From Hyalella azteca (lineage: Eukaryota; Arthropoda; Malacostraca; Amphipoda; Hyalellidae): DNA of 64,000 nucleotides. Below, in pieces: positions 1-64,000 of the stretch; positions within the stretch are counted from its first letter, which is position 1; each line of letters starts with the position of its first letter. The position numbers were made by a program, and so were the translations under genes. Location of the stretch: assembly GCF_000764305.2 (NCBI RefSeq), contig NW_025932050.1, forward strand, positions 496,001 through 560,000, written 5' to 3'. The notes under the pieces were generated by a model. That model had not been told where the DNA came from, ran no database searches, and was given only the letters and a program-made list of their open reading frames with translations.

Positions 1-3000
1 TAATATTGATATTTAGTATTTCTACACTAAGTTTCAATCATTTTGATAATATTATTGATAATAATTTTCTATTCATCTCCGTGACCAAAATTGCTATTCA
101 TCTACCTGACTCGTATTGTTAACCCACTGCTGCTCACTGATGGTCCAGAAGCAGCGGCATCTTTTCTACCGGTGCCTCACGTATCAGTAGTTACATGCAT
201 GACAGACTGCCAAGTGTATAACTGCTGAGCATCTATTAGGGAGAACCCGCAAGTCGAATTACAGTTATTTTAGAAAGCGTGAATAGCTTCATCGGTAATG
301 CCAGGTATTTCTATTAGCGGAGTTGTATGAGTACAACAAAAAGCGTGTCAACAATTCATTTAATAACAATTTAATTCCGTTCTGAAAATTAATACAGTAC
401 TTTGTCTAGTTATTAATGTTGCAGGTTTCGTTTTATTCGTAAGATGCTATGCGAGTTTTGAAGCTGGCAAAATACGTATGTGAAATTTAGGAGTTCGCGT
501 CGGTTTGAGAGAACGTTATTATTTGTCGAGCATATTTAAAATTATCAATTGTACTTTTCGCTAAAAATATATGTCTTTTAGAGTGGGCCTTATCAGCTAC
601 ACAATTACACATTTGATTGATGATCACATTCATATGAATTTTGATTTCATCAAATGCCCAAGAATTTTATATTTCGTCAGCGCTTCTAAATTCCCCAAGC
701 TTGGTTGACCTGCAATAAACGATGCTTTATAATCACAGCATTAAATCTTATCAGGACTGTGTGCATATCAGATGCTTCTTTCTACATAAACATTTTCCCG
801 CAAGACAGAAAAGCGAATTAATTTGAGGAAGTTGATGAAATTTTTGCATATCTTTTAGTATTTGTGTTCGTGATATATTTTTTCGCCTTTCACCCATATT
901 TCAAGCCCTGATGTCTTCTGCCTGTGAGGCTATAGTTCATATCACTTTTCCAAAAAAAAAATCTCCCTAAAAATCGAAACTTTGGCCTCATGGAAATGTT
1001 TTTGTCAGTTTCGGTACAAAGCGACTCAAAAATTGACGTTTTCACCTCTTTTTCACTTGATACTGGCTCCGGTTATTCTAACATTCATGTCAAGCGAGCT
1101 CAGTCATATCTTATGCATAACCAGGGTTTCGGCTGACGTTATTTTCGGTACAAAAACCACACCTCCCTAGGGCCTACAATCCATATTTTATTGCTATAGA
1201 TTCTTGACTAGTTCAAATTTCTGAAAATCTGGAAGCGCCTATACAGATATGAGCGTTCCATTCTTTTAATATACCAAAGTGGGGCTTGAAATGGAATATT
1301 CTTCGATCGAGCCGTATTCAATTTCGATAACTTTTCTGTCCTGGAAGGCAACTTTGCTAATTATTAAATTATTATCGAAAAAAATAAATAAATAAACATT
1401 AATTATTTTAGTCTTGTAAATCAAGTGCGAGGAGAAGCATTAAATTCAGGCAGCACCGGTGACCAGATTAGCAGCGTAATTAGTCTTGGAAAATTTCAGG
1501 TGGAGCCGCGGATCACTCGCACAAGATTGAGGAGAAATTCGCTTAGGGTTGCACGCTTTGTCTCAGGTGGTCCAGCCTTACATTATTAAGGAGATGAACT
1601 ACGCAGTGAAACTACCAGAAAATCTTCCCGTCTTGAGACCATACAAAAATTTCGATCTCAGGTGTCACTCATCCAATGAAGGCTTTGACATTTTGTTCGA
1701 TCATATACGTATCTATTTTTTCAGGACGAGGCTGAATTTTGATGAAATTATTTATTTTGATTCTGGTAAATTTTTACTTAGGAGAAATTACGAACGAATT
1801 TAACGCTCATGATTGATATTAATATAACTGATAATGTTCAAGCAACGTTAATAATGACTGGATTCTGTTGATGCAATGTTTGATCAGCGTTGTTTCGACG
1901 TTGCCAAGTGCCTATAGCGGGTCAACATTTCCATGTTTCGACCCCAATTAAATTAAAATTATTCATGCAAACACAAAGAGTATAATATCGCCATTTTTAA
2001 ATTGTAGATTTTTTATTACGATAATTAAATCTTAGAAAAACAATTAAAATTTTTAATTTAAATTAAATTTATTATTTTCAAGCATCCTTCAAATTAATGC
2101 CCTAAGAAATTCGAAATGTAAATTAAAAAAACATGTCGGTTTTAATTTTGAAGTTGTCTATCTCATGTATACTTCATTTTCGCTCCGCTGATGCATATGA
2201 TTAAAATATCGGAATAAATTTAAAGTAGCGAGTTGTAGGCTTATTCCTTCTTATTCGTCTTAAATTTTATGATGTGACTACGATATTCCGGTTAATTATC
2301 ATTACTATATATCGGTCAATCGAAGTTTTAAGACCTACCATAGCTTAGGTTCTTGTAAGGTTTAGCTGGTTTCAATGAGGCTATTCCAGACTTTACTTGG
2401 CCTGAAACTGCCAAATCTGCGTCTCTATGCGGTGGCGCTAGCCAAAGACCATTTTTAGCTTGTCTTGAGTCTTTGTAACTTAGTTGGTAGACTTTGATGT
2501 GCAGCGGGTGGGTTAGGTCTCGCTAGGAATGCTTTACTTGAGCGTTTCAGCAACGGAAATGATCTCTTTTCTGCCTCAGCTGTTCGCTGATGAGTCGGCC
2601 AAGCAAGGCTGGCCAGTCTTGAATAATTCTTGGTTAAATAAATGCCTTCAAGAAATCATTGAAGTGCTCATTTCCAGACATTTGTATCTCGGCTTGGATA
2701 ATCATGACTGCTTCATCCATTTGCACCCTACTTGGTAGAAATCTTCCCAATTGCAGCGTGTCACACAATATTTGTTTTGAATTATTTTATTCGGTGGGGT
2801 TGAGTAAAAAGAAGGACGAGTGGTTGAATGCACATTTGTCCAAGTTGGGCACTTTGTTTGATAACTTTGCTCTGTAATGCCAACTATCGTCAGAGTACAT
2901 TTCTCAATAATACATATGATTTAATAACTTAAAAATTTTATGCACTAAAGAGTAAGTACAGTAGTCTAAAACTTTTATCGATTTCTTCTTTTCATTAAAA

Positions 3001-4487
3001 TTAGTTCAACAGCTTATCCAACATTTTGAATGTTGAGCGAAAATCATCGTCTAAAGAACATTGAACTTTTGATCCATTTTCTGTGCCAGGAAGCGTTCGT
3101 TGCATTAGGAATCCCAGCTTGGTCGCTGTACTCATCTATGTACTTTATGTAATTAGTAACCAACATGATTCATTACTTGTACAAACTTTTCAATTCTCAA
3201 TACACAGTCCATGATATTTCGCCATTGACACGCTCATCAAATTATGACATACCGCACTTGTTAGCTTTTCATGTAATATCTCTTGTCCTAAAATTTTTAT
3301 CCTCTATTACTACACGTTAAAATTTTCTAGTTCTCTTGAAATGAATCACTAATGAAATAACGTTAAACTGCAATAAAGCTTTACTGTGTTTAAAACCCTC
3401 GACTTGAGTAAACTCTTAACATCCAATGATGGAACTTCAGAAGAAGATGATTCGAGACGCTCAACTTTTGCTAGCTTTTAATTCGTCTAAATGACTAATT
3501 TAATTCAACGCCAAGTACGCAAATAAAATGTCCTTTGACTCACGAACAATGTGTTCTTTTTTGAAGAGGCTCTCCAATGAGCAGAGCTATTAGACTGCTA
3601 CAGGGAACAAGATTTGTCTTGATGATCCTAATGACGACTCAATGCTATGCTAAGACTTATGAGCGCTCAACTTGGACCCTCGATTTATTCTCGTCGAAAT
3701 AAAACATCGACGGTGACCGTTCTTGAGATCAAACGCACTACGCGATCCCATCTAAGAGTGCCCCGCGCGCTGCCTGAACTTCTTTTCAATCCTGAAGAAG
3801 AGAGCTTGTTCAGAGGAATTCTTCTGATGAGTTAATTATTTCTCAATGGCGAGAAGTATTGACAACAAACTGCAGTTGTTTTTGATGAGAATGCAGTCCG
3901 AAAGATCAAAGTCTTCCATATCTTTGACTGTATTTGATTTGCGCATTGAAAACAAATTAATCATTGAATTTTCCTATGCGAAATGCAATCTACCCTGATC
4001 TATATTGGTTTACTAAAACCTATGGATGATACGTACTCAATTACATATGGTATTGAAATTGGTTTGGTATTGAAAAGGACCTCGTTTTCTTCAATTTTGT
4101 CCGTAATTTTTGTCTTATATCATGGTTACCTAGTTGATGATGAAATCGCTTGACCTATAAATACAATACTACGCATATATTAGCACGACTACTTATGATA
4201 CATGGGTTATGTTTTAGTGATTCGTAAGGACGGAATGACATTTAAAAATATTTTAGTTGAATGAAATATTTCATAGCTTGAACAGATCGATGAAATAAGT
4301 GGAATTTATGAGCTTATAGTCACTCAGAACAACACCCATTAATGCCGTTATAATTAGGAACTCGAGCATATAAGTTTCTGGCAACAGTTTAATGTTACTC
4401 CTGAATACGTTGTTATGATTTTTTTGCATGGGAAGCGGCAACTCGTATTAAATGAGGAACTACATGCGTTCTGAGATCGATTGAGGG
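1..4487. other. AT-rich DNA without a supported gene
   Basis: All open frames here are shorter than about 85 codons, start at arbitrary ATGs and show no conserved domain or matched splice-site pair. I see no tRNA-like or rRNA-like sequence. It is probably intergenic or far-upstream DNA of the plus-strand gene that begins near 13.4 kb. Confidence 0.5.
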
Positions 4488-5025
4488 GTGAGAGAGGGCT
4501 TGGGAGAGGGAACGTTGTGGAAACTATAGGAGTGAGGGGTGGAGGGTAACTTGGTAGAGGGTAACGTTGTCGCAACAACAGCAGTGAGGGGTGGAGAGTA
4601 ACTTGGTAGGAGGTAATGTAGTCGCAACTACAGCAGTTTTGTGTGGGGAGTAGCTTGGTAGAGGGTAACGTTGTCGCAACTAACGCAGTGTGGGGTGGAG
4701 GGTAACTTGGTAGAGGGTAACGTTGTCGCAACTAACGCAGTGTGGGGTTTGTGTGGGGAGTAGCTTGGTAGAGGGTAACGTTGTCGCAACTAACGCAGTG
4801 TGGGGTGGAGGGTAACTTGGTAGAGGGTAACGTTGTCGCAACTAACGCAGTGTGGGGTGGAGGGTAACTTGGTAGAGGGTAACGTTGTCGCAATTTCAGC
4901 AGTGTTGTGTGGAGAGTAGTTTGGAAGAGGGTAACGTGGTCCTCACAACATCATGTTTAGGTAGAGGATAGCTTACAAGAGGGTAACGTGGTTGCCACTA
5001 CAGCAATGTGGAGTTGCGCTAAGCT
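4488..5025. repeat. 52-bp minisatellite, about 10 copies
   Basis: The unit contains the pair GGAGGGTAACTTGG and AGAGGGTAACGTTG followed by TCGCAACT. Copies begin about every 52 bp (one spacing is 58) and become more divergent at both ends. The array is G-rich on the plus strand. The minus strand reads as a proline/threonine-rich frame, which I take to be a by-product of the repeat. No neighbouring exon is recognised. Confidence 0.85.
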
Positions 5026-7074
5026 TAGATGAGAGTAAAGTAATCATCGACACTGAAAAGTTCGATTTCCATAAACGCTAAAAATAGGCACTGCAAGTCG
5101 ATAAATCGCAAAATGTCAAATTGTTCACGATTTCGCCACTTTTCTAAGACAAGCAGTGCGATTTGGTTTGAAGTATTGTGAAGATTTTCCCTGACTCACG
5201 GTAGACAATTTTAGGCACGTCCCAAGTAGCTAACTTTTGTGTTCCCGTAAGTATCGTTTTGTTTTCTCGTAACGAAACGATATAATTCGTAATCCCAGCT
5301 TCCTCTCAACAATTTGGTGAGTTTAATAATAACTACAATAGCTGACTACATCTGCAACGCAATTTTACATACGTTATTATTATGCATTATTTGTAAAAAT
5401 GATTCTCCAAAAAAAAACGTTTTTCTTGAGCGAAACGCGTCTCAATCACTTCACCTGGAAGGTCACCAGCGCGAAATTTGCTAACTCGTCCCAAAATAAT
5501 ACTAATAAAGTAAATATGAACAATTTTCTGTGGTTTTAACTGAATGATATGAGTTAAATAAGTTGTAATTCGTTCTAGAAAATATTTAGTTTTGAAGTAA
5601 AGTAAAGGCGAAGAAAAAATTCAGCCATAATGAATCAACTTGAATACTCGTTCAGTGCCTTTCGTTATTAGCGAAAAGAGTTGCATTAAAAATGAAGTGA
5701 AATTGAAGCTAAAAACTTAGGAAGAGAAATATGTTGCTTAAGAGAATGATTGACATCGAGCAGATATGAATGGGATGGAATAAATTAATCACAAATCAAG
5801 GCCAGCAAATAAGACTGTGGAAAGGTAATAAAAGGATTACCGTGGTAGGAAGGAGGAAATTGAATAAAGTTCATAAGTTAGCTGAAGTAGCGAAAAGCCG
5901 GAGAAGTAAAAAGTATGGATACTAAGTAATCCTATTGAAGAGAGTGAAAGTTAATGGAAGAGCTAGATGATGAGTGTGAATGGAGTTGCGGGAGGGAGTG
6001 TAGGGGGCGAGATTTTGAGTGGCCGGTAGGGGGCGTGGCGACCATAGAGCTCAGATAAAGAGAGTATTGGAAGATATCAAAGAGCAATGGATTCGGTGAC
6101 GCTACGAGACGGAGTGCCGCTGCAGCGGCCGGTGTTGTGCTGCGTGTCTGATGAGTGACATGCTTTCCAGCGTGACATCGTATATACGTTCATGCTACAT
6201 AAAAGCTGCGTAACTGATAGCTTTATTTAATGGATGCTAGAATAATACAATAAAATTTTATATAAGAACATTAATTCTTAATGAGCGGTATGTTACCATA
6301 TGAGTAAAATACAATTTACATGCACGCTAAACGAACTTTACACGCACGCCAGCAATACATAAAGGTAGTTACACGTGCTTCATTATTACGCAATGAATTT
6401 TAGACGCATGTCATTAATACATAATGAAGGCAGAATGTACGTCGTGAACATTGCACCTGCATGATTACCGAGTAGCGCACGTTACACGAGTGTAACGCAC
6501 ACCCATGGCATTAGTACGTATAAATACTAAATATAATAAGTGAAATGATTAGCGCGCAAAACATCATCGTGGTATGAACGTTGAGCACCAGTCATGTACG
6601 AGTTATAAGCATAACAATTATCAATAGCGTACGAACGTTGCGGGTGGGCCGTAACTACACAACAAACGTTCCTGACGTGCAATTTCAGACTTTAGCAACG
6701 TCGCAATATTAAAATTCTAATTTCGATATGTAAGTTAAACGGCCGTTGTCAAAAACGGTGCCGGCGTTACAGACTCGCCATTCAAGATTTAAGAACGTTT
6801 AACTCGACTATTATTACCGGCATATTTGAACGTCTCACGAAGACCAAAAGTACACGAAAAACGTAAAACGTTTCTTACGAATGTGTTAGGATCGTATAAT
6901 TTTGCAAATTATTTTTTGATGCTAAATCGTAACTATAACTAATTGATAAATTTTGATTGTAGACTTTAAGAAATTATTAAATTCCCGCAAGCTCTGACTC
7001 AAAATAGATTGAGCATTGATATGCGAATAGAGAATTTTTCTAAATAATAATGGGCGTTATGGGTAGTCTGGCAA
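5026..7074. other. AT-rich DNA with one GC-rich patch
   Basis: Mostly AT-rich with no coding signal. From about 5985 to 6165 the base composition shifts to GC-rich, with GGGGGCG and GCAGCGGCCGG motifs. That could mark a promoter or a 5'-UTR exon of the downstream plus-strand gene, but nothing in the sequence proves it. Confidence 0.35.
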
Positions 7075-7215
7075 GACTGCATCCCTCAGTAGCAATGCAG
7101 CCTTCAGGAGAAGTGACGGACAAGACTCACCCTTCAGCAGTGCAGCCCTCAGAAGAAGCGCCATAGATCGCAGGCAAGACTTCCTCCCTCGACAACGCAG
7201 CCCTCAGGAGAAGTT
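7075..7215. repeat. About 50-bp direct repeat, three copies
   Basis: Three imperfect copies each start with a GACT-type motif (7075, 7124 and 7178) and end with CCCTCAGGAGAAG or a close variant. On the minus strand the middle copy contains GAAGGGTGAGTC, a strong 5' splice-site match with its boundary near 7131. The neighbouring GC-rich block to about 7520 has short open frames on both strands, none recognisable. Confidence 0.7.
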
Positions 7216-9354
7216 CCATCCATCTATTAGTTGAGGGCTCAGGTGCTGCTGGCTTGGGATGCTGGCACGCGGACGGCAAGAGCGAGAGAGTGCGGCGGCA
7301 ATTACGGTGTCGGCCAGCAAGACTCGTGGCAATCAATACTTGGCACAAGTCTTCTTCTTACTGCGGTCGCGGCACAGAGACCTGCTCGGCCTGCAAGCCA
7401 ACTGAGTCTCTGTGCGCTGGCGGCCGCCGCTGCTTCTTCGCTCATCAGCAGCCGGAGACGCGCAGCTGGAGATGAGGCCAGCAGCCAGGCAGAGGCGTCT
7501 TGCGAAGAGTTGCTGGAACACTTGTTTCTTGGAAATTACAAATTAGCAATATCTTATGCAATTTTTATTTAATTATTGGATAGATTATCAACCATTCATA
7601 GCATTCCAAAATTAATTATCAATTAACACTTATCCCTCGAATTAATTTACTAAGAAATTGTTCCTTTTGGAGTTATTTTCCGAAAAAGTATTCGAGCAAG
7701 TAACTTCTACTATACGCTGTTTTAACTATATATTCTTCCTCTCAAACTTCCCTCTGTCTAACTCAAAAGTTCAGTAACTCATCTTGCCACATCAGTAGCA
7801 AGACTCAGGTGGTGCTCGGCATTGCTCCCTGCTGGCAAACACGCCGTACCGCCGGGAAGCTCTTGTCCCAATACCGGCCAGACTCGACGGCTCTTTGAAC
7901 GTTCCTCTTCAGGTACCGAGCCTTCTGTGTTCGCATCATCGAAGGAAATTCGACGTTTTTTATCAAAATAGTATTGAAAAATATATTCATTAACGATTGA
8001 GAGCATCCTTTAAATAATCATTCTTCATTAACGACTGAGATCATTCCAATATTTTGAACCGAAAAATTTTTAACCGCTCATTTTTATATTTTTCATACTG
8101 TGGTGGCGGCTCTAAAAAATATAGATTTGTTGATATGCAATATTTTAATAAAAAATCACTCTATACGATTCAACCCTAATTTTTCTATGCCTAGTGAATT
8201 CACTGTTGAGATTTTTCTCGCACCCAATAACCGTTTGCATGGATATACAACGTGCCAACGTGGAAATGCTTTTCTCTAAATTATATAACACTCAACTATA
8301 CGAGATAAATACTATCAGGTTCAATTTCTCACTTAATTTCGTTCGCATTCACTTCATAGGTTTAGCGCAAAAGAATTATGTAAGACTTTTTTATAAGGCA
8401 ATTCAACCCTGAAATATTTAAATATTGGCTGTGTTTTCCGTAGACTAAACCTAATGTAAAATAGATATTATTGGGAGAAATTAATTTCTATTATAATGTC
8501 AGAGTTAGTTATTAGATCAGGATATTCGATTGTTATCACTCAGGGATCATCAAAATACTCTGTTTGAAGCCGAATTATTCTTATGATAATTACATACGGA
8601 GCAAAGCTAATTTAAACGTCATCAGGATCCTAAGTAACAGCGAGTTATTAAATTGCATGTTATTAGCCACGTATACTATTGAATAGTTTCATTAAGAACT
8701 TAATTCCATTAAAGCTATTAATCTGTCTCTAGTTGCATCAATAATTTCTTTCCGATTCTGTGCCATAACATGCTCTGATCTAAAGCACACAATAATGTTA
8801 TTGAGAAAATTAAATGTCTAATTATCATGCGTTGCCTTCACATGTATGAGTTAAAAGTCAGTATGGATGTTATATACACAGAGAATAGACTGGATTTGAG
8901 GAATTTTGTTATTCAGCTGTAAAGGAACTGCACTTTAATGGTAGGTATTTCGTTAGAAAATAGACATGCGGAACTAAAGGAATTTCTCGCAATCAATTGC
9001 CTGGATTAATTCGGTGCTGAACATAAATTAGTGCATTAATATTTGAGACTAGATCATTTTTTAAATGTATCTATTCACTACACCACAAAAATTTTGCGTG
9101 TTTCGTAAGTATTCAATTCACAAATCTATAAAATTTTAATTTTGAATTTTGAGAATGCCACACAGACAATAATTTTAATTGCTGCCATTAGCGCGCATTT
9201 CCGAAACGTTCATTTCTCATGAGGATCTTCTATCTGAAGTGATTGCTTTTTAGTTATTTGCATTTCTAAAATATTGAAATTCTAACGTATAATGTTCGAC
9301 CTAAGTCAAACTTTCGGCGCGCATCATCATCTTTTATTTAAGTTAAATCTCAAA

Positions 9355-9490
9355 ACGTCAAATTTGTATTTAAGTCGTCGATTCCGGCGGTCGTTGCGAG
9401 ACGTGCGGTCTTTCCGTCGATTGTGTTTTATGCGTCGCAGCTTGCGGGAACTTCCGTGCAGCACGCGAATCTGAACGGGAAGTTGATCGC
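9355..9490. promoter_or_regulatory. CpG-rich island, possible promoter or 5'-UTR exon
   Basis: About 135 bp rich in CpG (CGTCG, TTCCGGCGG and GCGACG-type words) in otherwise AT-rich DNA, 4 kb upstream of the first coding exon of the abrupt-like gene. The composition suits a transcription start or 5'-UTR exon. No TATA box or initiator can be assigned with confidence. Confidence 0.2.
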
Positions 9491-9978
9491 GATCCAGGCC
9501 TCCTCATTATTATTAATATCCTTTAGAATCAGTCCATGCGATCAAGTAATTGCGCCCAATCTTCTCCACGATATAATTGCTTTCCGATATGATCCATGAA
9601 TATTAAAAGTGCAGCTCCTATTGAGCCCACCCACAGAACAGTTCATTGCAGTGCGTTTGTGTTTCAAGTTAATTAAGGTGGATCTTACCGAAGGCTATGT
9701 GATATTTAAAGCCGTAATTTGCGTATGGATCAAACTGTTTTGATTAACCTGACCTTTAATAACTGGCAAAGGACTCGATATTTTCATTACTTCCTCTGGA
9801 GCTTCACCACAAGTGCTACGTAGCATGAAATTACAAAGGTTTTGGAAAAATTAAATTGAAACGGTTACAAAATGACTCGAAAACGCTGATAAACTTTCAA
9901 ACAATCGTCCTAGGAGCATGTTCAATGTTCATGGGGACATTCAATTGTTCTACTGAATCAAGTAATCTATACACTTTT

Positions 9979-10039
9979 ATATTGCTGTATGTATACAGCA
10001 ATATGAATAAGATAACCAATATGGTATGGGTTATCTTAT
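9979..10039. repeat. Two adjacent perfect hairpins
   Basis: Inverted repeat 1 has 12-bp arms at 9979-9990 and 9993-10004 with a 2-base loop. Inverted repeat 2 has 11-bp arms at 10007-10017 and 10029-10039 with an 11-base loop. They are separated by only two bases. Function unknown. Confidence 0.7.
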
Positions 10040-12990
10040 GAACTATGCCACATAAATCATTTTGACGCGAGAGGACATTTGGAGCGGAAATTAGATGGAT
10101 AGAAGAATAAAAATTTTAAGAAGATTATTGTGAGGTGTTGATTGGGATGAGGGATGTGAAATAGAGGATTTCAACAATATAAATGTTAATAGAAAAGAGT
10201 GAAGGGGTTTGAAATGTGTATAATAAAGAGAAGAACGATTCGTTGGAATTGTTTTGTCGTGCTGAAGAAGAAAGAAGAGTATTGTTACCAGGATTAGAAT
10301 GTTTACTGACGAGAAAAAAAGGCCGTTGGAAACAAGAATTGCTGTAGGTGGGACTAATATTTATAAAAACAACGTGTGAAATGTAGGGAATATGTGTGTC
10401 GTAATAGGAAGAAGGAGTTTCTGTTAATAGACAGGGTGTTTTGGATTTGGAAAAAACATGAATTATCTAGAAACGAAGCGCTGCGAGGGAGTGGGGTGTT
10501 GTGAGGGTAATGAGGGGAGGTTTGTGAGGGGAGAAGAGGGGAGTCAGATCAAGAAGGGAAATGTAAAGGATGCAGGTTATGGCTCTGTGAGAGGTCAATA
10601 AAAAGTCGCTTGGGAAATACACGGCTAAGTTCTCCTCGATCTGCAAATTTTGCGAAATTTTAACTTTAGGTGAGCGTCGGAGGTTTCATCATGGTACGGC
10701 GGAGTGTATTTCGGAATTACTCGAAAAGCTGCTATGGGAAAATGTAACGATTGCAGATGAAATGAAATGAATTTTGAGAATAATGATTGAAGATGAGATG
10801 AAATCTTACCACTTTCTTAACATGCTTGCATATTTTTGCAAGACGCATGATTTTTTGCTTCAAAAAGTTCATGCGTGACAACCACCTCGATGGTAAATTA
10901 AAATTTCATTGACTCTTTTGTATTTCAAGTGAGAATTTGAGGACGATGAAGACGATAAACAAGGCGACGACAGCCAACGTGGCACTCGGACTCTAGCCAC
11001 CATATTTCCAACGACGAGTGCCAGCCTTCTCTTTACGAGCCCGTACGTCAGGATTGAAGTACGACAAGGATCTTTGAGTATCCTTCGAGACACTACATTT
11101 TGCTAGATTTTTCTTCTTATTTTTCGACTGCGTGCGTGAAGACTGGAAGTGTTCGTCAGCAATCTCAGAATTCAATGTTGGAGAATGACCAAGAGATGAC
11201 GCAGTGAGAGCGAAATACTTTTGAGTTTACCTCCGAGAACTAGAGCGCCAGTCTGGAAAATAAGTAGCATCACAAATATTTCTTGGCGCGAGAAAATCCA
11301 ACATTGCGCTTCATTTTGGATTAAATTTCCTGAAAGAGCGCTGCTGTCATTATTGTCTTACGGGACTATGATACAATAGGAACTCTGATGGAAATAATTT
11401 TTTTGATTTATTCAAAGTTGATTTATTCATTTGACAGGATGAGCAAACCATGTTCAAATTAGATGACCTCATTTAAAATTATTAAGCAAGAAAGTTATTC
11501 AGATTTCCAGCTTTTCCCAATGGGAAATTGAGATTTTTTATTTACTTTGGAAATAATGTGTGGACACCCGAGAAAAAACAATACGAGAGCTAGTTCTACC
11601 AAAAATGCACGAATCAGTGTATATGTCAGATTTATGCCCAGCTATTTGTTGTTTTTAAATGAAAGTTCTGCAATATTGTCACCTGAAATATTGGCATCAC
11701 TATGATCATTCAGGATGAAAATATAGCGTGCGCTTTGAATCGAGTGAACTCCGCATCCTAATTTTGTTGAGATCAACACAAGTGATCACTTATGTCTTGG
11801 TGGTTCGTCGTCCCATTAAGTAGTTTGCTCATCGGGTCGTCGCTCGAAGTATATATCAAGAAGTTTGACTTTAGATCCTAAAAATGTTCTCTGTTTTTTA
11901 AATTCATTTTAATTTCAGCTTAACCACGGCTTTTTACGTTGCATTGTTTAGTTTGAACCTTATTTTAAAGGTCGAAATAAAAGTAATGAAAATAGTTACG
12001 TTGGACCGTTTAAATCTCTGTAATGAATTATCTTAAGTAAAAATTCCTACATCACAGTCAAATGGCCTTAATTTTATACTAAACACACTCATATTGAAAT
12101 AATAAGTTAACTAAAAAAATATCGTATATGTCAAAGAAGCATGCATTGCTGTTTGATCGATGAAATAATCATTAGAGTTCATCTCCATGAAATTATCTCA
12201 TGCACTCTCTTATTCAAATCTAATAATTCCACTAAAATCGCCTTATAATTTGGGCCCAAAAATGACGGGTGGTGATCAGTTTTATTCGGCATCGACTCAT
12301 CAGCAAATGTCGGCAGATACCAAATGTCTCTTCAGTAACCGAATTATGTATCGCAGCTCGACATTATTGAGCATCTTTTGTGGGTGCTGCCCGGCGCTAT
12401 AATGTTGTTCCGAAGCATTACCTTCTGCCTCATTGTCCTGCCACTCGACATTTTGTCTGCACTCAAACTCGTCCCTAAAATGACGATATGGAAACAAGCG
12501 GCAAAAAAACAGTTCGGTGTCCGTAACGAGTATCACTATTTTTTGTGTTCTTAGCTAGATTATAGCGTAGAATTGCCGTTAGACATTTTTTGGTAGTAAC
12601 ACCCTATAGTTTTTTTAATTTTATTAAGTCATTTACATTATGATGTATTTTCGTGCCTTTGGCGTCCTCTTCAAGTTTGGACAAACATGACTCGTTTTCT
12701 CGATGTCATGTTCGTGTCAAGGTGTCATTTAATACTTATTGCCATATCTGATATGCATTTAATACTTGAAGTTTGTCAAATGAAAAGTAATATCACAATT
12801 TTTAAATGAAATATTTTATTGGATCCGACAGTGGTTTTCCTCAATGAATCCAAAGATATGTATAGTCATGTTTATTTGCAACCGAAACGCTTGTTTTCAA
12901 GAAAAAAATTTAAAATAATATAGAATTTATTTATTTATTTGTGGATTTTTTATATCCAGCAAAAAATAATACGAATTTTTTTCATTCCAG

Positions 12991-13080
12991 ACGAGGCGGG
13001 CGCAGTCCTGCACCATCACCGCACTTCACCGCGCATCGCCAGAGACCCGCAATCCTTCCTTACGAACATCCTTGTTAACG
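12991..13080 (+). other. Possible 5'-UTR exon of the abrupt-like gene
   Basis: A pyrimidine-rich acceptor (TTTTTTTCATTCCAG) ends at 12990. It is followed by about 70 bp of GC-rich DNA in an AT-rich setting, 0.3 kb before the first coding ATG. The 3' border is not clear, so the end given is only where the GC-rich composition fades. It could also be a chance acceptor. Confidence 0.25.
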
Positions 13081-13362
13081 TTGCTAAACGCCCACTGTGT
13101 TTCTCACGAAATATTTCATTTATCTATTTAACATCTGATTTTATAACCTATGATACAGCAGTAATATAATCAGCACCTTCTATTTGTTACTTGTTTAATT
13201 TGTAGGCTTGATAGAGAAGACAACAGCTGTTTTACTTATAGTTTTAATGACACTGGAGCCTAGCCATGTTGGCTTCCGATTTTACCCCTGAAGCCGTTAA
13301 ATGAACTGAAATGATTCATTGATGAGGTTAAAGAGTGAATCTTAAATTTAATTCTATTTACA

Positions 13363-13610
13363 ATGCTTGGAAGCACTGACATGAGTAACCCCAACATGTC
13401 TAGCCACACAATATCACCGGGCAATGCAAGCCCTTCACGCCTCCCCAATGATCCAGTCAATGGAGATTCACGTAACAAAACCGACAAAGAAAACAACGAG
13501 TTCGTTTCAACTCAAGACACCATCATCGAAAAGAACAACAAAGGAAACGGCGACGATACCTACAATCTATGTTGGAAAGAGTTCGCTTCAAATCTTGGTT
13601 CGTTCTTCAG
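13363..13610 (+). CDS. ab: abrupt-like exon 1: N-terminus and start of BTB
   Basis: Encodes about 65 polar, probably disordered residues and then the first BTB strand and helix ([16 protein letters not shown]). The donor is TTCAG|GTAAGA. It ends with two bases of an Arg codon that is completed exactly by the first base of exon 2. Confidence 0.8.
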
Positions 13611-16600
13611 GTAAGACAAAGCTGCAGAGCAAGATAATATTCGATGAGTCTGAGAAAAATATTCTGAACGTGAATAATATATAGAATAAATTTAACGGCT
13701 CTGATGAGTGACTTATCGGCTACCAAAAATTATTAATTTTTGCGGTGTTTTTCACAGAACATGCTCGTAAGATTCGCAAGCGATACTCTCATGATTAATT
13801 GTACCTTTGGTTAATTTGTTATTACTAATGAGTTTTGAACACAGTATTGGCACTTGCGCATGTCTTCGTTGCAGAGAAATAAAAGACTCGGGCGAGTTTG
13901 TGGACGTGACTTTAGCATGCGAGGGACGGCAATTGCCCGCCCACCAAGTGGTTTTGTCGGCCGCAAGTCCCTTCTTCAGGCAACTACTTAAGGTATCTCA
14001 ATAATTTCTTTGAATTTCATTGATATTCAAATTTACATTGGTAAGAAAAGAATTTTCAATTGAATCATTTTTCATTTGCATCCCTGTATGATTTGATTTA
14101 TTTTCCGAGATAACAAAAATGATAAATAACGCAGGCAAAATTTTGTCTGCCTAAAATAGTCCGATCACCTAATTTGAAGTAATTGTTTGAAAAGGCGATT
14201 TTCTACCATAGGGTCTAGAAATTCCGACCAATAACGTTAGATTTTTCTTCATTAGGCTTAACTTAAACTATAAGGACATTAGGCACAAGATCATTCTGGT
14301 ATCAGTTAAAATATTCCATGGATATATTTAATACAGAATGAGACAGACTATTAAAATTTTGAACGATATAGACAAAAGTTTGAACGAAAAGTATATTAAA
14401 ACAACAAATTACACGTTTCATCATTATTCATCTCAAATGATGAATGCTGTTAAAGACCTCCCCTCAAACACAACACTAGGCAATATAAAAGTAGCACAAT
14501 AGATGATTAAATAATAAAAAGGGGAAAATCATCGATGGTGACTTTTTAAAATTGAAACTTGAAATATATGTACTCATTTCCAGGCAATCTATTTCCTCCA
14601 CCAGAATGGCCATTATTTCTCACCCTCCACTTAAATTCAACACTTAAATTCCAAAACTTTCAAATATTTGTCGGAATTCTTAACATTTTTTTAAATTCAA
14701 ATAAATAATCTTTATTATGCCCACTCACTAGGTATCTTAATTATGAGCTTTAATTGTATATTGCATTTCTGGTATTCGTTGTTAAATTCTCAGCGCAGAA
14801 GCGTTGTTCAGAAGCATTTCAGGAAGCCTTGTCACCGAAAGTTATTTTCTCTGTCATGTCTTGAACACCCAATTAATGTCCCCTGATTACCACTGTGCAA
14901 AGACCTATTATTCTCCCACCTTTGCTATCAAACACCAACAAACCAAGCAAGCGTCGTTGGTCTGGGCGTCTCAGTTCGTCCTGTGCTGGACTTCTCAACA
15001 AGAGCATCGCGATTGCTTACTCATCACTTCCGATCAATTAAGATGAAGACACTGTAATGAGAGCTCATTTGTGGCTGCCTTCTATTGTAGCTGCCATCTT
15101 CCAAGATTCTAGTCTGGTTGGCGGGCTGTAATGGAAACCGACTCATCGAGTGTCACGCTTTCTAAGGCCTTGCTTTGCTCTTCGATCTCGTCACCGACAT
15201 CGGGTATCGGCCTCCACCAACCTGGCCTATCAAGTATCGCTCCCCGTAGCTTGTTTTGGAACGCTCCGAGGCGCGCAACATCCTTCAATACTTCTTGGAG
15301 AAATTCGTGGTCATTAAGAATGCGATGCTACTGAATAGCTGAGTCATCGTTGCTGGCCCATGCTGAAAAAAAATTTAGGGATAATTTAATAGTAAAGAAT
15401 ATGCTATTCAAAGCCGTTGACTTCATAGTATTTTGTGACGCCCGATTTAAAAAGTTGCTCCTGATTACACCTGATTCATCAATACCAACATGTATAAACT
15501 AAATTTACAAAACTATGTAACAATATAAATAAACTCAAATAAAACTTAGGTGTGATCTTTTGTGCTATATTCGATCTAAATCGCGCAATACCTCGAAACA
15601 AACACTCCCCGGAGTCTCACTCAATCAAAATCCCGAATAATCTTACGTATCCGTCATCGTTCACTGTCCTCAAGTCCTGTAATCGTACATCGTCCTCGAT
15701 CCTTTCTTTTCCCTGGATCAATTTTTACAGCTCGCACATCATAGGACGTCTCACTCAACACGCCATCTTACAACTTCGTCCATACACAGTCAAGAAAATA
15801 ATTTTCATATGCTCAGTGACTATGAAGTTCCATTTGCTTCGATGTTAATTTTTGTTCTTATGTTTATTTTTGTTACTATTTATGATTTATTTTATTTCTA
15901 AAAACTGGCATAATAATGGAACAAAAAAGGGATTCACTGATGGAACCAACTTATTATACTAGTGGACTTCAATCATTAATTAATTATATTGAATAATTAT
16001 ACTAGTGGACTAAGAAATCAATTTGAAGGCCGTTATCGATGATATTCTCCTAGAGCACAACCGCGATAGATAATAATAATAATAATAAAACGTAACAGTA
16101 GCGTGAATTCACTTCACTACTTCATACTGCGTGTTACTGTCAATGAGGAACACAACTCTATGTTTCAATTCTGATCAGTACGGCATTATAGGCTTATTTA
16201 TGGAGCTGGAGTGACCGACTGAGTGTTGGGTCACAATACATCATGCCGAGCGATGGCTTTTAAATCACCCTAATCATGCATCTCGGCAGCCGACGACATG
16301 ATAAGAAGTAAATCACCTTATGCCTCACTCACGCACAACCTTTGATTTGCATCTTAACATTTGCGAGAGGGAAAAATGGGCGTCGAGTGGGGGACGAACT
16401 TAGCCAGCTTTATGTCTCAAAGGTCATACTCATTATTGAAATCTGACTCGGCACTTCTCGTGATCGCGCAAAGAAGAACTGACATCTGAAAGTATTGTTG
16501 CCTTCCAATTTCAATTCTTCCGCCCTGCACAGACTTTTCGTATAACACACATTTTTGAAGGAAATAAATTGAATACGATGCTGAAACTGAATTTAGATTT

Positions 16601-19600
16601 CAGAAATGAATTTTTTCTTATGTTCTAAAGACGCTTAATGGAAGTTTATTGAGACATAATTCAGTTATTATAGCATTCTTCAAATTCCTAAAAGTCAAGA
16701 AATTTATAAATTTATTATAACACCATTCATTTCTCGAAGGAAACGTTGTATAACACTGTTCGTTGTACGATACCAAAACACGTAGTAAAGAGATAAACAT
16801 CTGTACATTCGCAAGAATGTTCTCATTAGGTTGTAGGAAATGTCATGCTAGCTTTACTCAAAACACGATGGTGTTTCTAAATCCACTCAAAACATGCGAA
16901 GCAGTCGAAACATCGGTGATTATTTAATTACCAAGAAATAAGTTTTTCAGTGAAATCTGATTATAATGTTGATGACATACATATTTATTTTTTTAGGGAA
17001 ATCCGTGTCAACATCCTATTGTGATCCTGAACGAGATCCGGTTCCGTGAGTTGGCCCCACTGCTTCAGTACATCTACTGCGGTGAAGTTGAGGTCCCGAG
17101 GAACTTGGTACCCGAGTTTCTGAAGACTGCAAAGTACCTTCAGGTTCGCGGGCTGCAATCTGAAGTGGACGACTCAGTTGTCATCAATACAACCGACGAT
17201 AGCGAGAAAGAAATGAAGATTAAAAGTCCTTCTCCAGTGCCCACCAAGGAGGAACCCACTGTGGACCAGACTGTGGTTGTCACGTCAACCCAGTCTCCAA
17301 TCGTCCAGTCGCCCTCCATCGAAGCCTCTACATCGATACCACCTTCCAATGAGCCTAGAAAAAATCAGGAAACCACTACGGGATCAATCAGAATCACCCC
17401 AAAAAGCCCCCCTCCTAAAAAGTTATGTGAAGATGCAAAGGCATCCAACTCAGTACCGTCAAGCCCTGTTCACAAGAAGCCGAAACTTTCGCTAAGCCAT
17501 TCCGTTTACGACAACTCACCTTCTCCTGGTCCTCGAATGACACCGCCTAACTTACTGAACCACCCTTTGGCATCTGCCCTCAAAACTACGCTTCCTCCCC
17601 ATGGCTTGCCTCCGCTTCCGGGAGTACCGATGCCTCCGATGCCCATACCTCCCCCTAGTTTCTCGTCACATACATTGCCATCAGCATCTGCAGCCCAAGT
17701 CTTTAGCCAACACATGTCGCAGCAGATGTCTCATCACTTCTCCCAGCAGATGTCGCATCACATGAGTCACCAGTTGTCTCACCATATGTCCCAACAAATG
17801 TCTCAACACATGTCCCAGCAAATGTCACATCAGTTGTCTCAACAAATGTCGCACCAAATGAACCAGCAGTTGTCCCAGCACCTACCACAGGTTCCGATGG
17901 ACGACGCAAGCGACACGTGCGCATCAGACAAGTCTGAGGACCGCAGCCACTCTAGACCTGACCAAGATGGCGACGAAGAAATGGACGGAAATTCACTGGA
18001 AAAAATGTCAGGGCTTGCTAATATGGCAGCTCTGAAAGGTGAGCATTGCAATATTTGAATATCATACAGCCATTTTAAAATTTTTAACATCCATAACTTC
18101 AAAACTTGACGCAACTAAAGTTCTAAGGCATATATTTGTTCCTTCACATAACAACCTTTCATTTATTTTTCCTTTTATTGTCAAAACTGCCAGTGAAAAG
18201 AGGTTATTTGTTTGAACATCGATATCAAAAATAATTTTCCACTACTTTTAAGACTATACACGAGTTCCATTGCTGACGGTGAATCACGATAGCAATATAA
18301 CAGCCCCTAGCATGTCCGTCAGTACGAGAGACTTCTCTTTCCAGGCTTGGGCGGCTTCCCAGGCCCGTCAGGCCTCATGGGCTTACCAGGCATCGGCGCC
18401 TCCCCACATCCTGACTCCAGCCCCGGTAAGCGCGTCGTCTGTTATGTTCCTCTTGCGTCTTGCAGCTCAACTCGCCTCGTTACTCTCAGCAAACGTTTCT
18501 ATAAATCAACAGAGGTGTCATCCTATCGTATCTCAACATAATATTCATCCTCGTCAGATGAGTGAATCTTAAACTGAAATCTTGAAGTTTCAAGTTAACT
18601 TTCAAACTGATATATTAATGCTTATGTGCTGAAGCAAATAGATGACAGATACAATAATAACTACGCGTAATTTTCAAGATTTCATTGAATTAAATTTTTT
18701 TCAGATATCGAGTCTTTGAATTCATATATAGAATAAACTTTATCTCATTCTATTACCATATTTCACTTTGCGTAGAGTTTTGGGGCATTTGAACTGCACA
18801 TTTTTCTAAATTCTTTGTCCGATTTCAATCCATTGAATTGTCGTCGGTTATGCGTATTTGAACCGATTAAATCTTCTTCGTCTGGATTTATAAAATAAAA
18901 GAAATCTGTTGAGCTGGGTCCCTCAAATTGTTCAGCAAAGCTCAAAGAACTTTTGAACGAGAATAAAAATGTATCGTAAGTTCTGGACAAATAATAAAAT
19001 AAATCCAAACGAACAAGATATTTTTGTAACTTTTAAATATGATAAAGTTTGCTGTATTTTTATCCATCTTGGTCCATGGTTTGATCCACCATCTCAAGTG
19101 TGTCATTTTGAACCTCTTTCAATTTTTCGTGTGTGTCCAACTTACGACTGCATGCTTATCCACAGCAATAAGCATGAAATTTTTGATAAATCTCTGTGTT
19201 TTCTAAGAAATTTCTGGCTCATGTTTTGATATCTTTATTAATTATTTGCTCGTTGCTGCAGAGAATTTACAGAGCTTCGTGTATACGGAGGATTATTATA
19301 GGCTCGCCTTTACTGTTCATGACAGCGTTCCGCAACGAAGTGAATTTCTCACTCCGAAATTTAAAGTAAAAACATCAGTAAATAATGCGTTAATTGTTTG
19401 CGCATAAATTCCTGGAAATGCCTTAGCTTCACAGTGCACTATCAACTTCAAAGCCATACTCGTAAATTTGTTTCTGACCTGAAAGGCTTTGTCATTTGGC
19501 TGATGCTAATACATAACGATTTACATAGGTATACATAAGTATACTTAAGTGTACGACAACCACGAGAGTTCATTCGGGAGTGTCATCGTGCTTCGTTTTG

Positions 19601-22600
19601 TATGCACGATTTAATGGATAAAATTTGTTCTTATTTTCAAATCAAACAACAGTCGATTATTAAATGGATCTTCAGATGCTGAATTCGGTTATCAATTTTA
19701 TATTCTTTAATTACGCCAAAAAATATTATTCATACGAACATGGGCTTAAGATGTACCTCGACGAAAGCAAATCAACATCGCAGAAATTGTTCGTTTTTAG
19801 AAAATTTCAAGCGCTGCAGGCGAGTCCTTGAAGGTAAGTACTTTCCTTGTTTCCACTGAATTGTTTTCAATTATTTCACTTTTTCTTGATTATAATTGCA
19901 TTTCAGTATTTAATATATACGTCTTTGATGAAAAATATTCGGCTAAAGCAGTTAAATAGGTCTTAAATTTAGTCTTTCTTTCAATAATTTTTCAATATAT
20001 TTTGACGATCATGAGCGAATTATGGCTGATTTTTATATATTCAAATTCATTCCCCTCAGTCTTTTATTTATTTGTGCAAGTAATCACGGGCTATTTCAGG
20101 AATTAAAATTTGAAGTTGCTTCGAATTATTATCGTCAGTAAAAGAAAATCATTAATTGCAGTTATAGCGAATACGAATTTATTCACATAAATTGCCATCT
20201 CCTACAAGTTTTCAGTAATCATTACGATTAAAATCGTGTTTTCAAAAATATCGTCTTCTCGTTTCGCATAAAGAATATCACTGAGCGAATCGGGATCAGC
20301 CTGTGAAATGAACTATGGTGTTCATCATTCATTGTTCTGCTTCTACGAATCTAAATTTTTAAATGTTTTTCTCTCTGCAATTTCGATGTCGTTTTGTTTG
20401 CTGCATGTTTCCAGGATATTTTTGCTCCACTCACATTTTTTCTCTTTTTGTCCTTGGCTTTTTTAACTTAAGCATGAAAAATATTGTGATAAGTTGAAAT
20501 ATTGATGACAATATAATATGTATAAATAATATTCGTAAAATATCTTTCTGTAATCGAAAGGTCAGAAATTCATGTCTTTTCCTTCTTTTCAGAGCTCGTC
20601 AGATCCGCTATTTCCTGGGACTGTTTTAACTGCTCTCCGTCCTAACGAGGACTTCTTTAAAAAAACGGAATACTTCGATTTATTATTGCATTATAAAATA
20701 ATTAACTTTGGAATCGAGCTGCCCCAGAACCCGTAACTCGAAAGTAAACATTATTATCGAAGAAAATATTTTTATGACGACTCGACTCGTCGCATAAAAA
20801 TTACAAAGTATTTATCAACCACAGAAATCAATATTAAGAAAATACATGGATTGGAAAATGAAAAGATTATACAAATAGTTCATGACTTGAAGGTTTAAGG
20901 ACACCCTGTATTCAAAAAATAATTAATTCATCTAATCTTCTATACGTGACACTTAATTAAAAATTATAAATTCCCGTAATTAAATGAATTCCACATGATT
21001 TCATGTTGTATAGCTAAATTTACAAAGTTACAGGCGATATGGAAGATTGCCCGATTTCGCTCAATGAACAAAGCTATCTAATTTTCAATTGCAGAGAAAA
21101 CTCCAAGCTTTAACCGGATTTTTTACCGTACTGATAGAATTTTCCCTCAATTCATACTTTTAAGAATATTTGAAGAAATATAAAACCAAAGAAGTATCCC
21201 ATTTTTTCATTACCTAAAAACTTTATCAAAAGTTGTGATTTTCTTACACGCAATAAAGGAATTAATTTGGAGTATTTATGGTCCCTAAATTTCATATAAT
21301 TAAAGTCTGGCATTTATCCGAAAAATTATTCAAAATTGCTCGGGATGGTTTTTGTAAAGAGCCAGTTACGCTCTTTATCCAATCATTCAACTCTGCTAAA
21401 AGAGTCTCATTAAAATTGTAAAAATATCTAAAATACTTCTTACGTGGATTATCTCAGGTCGCAGCTATTTCCAAATTAAACATCTACTCAACTACTCAGA
21501 CTAATCAGTAATCACGCATTCATAATCCCTCAAACAAGAAACAAGTCATAATAATTAACTGCGAAATAAGTATTTGGGTAAACATCGATCGTGTGCGAAT
21601 CGATTGATCAAAGCTCATCTGGTTTTCTCGGAGTGATTCATTGAGTAACTTGCTGAGAAAAGCGCCGGAGCGGAAAGGCTGCGTTGTGGTGCTGGCAAAG
21701 GTTGACATTAAGACGGTAATGCGTACAGTGAAGCACCAAATGGCGGCATCAATTGTGCATGGCCTCGGTTATGTTCAGTCCACGCCACATGAGCGCGCCC
21801 GCACCATCTGTACGTAGAAGGCACAAAAATCTCAACAATGAAAGGTCACGTTCCGAACGCAGTCGTGGATGCTCGTCTCGCCGTGAGTGTGGCTGAGGAA
21901 GACACTCTGTTCAGCGTGAGTGTGGCTGAGGAAGACACTCTGTTCAGTGTGAGTGTGGCTGAGGAAGACACTTTGTTCAGCGTGAGTGTGGCTGAGGAAG
22001 ACACTCTGTTCAGCGTAAGTGTGGCTGAGGAAGACACTTTGTTCAGCGTGAGTGTGGCTGAGGAAGACACTCTGTTCAGCGTAAGTGTGGCTGAGGAAGA
22101 CACTCTGTTCAGCGTGAGTGTGGCTGAGGAAGACACTTTGTTCAGCGTGAGTGTGGCTGAGAAAGAAGCTCGTCTCACCGTAGTTTGGCTACTCGCGAAG
22201 CTAATTTCACTGTTAGCGCGACTACTCTAACGTGATAAGCCCTGTATTGTACTTGTTGGCTTTACTCACATAATAAAGATATTTCCTTTCCTTTTATTTT
22301 TTGACATGACCTTCGATACAGTGGTAATTACGAGTACATGATCAATGTTATTTTTATTCAACACTGCTCGCTGATATGTATCTGCATAATTCATCTCATA
22401 TGTGTCGATACAAAAACAGCATCAGGAAAATATACTCTGCTATATGATCAGATATGTGATAATTTTAGTATTTTTCCCCTTTGTATGAAATTTCTAATGT
22501 TATTTCACAAAATTTGTCGCTCAACAAAATTTTTCTTGGAAAACTGAAAAATTTATTGATTGACGTTTCAATATAAATAACAAAGTTTAGAAAAAAACTT

Positions 22601-24849
22601 TCGGGCATAGGTTTCAAATTTTCAATACATATTATTGATCTAATATATCTAATTATATAATTTATATTTAACGCTTGTTAGTGCCGTCAATACCATCAAT
22701 AAAAAGTGTCCGGCAGGTGACTATAAGAACTGCACATGCAGGAAGCGTAAGAAAATGTCACCGCAGTCCTTAGAACTTTTGTTTTATTAACCTCTAATGC
22801 GTTACTCAAGAGGATGAATAAATCCGTCTCGTTAACTTTTATTAATGCATATTAATTTGTTTATATGAAACTTATTTAGCGAAAACTTCTATTCCATAAG
22901 CTTGACATTTTCAATAGATGTCTTACGAAAAATGTGAATATAATACTGTATTGAAGATAAAGTTTGCTACTTATCTAAAATTGCATTAAAATTGCATAGT
23001 GTGCATAAGGTAATGTTATTAATGCGTTTAGAGAGTGTCATGTTTAAAACATCGATATCAGCGTATTTCATCAGGACGGTAAGTAAATGTTAGACGATCA
23101 GAAGTTGCAGCGAGTGAGCTCATCAAAGTTGCTTCATACTCATCAATGTCTAGAGATCGTCTAGAGGTTAAATAATTCTTTCACAGTTCATTTATATTAT
23201 ATTTTAGAGTTTTTCATCCTAAGCTATTAGTTCGAGTCTGTTAGCTTATTTACAGAGAATATTAAAAACTTTTATCAGACTCTGTGCGCCTTCGTTGCCT
23301 ACACAATGTATTGAATTTTTTAGTTAAGTTGGCTAAAATATAGCATTTCTGCGAATATATTAATTCCGGCGCAAGCTTTAATCACACAGCTCGATGCCAC
23401 CGGCGTTTTATCTGCACAAGTCCTTTTTTAATTCTTAGTTACTCGAGAATGTTTAGTGACACAAATTCCCCAGCATTTAGCTGTATCCTAGTACCGCATA
23501 CAGTATAATGCTGGTAATTTCGAACGACAAGAACCTGCTAATCCTCCAAGCGCGTCAGCGACGCCGCTTCTACTTGAGAAAAGTGATTATATTGAAATTT
23601 TGAAGTGCAAATTAATTTTGCATCTGTGTTTTGATGTCATGGCCTCTATCATGTTTGTTCGAAATAATTTATTTACCAATTAATTTTTTATTATTTTATA
23701 TTATTCCTTGCAATACTTTCTTCTCATTAATCAATTTCTCTCACTTTCATTGTTTTGATTGTATCTTCTATGTTAGTTGAAGCTCATTGAGATTTGGCAG
23801 TCATTTCATTTTTGCAAAACTTCTATTGATTTGTCCTAACTTTTAGCTCTTCTTCGGTTACCGTCATTGTTGGTGATATTTATTCATTTATTTTCCGATT
23901 CCCTCACCTTCCACTCATCGTTAATTATTCATTTTGGTGGAATAACTTAATTTTTTTCTTTTAATCAATTTTCTCGCATCATTTTGTGTTGGGTTTACAT
24001 TTCTCTTATTAATTTTGATTCACCAAACACTCACCTTATACATGTATTTCAGGCCGCCCCCGCTTTGACTTCTACCGCGTACGAGCCACAGATCCTCGAC
24101 CCTGCCAGCTCTGTGGCAAGATCTACAAGAACGCGCACACTTTGCGCACTCACATGGAAGACAAGCACTCCAACTGCAACGGCTTCCGCTGCGTTCTGTG
24201 TGGCACAGTCGCCAAAAGCCGGAACTCCCTCCACTCACATATGAGTCGTCAGCACAGAGGCATTAGTACCAAGGACCTGCCTTTGCTTCCCATGCCTTCT
24301 CCATGGAGCCCAGAGATCGCTTCGAAATACATCCATATTGTGGGCGGCGTTGGTGAAGTTGTACGGCAGAATTACCGCAGGCCTGACCGTGAGAGGGTGG
24401 ATGGGTCGGACGGTAACAGCAGATCAGCTTCTTCCTACCACGAAAACGGAGCCTTGTCACCGTTCATCAAGTCCGACGACATGAAGGACTCGCGTGGGTT
24501 TGACCCCATAGGACGACAGTTCGACATGGGGGGATATGGAGGAATTAAACCGCCGATCCCCCCATCCCTGCTCGATACATACCTCCAGATGGTCCGTGCT
24601 ACAGGTGGGGACTTCATGCCTCCCGGGATGATGGGTGGAAGACCTACATCTGTTCTTGACTTGACGAGAGCCACGTCGCCTAATCGTATGGACGATGACG
24701 AGACGCGAGCGTCAGATAACTACACTGACGATGACAGCGGAGGGATGGACGAGAAACAGAATGGCAACAGTAGGCGTCCTTCTGTGGCAACAGGCGCACG
24801 TTCGCCGGCATCGGATGAAAACGAAGGCAGCAAATGGCAACTGCATTAG
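13363..24849 (+). CDS. ab: Abrupt-like BTB/POZ and C2H2 zinc-finger transcription factor (whole gene, 5 exons)
   Basis: Joined exons 13363-13610, 13875-13992, 16997-18038, 18345-18425 and 24053-24849 give 2286 nt, or 761 residues plus stop. All introns are GT-AG with matching phases. A BTB domain spans about residues 66-180 ([31 protein letters not shown]). A low-complexity linker follows, and two C2H2 fingers lie at about 514-535 and 543-564, both C-X2-C-X12-H-X4-H. The tail has SLLDTYLQ and an acidic Ser-rich end. In this family the BTB domain dimerises and the fingers bind DNA in the nucleus; abrupt controls dendrite, muscle and appendage patterning in Drosophila. The naming rests on finger sequence, the [10 protein letters not shown] linker and SLLDTYLQ, recalled from family knowledge. 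The BTB is rather divergent, so a related BTB-ZF paralogue is possible. The start is the first ATG after an in-frame stop; Met at 13381 is an alternative. Confidence 0.8.
13875..13992 (+). CDS. ab: abrupt-like exon 2: BTB core
   Basis: The acceptor is CGTTGCAG. Encodes [20 protein letters not shown] and [12 protein letters not shown], the most conserved part of insect-type BTB domains. The donor AAG|GTATCT falls at a codon boundary and matches phase 0 of exon 3. Confidence 0.9.
13993..16996 (+). other. abrupt-like intron 2
   Basis: A 3.0-kb AT-rich intron inside the BTB coding region. It contains a slightly GC-richer stretch at about 14880-15350 with short open frames that I do not recognise. 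No mobile element or RNA gene is seen. Confidence 0.7.
16997..18038 (+). CDS. ab: abrupt-like exon 3: end of BTB and low-complexity linker
   Basis: The acceptor is TTTTTTTTAG. Begins with [20 protein letters not shown] and finishes the BTB at [11 protein letters not shown]. It then encodes a Ser/Pro/Thr-rich linker, a Pro-rich block ([17 protein letters not shown]), about 60 residues of tetrapeptide repeats of the form xxMS with His and Gln (17704-17889), and an acidic end. The donor is AAAG|GTGAGC, phase 1. Confidence 0.9.
17704..17889 (+). repeat. Coding tetrapeptide repeat rich in Met-Ser-His-Gln
   Basis: About 15 consecutive 12-base units encode variants of [12 protein letters not shown] and QHMS. 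Synonymous variation between units shows the repeat is translated and not newly amplified. It forms a flexible low-complexity linker between the BTB and fingers. Confidence 0.85.
18345..18425 (+). CDS. ab: abrupt-like exon 4: 81-nt Gly/Pro micro-exon
   Basis: Acceptor TCTCTTTCCAG and donor CCCCG|GTAAGC. The exon enters and leaves in phase 1 and is 81 nt long, so it can be skipped without a frame change. It encodes [18 protein letters not shown] and a short tail, a Gly-x-x-rich linker. Skipping would give a 27-residue shorter isoform. Confidence 0.75.
18426..24052 (+). other. abrupt-like intron 4
   Basis: A 5.6-kb intron between the linker micro-exon and the zinc-finger exon. In BTB-ZF genes such introns often hold alternative finger exons, but I found no other CxxC...HxxxH sequence. 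It contains the 33-bp array at 21883 and is otherwise AT-rich. An AATAAA at about 18733 could serve a truncated transcript. Confidence 0.6.
21883..22179 (+). repeat. 33-bp array, 9 copies, each starting with GTGAGT or GTAAGT
   Basis: Nine head-to-tail units start at 21883, 21916, 21949 and so on to 22147. Each begins GTGAGTGTGG or GTAAGTGTGG, followed by CTGAGGAAGACACT. Units differ mainly at A/G in position 3 of the GT motif and C/T in CTCTG or TTTG. The array is open in one plus-strand frame as [11 protein letters not shown] repeats. Both motif variants are ideal 5' splice sites. A preceding stretch from a TTATGTTCAG acceptor (ends 21778) has an open frame to the first GTGAGT, so a cryptic exon 21779-21882 is possible but unproven. 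Confidence 0.85.
24053..24849 (+). CDS. ab: abrupt-like exon 5: two zinc fingers and C-terminus
   Basis: The acceptor is ATGTATTTCAG. Finger 1 starts [14 protein letters not shown] and ends HMEDKH. Finger 2 starts [14 protein letters not shown] and ends HMSRQH, followed by the family linker [17 protein letters not shown] tail with [10 protein letters not shown] and [15 protein letters not shown] ends at a TAG at 24847-24849. Confidence 0.93.
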
Positions 24850-27800
24850 GACCTGCAACGCACTTTGCTTGGTATTTTAGTCCCTGTACCTGCGCCTATC
24901 GCTAGTGTCTTAGATTTGTCCACAATTCGATTCATTTCGCGCTTTAGTGGCTTCTTGCATCCTTTACGTAAAAGTCCTTACGTAAAAGTCCTACTGTCGC
25001 ATCAACGTAAAAGTCCTTCATCTCACTTAATATGTGTCCAGGATCAATTACAACGTTGTCTCACTTCATAATTCAGGAACGAATTTGTCGCGTGTTCAGA
25101 ACATAGGTAATGAATTAAACAACTTTATTTATGTTTTATCTATTGTGCTTGTCCCTTCTTGCTAACTTAATTCCGTGAATTAGACAACGTAATTTCAGGT
25201 AATATGCAAAGATTCAGCTACAAGTAGAAATTCTAGAATCAATTTAATGGTCACAATATTTATCTACCATACTTTCAATGGTTGTTTATTCTGTATGAAG
25301 TTAAATTCAAGTTTTTTGCTATTCACGTCGTCGTTGATCGTCCTGTTGTGTAAACTCTCCGTCCATTCCACGTCCCTTGCTCCTACCTATTTATGTCCCT
25401 CCCAAATGTCTGTGACTCTCTCAATGAAATTATTTTTCAAATAACCTCTAAAAATATAAGACTTTTTGTATGTATTGTGAAGATCCATCTCAAGAACAGT
25501 CATAAATTTTAACTCAATTATTCAACCTCAATAATTAATTTTTTGTTTCAACTATAATCAGTTGTGCTCTGCGTGAAAACATGACTGGCGATAAATGAAA
25601 GGTAATAGTACTCTTAAGTTACTCATAAATTTCTAATTTATGTGCCTAGAGCTACCGGACCTGCATTATAGATTTAATTTTGTAATCTTAAGACCTCACT
25701 ATGATGTAGGCCGTGTTTGGCATCGTACAATAATGCCAGATTTGATAGCGATACAATGTGGTAAGCTCTAGGCCAGCGCGCTATTGTAAGTCTCTGGCCA
25801 TCGTTAACTGTAGAGTGCCTATGTTAAGTTAGGGTAGCACTGTTGCTAGCATTGAAACGTACATAACTACATCTACAATATTGCATATAACGCAACTCCA
25901 GGGTTTGCCTTCCATTTTTTATGAAATTATCTTTAATACTTTTGATGCTTAGGGAACAGCATATACCATATTTAACAATTCCATGTGAGAAAAATTTGGT
26001 CAACAAAACCCCACCATATACCTTCATTGGCTGATCACATGAACAAAGACCACAAAGTTTGTGCTGAGACAATGCACCAAAAGTTGATGTAAAAGGTAAA
26101 CAAATAACTCATTCCCCAATAACTAATCTTACTTCATCGTTACAACTACGTTTCATGTACTAACCGCCATCATTCATTTCTTTCTCGGCGAATATATTCT
26201 TCTCACTCATTCCGTATTGTCCGTATATACAAATTATACACAGAAGGCAAGCCCTGGATAACGTTGATTGTAATGCACCGCAGCTCGTTTCGTCGGAAAA
26301 ATCTTCAAATTTTTATTTTCAGTGTCACGGGAACACTTGTTACTTAACAGCAGCGCTGTCGCTTTTGTGGTGACTTATTGAAGTGAATACTTGTTTTCCA
26401 GCCGTAACTCCGTACGTTTTCTTTGCATTGAAAACACAATAAATAATAAAATTTATTTTCATTCCGGAGACCACACGATTTTTTTTCTGAAACTTGGAAC
26501 ATTATTCAAAGTGAAATTTGTGAAGGGATTTGTATGAAATAATACTGTTGGTAATTAATTTCAAGATTATTGTTTTATTAGTAAAGAAATTGTAAATTAA
26601 TTTCTACGCTGTTTAGAAAATATGAAGATTTTTTCCGGCTGCATGGGTGTGGCGGTTGAGTTTGTGCACTATCCGAATTATGTACAGAGAGAACGGTTGT
26701 GAATTTCGTCCGTTGAATTGAGTTCATGGTTGTATTTATGATAATTAGTGAATAAGAATCGCGCACTTCATTGCCTCTAGGATACCTGAACGCTTCAACA
26801 CCGATGGCTGCATAGATGTTCCCATCTGAGATTTGTTCTGCCTGCAGTATAGTGTTGTGTTGAGGCTTCGTGCTCGTCACTCGACAAGTTTCTGAGAGAG
26901 AATTTTTTTTAAGAATTCATCTTTAGCAGCAATATTTATAACGTCGCATTCATTGTACGTGCATGTGATTACAAATTCGCTTCGTTCAAGTCGCGCAAAT
27001 TCAACAAAGATGGAGAAGCTTACTCCCTCTGTTTTCGGTTTGTTTTTAAAAATGTGCAGGTTAAAAAAGAAGCTTTCCTGCTGGAAGCTAAAACTTGAGT
27101 TTAAGCGATAGAATTTACACCAAAACTAAAATATTTCATTTGATCATTTTGTCTCTTGCAGTTAGACTAAGATGCCATTTTGTTATCGATAGTGTTTGCC
27201 TAGACATAAATTTGCAATAGCCACTTTACAACAATAGCCATTTAAAAAGAAAACCGTCAGTATTGAAACCTTGCTATTTACAAATAATTTTAGCCTTCAC
27301 CTGGTTACTGTTACTTCATCTGACCTTCAATGTTTCCTTTACAGTAGCCTCAGAATAATTGGAGTTATTCGACATGCAAATGACGTTACTTCTGGGTAAA
27401 TTTAAAAGTTGTGTATATCGAACAATAAATTTAGCGCCGGAAAAGCTGATTACAAATGTCATTAACGGATCGTGATTGATCGTCTGGAAAATCAATGAGC
27501 CATGGCTCCACTATTTTATTAAGTGTGAAGTGACCTTGTCAAGATCCTCGGATTAAAATGAAAGTGTGTCAGCTTAGATTTTCAGTTCACCGTATGAATG
27601 CCCGTCATTTGTCATTTGAATGCCGTATGACTCCACTCCTTATCTATACTCCTGTTATTCATCCACTGCGTAAGCAGTGGCTAATTCGTTGTTAATCCTG
27701 ATCCTGTTGCTCTGATCCTGTTGCTGTTCATTTCCAGTTTCCATAGCTGATTATTCAATAGACTTTACTATGCCGGATTAGATATCAACCCCATTTGTGG

Positions 27801-30800
27801 CAGGATTTTTATTTCAGAAATATTATTATTGAAATCCTTTTGGCTACTTTTAAAATATATATATAATTATATAATTATAATTTTTTACCAAATTATAATT
27901 TCCAAGTCTATCTAATGATTGCTAAAATTATTTTATTATTAAAAATTGAGCGTTGAGATAATTTTTCATAAACAAAATAGCTATTTAATGTTTACTAAAT
28001 TTGTTTTAGTATTATAAATTGAGCATTGAGATAATTTTTCATGATCAAAAGAGCTACTCTTGATGCAAATAATTTTACATTAAACAGCCTCCTGCCAATA
28101 GGGTTGTGTTTACCCAACTCTCTGTGATCTCAATAGTTTGTGCTACTCACTCGTTACTCACAAGATAATCTATGCTGTTCCAATCTTACCTATGCTACTA
28201 TCACTCCTGTTATACCAGAAATACAAGTACTGGTGAATCTATTCAACTGCAACTGTTACTGATCCTGTTAATCCATTTATATTGTAATAGCTTGGACGAG
28301 TTCTCATTTATTACCAATGTACATTCATAAGTGAAATTGGTGTTCTCATCGTTAATAGTTTCTCGTACGTTTCAAAATGTTGATTCGAATTTGAAAATTT
28401 CAGAGCCGCGTCGTATTTCTGAATTTCTAATAGAAATTATATTTTTGTGACATAGTTATTCAGACAAAACGTTCATTTGACTATGCATTGTAAACTTGTC
28501 AAGCCAATCTTGCCGCCAATTTTTAGCCGTAGCCATAACAGAGTAATAGCCACAATTAGCAATAGTCAATACCTGACCATAGTTATAACCTAGCAATAGT
28601 CATTCAGTATGATAGCCGTGAACCACTGCTTGTGATATAACATTTAGTGTCCGCCGATCACTTTTACTAATGCCATATTGATTACTTTGCCTCATCTATT
28701 GTATTCCTGCCATAGTATTGTAGAGCTAAGATTTATCCCTTGCAAAGATATTACATTGCAGTCCTGCAACTCAGTCAGGGGAAGAAATATTGGGTATGAT
28801 ATATAATCTCTTGGGTCTTAGCCACGCATGTATGTTTTAATTTGCTTCAGTCCAAGCCGTTACGGAGCTATCACCCCTTGCTTTCTTGATGTCTTCATTG
28901 ACCGATTGCTTAACTTAAGTTTCTTACGCCGAAAGTTGCCACAGATATTTGAGTCATCAAGTAAAATCATCAAATAGGTCTGGTTACCGGATGAAATTTT
29001 TATAAGGCCCTTTAATTATCAGTGAAACTTGCGGCATATCCATTTGATCTCTTGGATAATAATAATTCGTAATTCTTTATCTTAGTTACTTATCTAATTT
29101 AATCCAAACGGGAATCGCTATAAATATTACCACTCAAAATATACGTTAACCCTGAATGCATTCATGCTGTTATATGCGAAGTTAATGTTCACCTTGAGTC
29201 GAATGTTCACGGCCACTTTACTCTGACTGGAAGCTGCGCGTGATAGTCTCATATATAACAGTGCTATTTATGCTTCGTCATTACTTACGTTGATAGGCTT
29301 AAGGCATCTTCTGTCATAGAGTTTCTGCTGCGTTTCAGAACTACGTAAATTATTTTTTCCTCTCATAGAATTCTACTACAGCTATATGGTATCTGGGCAA
29401 GTCTTGACTATTCAAAATTACTTTTCAATTCAATGAGTTGCTTACAGTGCCCACGGTCAATGAGTAGCATTGAGGAACCAAATATCATGTAAACTTGAAC
29501 TGAGTCCGTAAAGAATCGAGTTTCTCAGATCGGCACTCCATTCGAATTGATCGCATTTTGTAGGTGAGAATGTTTTCGATAAATTCTGAAAAACGTACAT
29601 GATAGTAACTGATATGATGGAGGAAGGTTGAAGGTCCACATATAGGGGACTTTGTCAAGCGCTTGTGTTTGTCTTTATTTAGGCACAGCTCACAAACAAA
29701 CGTTTAAGCGTTCTAACAACGATAATCTCGATGTGTAGTGCAGCTACGAAAGCAGGTAATTAGTAAATAATGTTAATAATTTGTTATGCACCACAATCTT
29801 CCCGAATTCAGTCTTCATTCCAAAGATTTTGCCAGTAATCTTAAAAGAAATCTAAGTGAGTTGTCTTTAAATTTTACATCATCTGGAGCCATGCTATGTA
29901 CCGCATGTTACAGTGCTAAAAGGACTAATTAACTATAATTGCGCTTCTATAAGGGATATTTCCTCTCAATATTGATGTTTTGGTTAGATGTACCAATACG
30001 GTATTTACTTGTAAAAATTGCCACATTTTTCGATGATTGACAATCTCTATTGACTTTCCGATGATTGACTAGAAACAAATTAATCACAGAATGAGATTGA
30101 AATTATACGATCTAGCGGTACAGCTCCATTATTTTGAAACAACTTTCCACTTGAGGGCAATTTACTTGGAATGAGTATAGTCTTCGGAAAGATTGTTAAT
30201 ATTAGAGAATTAGTTATAAGTCACCTCACTTTACCGATGTACAGAGCCCTTAAGCAAGCCATCCTCTAGTTGTTGACGTTGATGTTAATCATGTACAATT
30301 CTCACGCCTCTCACTGTGATATCAATGTCCATGCATCTTTCCCTAAAATTGTGACTTCAAAGTCATGGTTCTTATTACGTTTAAAATCAAGCCAAACATT
30401 TCAGGATGAGCCCTCATTTCAGCCTGTCGCTGGCATTCATTTGTGTATTTCCATAAAAAATATCGTCATAAATAATCCAAGATGCTGCTAATTTTGCAGG
30501 CATACGTACTCGACAGCAAATTTTTTCATTGTTAAGAATTCATTCGCCGCATCATTTTAGACGCATTGGGACAATGATGTTTTTGCTTATCTGGTGGTGC
30601 TGCTGCTGTATTGACATCAGCAAGGCTATGGCCATAACTTTCGAACAATAAACTTTTTTAGTATCACAGCCCTCATGAGCCGGCATGGTCACTTATATTG
30701 TAGCCATTATCAGCGCATCTGAGGAGATCATGGCCATTATGAAGTGGATTTCTTCCAAAGAGATCATTGATGTTTAATTCAACTTTTCACAGTCTACAAG

Positions 30801-31059
30801 ATGTAGATCTGAATTATATAAATGATTATGATTATTTTTAAAGCAGTATTCTAATTTTCAATGAAGCTCACCGTTTTGAAAGATATTTTTTACAAGTTGA
30901 AACATTTCACTATGCATTTCAATTTGAAACATTCTACCTAACCAGTTAGTTCGAAATCATAAGCAGGAACAGGTATTGGTGAACGTCAGTTGAGAGACGT
31001 TGGTAAATAATGTAATATATGTAATGAAATCATGAGTAGATCTTCTGAAGCTGAGTAGT
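24850..31059. other. Intergenic DNA after the abrupt-like gene, including its 3' UTR
   Basis: The start must include the 3' UTR. Small direct repeats of CGTAAAAGTCCTT occur at 24968-25018. A pair of about 80-bp imperfect direct repeats (each with TTGAGCATTGAGATAATTTTTCAT or a close variant split over the copies) lies at about 27915-28065. No coding exon, tRNA or complete element is recognised. Confidence 0.5.
26438..26443 (+). terminator. Candidate polyadenylation signal
   Basis: AATAAA followed directly by further A-rich sequence, 1.6 kb after the abrupt-like stop codon. It is the first clear canonical hexamer I noticed on this strand. A variant ATTAAA near 25113 is an alternative. Confidence 0.25.
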
Positions 31060-32881
31060 TTTGTATGATCAGTGCTTCCACAAAATAAAAAATCTTCAAA
31101 AAATTTCGTGATGTCATTAACCCAAACCTTCAAAAAAATATTGCCAAAAATGCAGAACAGAACCCCGAAAGCCTTCTTTTTGTACGTCAACTCGAAGTAC
31201 AAGATAACGGACGGTATTTCTGATTTGAAAGTAGATCAACGAAAGATATCCTCTGATGAGAGCAAGGCTAACGTCCTTATACAGTTTTTTATTAGCGTAT
31301 TCATTGATGAGGACTAGAACAGTATTCCAGCAATTGAGGAGCGCCCAGTCGGATCTAAATTAACAAGTTTTGAAATACATATAGAAGTGGTTCTCAAGCG
31401 CCTGATCGCAGTAAATCCAAACAAGCCATGTGGACCGGACGGCTTCCACCCCAGATTACTCAAAGAGTTAGCAACTGTCGTCACCGGCCTTTTGACGTAA
31501 TTTTTTTGAAAAACTTTGAACGAAGGGATCTTGCCGGCTGACTGGATAGAAGCTCAAGTGGACACCATTGCTCAAAATAGGTGACAAAAGCTGCCCGGGC
31601 AACTATCGCCCTGTCAGTTTGACTAGTGACGTTTGCAAGGTAATGGAATCTGCTGTAAGGGAACGATTGGTCGATCATATGACTGTTAATAATCTCCTAT
31701 CAGACTGTCAACATGGCTTTATTACCGGTAGATCCTGCACCACTAACCTATTGCTCTTGTCTACTCTGAATGAATGGACCCGCCTGCTGGACGAACGGGA
31801 GCCAGTATAGCCAGTAGATGCAGTGTACATCGATTTAGCTCGGGCCTGTTTTATTCGTTGCGTTTATAAACTATCAGCCAGGAGCTGTGTCTAGCTGCTA
31901 GCGTGTGCTCGATGTATGCTGACGACACAAAAGTTTATAATACAGTGAAGAATACGTCGCAAAAAGTAGTTGCAAGGTGATCTTGACACGTTGGTTGACT
32001 GGGCTGACAAGTGGCTGCTGCGTTTTAACGCTGACAAACAGTATGAGAAGACACGGTTGCAACGACAGAGTGATGTAGTCGAAGTCAACAATGGGAAAAG
32101 ATTTAGGAGTAAATGTCAACAATGAGTTGAAATTTTCTAAGCATATTGAAGCTCAAGTTGATATAGCCAATAAATTACTTGGACTGATCAGACGCTCTTA
32201 CGAGTACACAGATGTTGAAGCGATGAAACTGTCGTTTGTCGCTGTCGTGCGTCCGAACCTAGTTTGGAAACGTCGTGTGGTTACCGAAACTTGAAAAGGA
32301 CAAAAATTTAGTCAAGAGTGCTCAAAGACGTGCACTCCGGGAGGATAATTCCGGGATTGAAAAGCTAGAATATGAAGAAAGGTTAAAGATTATGAAGCTT
32401 TCAAGCCTCTGTTATCGACGTCTGCGTGCTGACCTCATTGAAGTGTACATGTATACCCACGGTTTATTCAAGGTCTCAGAAGGATTACTAGAATTTGAAA
32501 CAAGAACCGACATCAGGGGCCACGGCCAGAAACTAAAAAAACTGCGTTGTAACACATCCATGCGACAACATTTCTTCTCGCTTCGATTCACCGACATGTG
32601 GAACAGCCTCCCTGATAGCATCGTTGACGCTCCGAGTATGAACGCCTTCAAGAACAGACTAGACGAAGCTATGCAGGAGCATATGTTCAGTCTTAAATGC
32701 CTAGCACCTTACGGGCCTTGCAATAAGTCCAGCAGCTATCTCAATCAATCGTCAGCTATTAAAAAGATCGGTTTCAAAAGGCCAGATACCTTGTGAATCA
32801 AGGCACGAAAAGCACACGAATCGGCAACAGGCCATGGGCCTATTTCTTCAGTGCCGGCACTTCTATTCTATTCTATTCTAT
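31060..32881 (+). mobile_element. CR1-like non-LTR retrotransposon, 5'-truncated and decayed
   Basis: Reverse-transcriptase blocks occur in order on the plus strand: linker (YVNSKYKITDGISDLKVDQ, 31180-31250), NPNKPCGPDGFHPRLLKEL (about 31415-31470), NYRPVSLTSDVCKVMES (31600-31655), the GRSCTTNLL block (about 31725), a YADDTKVY active-site motif (31915-31938), the KDLGV region (about 32095), and a C-terminal part up to FKRPDTL (32796). In-frame stops, frameshifts and a deletion between the IDLARA block and YADD make it inactive. It ends in four TTCTA repeats (32861-32881) instead of poly-A, as CR1-clade elements do. No endonuclease domain is seen. Confidence 0.85.
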
Positions 32882-34245
32882 GTTAGGAAATTCAAACAAA
32901 AGATTTATTTTTTAGCCAATTCATCTTTTAGAAACAATTTATTACATCTATTCTTTATAGTTAATTGGCAGATTATTGTAATATTGATAGACTGCCGAGT
33001 TTACTACACACTATACAACTTTTCCGAAAGAAAGTGGCTGCAAATCTTGATTTTGAAGCATGTCCAAAAATTGTTTCTCCTCCTCAAAACCATTCAAACT
33101 GATATTGGTCGTGATATGGAAACTTTACGTGACATACAGAAACTTTACGCAATTTCGTTTAATATGAAACAATTAGAGTCCAAAATAAAGTTATATTCAA
33201 GAATAAAACCCCCGTATATTTCAATTTAAAAATCAAAATTTATTCTAACACCTCACGGAAAGATTTATTAATACTATAAACAGTATACTCTCGTTACATT
33301 AAGCATATTTAATCATTGCTAGACGCATCTACACATTTGGACGTTATACATTTCTATACGTCAGACGTAATCTTATGCATGATAAACATTAGTATCACAG
33401 ATAACATATTTATTTTAATAACTATAAATTATTTATTACAAGATTCTATATGCAGTAAAATTAAGCACTTTCAAATTATTATAAAAGCTATGATCATGGC
33501 ATGGCTATGGCACATTTCAATGCCTTCAGAATATACATTATATTCACACTATATTAACGTTATTGTTCACAACCCGGAACTGCACATGAACATGGACGAA
33601 TAAAGCTTAGCAATATAATGCAAAGTTCGTTGAGGCAGACATCACGAATAAAATGAAACAATCGATTTTTTGCAATCATGAACATGAGTAGATAAAGATT
33701 GAATTAAACAAAGAAGAAGTTATACAGTCAGGATTCCGTGTTCGTCGGAAGGCAACTCGGACCAATAGGCTTTAAAAAGCCTTATTATAATTGGCAAGAG
33801 TGATAAGAATCCCAACAAATTTCGCACTAATTGAGACATGAGTCAAATAGAGATTGAATTGAAGTAAAATAGAGATGCTAAGTCTAATACTAATGCTGAA
33901 AATCCGTAAAATATGTCATAGAATGAAAAAAATGAGGCACCGTGGTCATCAGACTAGAAGAATGTATTAAAAGCATAACAATCAAAACGAATTTGAATCG
34001 TAAGTAAAATATGCGAGATATAAAATTCGCGAGCTAATTTCTTCACAGAGTGACACAGCTTATAAATAAGGTTAACAACGGACGCAATTTGATTTTCCAG
34101 GCGCATTTGGAATCACAGAATTCATCTCATAATGAACTCTGAAGAAATGAATATTTGCAAGGAGGAGGACTTTTAAAATAATAATGAATCTTTCACGCAC
34201 TTTGCCCGCTAAGTTCTAAAGCGACCCAAATAATGTGTTCGTTTC
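32882..34245. other. AT-rich intergenic DNA
   Basis: Two plus-strand open frames (32834-33229, 131 codons; 33316-33603, 95 codons) have very AT-biased composition and no recognisable domain. I treat them as chance frames. Confidence 0.5.
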
Positions 34246-34246
34246 T

Positions 34247-34673
34247 CTCACGCGTCACGAGGCAGATAATGTGAGGGCACCGCAGGCCGGTCCCTCACGC
34301 GTCGTGTGGCAGAGAATGTGAGGGCACCGCAGGCCGGTCCCTCACGCGTCGTGTGGCAGAGAATGTGAGGGCACCGCAGGCCGGTCCCTCACGCGTCGTG
34401 TGGCAGAGAATGTGAGGGCACCGCAGGCCGGTCCCTCACGCGTCGTGTGGCAGAGAATGTGAGGGCACCGCAGGCCGGTCCCTCACGCGTCGTGTGGCAG
34501 AGAATGTGAGGGCACCGCAGGCCGGTCCCTCACGCGTCGTGTGGCAGAGAATGTGAGGGCACCGCAGGCCGGTCCTTCACGCATCGTGAGGCAGAGACTG
34601 TGAGGGCACCGCAGGCCGGTCCCTCACGCATCGTGAGGCAGAGACTGTGAGGGCACCGCAGGCCGGTCCTCAC
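34247..34673 (-). repeat. 47-bp array, 10 copies, each with a GTGAGG splice-donor motif (minus strand)
   Basis: Copies start about every 47 bp (34247, 34294, 34341 and so on to 34669). Read on the minus strand, each contains GACGC|GTGAGGGACCGG or a close variant such as GATGC|GTGAAGG. The right end runs into a putative minus-strand exon at 34670-34836, whose last bases (CCTCACGACGC) and first intron bases are repeated in the array. Most units are identical, so it is a young or homogenised array. Confidence 0.9.
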
Positions 34674-34836
34674 GCGTCGTGAGGCAGGGAATGTGAGGGC
34701 ACCGCCAGCCTGTTCTTGTCCCGCCTCGTGGTGCGCCGGTGCGTGCAGGGCGACGCGTCCCTCACGACGCTCGTCTCTGCCGACGCGGACTCTTGGCCCC
34801 CGCGCCGAGTCCCGCCGCGTCGGGCGACCGTCGTGC
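34670..34836 (-). CDS. Possible extra 3' coding exon of the adenylyl cyclase
   Basis: A GC-rich block preceded on the minus strand by a strong acceptor (ACCTCCCACCCCCAG). Entered in phase 1 it is open for about 53 codons, starting TTVARRGGTRRGG and ending PSHSLPHDA with TGA at 34670-34672. Exon 21 offers a phase-1 donor (GAGAA|GTCAGT), so joining is formally possible. Alternatively a donor at GACGC|GTGAGG (exon lower edge 34674) leads further 3'. The sequence is Arg/Ser/Thr-rich with no domain. If unused, the cyclase ends at the stop at 36486. Confidence 0.4.
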
Positions 34837-34839
34837 CTG

Positions 34840-35175
34840 GGGGTGGGAGGTGGTCAAGAAAAGAGGAGGTGAAGTGTAGTCAAGAAGGAAGAGGGGTATG
34901 ATTTGGTTAAGAAGAGAGGGGGTGAAGTGTAGTCAAGAAGGAAGAGGGGTGTGATTTGGTTAAGAAGAGAGGGGGTGAAGTGTAGTCAAGAAGGAAGAGG
35001 GGTGTGAATTGGTTAAGATGAGAGGGGGTGAAGTGTAGTCAAGGGGGTGTGATGTAGTCAAGAAAAGAAGAGTTAAGAGTAGTCAAGGGAGTGTGATGGA
35101 GTCAAGAAAAGTGGGGGTGAAGTGTAGTTAAGGGGAAAGAGGGGTGTGATGAGTAGTTAAGGGGAAAGGGGCGAA
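34840..35175 (-). repeat. Purine-rich minisatellite, about 50-bp unit
   Basis: Degenerate units with AAGAAGGAAGAGGGGTGTGA, TTGGTTAAGAAGAGAGGGG and TGAAGTGTAGTCAA. On the minus strand it is a long polypyrimidine-rich tract ending at the putative acceptor of the exon at 34836. Related shorter motifs continue to about 35600. Confidence 0.85.
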
Positions 35176-36019
35176 GAGTATATACTCGAGTGAGGGTGAC
35201 TAGTACTCAATGTAAAGAATATGGCTCTTTGTTCAGGGGATTGTTCAGAATGAAAACTCGTTGTGGATTGTAACGGTTTCTGAAAACAAAGAATGAACAA
35301 TTTGAACACAAAGTTGAGGTTATACGAAATTATAAACAATATAGAGAAAATATTCGAGGTTAACAAGCAATAAAATGATCATAACACAAGTATATGCTCA
35401 CGTACCAAATTGCTGAACAATCTAGGTCAAGTGTGGTTAAAACTGAATTTTGCCCGAGCTCATCAACTCTGGTTCTACCTAAAAGGTCCCAACCTTATGT
35501 ACACGGGAGAAGTATGTTCCGTAAAATTCTTACACTCAAGTAAGAATGAAGAGTACTCAAGGTGGATGAAGAGCACTTAAGGGAGTGACATGTAGCCAAG
35601 GAAAGGGTGATGTATTTTGACAGAGAAAAGGCAGATAAATGTCAAATGAACGAATAAATTAATATAAATGCAATTAATTGACAGAAAATTACTATTTGGT
35701 TGAGCTTACAGATGAAGAATAGAAATTTTCGCAGTCAATTGCGACAAATGTTTATTAGTTCGGAAGAGTTCAGAAACAATATTATGTATAATAGACTGAT
35801 ACCACCATGCAAAATTTAACCAAACTGAAAAAAATGGATTTATTGACAGTGACATATAATTGAAATTACCATTCACATTTTCGAACATCAAGAAAGATTA
35901 AAATCAGTACTCAAGTTTTTTAACATCCTTGATTTCATAGCTATCATCAATTTCAATTTATACCCCATGTTCGAGACTTCTAATCTACAGCCAGACTTCA
36001 ATATTTTATAATCATTAAA
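35176..36019. other. AT-rich DNA 3' of (or in the last intron of) the cyclase
   Basis: Contains degenerate ACTCAAG/GTAGTCAAGG words trailing from the neighbouring minisatellite at 35530-35605. Otherwise no signal is seen. Confidence 0.4.
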
Positions 36020-36573
36020 ACTAAACCAAATGCTGGTTTAGGTCTGCAGCTGCCTGGCCTGCAGGACGAATAATTTATTAATCTACTCTAATAACACAAA
36101 TCTACTCCAGTTATAATAATCTACTTACACTAATTTATTCTAATCTACACCTTAGCCACACATCAATCTTTATCCAGCACTTAAGAAATAAATCAAATAC
36201 TGAACACGACTGATTTCTCCTGGTTGTCTTCCGCCGCCTGGCCTGCAGGACGCACTAATCTACTCTAATGACACGAATTGTTATAATAATATACTTACAC
36301 TAATCTATTCTAATCCACACTTTAGCTGCACATCAATTTTTATCCAACGCTTTATAAATAAATCAAATACTAAACACGACTGACTTCTCCTGGTTGTCTG
36401 CCGCCGCCTGCAGCCTGCAGTACGAACTAATCTGCTCTAATCACACTAATTGTTATAATAATCTACACACTAATCTACTCTGCAATCAAACATCAATCTT
36501 TATCCAACACTTCAGAAACAAATCCAATACTGAAGACGACTGACTTCTCCTGGTTGTCTGCCGCCGCCTGGCC
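36020..36573 (-). repeat. About 165-bp tandem repeat overlapping the end of cyclase exon 21, 3-4 copies
   Basis: Copies of CTCCTGGTTGTCTGCCGCC plus CCTGCAG occur at about 36546, 36386 and 36218, and a weak fourth at about 36030. Each is followed by the same AT-rich segment (TTATAATAATCTAC, ATCAATCTTTATCCAACAC). Read on the minus strand, the unit includes the last codons of exon 21 (RRRQTTRR) and the possible donor GAGAA|GTCAGT; the third copy has lost the GT. Confidence 0.85.
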
Positions 36574-36746
36574 TGCACGAGGCCGTACACGACGGCGGCT
36601 AGGCTGTTGTGGGCGCTCGGGTTGCGGGCGAAGGCAGGTTTGGTGCAGGGCCGGCGCCCCGTCACGTAGTATGTGTCCATCGAACCCTTGCCCTTAACTT
36701 CGATGCGGCCGCGGTGCTGCACTTTGAACCCTCTAAACTTCAGGAT
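36486..36746 (-). CDS. ADCY8: Cyclase exon 21: end of C2 and C-terminus
   Basis: The acceptor is ACGTCTCCAG, phase 0. Encodes [20 protein letters not shown], containing the VKGKG lysine motif that contacts ATP phosphates, then TYYVTGRRP and the type 8 signature [16 protein letters not shown]. Read to the in-frame TGA it ends at 36486. Alternatively it splices at GAGAA|GTCAGT (lower edge 36545, phase 1) to the possible exon at 34836. Confidence 0.85.
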   Translation of the reverse strand: MLKFRGFKVQHRGRIEVKGKGSMDTYYVTGRRPCTKPAFARNPSAHNSLAAVVYGLVQARRRQTTRRSQSSSVLDLFLKCWIKIDV

Positions 36747-39700
36747 CTGGAGACGTTGCAAATTTTTAATTAGTAAATTTAGGTTATAACTGAATAATAT
36801 GACATGTGCATGGTGGAAAATGGGTAGCTATAGGTTTTAACTTAGCAATAGATTTTTATTTACACGAAAATTTGCCATATTTGCACAGCGTAAGGAAATA
36901 CCGAATGAACGAAACCAAGTTCAGGAACGAACAGAAATTTAAGTTTAAATCAGCATTAAAATTAGGATTTTGAGAATTTTTTTCAATCTACTCTGTTATA
37001 ACAACGGGCCAAGTTTTTCTTTGAATGCTCTGTATAGGAAGTCGAATATCTTAGTGGTCTTACGTACCAAAAATACTAATATAATGGGAAATATATATGC
37101 TGAAAATTTTATTAGTTGACATTTATTTTAGCCACTCGTTGATGGATCGCCATTGACTGGAAATCTACGCTCGATCAGTTAGTGATCGTGCACTCATTTT
37201 TCAACATAAAACAAATTTAGCGACAAAGATTTGGTTCGTGATGCCTTGAAATGGTATGAAAATGTATCTTTGCTTTGCACACATGCGTTCAGATCAAAGA
37301 TTTTTATTCTGGTTTTCGATATGAATATGTGCCATGGACCTGCCCAAAGTACCTGCGCAGTATACCAGTCCCCCGTACCTGTGCAGTGTACCAGTCCCCC
37401 GTACCTGTGCAGTGTACCAGTCCCCCGTACCTGTGCAGTGTACCAGTCCCCCGTACCTGTGCAGTGTACCAGTCCCCCGTACCTGTGCAGTGTACCAGTC
37501 CCCCGTACCTGTGCAGTGTACAGCCCCCCGTACCTGTGCAGTGTACCAGTCCCCTGTACCTGTGCAGTGTACCAGTCATCCGTACCTCTGCAGTGTACCA
37601 GCCCCTGTACCTGCGCAGTGTACCAGTCCTCCGTACCTGCGCAGTGTGCCGAGGTATCTGGATGGTATCGAAGGTACCAGTGGAGTCCATCCTAGAAGCC
37701 TCGTTGACTGTGTTGCCCCACACGTCGAAGACTGGCTTACGCGCACCGATCACCCCGCCCACTAGCGGTCCGTGGCTGATGCCTGGTGCGGTATCGGTAT
37801 TCTTCACAAATCTCAACATAAATTCAATCATGAAAGATAAATTAAAAATTACATAAATATTTATTTAAAATAAAAGTTTTTCATTCTGCTTTTTGTTTTC
37901 CACTTGCGTTGGTTTAATAAGTTGCAAATGTTGGCTTAGTAGAAGAAAACTATTTTAAGAACTGAATGCGATCTTGAGAAATCATGAAATCGAAGCATGA
38001 AAAAGAAATTAATTTTTTCATAGCGAGCTATGAAAAAAATAATAATTTACAGCATACGCAAGCGGTTGAGTTGCAAAAACTTTTTTAATGAAGTCAAATT
38101 ATACTCGGAAAATCGACTTACCGACTCTGAGGGAGAAGTTGTTGAACGAGTGTTTGTTTAGTTCCTGCAAACGTGTTCTCATCTCGAGGGCGAAGTCAAC
38201 AAGAGCCGCCAAGTGAGCGTCCTCCTCTTGCTGCGTAGCAAATAATTAAATTAATGGAGATAATATAATACATTACTGGCATATTATAATGATAATATGC
38301 GTCATGTTGCGGCACAAAATTAAAGAGAGAAAACTCAACTAATAAAGATGATTGAATGTTTTATTTATCAGCTTCTCACGTACTGGCCCTCTTTTTGTCT
38401 TCACTACATGTGAAGAAAAAATGAAACAACATTTATTATCGTCCAAAATTGTAAACCCATAACATCATTAAGATCTTTTTTGCGATTCTACGAATGCACT
38501 TTTTTAATTTTCCTTGTCATTTTGTTGTCGCTACACTCAATAATAATTTACCAATTTTACCTTCCAGTTAAAACCAATATACTACTCACGAAAAAAAATT
38601 GTTGATTTATTAGCGATGCTATTTCGGCAGTAAATCCAAAATTTATTTATTTGAGAGACCTCAGTTTTCTTTTTCATCTAACGCTACATAAAAATTACAC
38701 TGGCAGCCGATTAAAGGCCCCATATGGCCTAGTTGGCCACCCACCTGCTGGCAGGCGATTAAAGGCCTCATATGGCCTAGTCGGCCACTCACCTGCTGGC
38801 AGGCCTCTGGACTGAGGCCAGCTGCCGCCATGTACGTCGAGCCGATCGTCTTGATCTTCTCGACCTGCGAGAAGCGCTCCTCTTCCAGCAACTCGTCGAA
38901 GTCAACTGCGAGAAAATAAAAGAGCTATCGTCATAATAAACCAAAAAAATTGTTCACAGTGCTAAATCTAATGCGAGAAATATAGTTCATAAGTAAATCG
39001 CACACTTTTTATGATTAAGTTCACTGCCATAATGATTCATTTCCAATCTGAGTTATTTAATGACTATTTTTTAACTGTAAGTAACATTCCGTGTCTTTCA
39101 ATCATCTACAAATCTCATAGATACAAATGGTTTAGTTTCTTCACCGCAACAAACATGAACAATATTCAATATATCGACGACTGAGTTTTAGTTTTTGTTA
39201 ACACTTGGCGTTAATATTGTTCGTACCGAAGATCTCGTTGAGCAGCCTGATGCACTCGACGCCGCGGTTGACGTCCTCTGAGTAGAACTGCGTGAAGTTG
39301 GGGATGGAGGCGAACATCACCGCAACGTTGTCGTACGCTTGTGAGAACAACTCCTGGGGGTCACCATCAACACAAATTACACATTTTCAGGAGAATTTAT
39401 TGCATAGAGAAGTTGTAGGTCAATTTTACACTACAAAAAAGTTGTAAGTCTGTCTTACGTCAGCAACTTAATTTAACTGGTGGAGCGTTAAATATATATT
39501 CCGCGTGTGAATTATAATACACAGTACCTACAGTAATTATCAGCCTCTTACCAGAAAACATCCAAATTAAACTTTTGAAGCAAATATATTAACAGATTTT
39601 AATGAATCATAAATAAAGTAGTAAATTTATAAATAGATTATGAACCGGAATCAATCAATTTGAAAAGCATTTATTTTCTTTGAATGGATCACTTATTGCA

Positions 39701-42700
39701 TTGAAAGAAAAAAAAAATCGATGGCAAGAAAAGGCAATACAAAACAGGAATTGGCAATCAATTGGCACCCAAATTATATCCATTTCTTACATGACTCTTG
39801 CGGTGACTGGACAGGAAGTAAGTAGCGACGTGGTCAGGTAAGATGTTCCGCAGCAGCTGCGTGTTGTAGTGCCGACACTCTGCCATCTCCTCGAGCTCGC
39901 TGATCGCTGTCTCTTTCCAGACGAAGTCGAGACGTGACGCGATCTCGACAAGTCGTCCGTGGTACGAGACCAGCACCGCGAACAGCAGCAGTAAGATGAA
40001 CAGCCGCGCTCGCATGGATGTACTGGCGACAACACCGCAACTTTTTGGCACTTATTTCTTAATAAAGCTGATCATTCTTTAGTGCTTCGTATTCTAGCGA
40101 AATTTGACGCCTTGAACCTACGATCAATTGAAGGCGAAAACGCTAGTTTCCAAAACTTGTTTGAAAGGTAATTTCAGGCACGAATTTGTGACTGAAAGTT
40201 ACCAGATTGAAAAGTGAGCACAAGCGATAACATATATAAGGGACCACACACATAAACAAAATTGTAAATGTGAAAAATACAAAAGTACGAAATTTATATA
40301 GTAAAAACTCTACAGTTGAAAGTAGTTTTGTCAAATCAGTAATTAGAAAGCGAAAAAAAAGTAAGGCCTAAATAAAACAAAATGATTTTGTTGTTAAAAA
40401 ACGCAGACTCACTCGACGTAGTCATCAGGGCCGAGGACGGTGTAGAGCAGCCCGATATGGGTGGCTACCATGACGCAAACTATGACTGTCTTAACGATGT
40501 ACTTAAGCTTCAAGAACCCTCCCAGTATTATCATGCAGAGAACCCAAGTGTACACGACGTACTGGGGTTTCTGGCAGTGCAGAGGGAGACTAGAAATGTC
40601 CCTGAATTGGCCGGTTTTCATACCAGAAAACTCGTCATTCGAGCGACCAAGATTCAAGGTTTTCAACGGTGATTCTTGACTAGAAAATTTCTCAGCCGAT
40701 GGTTCAGACAATGAAATGAATGGGTTCATTTTATTTTGAGGCTCAAGATCATCGTTTTGGATCTCAAGACTATCTTTACCATCGTCGTCAATGTCGTCTG
40801 ACATTTCGGTGCTTTCTTCCGACGAATGTAATCTTGAAGGAGGGGCATACGGCGATGTGGCGCTTATAATATACGGAGCGGATATTATGTAGCTCAACTT
40901 GGACATTGTCTGTAGGGGGAAATATTTAGTATCTTGGCGCTTTTCTAAGCTCCTCTTCTGCTTTAGTATGATTTTTGGAAGATGCTTGTAATTATCTGGA
41001 TAAAATGCTCGTCTTAACCTTATCAAAGAAGGACCAGGTTCCTTCAAATAATCTGAGTCGGTTTGTTCAAAACTATTTACATCGGCATCGTAAAGTGGCT
41101 CATGATCAAACGTAAAGTCATTCTCGGAGTCCGTTTTTCTTCGATCGAGAACAGAATTGCTTTGATTATAAATTTGGGGACCGGTTTCATTTTGAGAAGA
41201 AATACTGTGGTTATCCATCGAATTTGTGTCGTTCTCTGCGTACAGAAAATCTGAGAAATACTTAGCAAGAGAAACTTTTTCAGAGAGGAGACTATCTTCG
41301 AGAATCGGAGTTGTTGCGCTCTCATCGTTCTGCCTCTGATCGCACTTGTCGACAAGCAAAGCCTGCAAGTAAATCAATTTTGTTAGAAAATTTAATCGAA
41401 GATTTTTCAATGGAAATTAATCCAGAACAAATTAAAATTGTTATGATTCTGTAACTAACTAATTGCGAAAGACATAATATGCAATTTTTCGTCATAAAAT
41501 ATGTGGGATGCAAAATACTGGACTAAAATAAACTAAGCTTAAGATAGGCAGTGGAAAATCACAACAAATTTGCGTGACTAATTCCGGGAAAACACAATAT
41601 ATTACTCCTCAAATAACTTAGAACACTGTCCTCAACCATGACACAATATCTTCATCAGTGGCCCAAAAACTTTGAAAACATAATGCAAAAACGCCCGCCT
41701 CAGGGACAGTAACACCATCGGTGGCCAAAAAAAAACAGAGACAGTAACACCATCGGTGGCCGAAAAAACCAGAGACTGTAACCAGAGCTGGGCAGCGCTA
41801 CTTGGAAATGTAGCGGCGCTACCGCTACCGCTACATGCTCTAAATGTAGCGGGCGCTACCGCTACCGCTACACCCACTAGATTGTAACGGGCGCTACCGC
41901 TACCGCTACAGTAAAATGTAGCGCGCTACATTAGCCGCTACAGTGGCCAAAATTATTGGAAATCTCTAAGTATTTATTGTTCTGCTAATGGGATTTACTC
42001 ATTAACATTTAATGATAATAAAACATTTTGGAAACATATCAATGCAACTTTATTGCAATTAACCTAACCGAACTAGTATGGATTAACCCCAGGGTTAGAT
42101 ACAGTAATTGGAAGTTGTAGTTATTTTTATGTTTTACCTTCCCTACATGAATGTGAACTTTAATCTAACAATCTAAAAAATTATCCACATATACATATAA
42201 AAATCAGTCTTTTTTGTATATATATGTGGATTAGTTTTGAGATTGGAAGATTAAAGTAGACATCCATGTAGGGAAGGTGAAACATAAAAATAACTGTGTA
42301 AAAATAACTGTGAGCAAACTGAAAGATGAAAAAAACCTGTAAGTGGTAACTGGTAACAACTTAACAAGTAACAACTAACAAAAAACCTCGTATCGCTACT
42401 TAAATATGTAGCGGGCGCTACCGCTACCTCTACATTGCCTTAAATGTAGAGCCGCTACCGCTACCGCTACTGAAAATGTAGCGGCCGCTAGTAGCGGCCG
42501 CTAGTAGCGGCCGCTACATGTAGCGCGCTACTGCCCACCTCTGACTGTAACACCATCGGTGGCCAAAAAAAAACAGAGACAGTAACACCACCGGTGGCCG
42601 AAAAAAACAGAGACTGTAACACCATCGGTGGCCAAAAAGAACAGAGACAGTAACACCATCGGTGGCCGAAAAAACCAGAGACTGTAATACCATCGGTGGC

Positions 42701-45700
42701 CGAAAAAAAACAGAGACTGTAACACCATCTGTGGTCAAAAAAAAACCAAACACAGTAACACAATCGGTGGCAAAAAAAACAGACACAGTAACACAATCGG
42801 TGGCCAAAAAAACTTACCCAGGGAACGGTGGCCCCGGCCGTGATGCCGGCGACGAGCAGGAAGATGTAGAGGCGCCTGAGGGAGACGTGCTCGGCGAGCG
42901 CGAGGGCGAGACGCTGCACGAGGAACGGCAGACACGGCAACACGTCAGCCATTGCCACCGTGTACGCTGCCCCGACGAACAAAGACGTGCAGACCAGCGA
43001 GATGTACACCGACACTTCCCTGTCACGTGGAAACAATATCTTACAGTATCCTTTCACTACATTGGGGTACTTAATTCCTACAGTTCCTAGTCATTCGATA
43101 ACTTAACTCAGTTTACTTCCTATAGTTAACTCTTTTTACTATAATAGAATAAATAAATACACAACTTACAAAATTAGAAGGCATATCAGTAGTGCAAACA
43201 CAATTCTACATGAAAATTTCCCTAATTAAATTGAATAAGATTAGCAAAAAACATGACTGCTGACCCGTGGAAGAGAATGAGATGGCAAAACAAGACGCAG
43301 AGCCAGATGAGGCATGCGGCGGTCGCCTCGCTCTTGAGGTACACAGCGCGGCTACGGCAGTAGACGCTCTCCAGCTCCGCTAGCTTGAAGTTCAAACTCA
43401 GCGGCTTCATGTACTCGGTGCGCATGCGTCTGTTGGATGCGATCTCGATGTTCATAGCCATCAGCTCGTTTGCCTGCGAGTGAAACCGGTAATATTAAAA
43501 AAAGAGTCTATTTATTTATTTATTTATTTACTTGTTTATTGATTTAGAGGTCCGATGATTACCACATGATAATTATCTGAAAATACAAGTTGAGTGAATT
43601 ATTTTAGATTTCAAGAATGTGTTATGAGTGAAAAAATTTACTCGCAAGTGGGAAACATGGATATCATAAACATTTACATGCAATATATATGTAATACGTT
43701 GTTACTTTAATATCTTGCTTTGTTAGACGGTTAATAACGGCATTTCTATTCATAATTTGTAGACGTGCTAATATTATAATGGTATTCAACACGGCTGTTA
43801 TTCTACCTCGGCATCATGACCGAGTTAACATCAAAAGTTTGGTTAGTGTAAACATCTTGATTTTTCACCTCAGCGTTGCAGTCGTGTTGAGTCTGGTCAA
43901 GTTTTTCGTTCTTTCCTAGATTTTCATCATCGTCCTCGTCTTCGTCTTCATCGTAGTCTGAAGATAAACCCTCGTCCAGAAAATCGTCCAGGAACGCTTC
44001 GTCTTCCCAGTTCGATTCCAGCTGCATAATATGAGTTCTCGTTAATCGATTAAAAATGTGCAGTTGCAACAAGTGGGCAACGAAATATGCTTCAATTTTT
44101 TCTTAGAAAATAACATATTGTATTAGCTCTTCGTTAATTGTTGAATATTTATGACAATTAAGACTAATGACATAAGCTCTATCCGATACTTAAAAACTTC
44201 TGAAATCTAAGAAACGGGCATAAACATCATCTACGAAATTATCAGAAATGAAATCAATGCATAAAATTTAACATGACTTGTTGTAGATTTAGATTTTGTT
44301 TTCTTACACATTGAAGGCGAAAGAAACTTTTTCAGTGCAGAGAATAAAGAGACACTATACTTATAGCTAAGCAGATATCTCAACTTAAATCCGAAAAAGT
44401 ATAAATAAAATTAAAATAAAACATATTTAGTTTAAATATATTAACAAATTTTCATTGATAAATGAATCGATTTTAGAGAAATGGATGTATTTCCATCCGA
44501 AAAGTAAATAATTTGATTGGGCGTGTCGATCGACTTACGTCTCCGAAGGGGTATTCCGGACACCACTCGTTGTTCGGCAGCGCTTTGTCTTCCTCCTTAT
44601 ATTTTCGAGACGTTCTTAGAAAATCTCCGTTGACTTTCGAAAAACCCGTAGAAGGGCTTTGAGTTTTTTCAACCTCAGGGCTCGATGGCTTCATGGTACC
44701 ATTTTTACCGTTAGGGTTGCACGTAATTATTTGATTTTCAGAAGTACTCATTTCTTCTTCTATAATATGCGATGAAGTTCTCGGTGAAGTATCTATGAAA
44801 ACTTCGACGTTTTTCTCGTTTAATATATTGAACTTAAGACCATTACAGCCGTTGAGACTAGGCCGTTCGTCAGTTTTTGCCTCTTCACTGACCTTATCAC
44901 TAGTTTTTTGGGGAATTTCACAGCCATCTTGCACTTCATTACCATTAACAAAATTCAAATTAATATTATCTATCTGCATCTCAATGACACATGAATCTCT
45001 TTTAAAACCACATTCCTGTAGATCCTGCCTATCATATTTTGGCACATCAGAAACTGATGAGGATCCGTCATCGACAGCACAATTTTTGATAACGTCCTTT
45101 GTTTCTCTGTAGCAAGACTCCTCTACTCGATCCTTATCCGAACCGAAATTTGGGTTATATGTGCCCTTCTCTGGGCTTGAATTTTTCGTAAAATTATTAT
45201 CGATGTTTTCGGAACCAAAAACCTGCAAAATAATTATGCTTTTAGAAGTGGGTGAGATAAATCAAAATTAAGACGAGTGATCGAAATTCGTTGGCTCAAT
45301 AACAAAGATTAAAGTAAGAGATACATTAACCTCATACATGTGTTATTTTAAGGATATTTCAAAAGTTTTGTCATCAAATTTTGATTCAAATCAGATTTTA
45401 TATTACTTCAATTAAATTTATATTTAAAATTATTTTTTTAATTCTCCAAATTAAAGGAGAAGTCTAGAGCTGTGGTGCCCATGTGGCCTTATGACCTTAT
45501 GACGGGGTCTTTGGAGACAACCCTTCTCGTCACCTCACTTGAAATTCGGAGGTACGCGGTGCAGTCTCTGTTCTTTACCTGGCCCGAGGTGCGGAGGTGC
45601 GCGGTGCAGTCTCTGTTCTTTACCAGGCCCGAGGTGCGGAGGTGCGCGGTGCAGTCTCTGTTCTTTACCTGGCCCGAGGTGCGGAGGTGCGCGGTGCAGT

Positions 45701-48700
45701 CTCTGTTCTTTACCTGGCCCGAGGTGCGGAGGTGTGCGGTGCAGTCTCTGTTCTTTACCTGGCCCGAGGTGCGGAGGTGTGCGGTGCAGTCCGCGGTGCT
45801 GAAGATGCGGGCGCGTGAAGGACGATGGCGGCGACGACAGTGCAGAGGCTCGTCGCGCGCTATAAGGAATGTTTCCACCTCTCGGTCCTGCCGCAAGCAA
45901 AAATATTTTGCTTTAAAACATTTGTATTATTTTGTGTTACATGATTTAATCGCGAACACTCTAGAATTTTCTTAACTACAAACTATTTAACAAGAAAACT
46001 AGTCGAAGAATATTTAATTATTGCGACCAATCTAATCTGAACAAATAGAACTTAGATTGCACTGTGAGTAAGACTTGAAAAATTAAAATATTGTGATTCG
46101 AAACGATGGTTTCACAATTCATCATATGGATATTTACAGACTCAGAATTGAATTTTTATTGTATCCACAAACAGATTGACGAACGTTTTTTTTTTTTCTT
46201 GAATCAATTTCTCAGTTCAATTGATTCTTAAGGCATAAAGTTTTCAGCTTTACGATCATCAACATCATTATTTCATCTAAGAGATAAAAGTTGGCCACTG
46301 TAAGTGTTAAGAACTCGTTTCACGCATTCAACTCACATTTAGAGGATGATAGAAAGATCTAATTTCCTATGAATTGAGCAACATAAATTTGATAATCAAG
46401 ACAACAAACAACTTCGGGAATGGGCAATGTGAGGCAGCTTGAGCGGGAAACTTTACAACGACACATTATTACTGACGCTTAATCGTCCCCGGTCGTGGCA
46501 CTTAAAAAAGTTTGCGATTTTAATTGGCTTTGACGCAACCTTGACTCAGCAAATTGTGTGCTTGATATGTGAGACGAGGCTGAATGTCTATGTCTAGCGA
46601 ATGCTTTTTTTCTGGTATGAGGGCCAAAATTGAAATACTCAATAATTGAAAATAAAGTGAGAAATAAATATTGTCTTTGGAATATAATTATTTTCAGAGT
46701 TAATGTAAACGAACTGATGAGATTATCGAGATGATCTGTGACATAAATATCAACATAAATAAACCACCAGGAGACAATTACCCATAACACTGAAAAAAAT
46801 TTAAGATAAACCTGCGACAAAGATAGAAGATCCACATAAAATATTTTATGGAATCCTAACATCATCTTTCGTTTTACTAACGCTTGTTATTCACAATCGC
46901 TATATAATGTCATATGAACCTAATCCTCGAAATAAATGTCATTAAATCGACAATGGACCCTGGGAATGAGGAGATCGCAATAAATTCAAAGTTCTTTGTA
47001 CTCAAAGACCCTTTTGGCCGCAGCATCCATCGTGGCAGTCACATTGACATGAGTGCGATGCAGCGACGAGTCGACCTAAAATATTTTACCGCCATAAGCA
47101 ATTTATATTCACTTAAGTTGAGGGCAGAGTTTATGCCAAAATTTACAGTTTCCGGAGATGAACTTTACTAAGGTTAATCAAGCTTGAAGAAAACTTACTA
47201 CGTCAAAGATTTAACGAAATAAAATTGGTCATTCAATGTAATGTAACTGGTTTTAGACTGCCAATAAAAATTGCATTGATACGTTATTAAACTGTAGTTA
47301 TTTAGAAAAAATATTATGTAAACCTATGTAAACATACAGTATTCAAAGTTCACGCACATGAATAACCATAGATAATAACCGGAATGTTTTTTCTGTCTAA
47401 GGTGAATAAATAATTTCAGCACTCAAAAACTCATGCCGCAATTTCAACGCCTATTCAAACGTTAAAAAAAAAACTCCAGAAAAAGTGATAAACACGATGC
47501 AATTATAGGTGAACGATTTTTACCAGCGCCTCCACAGCATTGAACAACAAGTTTTTATAGCAGCTGATTACAGTAACCACTTTTTCTAAGCAGTATCTCT
47601 GTCTCGTATCATGTATGCGTTATTGGCATTATTTTTCCCTAACGCACCGCGCTATATGTGCCTCACTACTATGTAGGTTGCGGCCGGCCGGTGCACGACA
47701 CCTTCGTCATTTTTGCCGGGAATATAAAACTCTGATCAATGTCAACAGCAAGGGGAGCACTCTTGTCATTGAATTAAACTGGATTTTCATATTAGATATT
47801 CAGCTAATTTCGATCAATGATTTATTTCTTAAATGCAAGGGGACATAGATTAGAAGTCGTTGAATGGTTAAAATAATAACACAGATGCGATATTACTATA
47901 TATACTACAGTAGTTAACTAATAATTTTCGTCAAATTAATGATAACCGCACGTATACAAATGTTTTTCGAAAAAATTATTGCTCGCCCAAAAACATGTCG
48001 TAATTTCAATGCCTATTCAAACGTTAAAGAAACTGTAGAAAAATTAATAAACCTTCATTAATAATAAACCTTCGTCATTGCATTAAATTACATTTTTATA
48101 TCAATATTTAAATAATTTTTTTGCTAAATGCAGGGAGACCAGTGGCGAATTTGGCTGACTTTATTTGAAACGAAGTCAATCAAATTCATCAGTCTTTCGG
48201 TGCTGGATTTTCACTGATGATGGTGAGAGGCAAACGTGTTGAGACGATCAGCGATCACCTGGTCCGCTAAAATTGAAATGAACAATCAAGATCATTTTTT
48301 TCGTTTATTCGTTTTATTTTCCAAATATTTTACTCGTTACAGTTACCATGAGAGTTTGGTTCATTTTCAACTTATATTTATTATACTTTCACTGCGCGGT
48401 TTGTGAATTTACGATGATTTCATTTTTCTTCAGGAAAGTTTAGTAAAGGAAAAGACATAAAGGTAATCGTTAAAACGATAAATAAATCAGCAATAACCTT
48501 GAGGTAATCACCAACGTTAAGACGCTATGTCAGCACTTACCTTGAGATAATCAGCACCGTATTATTATCAACTCAGCACTAACCTTAATTAAGTTTTATT
48601 CAAAATTTAGCACTAACCTTGGGATGAAATTGGACGTTGTACTAAAAAATCAGCCTATAATATTGAAAAGTCTGCAACATTTTATTCTCAGTTCAGCGCT

Positions 48701-51700
48701 AGCCTTTAGGCAATCTTCACCATTTAATAGAAAGTCTGCACTCACCTTGAGATACTCGTCCCTGGTGTGACCAAAGCCAGGCTCCACTTCGTATGCGTTG
48801 CCCAGACAATCGTACGTAGCTCGGGATATATGCACTCGTCTGTAATAAATTAAATTTAATTATATTTAAATCGAGATACAACAAGTGCACTCAATTGTAG
48901 AATTTAAAATGTCACTCGTCTATTGGACATTAAACATGAACGAGTCTCGATCTTATTATAGTTGCACGCGAATGTAGGATTTCAAATATGCATTACGCAC
49001 GCTTCAATAGAATATTAAGAACGTGCTGGTCTGTACGACATTAAAAAATTTAATGTTTGCGCTAGACTATAGAATATTAAAAACGTTCATGTCTATCAAC
49101 ACGAAAAGTTCACAGGACGTAATGATTCGCTCTCTTCACTGGTCTGAAGGATCTTAAATTTTCCTGCAATCGTGGAGAATTACGAAAAATTCTCATGAGA
49201 GAAGAATTTCCTATGTGTATACCTTTTCAAATTGGAAATGTTTGCTCTGTGCATTCTGTGAAAAATTTAACTGTACGAACCTGAAGTATATTGAATCTAC
49301 ACGCCAGTTGGATTTGAAGTCTAAATGCACCTGTGGGTTGCTATGTTTTATATACAATGAATTTTTCCAATATTTTGAATTGTTTTATTTGTTGAATGAT
49401 GGGATCGTTGCGTCAGAGAAGCATCAAAATATTAAAAAAATATAATTCATTATTTTCCAGAAATTCAGAAAAATAGCAAGAAATCTTTTTTTACGACGCG
49501 AACTAAGATGAAAACCATTTTTAATTTGTATATCAATGAAATTAATTCAATTCATGAATAAGAAAACAGTGAGAATTCTGTCAGCTATCCAAGTGACGTG
49601 AAGTAGCATTCAATTCTTTTGACGAACGATTCCGGAAATGCCGTACACTCGTGCCATAGTTCTTTAAGTAGCAGTAAATTCCTAGAACCTTTTTCGAACT
49701 GCATATGAATATTTAATCGCTGAAAAACAACCTCATGACATAGGCTGATAATGTTCAAAAAATCAATCCTTTTCGCCTCAAATTCACTTTAAAATGTGAC
49801 AAATTTCATTAATGTCATCTATAAATATATAAAATTCCATCACTGTCATCAATAAAGTGTAGCTGTCCGAGACGCCGAAAATTGGCAATGGGACTTTCAT
49901 CGGGCTTGGGGTATCAAATGGCGTTGCCATAATTATCAGTGATGTTCATTCTATAAATAGGGTTAATAAATTTTTAGAATCTTAGACCAATCAGTACATC
50001 ATGTAATGATATCAATGATTCTATTCATCATCTTTGATATCTATCATTAAATATTCTCAGCGCAGAATGTTCCTCCCGCTGCTGATGAATGGCTCCGCGA
50101 AATCGAAAAAGTCCATTTTGCATTAAGACTGAACACAATATAATCCTATAACAATTTGTAGAACCTCCTTGCTTCATATGCATTACTTTTCTGACTGCAT
50201 TAGAGACATTAACTATTTATCGCGGTAAACAAAACTGCAAACTAATGGGAGAAAATGCATGTACCATTAAAAATTTATATGTGCCATTTCATAACGGCAT
50301 TTTGCAATGAATTTATACAGGAAGCATGCTGAGAAAGTAGATTTATTTAACCGATAACAGTAGGTAATTTTTGTGCTTAAAACAGGCATTCAATCATTCA
50401 TTACCATATGAATATAAAATAAACGAAATGTCATCCCTTTTTCTGAAACTAAATAATATACTTGTTGAAATTTTCAATACAAATTAGATACTCGTACTTT
50501 TTATAGTGTTTGTAAGAACTCTCTATTTAATTCCAAGAAATTAAGCTGCCCGTTTAACTGGATAAAAAATGAAAATACTTCCGTAGTGTTTAATGGCGGT
50601 GAAGTTAGCAGTAAGTCGCTAAGTTCCCTCACAAACTTCATGGAAGTCCTTCAGAGAAAAACGGGCGCCTGAAGAACCTAGAGACTTGAAGTTATGCCAG
50701 CCGCATTATATGTTCCAAAAGGACAGCTGAGAACCCCAACATTGCCCTGATGTGCTAATATTTGTGGCGTTTTCATTATTTTCCATGAAGCATGACGCAA
50801 CAACTATAGGAGTTGCATCCGATAATTCTATTTCCAAGTTAATTTGAATGAAGGTTGATCGTGATTATAATTTAACGCGAGGTTTTCAGGAAATCTAGAA
50901 TTCAAAGGAGGTTTTAATTGACTAAACAAAAGCTAAACTAAATGATATAGAAGGCATTTTTCAGTAGCTTTCCCTTCGTGTGTTTTGAAAAGAAATAAAT
51001 AATGTTGATATGTAGAGGATAACGAAAAGCAAACCAATTTTTAAAAATCAGAAAATTAGAAAGAAATTGACAGCAGCTGAAAATTTCCTGAACCAAAACC
51101 AATAAAAATAATCAAATGAATAATCACATTACGGTCAATTTATATAAGAGAATTAATTTATTGCAATAAATCGGGATAATTTGAATCCTACAATCTATAA
51201 ATACTAAAAACAGAAAGGCAAAATCTAATAGTATTTCCGTTTCTTATCTACTTATTGCCACACCAATTTCCCATCAAGCGCATGAGTATAAGTTGTAAAA
51301 CATCACCTGTCTAACGAGAAATATACTTCCACATTCAGAACAAATTAGATTAATCATAGTTACATTTTTAACTGTAACTCATGTTGCAAAATATGTAATT
51401 ACCCAGGCACGCCTGCGGCCTCCATGTGGTTGGCGAGAGTGACGTCGTAAGACCAGACGTCGAACTGCCACTTACGCAGCCCCAGCACCCCGCACAGCAC
51501 AGACCCAGAGTGGATGCCGATACGCATGTTTAGGTCCACCTGCACATACACAATTAGTGAATGTCGACTTACGAACAGACGTAGAACTTCCACTTCCCAG
51601 CACAACATTATCATGTTAATACGCATACGTATACATCACATACATATACATCACATATGTATATGTATCCTTAAACAGCGCTGCTAGAATTCCCACGTCT

Positions 51701-54700
51701 TGCACATACATATACATCCCATGCATTGCAGAATAACGCATACGTCGCTAATCCGTAACGTAATAGGTAGATATTCAGGAAATTAACTTCTTTTAGTCCC
51801 TGTCGATAATAAAATGCAAGGTTCATGCAATGGATTATAGACTTGATTTGTTTAAAACCTTCTGAGACTGAACATTTACAGCAGCCAAAAATTAATTTAA
51901 CTGCGGATATGCATCCGTTTTATGTGAATCGTAATATTTCAGTGAGAGATGAATTTATTATGAAACCAATTCTGCAAAATATTCATTGTTAAACTATTAC
52001 AACTGAAGTACGTATTAATTGATGAGGATTTATTCACCATAATTCGATCGTGATATGCAACTTTCACTATTTAATACCCAATAAACTTGCAAAACGCACT
52101 CCAGACCTTGAACCAGAATGCATACTATTTTTGAATATATCTTAGACATGAAGACTCTTTTTCATGAAGGTATACTGGACTACACATTAATCCTGAATAA
52201 TCATTACATTTAACCGTGTTAATTTGCACATAAAATCACGCATAAAACCACTAGATGCTCTACGAAGATACAGGCTCTCCGCAGGCAAATAACCCAATAC
52301 TTTCTTCGATTCATGGAAAGGTAGCGGACGAGCAGAAGCAACACAAAGTTTATAATAATGACTAAACTTATTTTATGAAAAAATTTAACATTTCTTCGAC
52401 GTGTATCACGCAGTGACGCACCTGCGTATTGCGGCGCACAGCAGTGACGCATCTGCGTATTGCGGCGCACAGCAGTGACGCACCTGCGTATTATGGCGCA
52501 CAGCAGTGACGCACCTGCGTATTGCGGCGCACAGCAGTGACGCACCTGCGTATTGCGGCGCACGGCAGTGACGCATCTGCGTATTGCGGCGCACAGCAGT
52601 CACGCACCTGCGTATTGCGGCGCACAGCAGTCACGCACCTGCGTATTGCGGCGCACAGCAGTGACGCACCTGCGTATTGCGGCGCACAGCAGTGACGCAC
52701 CTGCGTATTACGGCGCACGGCAGTGACTGCGCGTATCATATGGAGGCCCATCTCAACGCAACAGATGGCGTGGTCACTGCGCGCCTGAGGCAGGCCAGAG
52801 ACGCAGTAGTAGCAGTCGCCCAGCAGCTTGATGCGCAGGCAGTGGTTCTCCTGTGACACCAACGTTGAAATGTGCACTTTAAAAATCAATTTAAAATGAT
52901 AAATTGTATTTATAACATAACCATATTTAAATAACCAGCTAAGCGGGATTATTGTTAACGTATTCATTTTGTTATTTTCGAGTTTTATCCATGATACCTC
53001 ATATTTGTAAATTATTTCGCTTCAAAATCTGAATTTCAAGCGCTAATCAGAGAACAATAATGAACACGGTTGTCCGTAGATGCATGAAAGTTAACGTTTT
53101 GCATCCAATTTCTAATCCCATTCACAACGGATTTCCTGTCTGAATCTCAGTTTTATACAGCATTCACAGTCTCGTTTATCTCGATACGCTTAATCATAAT
53201 TTTTAGCGTCGTTTAATTTTCCTGTTGTAAATTTTAAACGTGTACAATTTTCGTATTACTTTAATTCTTTTCCAAACGACGTCTCCTTTCGAAATAATGA
53301 TGAGATTAATCTCGGTAAGGCCGAGTCGCTGAATAATTGACCTTACATTAGCTATTTGCTATAAAATACTCGTGGAAAAAGCAAAAAATTTACAACAAAC
53401 ATCTCTGTTTTTTTATTCTTTCAAATGAACTCTTTTCATACCTGTTTTTTCACTTCATAGGAATCAGCGCCAGTTAAACAAAATCCTCTTATTCCAAAAC
53501 CTGGGCCTTTTAAAAAAAACATCGAACTAGGAAATTTATTTTAAAAGAAAGTTATGATAAAAACAGAAATTTTTACTCCAGCTTCGAGATGGAACTGTCA
53601 GTGGGTTGATACGTTCCAAGTTGTAAATCGTTGACTTATTATTTATAACGCATGACGCATTACATAATTGACATTTAAAACGCATGAGAGAAATTTTATG
53701 AGCTTCAAATCATATTGATTGAAAATGCGAATGCAAAAAGATATATGGACCAGTGATCACATTCAAGAGTTATTATTTAGCCACATAGTCGATCAACTTT
53801 TGAATGGATTTAGGTTGCATCACTTTCGTTAAACGAGATTCAAACGCTTCTATAACGCGGAATGCGATTCTGTAGTTTGAAATATTTTCACCAATCATGC
53901 CTGAAATAGTCAAACCTCTTACACGTCCATTGGCAAATATATTCTACTCATTGGCGATCATCGATGCGAAACGTTGAATGCGCGGAACTATATACCATCA
54001 TGAATGCGCGAAACTTAACTCCCACATGTATAACAACGTTGTTGTTAGCTAACGTTCATAACGAATCACTGCTTCATGTCAAATAACATACATTTATTGT
54101 TATTCATATTAACTATGGATGCTTTGAAAATAAATGAAGATTATGATTTTCCTTACAGCTGCCAGTCTGTCAAATCGTCCGAAGAGGTCGTTGAGTACGC
54201 GTACGAGCTCCTCCGCACTGCACTGAGACGCCAGCGCTGTCGATAGATTATATTTATACATAAACACCATTTTGAATTTCTTGAAGAAACCCTATCGCCC
54301 AAACAAGACTAATAACTTAAGCATAGAAAATTAATAGTTTCGGTAATGGCTTTTCTTCACAGGCATTACACCAAGTAGAACCTCAATTTTTAAGCATGAA
54401 TTTCTATGTGTTTCAGGAAATCACAAAAACTCGCAAGGATAATCAACACTGCACGCATGAAGAGAACAGAGTTACATTAATTTTTCTAGCTTCAAACGCT
54501 TCACAATTGCCAACGCAGGGGGCAATAATTTGCAGACAAGGGCAATAGAAGAGAGCAGCAGTTTTGGAGCGCCAAGAGAAGAATTCTTAACGGCATTCGA
54601 GTGGCAAAGAGACGTGAGTTTCCTGCAAAAGCCTGCCTCGAGGCTGGAGTTTAGAGCTGCAACCAAGCTATTTTGAGGCACACCATAAATCAAACTTAAA

Positions 54701-57700
54701 GAGCGCAACTCTTAAAGAGCCATTGAGCCGAGCCGCAACATAATTTAGCGCCGGTAAAGAGTTCCACTCGACCTCTTTTAATGGCCATAAAAGTGAGGCT
54801 AGCTGGACCTCTCCATGGCGCGATGCCACAACGCAACCATTATAACAGAAATTGAATTGTTCAGGAGAAACTCAATAAATTATTCGATTAGTCTTCTTAA
54901 TAAAATACTCCATATAAGCCAGACGCACCAAAACTCACTTGTGCTAGCAACATTTGCTTCATCTCTTATTATTTAATTGTAAAAAAAGGAAATAATATTT
55001 TGCAGTAAGGCAATTAATAGATTTAAGTTATCAAAAACAGAGTTTTGTTTTGATTAGTTAAAAATTAGTTTGAGGATAAACCTTTGAACTAGAATATCAT
55101 TCAAAATATCGCTAATGCCTCAAATGAAGTGTTTTTTTCAATATTATCAATAATTAAAGGACTGACAAATTAGGTTTGTTTTTTAGTTTCTTCAATTCAA
55201 GTAGTAACAGATTATATGAGCAAAACAAGATAAGAAGAGAAATTAAGTATCACTATTAATGGTCTGAAAGAATTTATCCCGCAGTAACTATTTACAGCAA
55301 AAGAGGACACATTTATTCCTTTGTTAATAATGCTAATCGTATCTGCATCATGATTAAATCAAATAATGAATAAAGAAGCTGGAAGATCACCAATAAATCA
55401 AATCATCCAAGTCCGGTTTATCCTTAGTCCATGCCTGCCAGCATGAGTGGGTCAGAATTCAAACAGTGAAGGATCAAAGTGAAAGCCTTACCAGTAAATC
55501 CCTTGATGTCAGCGAAGAGTATGGAGACGTTCTCGTAGCGGTGGATGTAAATTTTATGGAACTGTGCAGGCTGGAACTCCCCCCTCTCTTCTTCCCTTGC
55601 AATGTCCCGGATCATCTCTAGTGCCACAAATCTAGGCAGCACTGAAACACAAGTGAAAAAAACGAGTCAGTTCGAGGTGGCAGTTAGCCCACGCTTGTTG
55701 CTCTACAATATAGGTTTTTCAATTGAAATTGACGTTGGGCCTTCTGTAGAATGGTTATCTCAAGAACATTATTGTGAAATGTGTCCTACGAGATTAAATA
55801 CATTTGTCCGTGAATTTAATTCACCGTTAGTCCCACGCTAGCGTATATGAGCTTCCGAAAATTATAGATATTTTATAGTTGAGCTTGAGCTCCATAGCCT
55901 TTATTAGAGATTATAGTCTATTTTCTGCCGGTATCATGTAAGAGAAGTCGGTCTCTTCATGCATACTGCGTTTAATTTAAGGTGATTTTTCTGATCTCAC
56001 TATTTCTCACTACTTTATGTCTCGTTGGAGAAACGAGATTCACCAGACAACAGAAGTTTCTCCTGTCGGAGGTTCTCCTGGCGAGTGCGGCATCGCATTT
56101 CCATCGCCCGTTTGGTCTCCAGGAAAGCCTTGCGTTGACTTCTATCACTGAGATACTTGCTGTAGACGCCTGATGTGTTCAGTCCAAGTGACAGCAACAC
56201 CTCAGCTGCCAGCCACACCCAGTAGTGTGCTTTACCGCCCTGTCAGCACAATGTCAAGAGTCTGGTCAGAGTGAGGGTTCTGATGAAACGTAATACTCGA
56301 CAGGGGTAATATCTCTCTGGGAACCTTGTCACGTTAAATTTAAACTTTGCCCTTTGTAAATTATTAGCGCAACAATATACTAATTCTATTCCCAACGACG
56401 AACAAACGAATGTTTAACTTGAAAGCTAAAATAAAATGCTGACCTCTGAAATTAGAGAAACTGTAAATATATTTGTTTGGTAGTAGTAAATACGTATAAA
56501 TCAATTAAAATAAACGAAACACGCCTATTCATGTAAAAATTACCAAAGCCATGTAATAAAAACTGATTAACTTTAAAAATTTCCATCGCAAATCTTTAAG
56601 ACCAATATTGTTTAAAAGCCTCAAACACCAACCAGGATGAAGCTGGCGATAGAGAAAGCGAGATGCAGCAGCGAAGTGCCCACACCGATGAACAGCGCCC
56701 ACCGTAGAGGTAGCGGTAGCATCCCGTAGCTCACGAACACGGTAAAGAGCAAATACCAAACCATGTTGTCGTTACCGACGCCCAGTGCATGCGGAGGTAC
56801 CGACGTTGGGATGCCGAGGCTATCCATTACTATCATTTGCTGTAGGATCGTGGAGTTTCCCTCGTAGGTCCTGACGTTCGGGGAGCTGTTAGGCCCGAGG
56901 GTCGAGGGGTGTGGGTTGCAGAGAAGGTACTCCCTGAGTTCGGACTGGAGGTATAAGATTTGTCCTAGAACACCTGTAATGTAAGGTACCAAGACATAAT
57001 TAATAACGTGCCTAATTTAGTCGAAACAATTAGCATGAAGGCATCTGAGGGGTTACTTACACTAAAAATTCAGGGAACATTGCGAACAAATTTTTAACGA
57101 TTTACGTGTAATTGATGACAGGCTTCCGCGAACATAATTATGTGTTGTATTGAAAAATATCTTCAAGATCAAATAATGAAATTGTATTGAAAATAACGAA
57201 CCAAAGCGCGCAGATTATTCCTTTTGATAAGGCAAAGCAATATAGCAACATTTTTGCAACATCTTTCTAGGCTTATGTTAAAAAACAACTGCTGTTGTGT
57301 CAGCACTGCACCGCAAAATATCGATATTTTTTGGCAGTTTTAATATTTTCAGGCGCCAAGCACCAGGTGCATTGTTGGTCGTACCAGGTGTACGACCAAC
57401 AATTTTAAATTTAATGTGGACAACACAATTCATTGTTGATGATGAAAAAAAAAATTTAACGGCCAAAAGATGTGTTTAAGTTCTGACAGAAGAAACTGTT
57501 GGATAATAAATAATCAGGAAGAATATTTCTAGACCCAAAAATAGATCAGTTAACTTGTAACTTGATTTAATATTATTTGTTTCGAGATAATAAGCACATA
57601 TGAGAGTTAATCTTTCTTGGCAGAATGAAAATTTTTATGAAAAAATAGCTATAGTGTCATTTCTATTGCAATAAAAGCTTCTGATCATCTTAAAAATGCG

Positions 57701-60700
57701 TAGCTTTCCCAGTATAGATTTAAAATTAATCATACAACTAAGCACGTTTTTAAGAGACTTCAAATAATTTCAATTATCACAAGAAAAAAGTTCGAAATCA
57801 TTCCGTAACCTAGATTTCACAAAAGAGATCTTTGCATTCATTTGAATTGCAAATTCAATGCCGAAGCCAGCTATGCGATTTTCGACAGTGGCAAATCGCA
57901 GCTCGTGTCGAAAAAGAATATTGATTAAATTTATTGGGCATAAATACGTCGAATCTATTACTAATGTTAACTAAAATTTACAGAACCACTAAACCCTACA
58001 TAAAAATAATCGGATCAGAATGGCATTCAAAAAATTAATCCGCTGAGACAGAAATCCAAGGCTACACGAGCAACTTTTACAGTTTTAAATTTTCCAACCG
58101 CTGAAAATCGATTTTTATGCTTAATGGAGCAATTAAAAAGACACGAAATTAATATTTAAGTACTAAATTAAAGCAATAGCTCGAATTCTAAATAAATTCA
58201 GGGAACTTGTACAGGAAGTCTTATTTGAATGCGGGTACATACGATTTTTAACAATATAATTGAGTTACCAAATATTTCATAATAAAATTTCACTTCTCGT
58301 ACAGTTTGACTACGCAGTTCACAAAACAAACGTAGACCTATAAAGGCTATGTTTGCTATCGCGAGCTAAGTCTAGCTTCCGACTGGCAGATTATTTTCTT
58401 TATTTTTTGCAAGGTTTCATTTTCAACCAGCAACGGCTCACAATCCTGTAAAAAAATGTTATTAAACTAAGAACGAAGCAAATAAAAGTTCAGTCCTTTC
58501 ATCCTCACAGTAAAGCTGAGTTGTTCCTGAAGCAAATAAAATCCGAACATGAATTGGGAGCGCAAACATACGAGTGACGAGCTTCAAAGAGCGATTCATT
58601 TCCAAGGTTGCAGTCAACAACAACAATTAAGACGCGACCATTTACTTTAAAGATGAATTTTGACGACTCAATAATTCACGTGGCGCATGAACTCGAAATC
58701 AAGGACCTTCATTAAAATGAAATCCCAAACGAAGCAAGCAGCGAGTGCCCAAACTATGACCCGTTGTGAAACGGACGAAAATAATGATAATTTAAATACT
58801 GAAAAATACCTTAGGAAACTTCATGGTGTTGAAAGACAATTATAGAGAATAGTGTAGGTAATCACTATAGCCGTATACAGTACACTAGAACGAGATGTGT
58901 GACGGATGCAAGGATTTAGGACTGACAATTCTACGAATACTGATAAATTGAACGTGAAGTAAATTTTACCAAAAATTCATATTGTGCCTTTCGAATTATC
59001 AGAAAAAGAAGTTATCATTGAAGTTAATGCCGTGTATTGGCCTAAAATACTCGCGAAGAAGAAGGCGAGCAGAATAAGCGGACAAGAGCAAGATTCGTGA
59101 CAATGTGAGCAGAGTTCCTGGCTAAGGACATGCTACGTGCGTAAAATAAGTGGTCAGGCAACAGTCAAGGTCATAGCGCTGCAATCTTTCGGCGGCAAGG
59201 CCAACTAGAATGTACATAATTATTTGTAACTACAATTCCGACATGACGAGGATTTTAAACTCTTTATTGCGTGAAAAATCAAGGATTTTAAGGGAATTTC
59301 TTAACAAAAAATAAACTGATACATTGATCTTTTCAAATCACATAAAAAGAATGGGTGCATTATTCTAGGAGCGAATAGTGGTAACAGGAACGTAAAAGTC
59401 TGCGGAATCCAAAACTGCAATTTAACTATCTAATTGTCAGCCTTCTTATGAAGAACATTACAAATTAAAGTCTTATTGTTAATGATTTTAGGCATTGAAG
59501 GTCTACAAAGCAATGAGACGCCATTATATATTTTCATTTAAGCTGAACGGTGAATTTCTGACATAGTAATGTAAATTTTAATTCTACGATGATAAGAGTA
59601 GATGCAAGGAACAGCGAGGGAGTCATGGAAGCAAATGCTGAGATGGCATATCGTCTTTCCCATTAAAGTCGTCCCTGACGTTAGGAAATAAAATATTAAA
59701 AGAGAAGTGAGGAAATTTATTGTAGCTTTTGAATATATGCATATGACAAGGATCGTTGTTGGCCTTTTCACGATATGGTGTACAGGATGCGTGATATATT
59801 TGATTGTGTCTGAAGTAGCGGATATTTTTTTTACGGAATTAATAATGTGAAATTATTGTAATTAGTCTCACTAAAACTATTGTGATGCATTTATATACTG
59901 GATTCGAAAAATGCATGCACCGTAGGAATCGGTTCCTGTCTGATGGAAAAGTTGTAATGCAATGCAGAAATCTCTAGATAAACAAATAAATGCTGAGTAA
60001 TAAAACTATATGCTGTATAAAAATCCTGCCTAATATTATAACTGATAAAATTTAGAAATGAAAATCAAATTACTCTTCTAGACGTCGAAAACTCTATATA
60101 AAGAGGAAATGGTGATGAATGCAAGAATTGCTTCAGGATGATAATACTACCGCGTTGTATAAGTAATGCTGAGATATAAAGTGAACCTACCTATGCCGCT
60201 TAATGAAGTCAACTTCAGTAAGAAGTTGACTTTGGGCTACTAAAAATTGCTGAAAATGTCTCCACTGAAGTTGAGAAGTAGCTGAAGTAGTAGAGCTTCA
60301 TAATGACGGTAATCTCATACCTCATTGTACTTTTCGGCCTCAGCGCATTGATCAATGATACGTTGTGTAGGTAATGTGATGAGCGGTAGATCTGTGAGAG
60401 CATTGACATTCATTGTATGTAATCACCTTGCTCACACTAAACCGTATTGTTTAGACAGCTGCAACTGCAATACTGTTGATGTTCCAATATGCGCCATAAG
60501 AAATTCCACGCGATGTCAGTAGATTCCGTACCCACGTTGCCTTTGAGCGGCAGTGCGGTGAGTAATTCAGGGTAATGAATGGAAACTCAATACTTATTAT
60601 GCGAGGCGAGCGGCAGTGCAATGAGTAATGCAGAGTATTTAATGCAGCCTCAATGCTTACTCAAGGCGATTAGTGACAGCGCAGTTAGCGATGCAGAGTA

Positions 60701-63700
60701 TTTAATACGCTGTACTACTAATGCAGGCGGTGAGTAATGCAGAATATTCAATACTCTGCAGTACTACTGCAGAGTATTCAATGCAGCCTCAATACTTACT
60801 CAGCGCATTGAGTGAGTATTGAGCAACGAAAAGTAATGAATGTCGCCTCAATACTTACTCGCCCAGCGCATTGAGCATGAGCGCGGTGAGGAATGAAAAG
60901 CATTGGGTAATACTCACTCTGGACGTTGAGCAGGAGGGCGGTGAGCAGAGCTGCGTAGTGCAGGTAGTTATTAGCGAAGACGTTCCAGGCAGCCACACAG
61001 CACACGAGAAGGTTCAGCGCCATGCACACCAGATAGACAATCTGTGCATAATAGAGACATGTTCGAAATGAAATAATTGTGGCCGAACGAATAACTCCAA
61101 CTGAAAAAATGAATTAATAACGGGATAAATCTCGTACACGTTATCAGTCTTGTAATAAAATTTTTAAAGTTATTCCAGTTATCTTTTCAAATTAGCATAC
61201 GGTATGCATTTTGTAAAATAGTTTTGCATTGTAAAAATGCAAAACGCCTTAGAATAGTGTAAATACCCGAAAAATTACTGTGGAATTTTCAAAGAAAATC
61301 TTTTTATGGAAATTATGGAACCAAATTCTACTCGATAATTTCAATTCCATGCATGATGAACAAGACTGCATGGAAACATGGGCCACATGCAGCTTAATGA
61401 GCCTGGTAACTGGGGAAGATTGTTCAGTAATTTAAGCAATTTCTTGGCGATTAAGATAGACAAATTCTCCGTATCTTGCATAGCATGCAAAGCTCTTCCT
61501 TAATTACGAAGAACACGCAATGCTACTTCTAAGGGTCTACCAGCATACAACTCCGAGTCTTCTTAACGGTAATCCCTACAAACTTAACCACAAAAACTTT
61601 CCCATATTTTCGGTACTTACCAAAATCTCAGCTTAAATCCATTAGAATGTTTAGCAAAGTTCTTGGTTCACTACGAGGATCTGATTAAATATATTTTCCA
61701 GAAACACAACGTTATTCCCATCTCAACGTTACCAACTTGTTGACGGTTACGAAAAGAAAAGAATTGTTCAACGTTCACAATTTACGCATACTCTTTAATT
61801 CAACGAACTATTAATACTCTCAATGAACTTGAAATAAACTTTGGATTTTGAACAAGTCAAACAATGAATCAGCCGAGTACTAAAAACTGATTTAAAAAAA
61901 ATTCGAGTTCGTAAACAAAAATCTATCGCCTCGCGGTAAGAACACATTCCATATGTTCCTCGCGGTAGGAACCCATTTAAAACAATTTAAATAATATTTT
62001 CAATATTTTTCAACGTATTCCAGAATCTCAATCGTCTATTTAGCATCGAACAAACCCTGCACCCCTTCATGGTAAGCTAGGACACTATATTCCGAATGCA
62101 AAGTTCATGTCCCATTACCTATAATCTGCCAAACTGGAATTGAACTTCGTGTTGTAAGCTGCTATTGAAATTGAATTTCTTCCAATTCGATAGCCCCAGC
62201 ATCTTAGCTATGATGAGATGGTACCTGTCTTGATCATGAAACAAACTATGTATTACTTACATCTTGAAAGTGAGAATATGTCAAGAATATTTAGGTTGCA
62301 AAGCAACTTGAAGTGCGAAACTTTAACTGAGGTTCTTTGCAGAATTTCAAATGCAGCGCAGATATTTTAATTATCACTGAATATGTTTTATGGCTATTCG
62401 ACCGACTTAAAAACAAGAAGTTAATAACAAATTGTTCAAAGTTACCATGAAATAGAAGTCAACAATGCGAGTTTAAATTCAGAGATTGAATTTCAAGTCT
62501 AATCTTACGTCATTGCGACAGAGAAAAAGATTATTGAAGAAATTCACACTTGAGCAAATGTACACATACGAGATAAGAAAAAATTGAGGGAATTTTTACA
62601 ACACTTCTCTTTACCTTCACTTCTTGTGTGTTTGTTTGTTTGTTTGTCTGTCTGCTACAAATCTTGTAATCGAAATTTAATACACTTCTACTTATCCTAT
62701 CGATCTGAAATTTTGCACACTTGTGTAAAGTTGGAGACAATGCATGAATCAAATGTCAAAATATATGATTTTAAAATTTAAATTTTTTTCAATATTATAA
62801 AATTTTAAAAATAATTTTTTCAGCCACAAATCTTATAACTGATATTTGACACACTTTTACCTGTCTAATTGAACTGAAATTTTGCACACTTGTGTAAAGT
62901 CAGAGGCAATGCATGAATCAATTAACAGAATGAATAATTTTGGAAAAAAATAGATATTAAAAAATTTATATTTTAAAAAAATTGAAAAATTAATTTTTTT
63001 AATTTTCGAAAATTAGATGGGAAATTCATTGTACATCTGCAAGATTGGAGACACTGGATTCTTTGGAAGTGTTGTCTTTAAAAAGTAATTTTAAACGTAT
63101 ATTATTTAAATCTAATTTTGCGCTAAAAATTTATAGTCTAAAAAAATACGTTCTGTTCAGAACGCGGAATGGTAAAATATTGCATAGAATCAATTGTAAG
63201 TGTAAAACCGGATAGTCATTCCATGCACGGATAAATAAAATGCATTAAATCAAGTATAGTGAAATATATTACATATACAGAAATTATTAATGCATTTCAA
63301 ACATTAATAAATATATTATCAGTAATTAGCACTTAAATATTGATCCTATCTAAAGAGTATCTCAGCTTCATTAGAGCGCATTGACCATTAGAGCAAATTG
63401 CATTTCGTAATACGTTTAGTACCTATATTCTATACACAAATAAAAATAAATTCAATTTAACTATGTCAATTTTCAGTACAATTTTTGAGAAAGAAGTCAT
63501 CCACTGACATGTTTGTCGTAATTCCACAACTTCATCATTACAATAAATAACTTTTCCGTTAAGCAAATATCCTCACGAGAAAAAAAACAGGATGCTGGAT
63601 ACTTACTCTGAAACTAATTCCAGTTAAAAATTAACAGCATGCCAGCGGCTCACTTTAAAGTTCTTTCCACTCAATAATTATCAAAAAGTTTTGCACTCAC

Positions 63701-63854
63701 GACGACGAAGGCGATATCATGATTGACGTTGACGAACATGACGACGAGCACGAGTTTCATGACGAGGTCCAGGCCGTTGACGACGATGAGCGCTCGTTGC
63801 CGCTGCCGCTCCGAGTACAGTTGATATGAGCGCTCCAACTGCGCGTCTGAGAAG
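36486..63854 (-). CDS. ADCY8: Adenylyl cyclase, ADCY8/Ac78C type (21 exons, N-terminus outside window)
   Basis: Makes cAMP from ATP at the plasma membrane; type 8 enzymes are Ca2+/calmodulin-stimulated. The 21 exons, 63701-63854 down to 36486-36746, are listed separately. All borders are GT-AG with agreeing phases, giving 1579 residues from the first complete codon. Order: TM1-6, C1a, a long acidic C1b, TM7-12, C2. Metal-binding Asp residues are present in C1 ([18 protein letters not shown]). C2 has the ATP-contacting [13 protein letters not shown] and VKGKG, so it should be active. Type 8 assignment rests on [40 protein letters not shown] and the C-terminal [11 protein letters not shown]; type 1 is the main alternative. 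Two regions are enlarged: C1b (exon 11, 228 residues) and the TM9-TM10 extracellular loop (exon 15, about 270). Many introns begin with tandem arrays of the 5' splice site. Small introns of 300-520 bp (for example 56240-56632, 55642-56043, 44022-44538, 43474-43868, 40023-40412, 39354-39790, 38906-39226, 37783-38121) hold nothing notable. Confidence 0.9.
36747..37352 (-). other. Cyclase intron 20, distal part
   Basis: AT-rich intron sequence between the donor array at 37353-37636 and the exon 21 acceptor. No other feature is seen. Confidence 0.6.
37353..37636 (-). repeat. 26-bp splice-donor array after exon 20, 12 donor copies
   Basis: On the minus strand, donor-like boundaries (CAG|GTACGG or CAG|GTACAG) occur at exon-edge coordinates 37637 (the real exon end), 37611, 37586, 37560, 37534, 37509, 37483, 37457, 37431, 37405, 37379 and 37353. 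The unit is GTACGGGGGACTGGTACA followed by CTGCACAG, which duplicates the exon end CACACTGCGCAG. Every copy keeps AG|GTAC. The coding frame is open through the whole array, so donors at 37586, 37457 and 37379 would add 17, 60 or 86 in-frame residues. Confidence 0.93.
37637..37782 (-). CDS. ADCY8: Cyclase exon 20: C2 catalytic core
   Basis: Encodes [20 protein letters not shown] then [16 protein letters not shown], with the Asn and Arg that bind adenine ribose and stabilise the transition state. It ends IQIPRHTAQ and joins ILKFRGF in exon 21, aligning with family members. Enters in phase 1 and leaves in phase 0. The donor is the first of a 12-copy array. Confidence 0.93.
38122..38230 (-). CDS. 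ADCY8: Cyclase exon 19: C2
   Basis: The acceptor is TTTGCTACGCAG, phase 0. Encodes [20 protein letters not shown] and [13 protein letters not shown], the conserved C2 helix and strand. The donor AGTCG|GTAAGT is phase 1. No repeat follows this donor. Confidence 0.92.
38231..38696 (-). other. Cyclase intron 18, distal part
   Basis: AT-rich intron sequence between the short donor repeat at 38697 and the exon 19 acceptor. Nothing else recognised. Confidence 0.6.
38697..38840 (-). repeat. 48-bp tandem repeat spanning the exon 18 donor, 2 full and 1 partial copy
   Basis: The exon end TGCCAGCAG|GTGAGTGGCC is followed by a near-copy, TGCCAGCAG|GTGGGTGGCC, 48 bp further into the intron (exon-edge coordinates 38793 and 38745). 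A truncated third copy ends at about 38700. The 48-bp unit keeps the frame and has no stop. Using the second donor would insert 16 residues. Confidence 0.9.
38793..38905 (-). CDS. ADCY8: Cyclase exon 18: C2
   Basis: Encodes [20 protein letters not shown] then [17 protein letters not shown], including the conserved KTIGSTYM lysine that recognises adenine. Enters with two bases completing a Val codon and leaves in phase 0 at CAGCAG|GTGAGT. Confidence 0.93.
39227..39353 (-). CDS. ADCY8: Cyclase exon 17: C2
   Basis: Acceptor GACCCCCAG. Encodes [20 protein letters not shown] and [15 protein letters not shown], the first strand and helix of C2. The C2 position equivalent to the C1 metal-binding Asp is not acidic, as normal for this half. 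The donor is ATCTTCG|GTACGA, phase 1. Confidence 0.93.
39791..40022 (-). CDS. ADCY8: Cyclase exon 16: TM12 and start of C2
   Basis: Encodes the last membrane helix ([17 protein letters not shown]), the linker [12 protein letters not shown] and the start of C2 with [20 protein letters not shown]. One base completes an Asp codon from exon 15. The donor is AGTCAT|GTAAGA, phase 0. Confidence 0.92.
40413..41362 (-). CDS. ADCY8: Cyclase exon 15: very long TM9-TM10 loop, then TM10 and TM11
   Basis: A 950-nt exon with acceptor TTTACTTGCAG, phase 0. The first 270 or so residues are hydrophilic and acidic, with sequons NDT, NHS, NET and NQS, as expected for a glycosylated extracellular loop. TM10 ([17 protein letters not shown]) and TM11 ([16 protein letters not shown]) follow. 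The donor is GTCGA|GTGAGT, phase 2. The loop is far longer than in vertebrate type 8 enzymes and I recognise no domain in it. Confidence 0.85.
41363..41697 (-). other. Cyclase intron 14, distal part
   Basis: AT-rich intron sequence with no other feature, between the repeat array and the exon 15 acceptor. Confidence 0.6.
41698..42817 (-). repeat. 34-bp array after exon 14, split by a hAT-like insertion
   Basis: Units of the form GGCCACCGATGGTGTTAC plus AGTCTCTGTTTTTTT (minus strand) occupy about 42544-42817 (8 copies) and 41698-41782 (2-3 copies). The mobile element 41783-42543 lies between. The unit resembles the exon 14/intron border (GGCCACCGTTCCCTGG|GTAAGTTTTTTT): it shares GGCCACCG and CTG.GT..GTTTTTTT. 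The donor is mostly decayed to GTGTCTG or GTCTCTG. The reading frame from exon 14 stays open across the right part. Confidence 0.75.
41783..42543. mobile_element. hAT-like non-autonomous element (761 bp) with 8-bp target duplication
   Basis: Termini CAGAGCTGGGCAG and (complement) CAGAGGTGGGCAG are inverted repeats of the hAT type. The flanking 8-bp duplication ACTGTAAC is perfect at 41775-41782 and 42544-42551. Both ends carry clustered GTAGCGG/CGCTACCGCTAC words, likely transposase-binding subterminal repeats. The middle holds a large imperfect hairpin (about 42119-42200 against 42211-42295). No transposase is encoded. It inserted into the minisatellite, so it is younger than the array. Confidence 0.88.
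42818..43019 (-). CDS. ADCY8: Cyclase exon 14: TM8 and TM9
   Basis: Encodes [20 protein letters not shown] (TM8), a linker [18 protein letters not shown] and [19 protein letters not shown] (TM9). One base completes a Gly codon from exon 13. The donor TGG|GTAAGT is phase 0 and starts a tandem array. Confidence 0.9.
43265..43473 (-). CDS. ADCY8: Cyclase exon 13: end of C1b and TM7
   Basis: Acceptor TTTCACTCGCAG, phase 0. Encodes [20 protein letters not shown] and [15 protein letters not shown], the conserved pre-membrane C1b segment, then TM7 ([16 protein letters not shown]). The donor is CACGG|GTCAGC, phase 2, which matches exon 14. Confidence 0.9.
43869..44021 (-). CDS. ADCY8: Cyclase exon 12: acidic C1b segment
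   Basis: Encodes [20 protein letters not shown] followed by a run of Asp/Glu. The donor GCTGAG|GTGAAA (phase 0) was chosen because it matches exon 13; the later CCGAG|GTAGAA would introduce a stop. (Ser/Asp/Glu-rich C1b regions are regulatory and poorly conserved.). Confidence 0.75.
44539..45222 (-). CDS. ADCY8: Cyclase exon 11: 228-residue C1b insert
   Basis: Acceptor AATTATTTTGCAG and donor GGAGAC|GTAAGT, both phase 0, so the exon can be skipped without a frame change. The encoded sequence is polar, Ser/Asn/Glu-rich and without a recognisable domain. It ends with [10 protein letters not shown]. It is likely disordered and lies in the cytosolic C1b region between C1a and TM7. Confidence 0.8.
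45223..45578 (-). other. Cyclase intron 10, distal part
   Basis: AT-rich, with a degenerate extra copy of the 45-bp array unit at about 45540-45570. Nothing else is recognised. Confidence 0.6.
45579..45800 (-). repeat. 45-bp splice-donor array after exon 10, 5 donor copies, frame-preserving
   Basis: Minus-strand donors GGCCAG|GTAAAG lie at exon-edge coordinates 45759 (real exon end), 45714, 45669, 45624 and 45579, exactly 45 bp apart. One copy reads GGCCTG|GTAAAG. The unit includes the exon 3' end (GACTGCACCGCACACCTCCG). As 45 is a multiple of three and the frame is open, each extra unit would add 15 residues ([15 protein letters not shown]) to C1b. Confidence 0.93.
45759..45887 (-). CDS. 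ADCY8: Cyclase exon 10: end of C1a
   Basis: Acceptor TTGCTTGCGGCAG, phase 0. Encodes [14 protein letters not shown], the last C1a strand joining EYLK of exon 9, then an Arg-rich C1b start ([13 protein letters not shown]). It ends HLRTSGQ at the first of five repeated donors. Confidence 0.88.
45888..48490 (-). other. Cyclase intron 9, distal part
   Basis: AT-rich. An open frame on the plus strand (46914-47171, 85 codons) has no recognisable domain. Two stretches of similar wording (ATTTCAACGCCTATTCAAACG at about 47442 and 48003, with one change) suggest an old duplicated element, but its ends are unclear. Confidence 0.5.
48491..48760 (-). repeat. 43-bp degenerate splice-donor array after exon 9, about 7 copies
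   Basis: Minus-strand motifs TCTCAAG|GTGAGTGC (real donor, edge 48746), CTAAAG|GCTAGCGC (48703), CCCAAG|GTTAGTGC (48618), AATTAAG|GTTAGTGC (48584), TCTCAAG|GTAAGTGC (48541) and CCTCAAG|GTTATTGC (48498). Spacing is 43, about 2x43, 34, 43 and 43; a further eroded copy lies near 48660. The repeats have diverged far more between motifs than at AAG|GT.AGTGC. Confidence 0.8.
48746..48839 (-). CDS. ADCY8: Cyclase exon 9: C1a
   Basis: Acceptor TTTATTACAG, one base completing Gly. Encodes [20 protein letters not shown] and [11 protein letters not shown], the conserved end of C1a. The donor CTCAAG|GTGAGT is phase 0 and lies at the edge of a 43-bp array. Confidence 0.93.
48840..51402 (-). other. Cyclase intron 8
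   Basis: A 2.6-kb AT-rich intron. No repeat array follows the exon 8 donor. No other feature is recognised. Confidence 0.6.
51403..51539 (-). CDS. ADCY8: Cyclase exon 8: C1a
   Basis: Acceptor GTGTATGTGCAG, phase 0. Encodes [37 protein letters not shown] and HMEAAGVPG, among the most conserved segments of the C1 catalytic half. The donor GCCTGG|GTAATT is phase 2. Its phase-0 start fixes the usable donors of exon 7. Confidence 0.95.
51540..52421 (-). other. Cyclase intron 7, distal part
   Basis: AT-rich, with ATACATATACATC-type short repeats at about 51625-51720. Nothing else seen. Confidence 0.6.
52422..52735 (-). repeat. 31-bp splice-donor array after exon 7, 10 copies
   Basis: The real exon end ACGCAG|GTGCGTCAC (edge 52701) is repeated every 31 bp down to 52422, ten boundaries in all. 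The unit also contains the exon-derived CACTGCTGTGCGCCGCAATA. Eight copies keep CAG|GT; those at 52577 and 52453 read CAGAT. Because 31 is not a multiple of three, only every third donor keeps the frame. Donors at 52608 and 52515 would add 31 or 62 residues inside C1a before a stop at 52491. Confidence 0.93.
52701..52850 (-). CDS. ADCY8: Cyclase exon 7: C1a with second metal-binding Asp
   Basis: Acceptor TTGGTGTCACAG, phase 0. Encodes [20 protein letters not shown] and [18 protein letters not shown]. The Asp of LGDCYYC is the second catalytic metal ligand. The exon ends VTAVRRNTQ at the first donor of the 31-bp array, which gives the right length and phase for exon 8. Confidence 0.93.
52851..54156 (-). 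other. Cyclase intron 6
   Basis: A 1.3-kb AT-rich intron with no array after its donor and no other recognised feature. Confidence 0.6.
54157..54236 (-). CDS. ADCY8: Cyclase exon 6: C1a
   Basis: An 80-nt exon. Encodes [20 protein letters not shown] and RFDRLAA, the helix after the first metal-binding loop. Enters in phase 1 and leaves in phase 0 at GCAGCT|GTAAGG. Confidence 0.93.
54237..55491 (-). other. Cyclase intron 5
   Basis: A 1.25-kb intron, AT-rich, with a slightly GC-richer stretch at 54480-54830 that has no recognisable coding content. Confidence 0.6.
55492..55641 (-). CDS. ADCY8: Cyclase exon 5: start of C1a with first metal-binding Asp
   Basis: Acceptor CTTGTGTTTCAG, phase 1. 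Encodes [19 protein letters not shown], then [20 protein letters not shown] and KGFT. The Asp of FADIKGFT binds the catalytic metals. The donor is TTTACTG|GTAAGG, phase 1. Confidence 0.95.
56044..56239 (-). CDS. ADCY8: Cyclase exon 4: TM6 and the helical linker to C1
   Basis: Acceptor GCTGACAG, phase 0. Encodes TM6 ([17 protein letters not shown]) and the signalling-helix linker [20 protein letters not shown] followed by [11 protein letters not shown], strongly similar to type 8 enzymes. The donor is GTCTG|GTGAAT, phase 1. Confidence 0.93.
56633..56973 (-). CDS. ADCY8: Cyclase exon 3: extracellular loop, TM4 and TM5
   Basis: Two bases complete a Ser codon from exon 2. A hydrophilic loop with sequons NSS and NST comes first, then [20 protein letters not shown] (TM4) and [19 protein letters not shown] (TM5). 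The donor used is ATCCTG|GTTGGT, a weak site chosen because a phase-1 alternative (GTTG|GTGTTT) would create a stop in exon 4. Confidence 0.85.
56974..60539 (-). other. Cyclase intron 2, distal part
   Basis: A long AT-rich stretch. It contains a perfect hairpin at 57371-57403. Short open frames have no recognised content. Confidence 0.55.
57371..57403. repeat. Perfect 14-bp inverted repeat
   Basis: Arms ATTGTTGGTCGTAC (57371-57384) and its exact complement (57390-57403) with a 5-base loop, next to GCGCCAAGCACCAGG. It could be the core of a small foldback element, but I see no target duplication. Confidence 0.75.
60540..60960 (-). repeat. About 60-bp degenerate splice-donor array after exon 2
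   Basis: The exon end and donor (CTGCTCACCGCCCTCC ... CAGA|GTGAGTATT, edge 60918) recur in the intron as CCTCACCGCGCTCATG ... GCGA|GTAAGTATT (60859), ...CTGA|GTAAGTATT (60800), CTTGA|GTAAGCATT (60661) and a decayed ATAAGTATT copy near 60599. An eroded unit lies between 60661 and 60800. The first two spacings are 59 bp. The last unit still reads ATTACTCACCGCACTGCC, like the exon. Confidence 0.8.
60918..61041 (-). CDS. ADCY8: Cyclase exon 2: TM2 and TM3
   Basis: Acceptor TTATGCACAG, phase 0. Encodes [19 protein letters not shown] (TM2) and [16 protein letters not shown] (TM3). The donor GTCCAGA|GTGAGT is phase 1 and is the first of a decayed array. Confidence 0.88.
61042..63700 (-). other. Cyclase intron 1 of this window
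   Basis: A 2.7-kb AT-rich intron. It includes the pair of direct repeats at 62620-62965. No splice-donor array follows the exon 1 donor. Confidence 0.55.
62620..62965. repeat. Two diverged direct repeats of about 150-190 bp
   Basis: Both copies contain ACAAATCTT, GAAATTTTGCACACTTGTGT, AAAGT and GCAATGCATGAATCAA (or one change) in the same order, at about 62656-62760 and 62825-62930. The first is preceded by a (TTTG/TCTG)n run. This looks like a dispersed non-coding element in tandem. A fainter third copy may start at about 63020. Confidence 0.75.
63701..63854 (-). CDS. ADCY8: Cyclase exon 1 of this window: TM1
   Basis: The acceptor ends TTTTTTCAG; the first base finishes a codon begun in an upstream exon outside the window. 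Encodes [20 protein letters not shown], the conserved helix before the membrane, then TM1 ([18 protein letters not shown]). The donor is GTCGTC|GTGAGT, phase 0. The N-terminal cytosolic part is not in the window. Confidence 0.88.
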
Positions 63855-64000
63855 CTGAAAAAACAATATTATGTTCCCAGTGTTTCAACAGGATGAATTG
63901 CAGGTACCTTGGATAACTAATTCAATATCTTAGCATAACAAGAGAAGTGAATTATGTGACCTCCGGTTAAGATCACTCAGTAAAATGTTGCTTCACTCTA

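Follow-up and report, generated by a model that had tools for sequence, protein, structure and literature searches.

Tandem expansion of an exon border into the neighboring intron has been described in chicken under the name 'exon stuttering', for 236 introns in 115 genes, 190 of these introns lying on dot chromosomes (PMC12954441, Genome Biol Evol 2026). In the sections of that paper cited here, the source of the copies lies no more than 1 base from the exon border in >90% of cases, the exon parts are 20–187 bp long (median 36), the copies number 1–44 (median 4), and either the donor or the acceptor is copied (PMC12954441). The authors report there that, except in gerbil genes (data not shown in the paper), they did not find stuttering in other vertebrate genomes. 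Our full-text literature search found 'exon stuttering' and its variants in this paper alone, and donor-spanning arrays in an arthropod were described by none of the matches listed in our literature searches.

Here we describe tandem arrays at the 3′ ends of exons of one gene in a 64,000-nucleotide stretch of DNA (the window) from the amphipod Hyalella azteca. By their anatomy, these arrays are a close match to exon stuttering in chicken. As in the cases covered by the cited sections, an imperfect tandem expansion, local and tens to hundreds of bases long, starts at the exon border and carries the exon edge with its splice site into the intron next to it, the same gene is affected at several introns, and there is a link to GC-rich coding sequence (PMC12954441). 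In chicken, however, the copies include the donor or the acceptor, expansions confined to introns are common, intron lengths are strongly polymorphic and the cases cluster on dot chromosomes (PMC12954441). Here only 3′ exon ends are copied, in an amphipod and in a window of ∼38% GC, and the locus is represented by one assembly.

Other described systems resemble the locus in part, as far as the cited portions of each source go. The dual-specific splice-site arrays of UBC and VCX3A, for which a link to intron evolution has been suggested, also consist of units carrying AG|GT among which splicing may choose, but introns there comprise a whole number of units with both ends in the repeat (PMC10809524). 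Here the introns of the seven donor-array exons (536–3944 bp) outrun their arrays and continue to an unrelated acceptor. In intron gain by tandem duplication, a duplicated exon segment can likewise supply splice sites (PMC4974935), but in this gene an existing intron is enlarged and none was seen to be created; the acceptors lie outside the arrays, and there is thus no new intron bounded by two copies. Daphnia pulex is also a crustacean with repeat-rich introns, where repeats with units >8 bp are rarer than elsewhere; the word 'splice' is absent from the main text of that paper (PMC3152781).

The adenylyl cyclase gene

The gene carrying the arrays is an AC8/Ac78C-type adenylyl cyclase of H. 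azteca. In our own gene model, a single stop-free frame joins 21 cyclase exons, E2–E22, on the minus strand (34674..61041, read from 61041 downwards). A search of Protein Data Bank sequences placed adenylate cyclase type 8 at the top for both catalytic halves (E = 4e-123 and 6e-113), and a homology search with the cyclase translation found P0001 ('uncharacterized protein LOC108672252 [Hyalella azteca]'), which covers 100% of the query at 95% identity. Compared letter by letter, P0001 equals our translation exactly, apart from 60 additional residues at exon 10, one additional terminal alanine and 460 additional residues upstream. The first exon, E1, lies at ∼63853..63698 and is left outside the counts of 20 donors and 21 exons used below; its tail scores 14 in the exon-edge comparison, with a donor position that is off by a few bases.

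Arrays at the exon 3′ ends

Using Tandem Repeats Finder together with reading of the sequence, we found that seven of the 20 donors of E2–E21 open an array in which the exon edge and the donor are copied. These arrays are clear at E7, E10, E18, E20 and E21 and decayed at E2 and E9, and all lie on the minus strand. At E7, a 31-bp unit is present in 10 copies (52410..52727); the first takes in 27 exon bases, and the GT is gone from two of the nine intron copies. The E10 array (45547..45791) has a 45-bp unit that is in frame and open across five donors, and its first copy holds 33 exon bases. A 48-bp unit in 2.2 copies makes up the E18 array (38700..38804; 12 exon bases), where reading on to the second donor keeps the frame and meets no stop. 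At E20, a 26-bp unit yields 12 donor copies (37349..37647), the first with 11 exon bases, while the E21 unit is 160–170 bp long (36110..36577), with 33 exon bases in its first copy and one of the two intron donor copies lost. The decayed arrays have bounds set by eye: that of E2 (60560..60945) repeats GA|GTAAGTATT at a spacing of ∼59 bp, with donor copies at 60858 and 60799, and that of E9 (48475..48760) has a spacing of ∼43 bp. Within the E2 array, inverted repeats CTCAATACT...AGTATTGAG flank a donor copy.

The initial annotation had listed nine repeat regions with unrelated units, each spanning the 3′ border of an exon. All nine regions are present with unit lengths about as given, and the consensus units do differ between exons; the register holds in seven of the nine. 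We rejected the count of nine donors, since the array at E14 begins past the donor and that at E22 spans the stop codon of P0001.

The E14 intron array has a 34-bp unit (42543..42813, minus strand). It sets in only past the fourth base of the intron and takes up little or nothing of the exon, whose exon-only score is 16, so copying of this donor is unproven. The array is split by a 761-bp element (41783..42543, minus strand) with GTTACAGT at both flanks and internal GTAGCGGCCGCTA repeats, which from its ends we take to be hAT-like; a remnant of the array continues past the element at 41701–41782.

Six of the seven arrays reported by the finder (E7, E10, E14, E18, E20, E21 and E22) are 245–468 bp long, as a read-limited assembly could yield, and the array lengths may reflect assembly. 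That the arrays as such are artefacts of short-read assembly is nevertheless very improbable: their units are unrelated and carry copy-specific differences, some members are decayed, one register recurs in seven cases, and an element with target-site repeats sits inside one array.

The array over the end of E22

The E22 array has a 47-bp unit (34247..34705, minus strand), and its first copy includes 32 exon bases and covers a probable stop, GCG TGA. P0001 terminates at the alanine of this GCG TGA within that copy, so the array spans a probable stop codon. In alignment, seven of eight malacostracan relatives extend 7–14 residues past the end of P0001, while the eighth, a partial record, does not. 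A scan for a further exon 23 that would make the GTGAGG of E22 a donor, made with a rough pattern that could miss one, found none among 250 candidate acceptors (tails of 8–28 residues). Judged from the sequence, GCG TGA is thus likelier to be a stop than a donor, with a short last exon being possible given the extension in the relatives.

A CT-rich array with a 53-bp unit (34840..35168, minus strand) lies at the other end of this exon. It comes to within a single base of the AG in the E22 acceptor and does not copy it. On the transcribed strand, this array resembles an amplified polypyrimidine tract.

Exon edges at donors and acceptors

To score copying from exon sequence alone, we compared the last 40 bases of each exon with the first 800 bases of its own intron. 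As a null, 420 pairs of exon tails and foreign introns gave a 99% point at 20 and a highest score of 27. Seven of the 21 exon 3′ ends, including that of E22 with its probable stop, score above the 99% point: E2 (30), E7 (49), E10 (66), E21 (63) and E22 (55) also exceed the null maximum, while E18 (24) and E20 (23) lie below it. E9 (19) and E14 (16) fall short of the 99% point, E9 because the exon part copied there is short, and the remaining 12 exon ends score 10–17. As controls, exon tails score 8–18 against the previous intron and exon heads 11–21 against the next intron. The copies are strictly local, in that exon tails compared with foreign introns stay within the null. Together with the differing consensus units, this speaks against introners or a transposon as the source.

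At the acceptors, exon heads score 12–20 against the preceding intron in all 21 cases, and none tops its own control maximum. Arrays cover an acceptor in none of 10 cases, compared with ∼2.07 expected under random shift. The earlier observation that no array spans a 3′ splice site is therefore upheld, with 0 of the 21 acceptors crossed and exon-head scores at control level. With a 50-base window placed on the border, nine of the 21 exon ends score at least 24 intronward, as do 14% of positions in the gene, mostly within arrays. Only one of the 21 acceptors, that of E22, reaches this score, because the CT-rich array stops 1 base before its AG.

Placement beyond chance

All P values for placement are post hoc, the window having been chosen for this feature. 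When each array is free to sit wherever coding sequence stays intact, its chance of spanning a donor is 3–17%, and five of seven arrays do so compared with 0.42 expected (P = 8e-6, post hoc; E22 omitted as a stop case). Adding four more arrays that do not span a donor (the hAT repeats at 41806 and 42478, the remnant at 41701, and an array at 51624) gives five of 11 (P = 5e-5, post hoc); both forms of the test omit E22 and the short arrays in the gene at 42285, 42353, 43509 and 53531. A circular shift of whole arrays is a coarser and weaker test, with six of 10 arrays covering an exon 3′ end compared with 2.08 expected (P = 0.016, post hoc), because the arrays are long; placing the arrays independently gives P = 0.006 for exon 3′ end coverage (post hoc).

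These tests bear on an account by tolerance alone, in which duplications arise anywhere and those spanning a donor merely persist, as the initial annotation had proposed in a neutral form. The coding exons are indeed intact, and no array lies wholly within any exon of the cyclase, so tolerance of this kind is needed. Arrays internal to introns, however, would meet no less tolerance and ought then to dominate, while the counts above run strongly the other way. Coding tolerance alone is insufficient, since there are too few intron-internal arrays in 21.7 kb of intron; we disfavor it as a complete explanation and hold it to be improbable.

GC content and donor type

GC-rich sequence in this gene is concentrated in exons: outside the intronic parts of arrays, 40-base windows with GC of at least 0.6 number 1254 of 4466 in exons and 58 of 18173 in introns. 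Within this one gene, exons with arrays have a GC content of 0.62 compared with 0.52 for the other exons (P = 0.006), and their tails 0.66 compared with 0.55 (P = 0.007); both comparisons treat E14 and E22 as exons with an array. Among exon 3′ borders with GC of at least 0.6, six of seven have an array (E7, E10, E14, E18, E20 and E22, with E11 the exception), compared with three of 14 borders below 0.6 (E2, E9 and E21); the border window spans 40 bases, of which 20 are intronic and thus within the first array copy. The E2 and E9 arrays are internally AT-rich, which speaks against seeding by GC-rich sequence. GC content alone fails to explain the asymmetry between donors and acceptors, because the acceptor borders with GC of at least 0.6, albeit only three of 21 (E16, E20 and E22), are not spanned by any array.

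Two further associations concern the donors themselves. Arrays are found at five of eight AG|GT donors (E14 counted) and at one of 12 other donors (P = 0.018, exploratory and uncorrected), and donors with arrays are nearer to the consensus (P = 0.022, exploratory and uncorrected, one of several comparisons made). Both run against GC seeding, which does not predict them. They favor a process directed at 5′ splice sites, in which breaks or template switches at U1-bound or R-looped, stalled transcription complexes would duplicate the donor region, and the register at donors and never at acceptors, as well as the excess of donor-spanning arrays over expectation, points the same way. Exon GC explains part of the placement, though, the E22 array lies over a probable stop, the E14 array has no visible exon-edge copying, and arrays are missing at the two donors of the BTB gene in the window that we examined (tail scores of 14 and 12). 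The active, donor-targeted process suggested in the initial annotation is thus not needed given the exonic GC bias and the stop-spanning E22 array, while the GC-rich acceptors that lack a spanning array remain in its favor; we consider it possible but doubtful.

Use and fate of the copied donors

In the P0001 model, exons E2, E7, E9, E14, E18, E20 and E21 each end at their first donor. Nine crustacean and insect relatives were aligned with P0001, and extra residues are absent at E7/E8 in eight of nine (the exception has a 4-residue insert), at E9/E10 in nine of nine and at E20/E21 in nine of nine, which matches the prediction of first-donor use at these three junctions. At E10, this database model instead reads on to the fifth copy and so contains four extra 15-residue copies, 60 residues in all. 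All five donors at E10 are in frame and open. The later copies shift the frame in six of nine cases at E7 and in eight of 11 at E20, and both later copies at E21 meet a stop.

The copies could also have been kept as functional clusters of donors, to raise U1 recruitment or to give a protein of variable length. E10 would be a case in point: its unit length is divisible by three, the frame stays open, and the extra copies are present in P0001. The open, in-frame second donor of E18 is compatible with this, as is the decayed E9 array, in which AAG|GTNANTGC is common to five places, four picked by motif and the fifth being the true donor; AAGGTNANTGC is likewise shared by five places. In the four motif-picked copies, a 16-base core matches the true donor region at 53 of 64 positions compared with 54 of 128 in the flanks, while array registers at 48702 and 48659 lack the motif. 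The GT of copied donors, however, differs from the consensus at three of 52 positions compared with 58 of 1002 other sites in the E7, E10, E20 and E21 arrays, and thus shows no sign of constraint in the four arrays tested. This equal rate of change weakens the idea of donor clusters raised in the initial annotation, for which the better-kept E9 core, in places selected by motif, still speaks. Since in addition none of the units of 31, 26, 43 and ∼59 bp is divisible by three and P0001 is a database model, a donor-cluster function seems to us quite unlikely.

A proposed mechanism

The mutational mechanism that we infer, and with it the cause of the donor/acceptor asymmetry, is GC-seeded local tandem duplication, or exon stuttering, filtered by selection, a reading that we hold to be probable though well short of secure. 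An error of replication or repair would duplicate a stretch of ∼26–170 bp, seeded in GC-rich exon sequence. Duplications in the middle of an exon would disrupt the protein and be lost, while one running past the point where a coding segment ends, whether at a donor or at the probable stop of E22, would keep the upstream exon and a donor copy in their native place. A donor-spanning duplication would survive because this native upstream copy still allows a normal mRNA, and the E22 array would fit the same scheme because a stop codon, like a donor, closes a coding segment. The surviving duplication may then expand by slippage or unequal exchange and later decay. A duplication spanning an acceptor would add an extra AG ahead of the true one and would probably be lost, since splicing tends to choose the first AG that follows the branch point. 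Targeting of splice sites may act in addition to this scheme.

A broader and more speculative version, which we regard as rather unlikely, would have duplication coupled to transcription or splicing hit donors repeatedly in amphipods, with the arrays sometimes feeding in-frame repeats into proteins, of which the 60 extra residues in the E10 database model would be an example, and stuttering acting as a general, donor-biased form of intron growth. The H. azteca case, with its strict 3′-end register at seven of 20 donors in one conserved gene, would show that stuttering can occur without the dot chromosomes of birds, in a common laboratory animal in which the cause of stuttering can be asked. 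The hypotheses can be told apart by how arrays divide among donors, acceptors, intron interiors and stop codons, since GC seeding, targeting of splice sites and coding tolerance each predict a different balance, and existing assemblies allow the count.

Other repeats in the window

An array at 21.9 kb, previously regarded as an odd case of a donor array, was rejected as such. It lies within an open frame of 130 codons with eight 11-residue repeats (21838–22230, plus strand), in which its GTGAGT reads Val-Ser. With an AATAAA at 22272, this frame resembles a small coding gene or what is left of one.

A G-rich array with a 52-bp unit and repeated GAGGGTAACG occupies 4498–5015 on the plus strand, with no exon noticed alongside. 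An exon of the BTB gene, for which a BTB match was found, contains a 12-bp coding repeat (17707–17880, plus strand), and a zinc-finger exon begins at 24053. Between 31100 and 32900, broken remnants of a reverse transcriptase, presumably LINE-like, are followed by TTCTA repeats.
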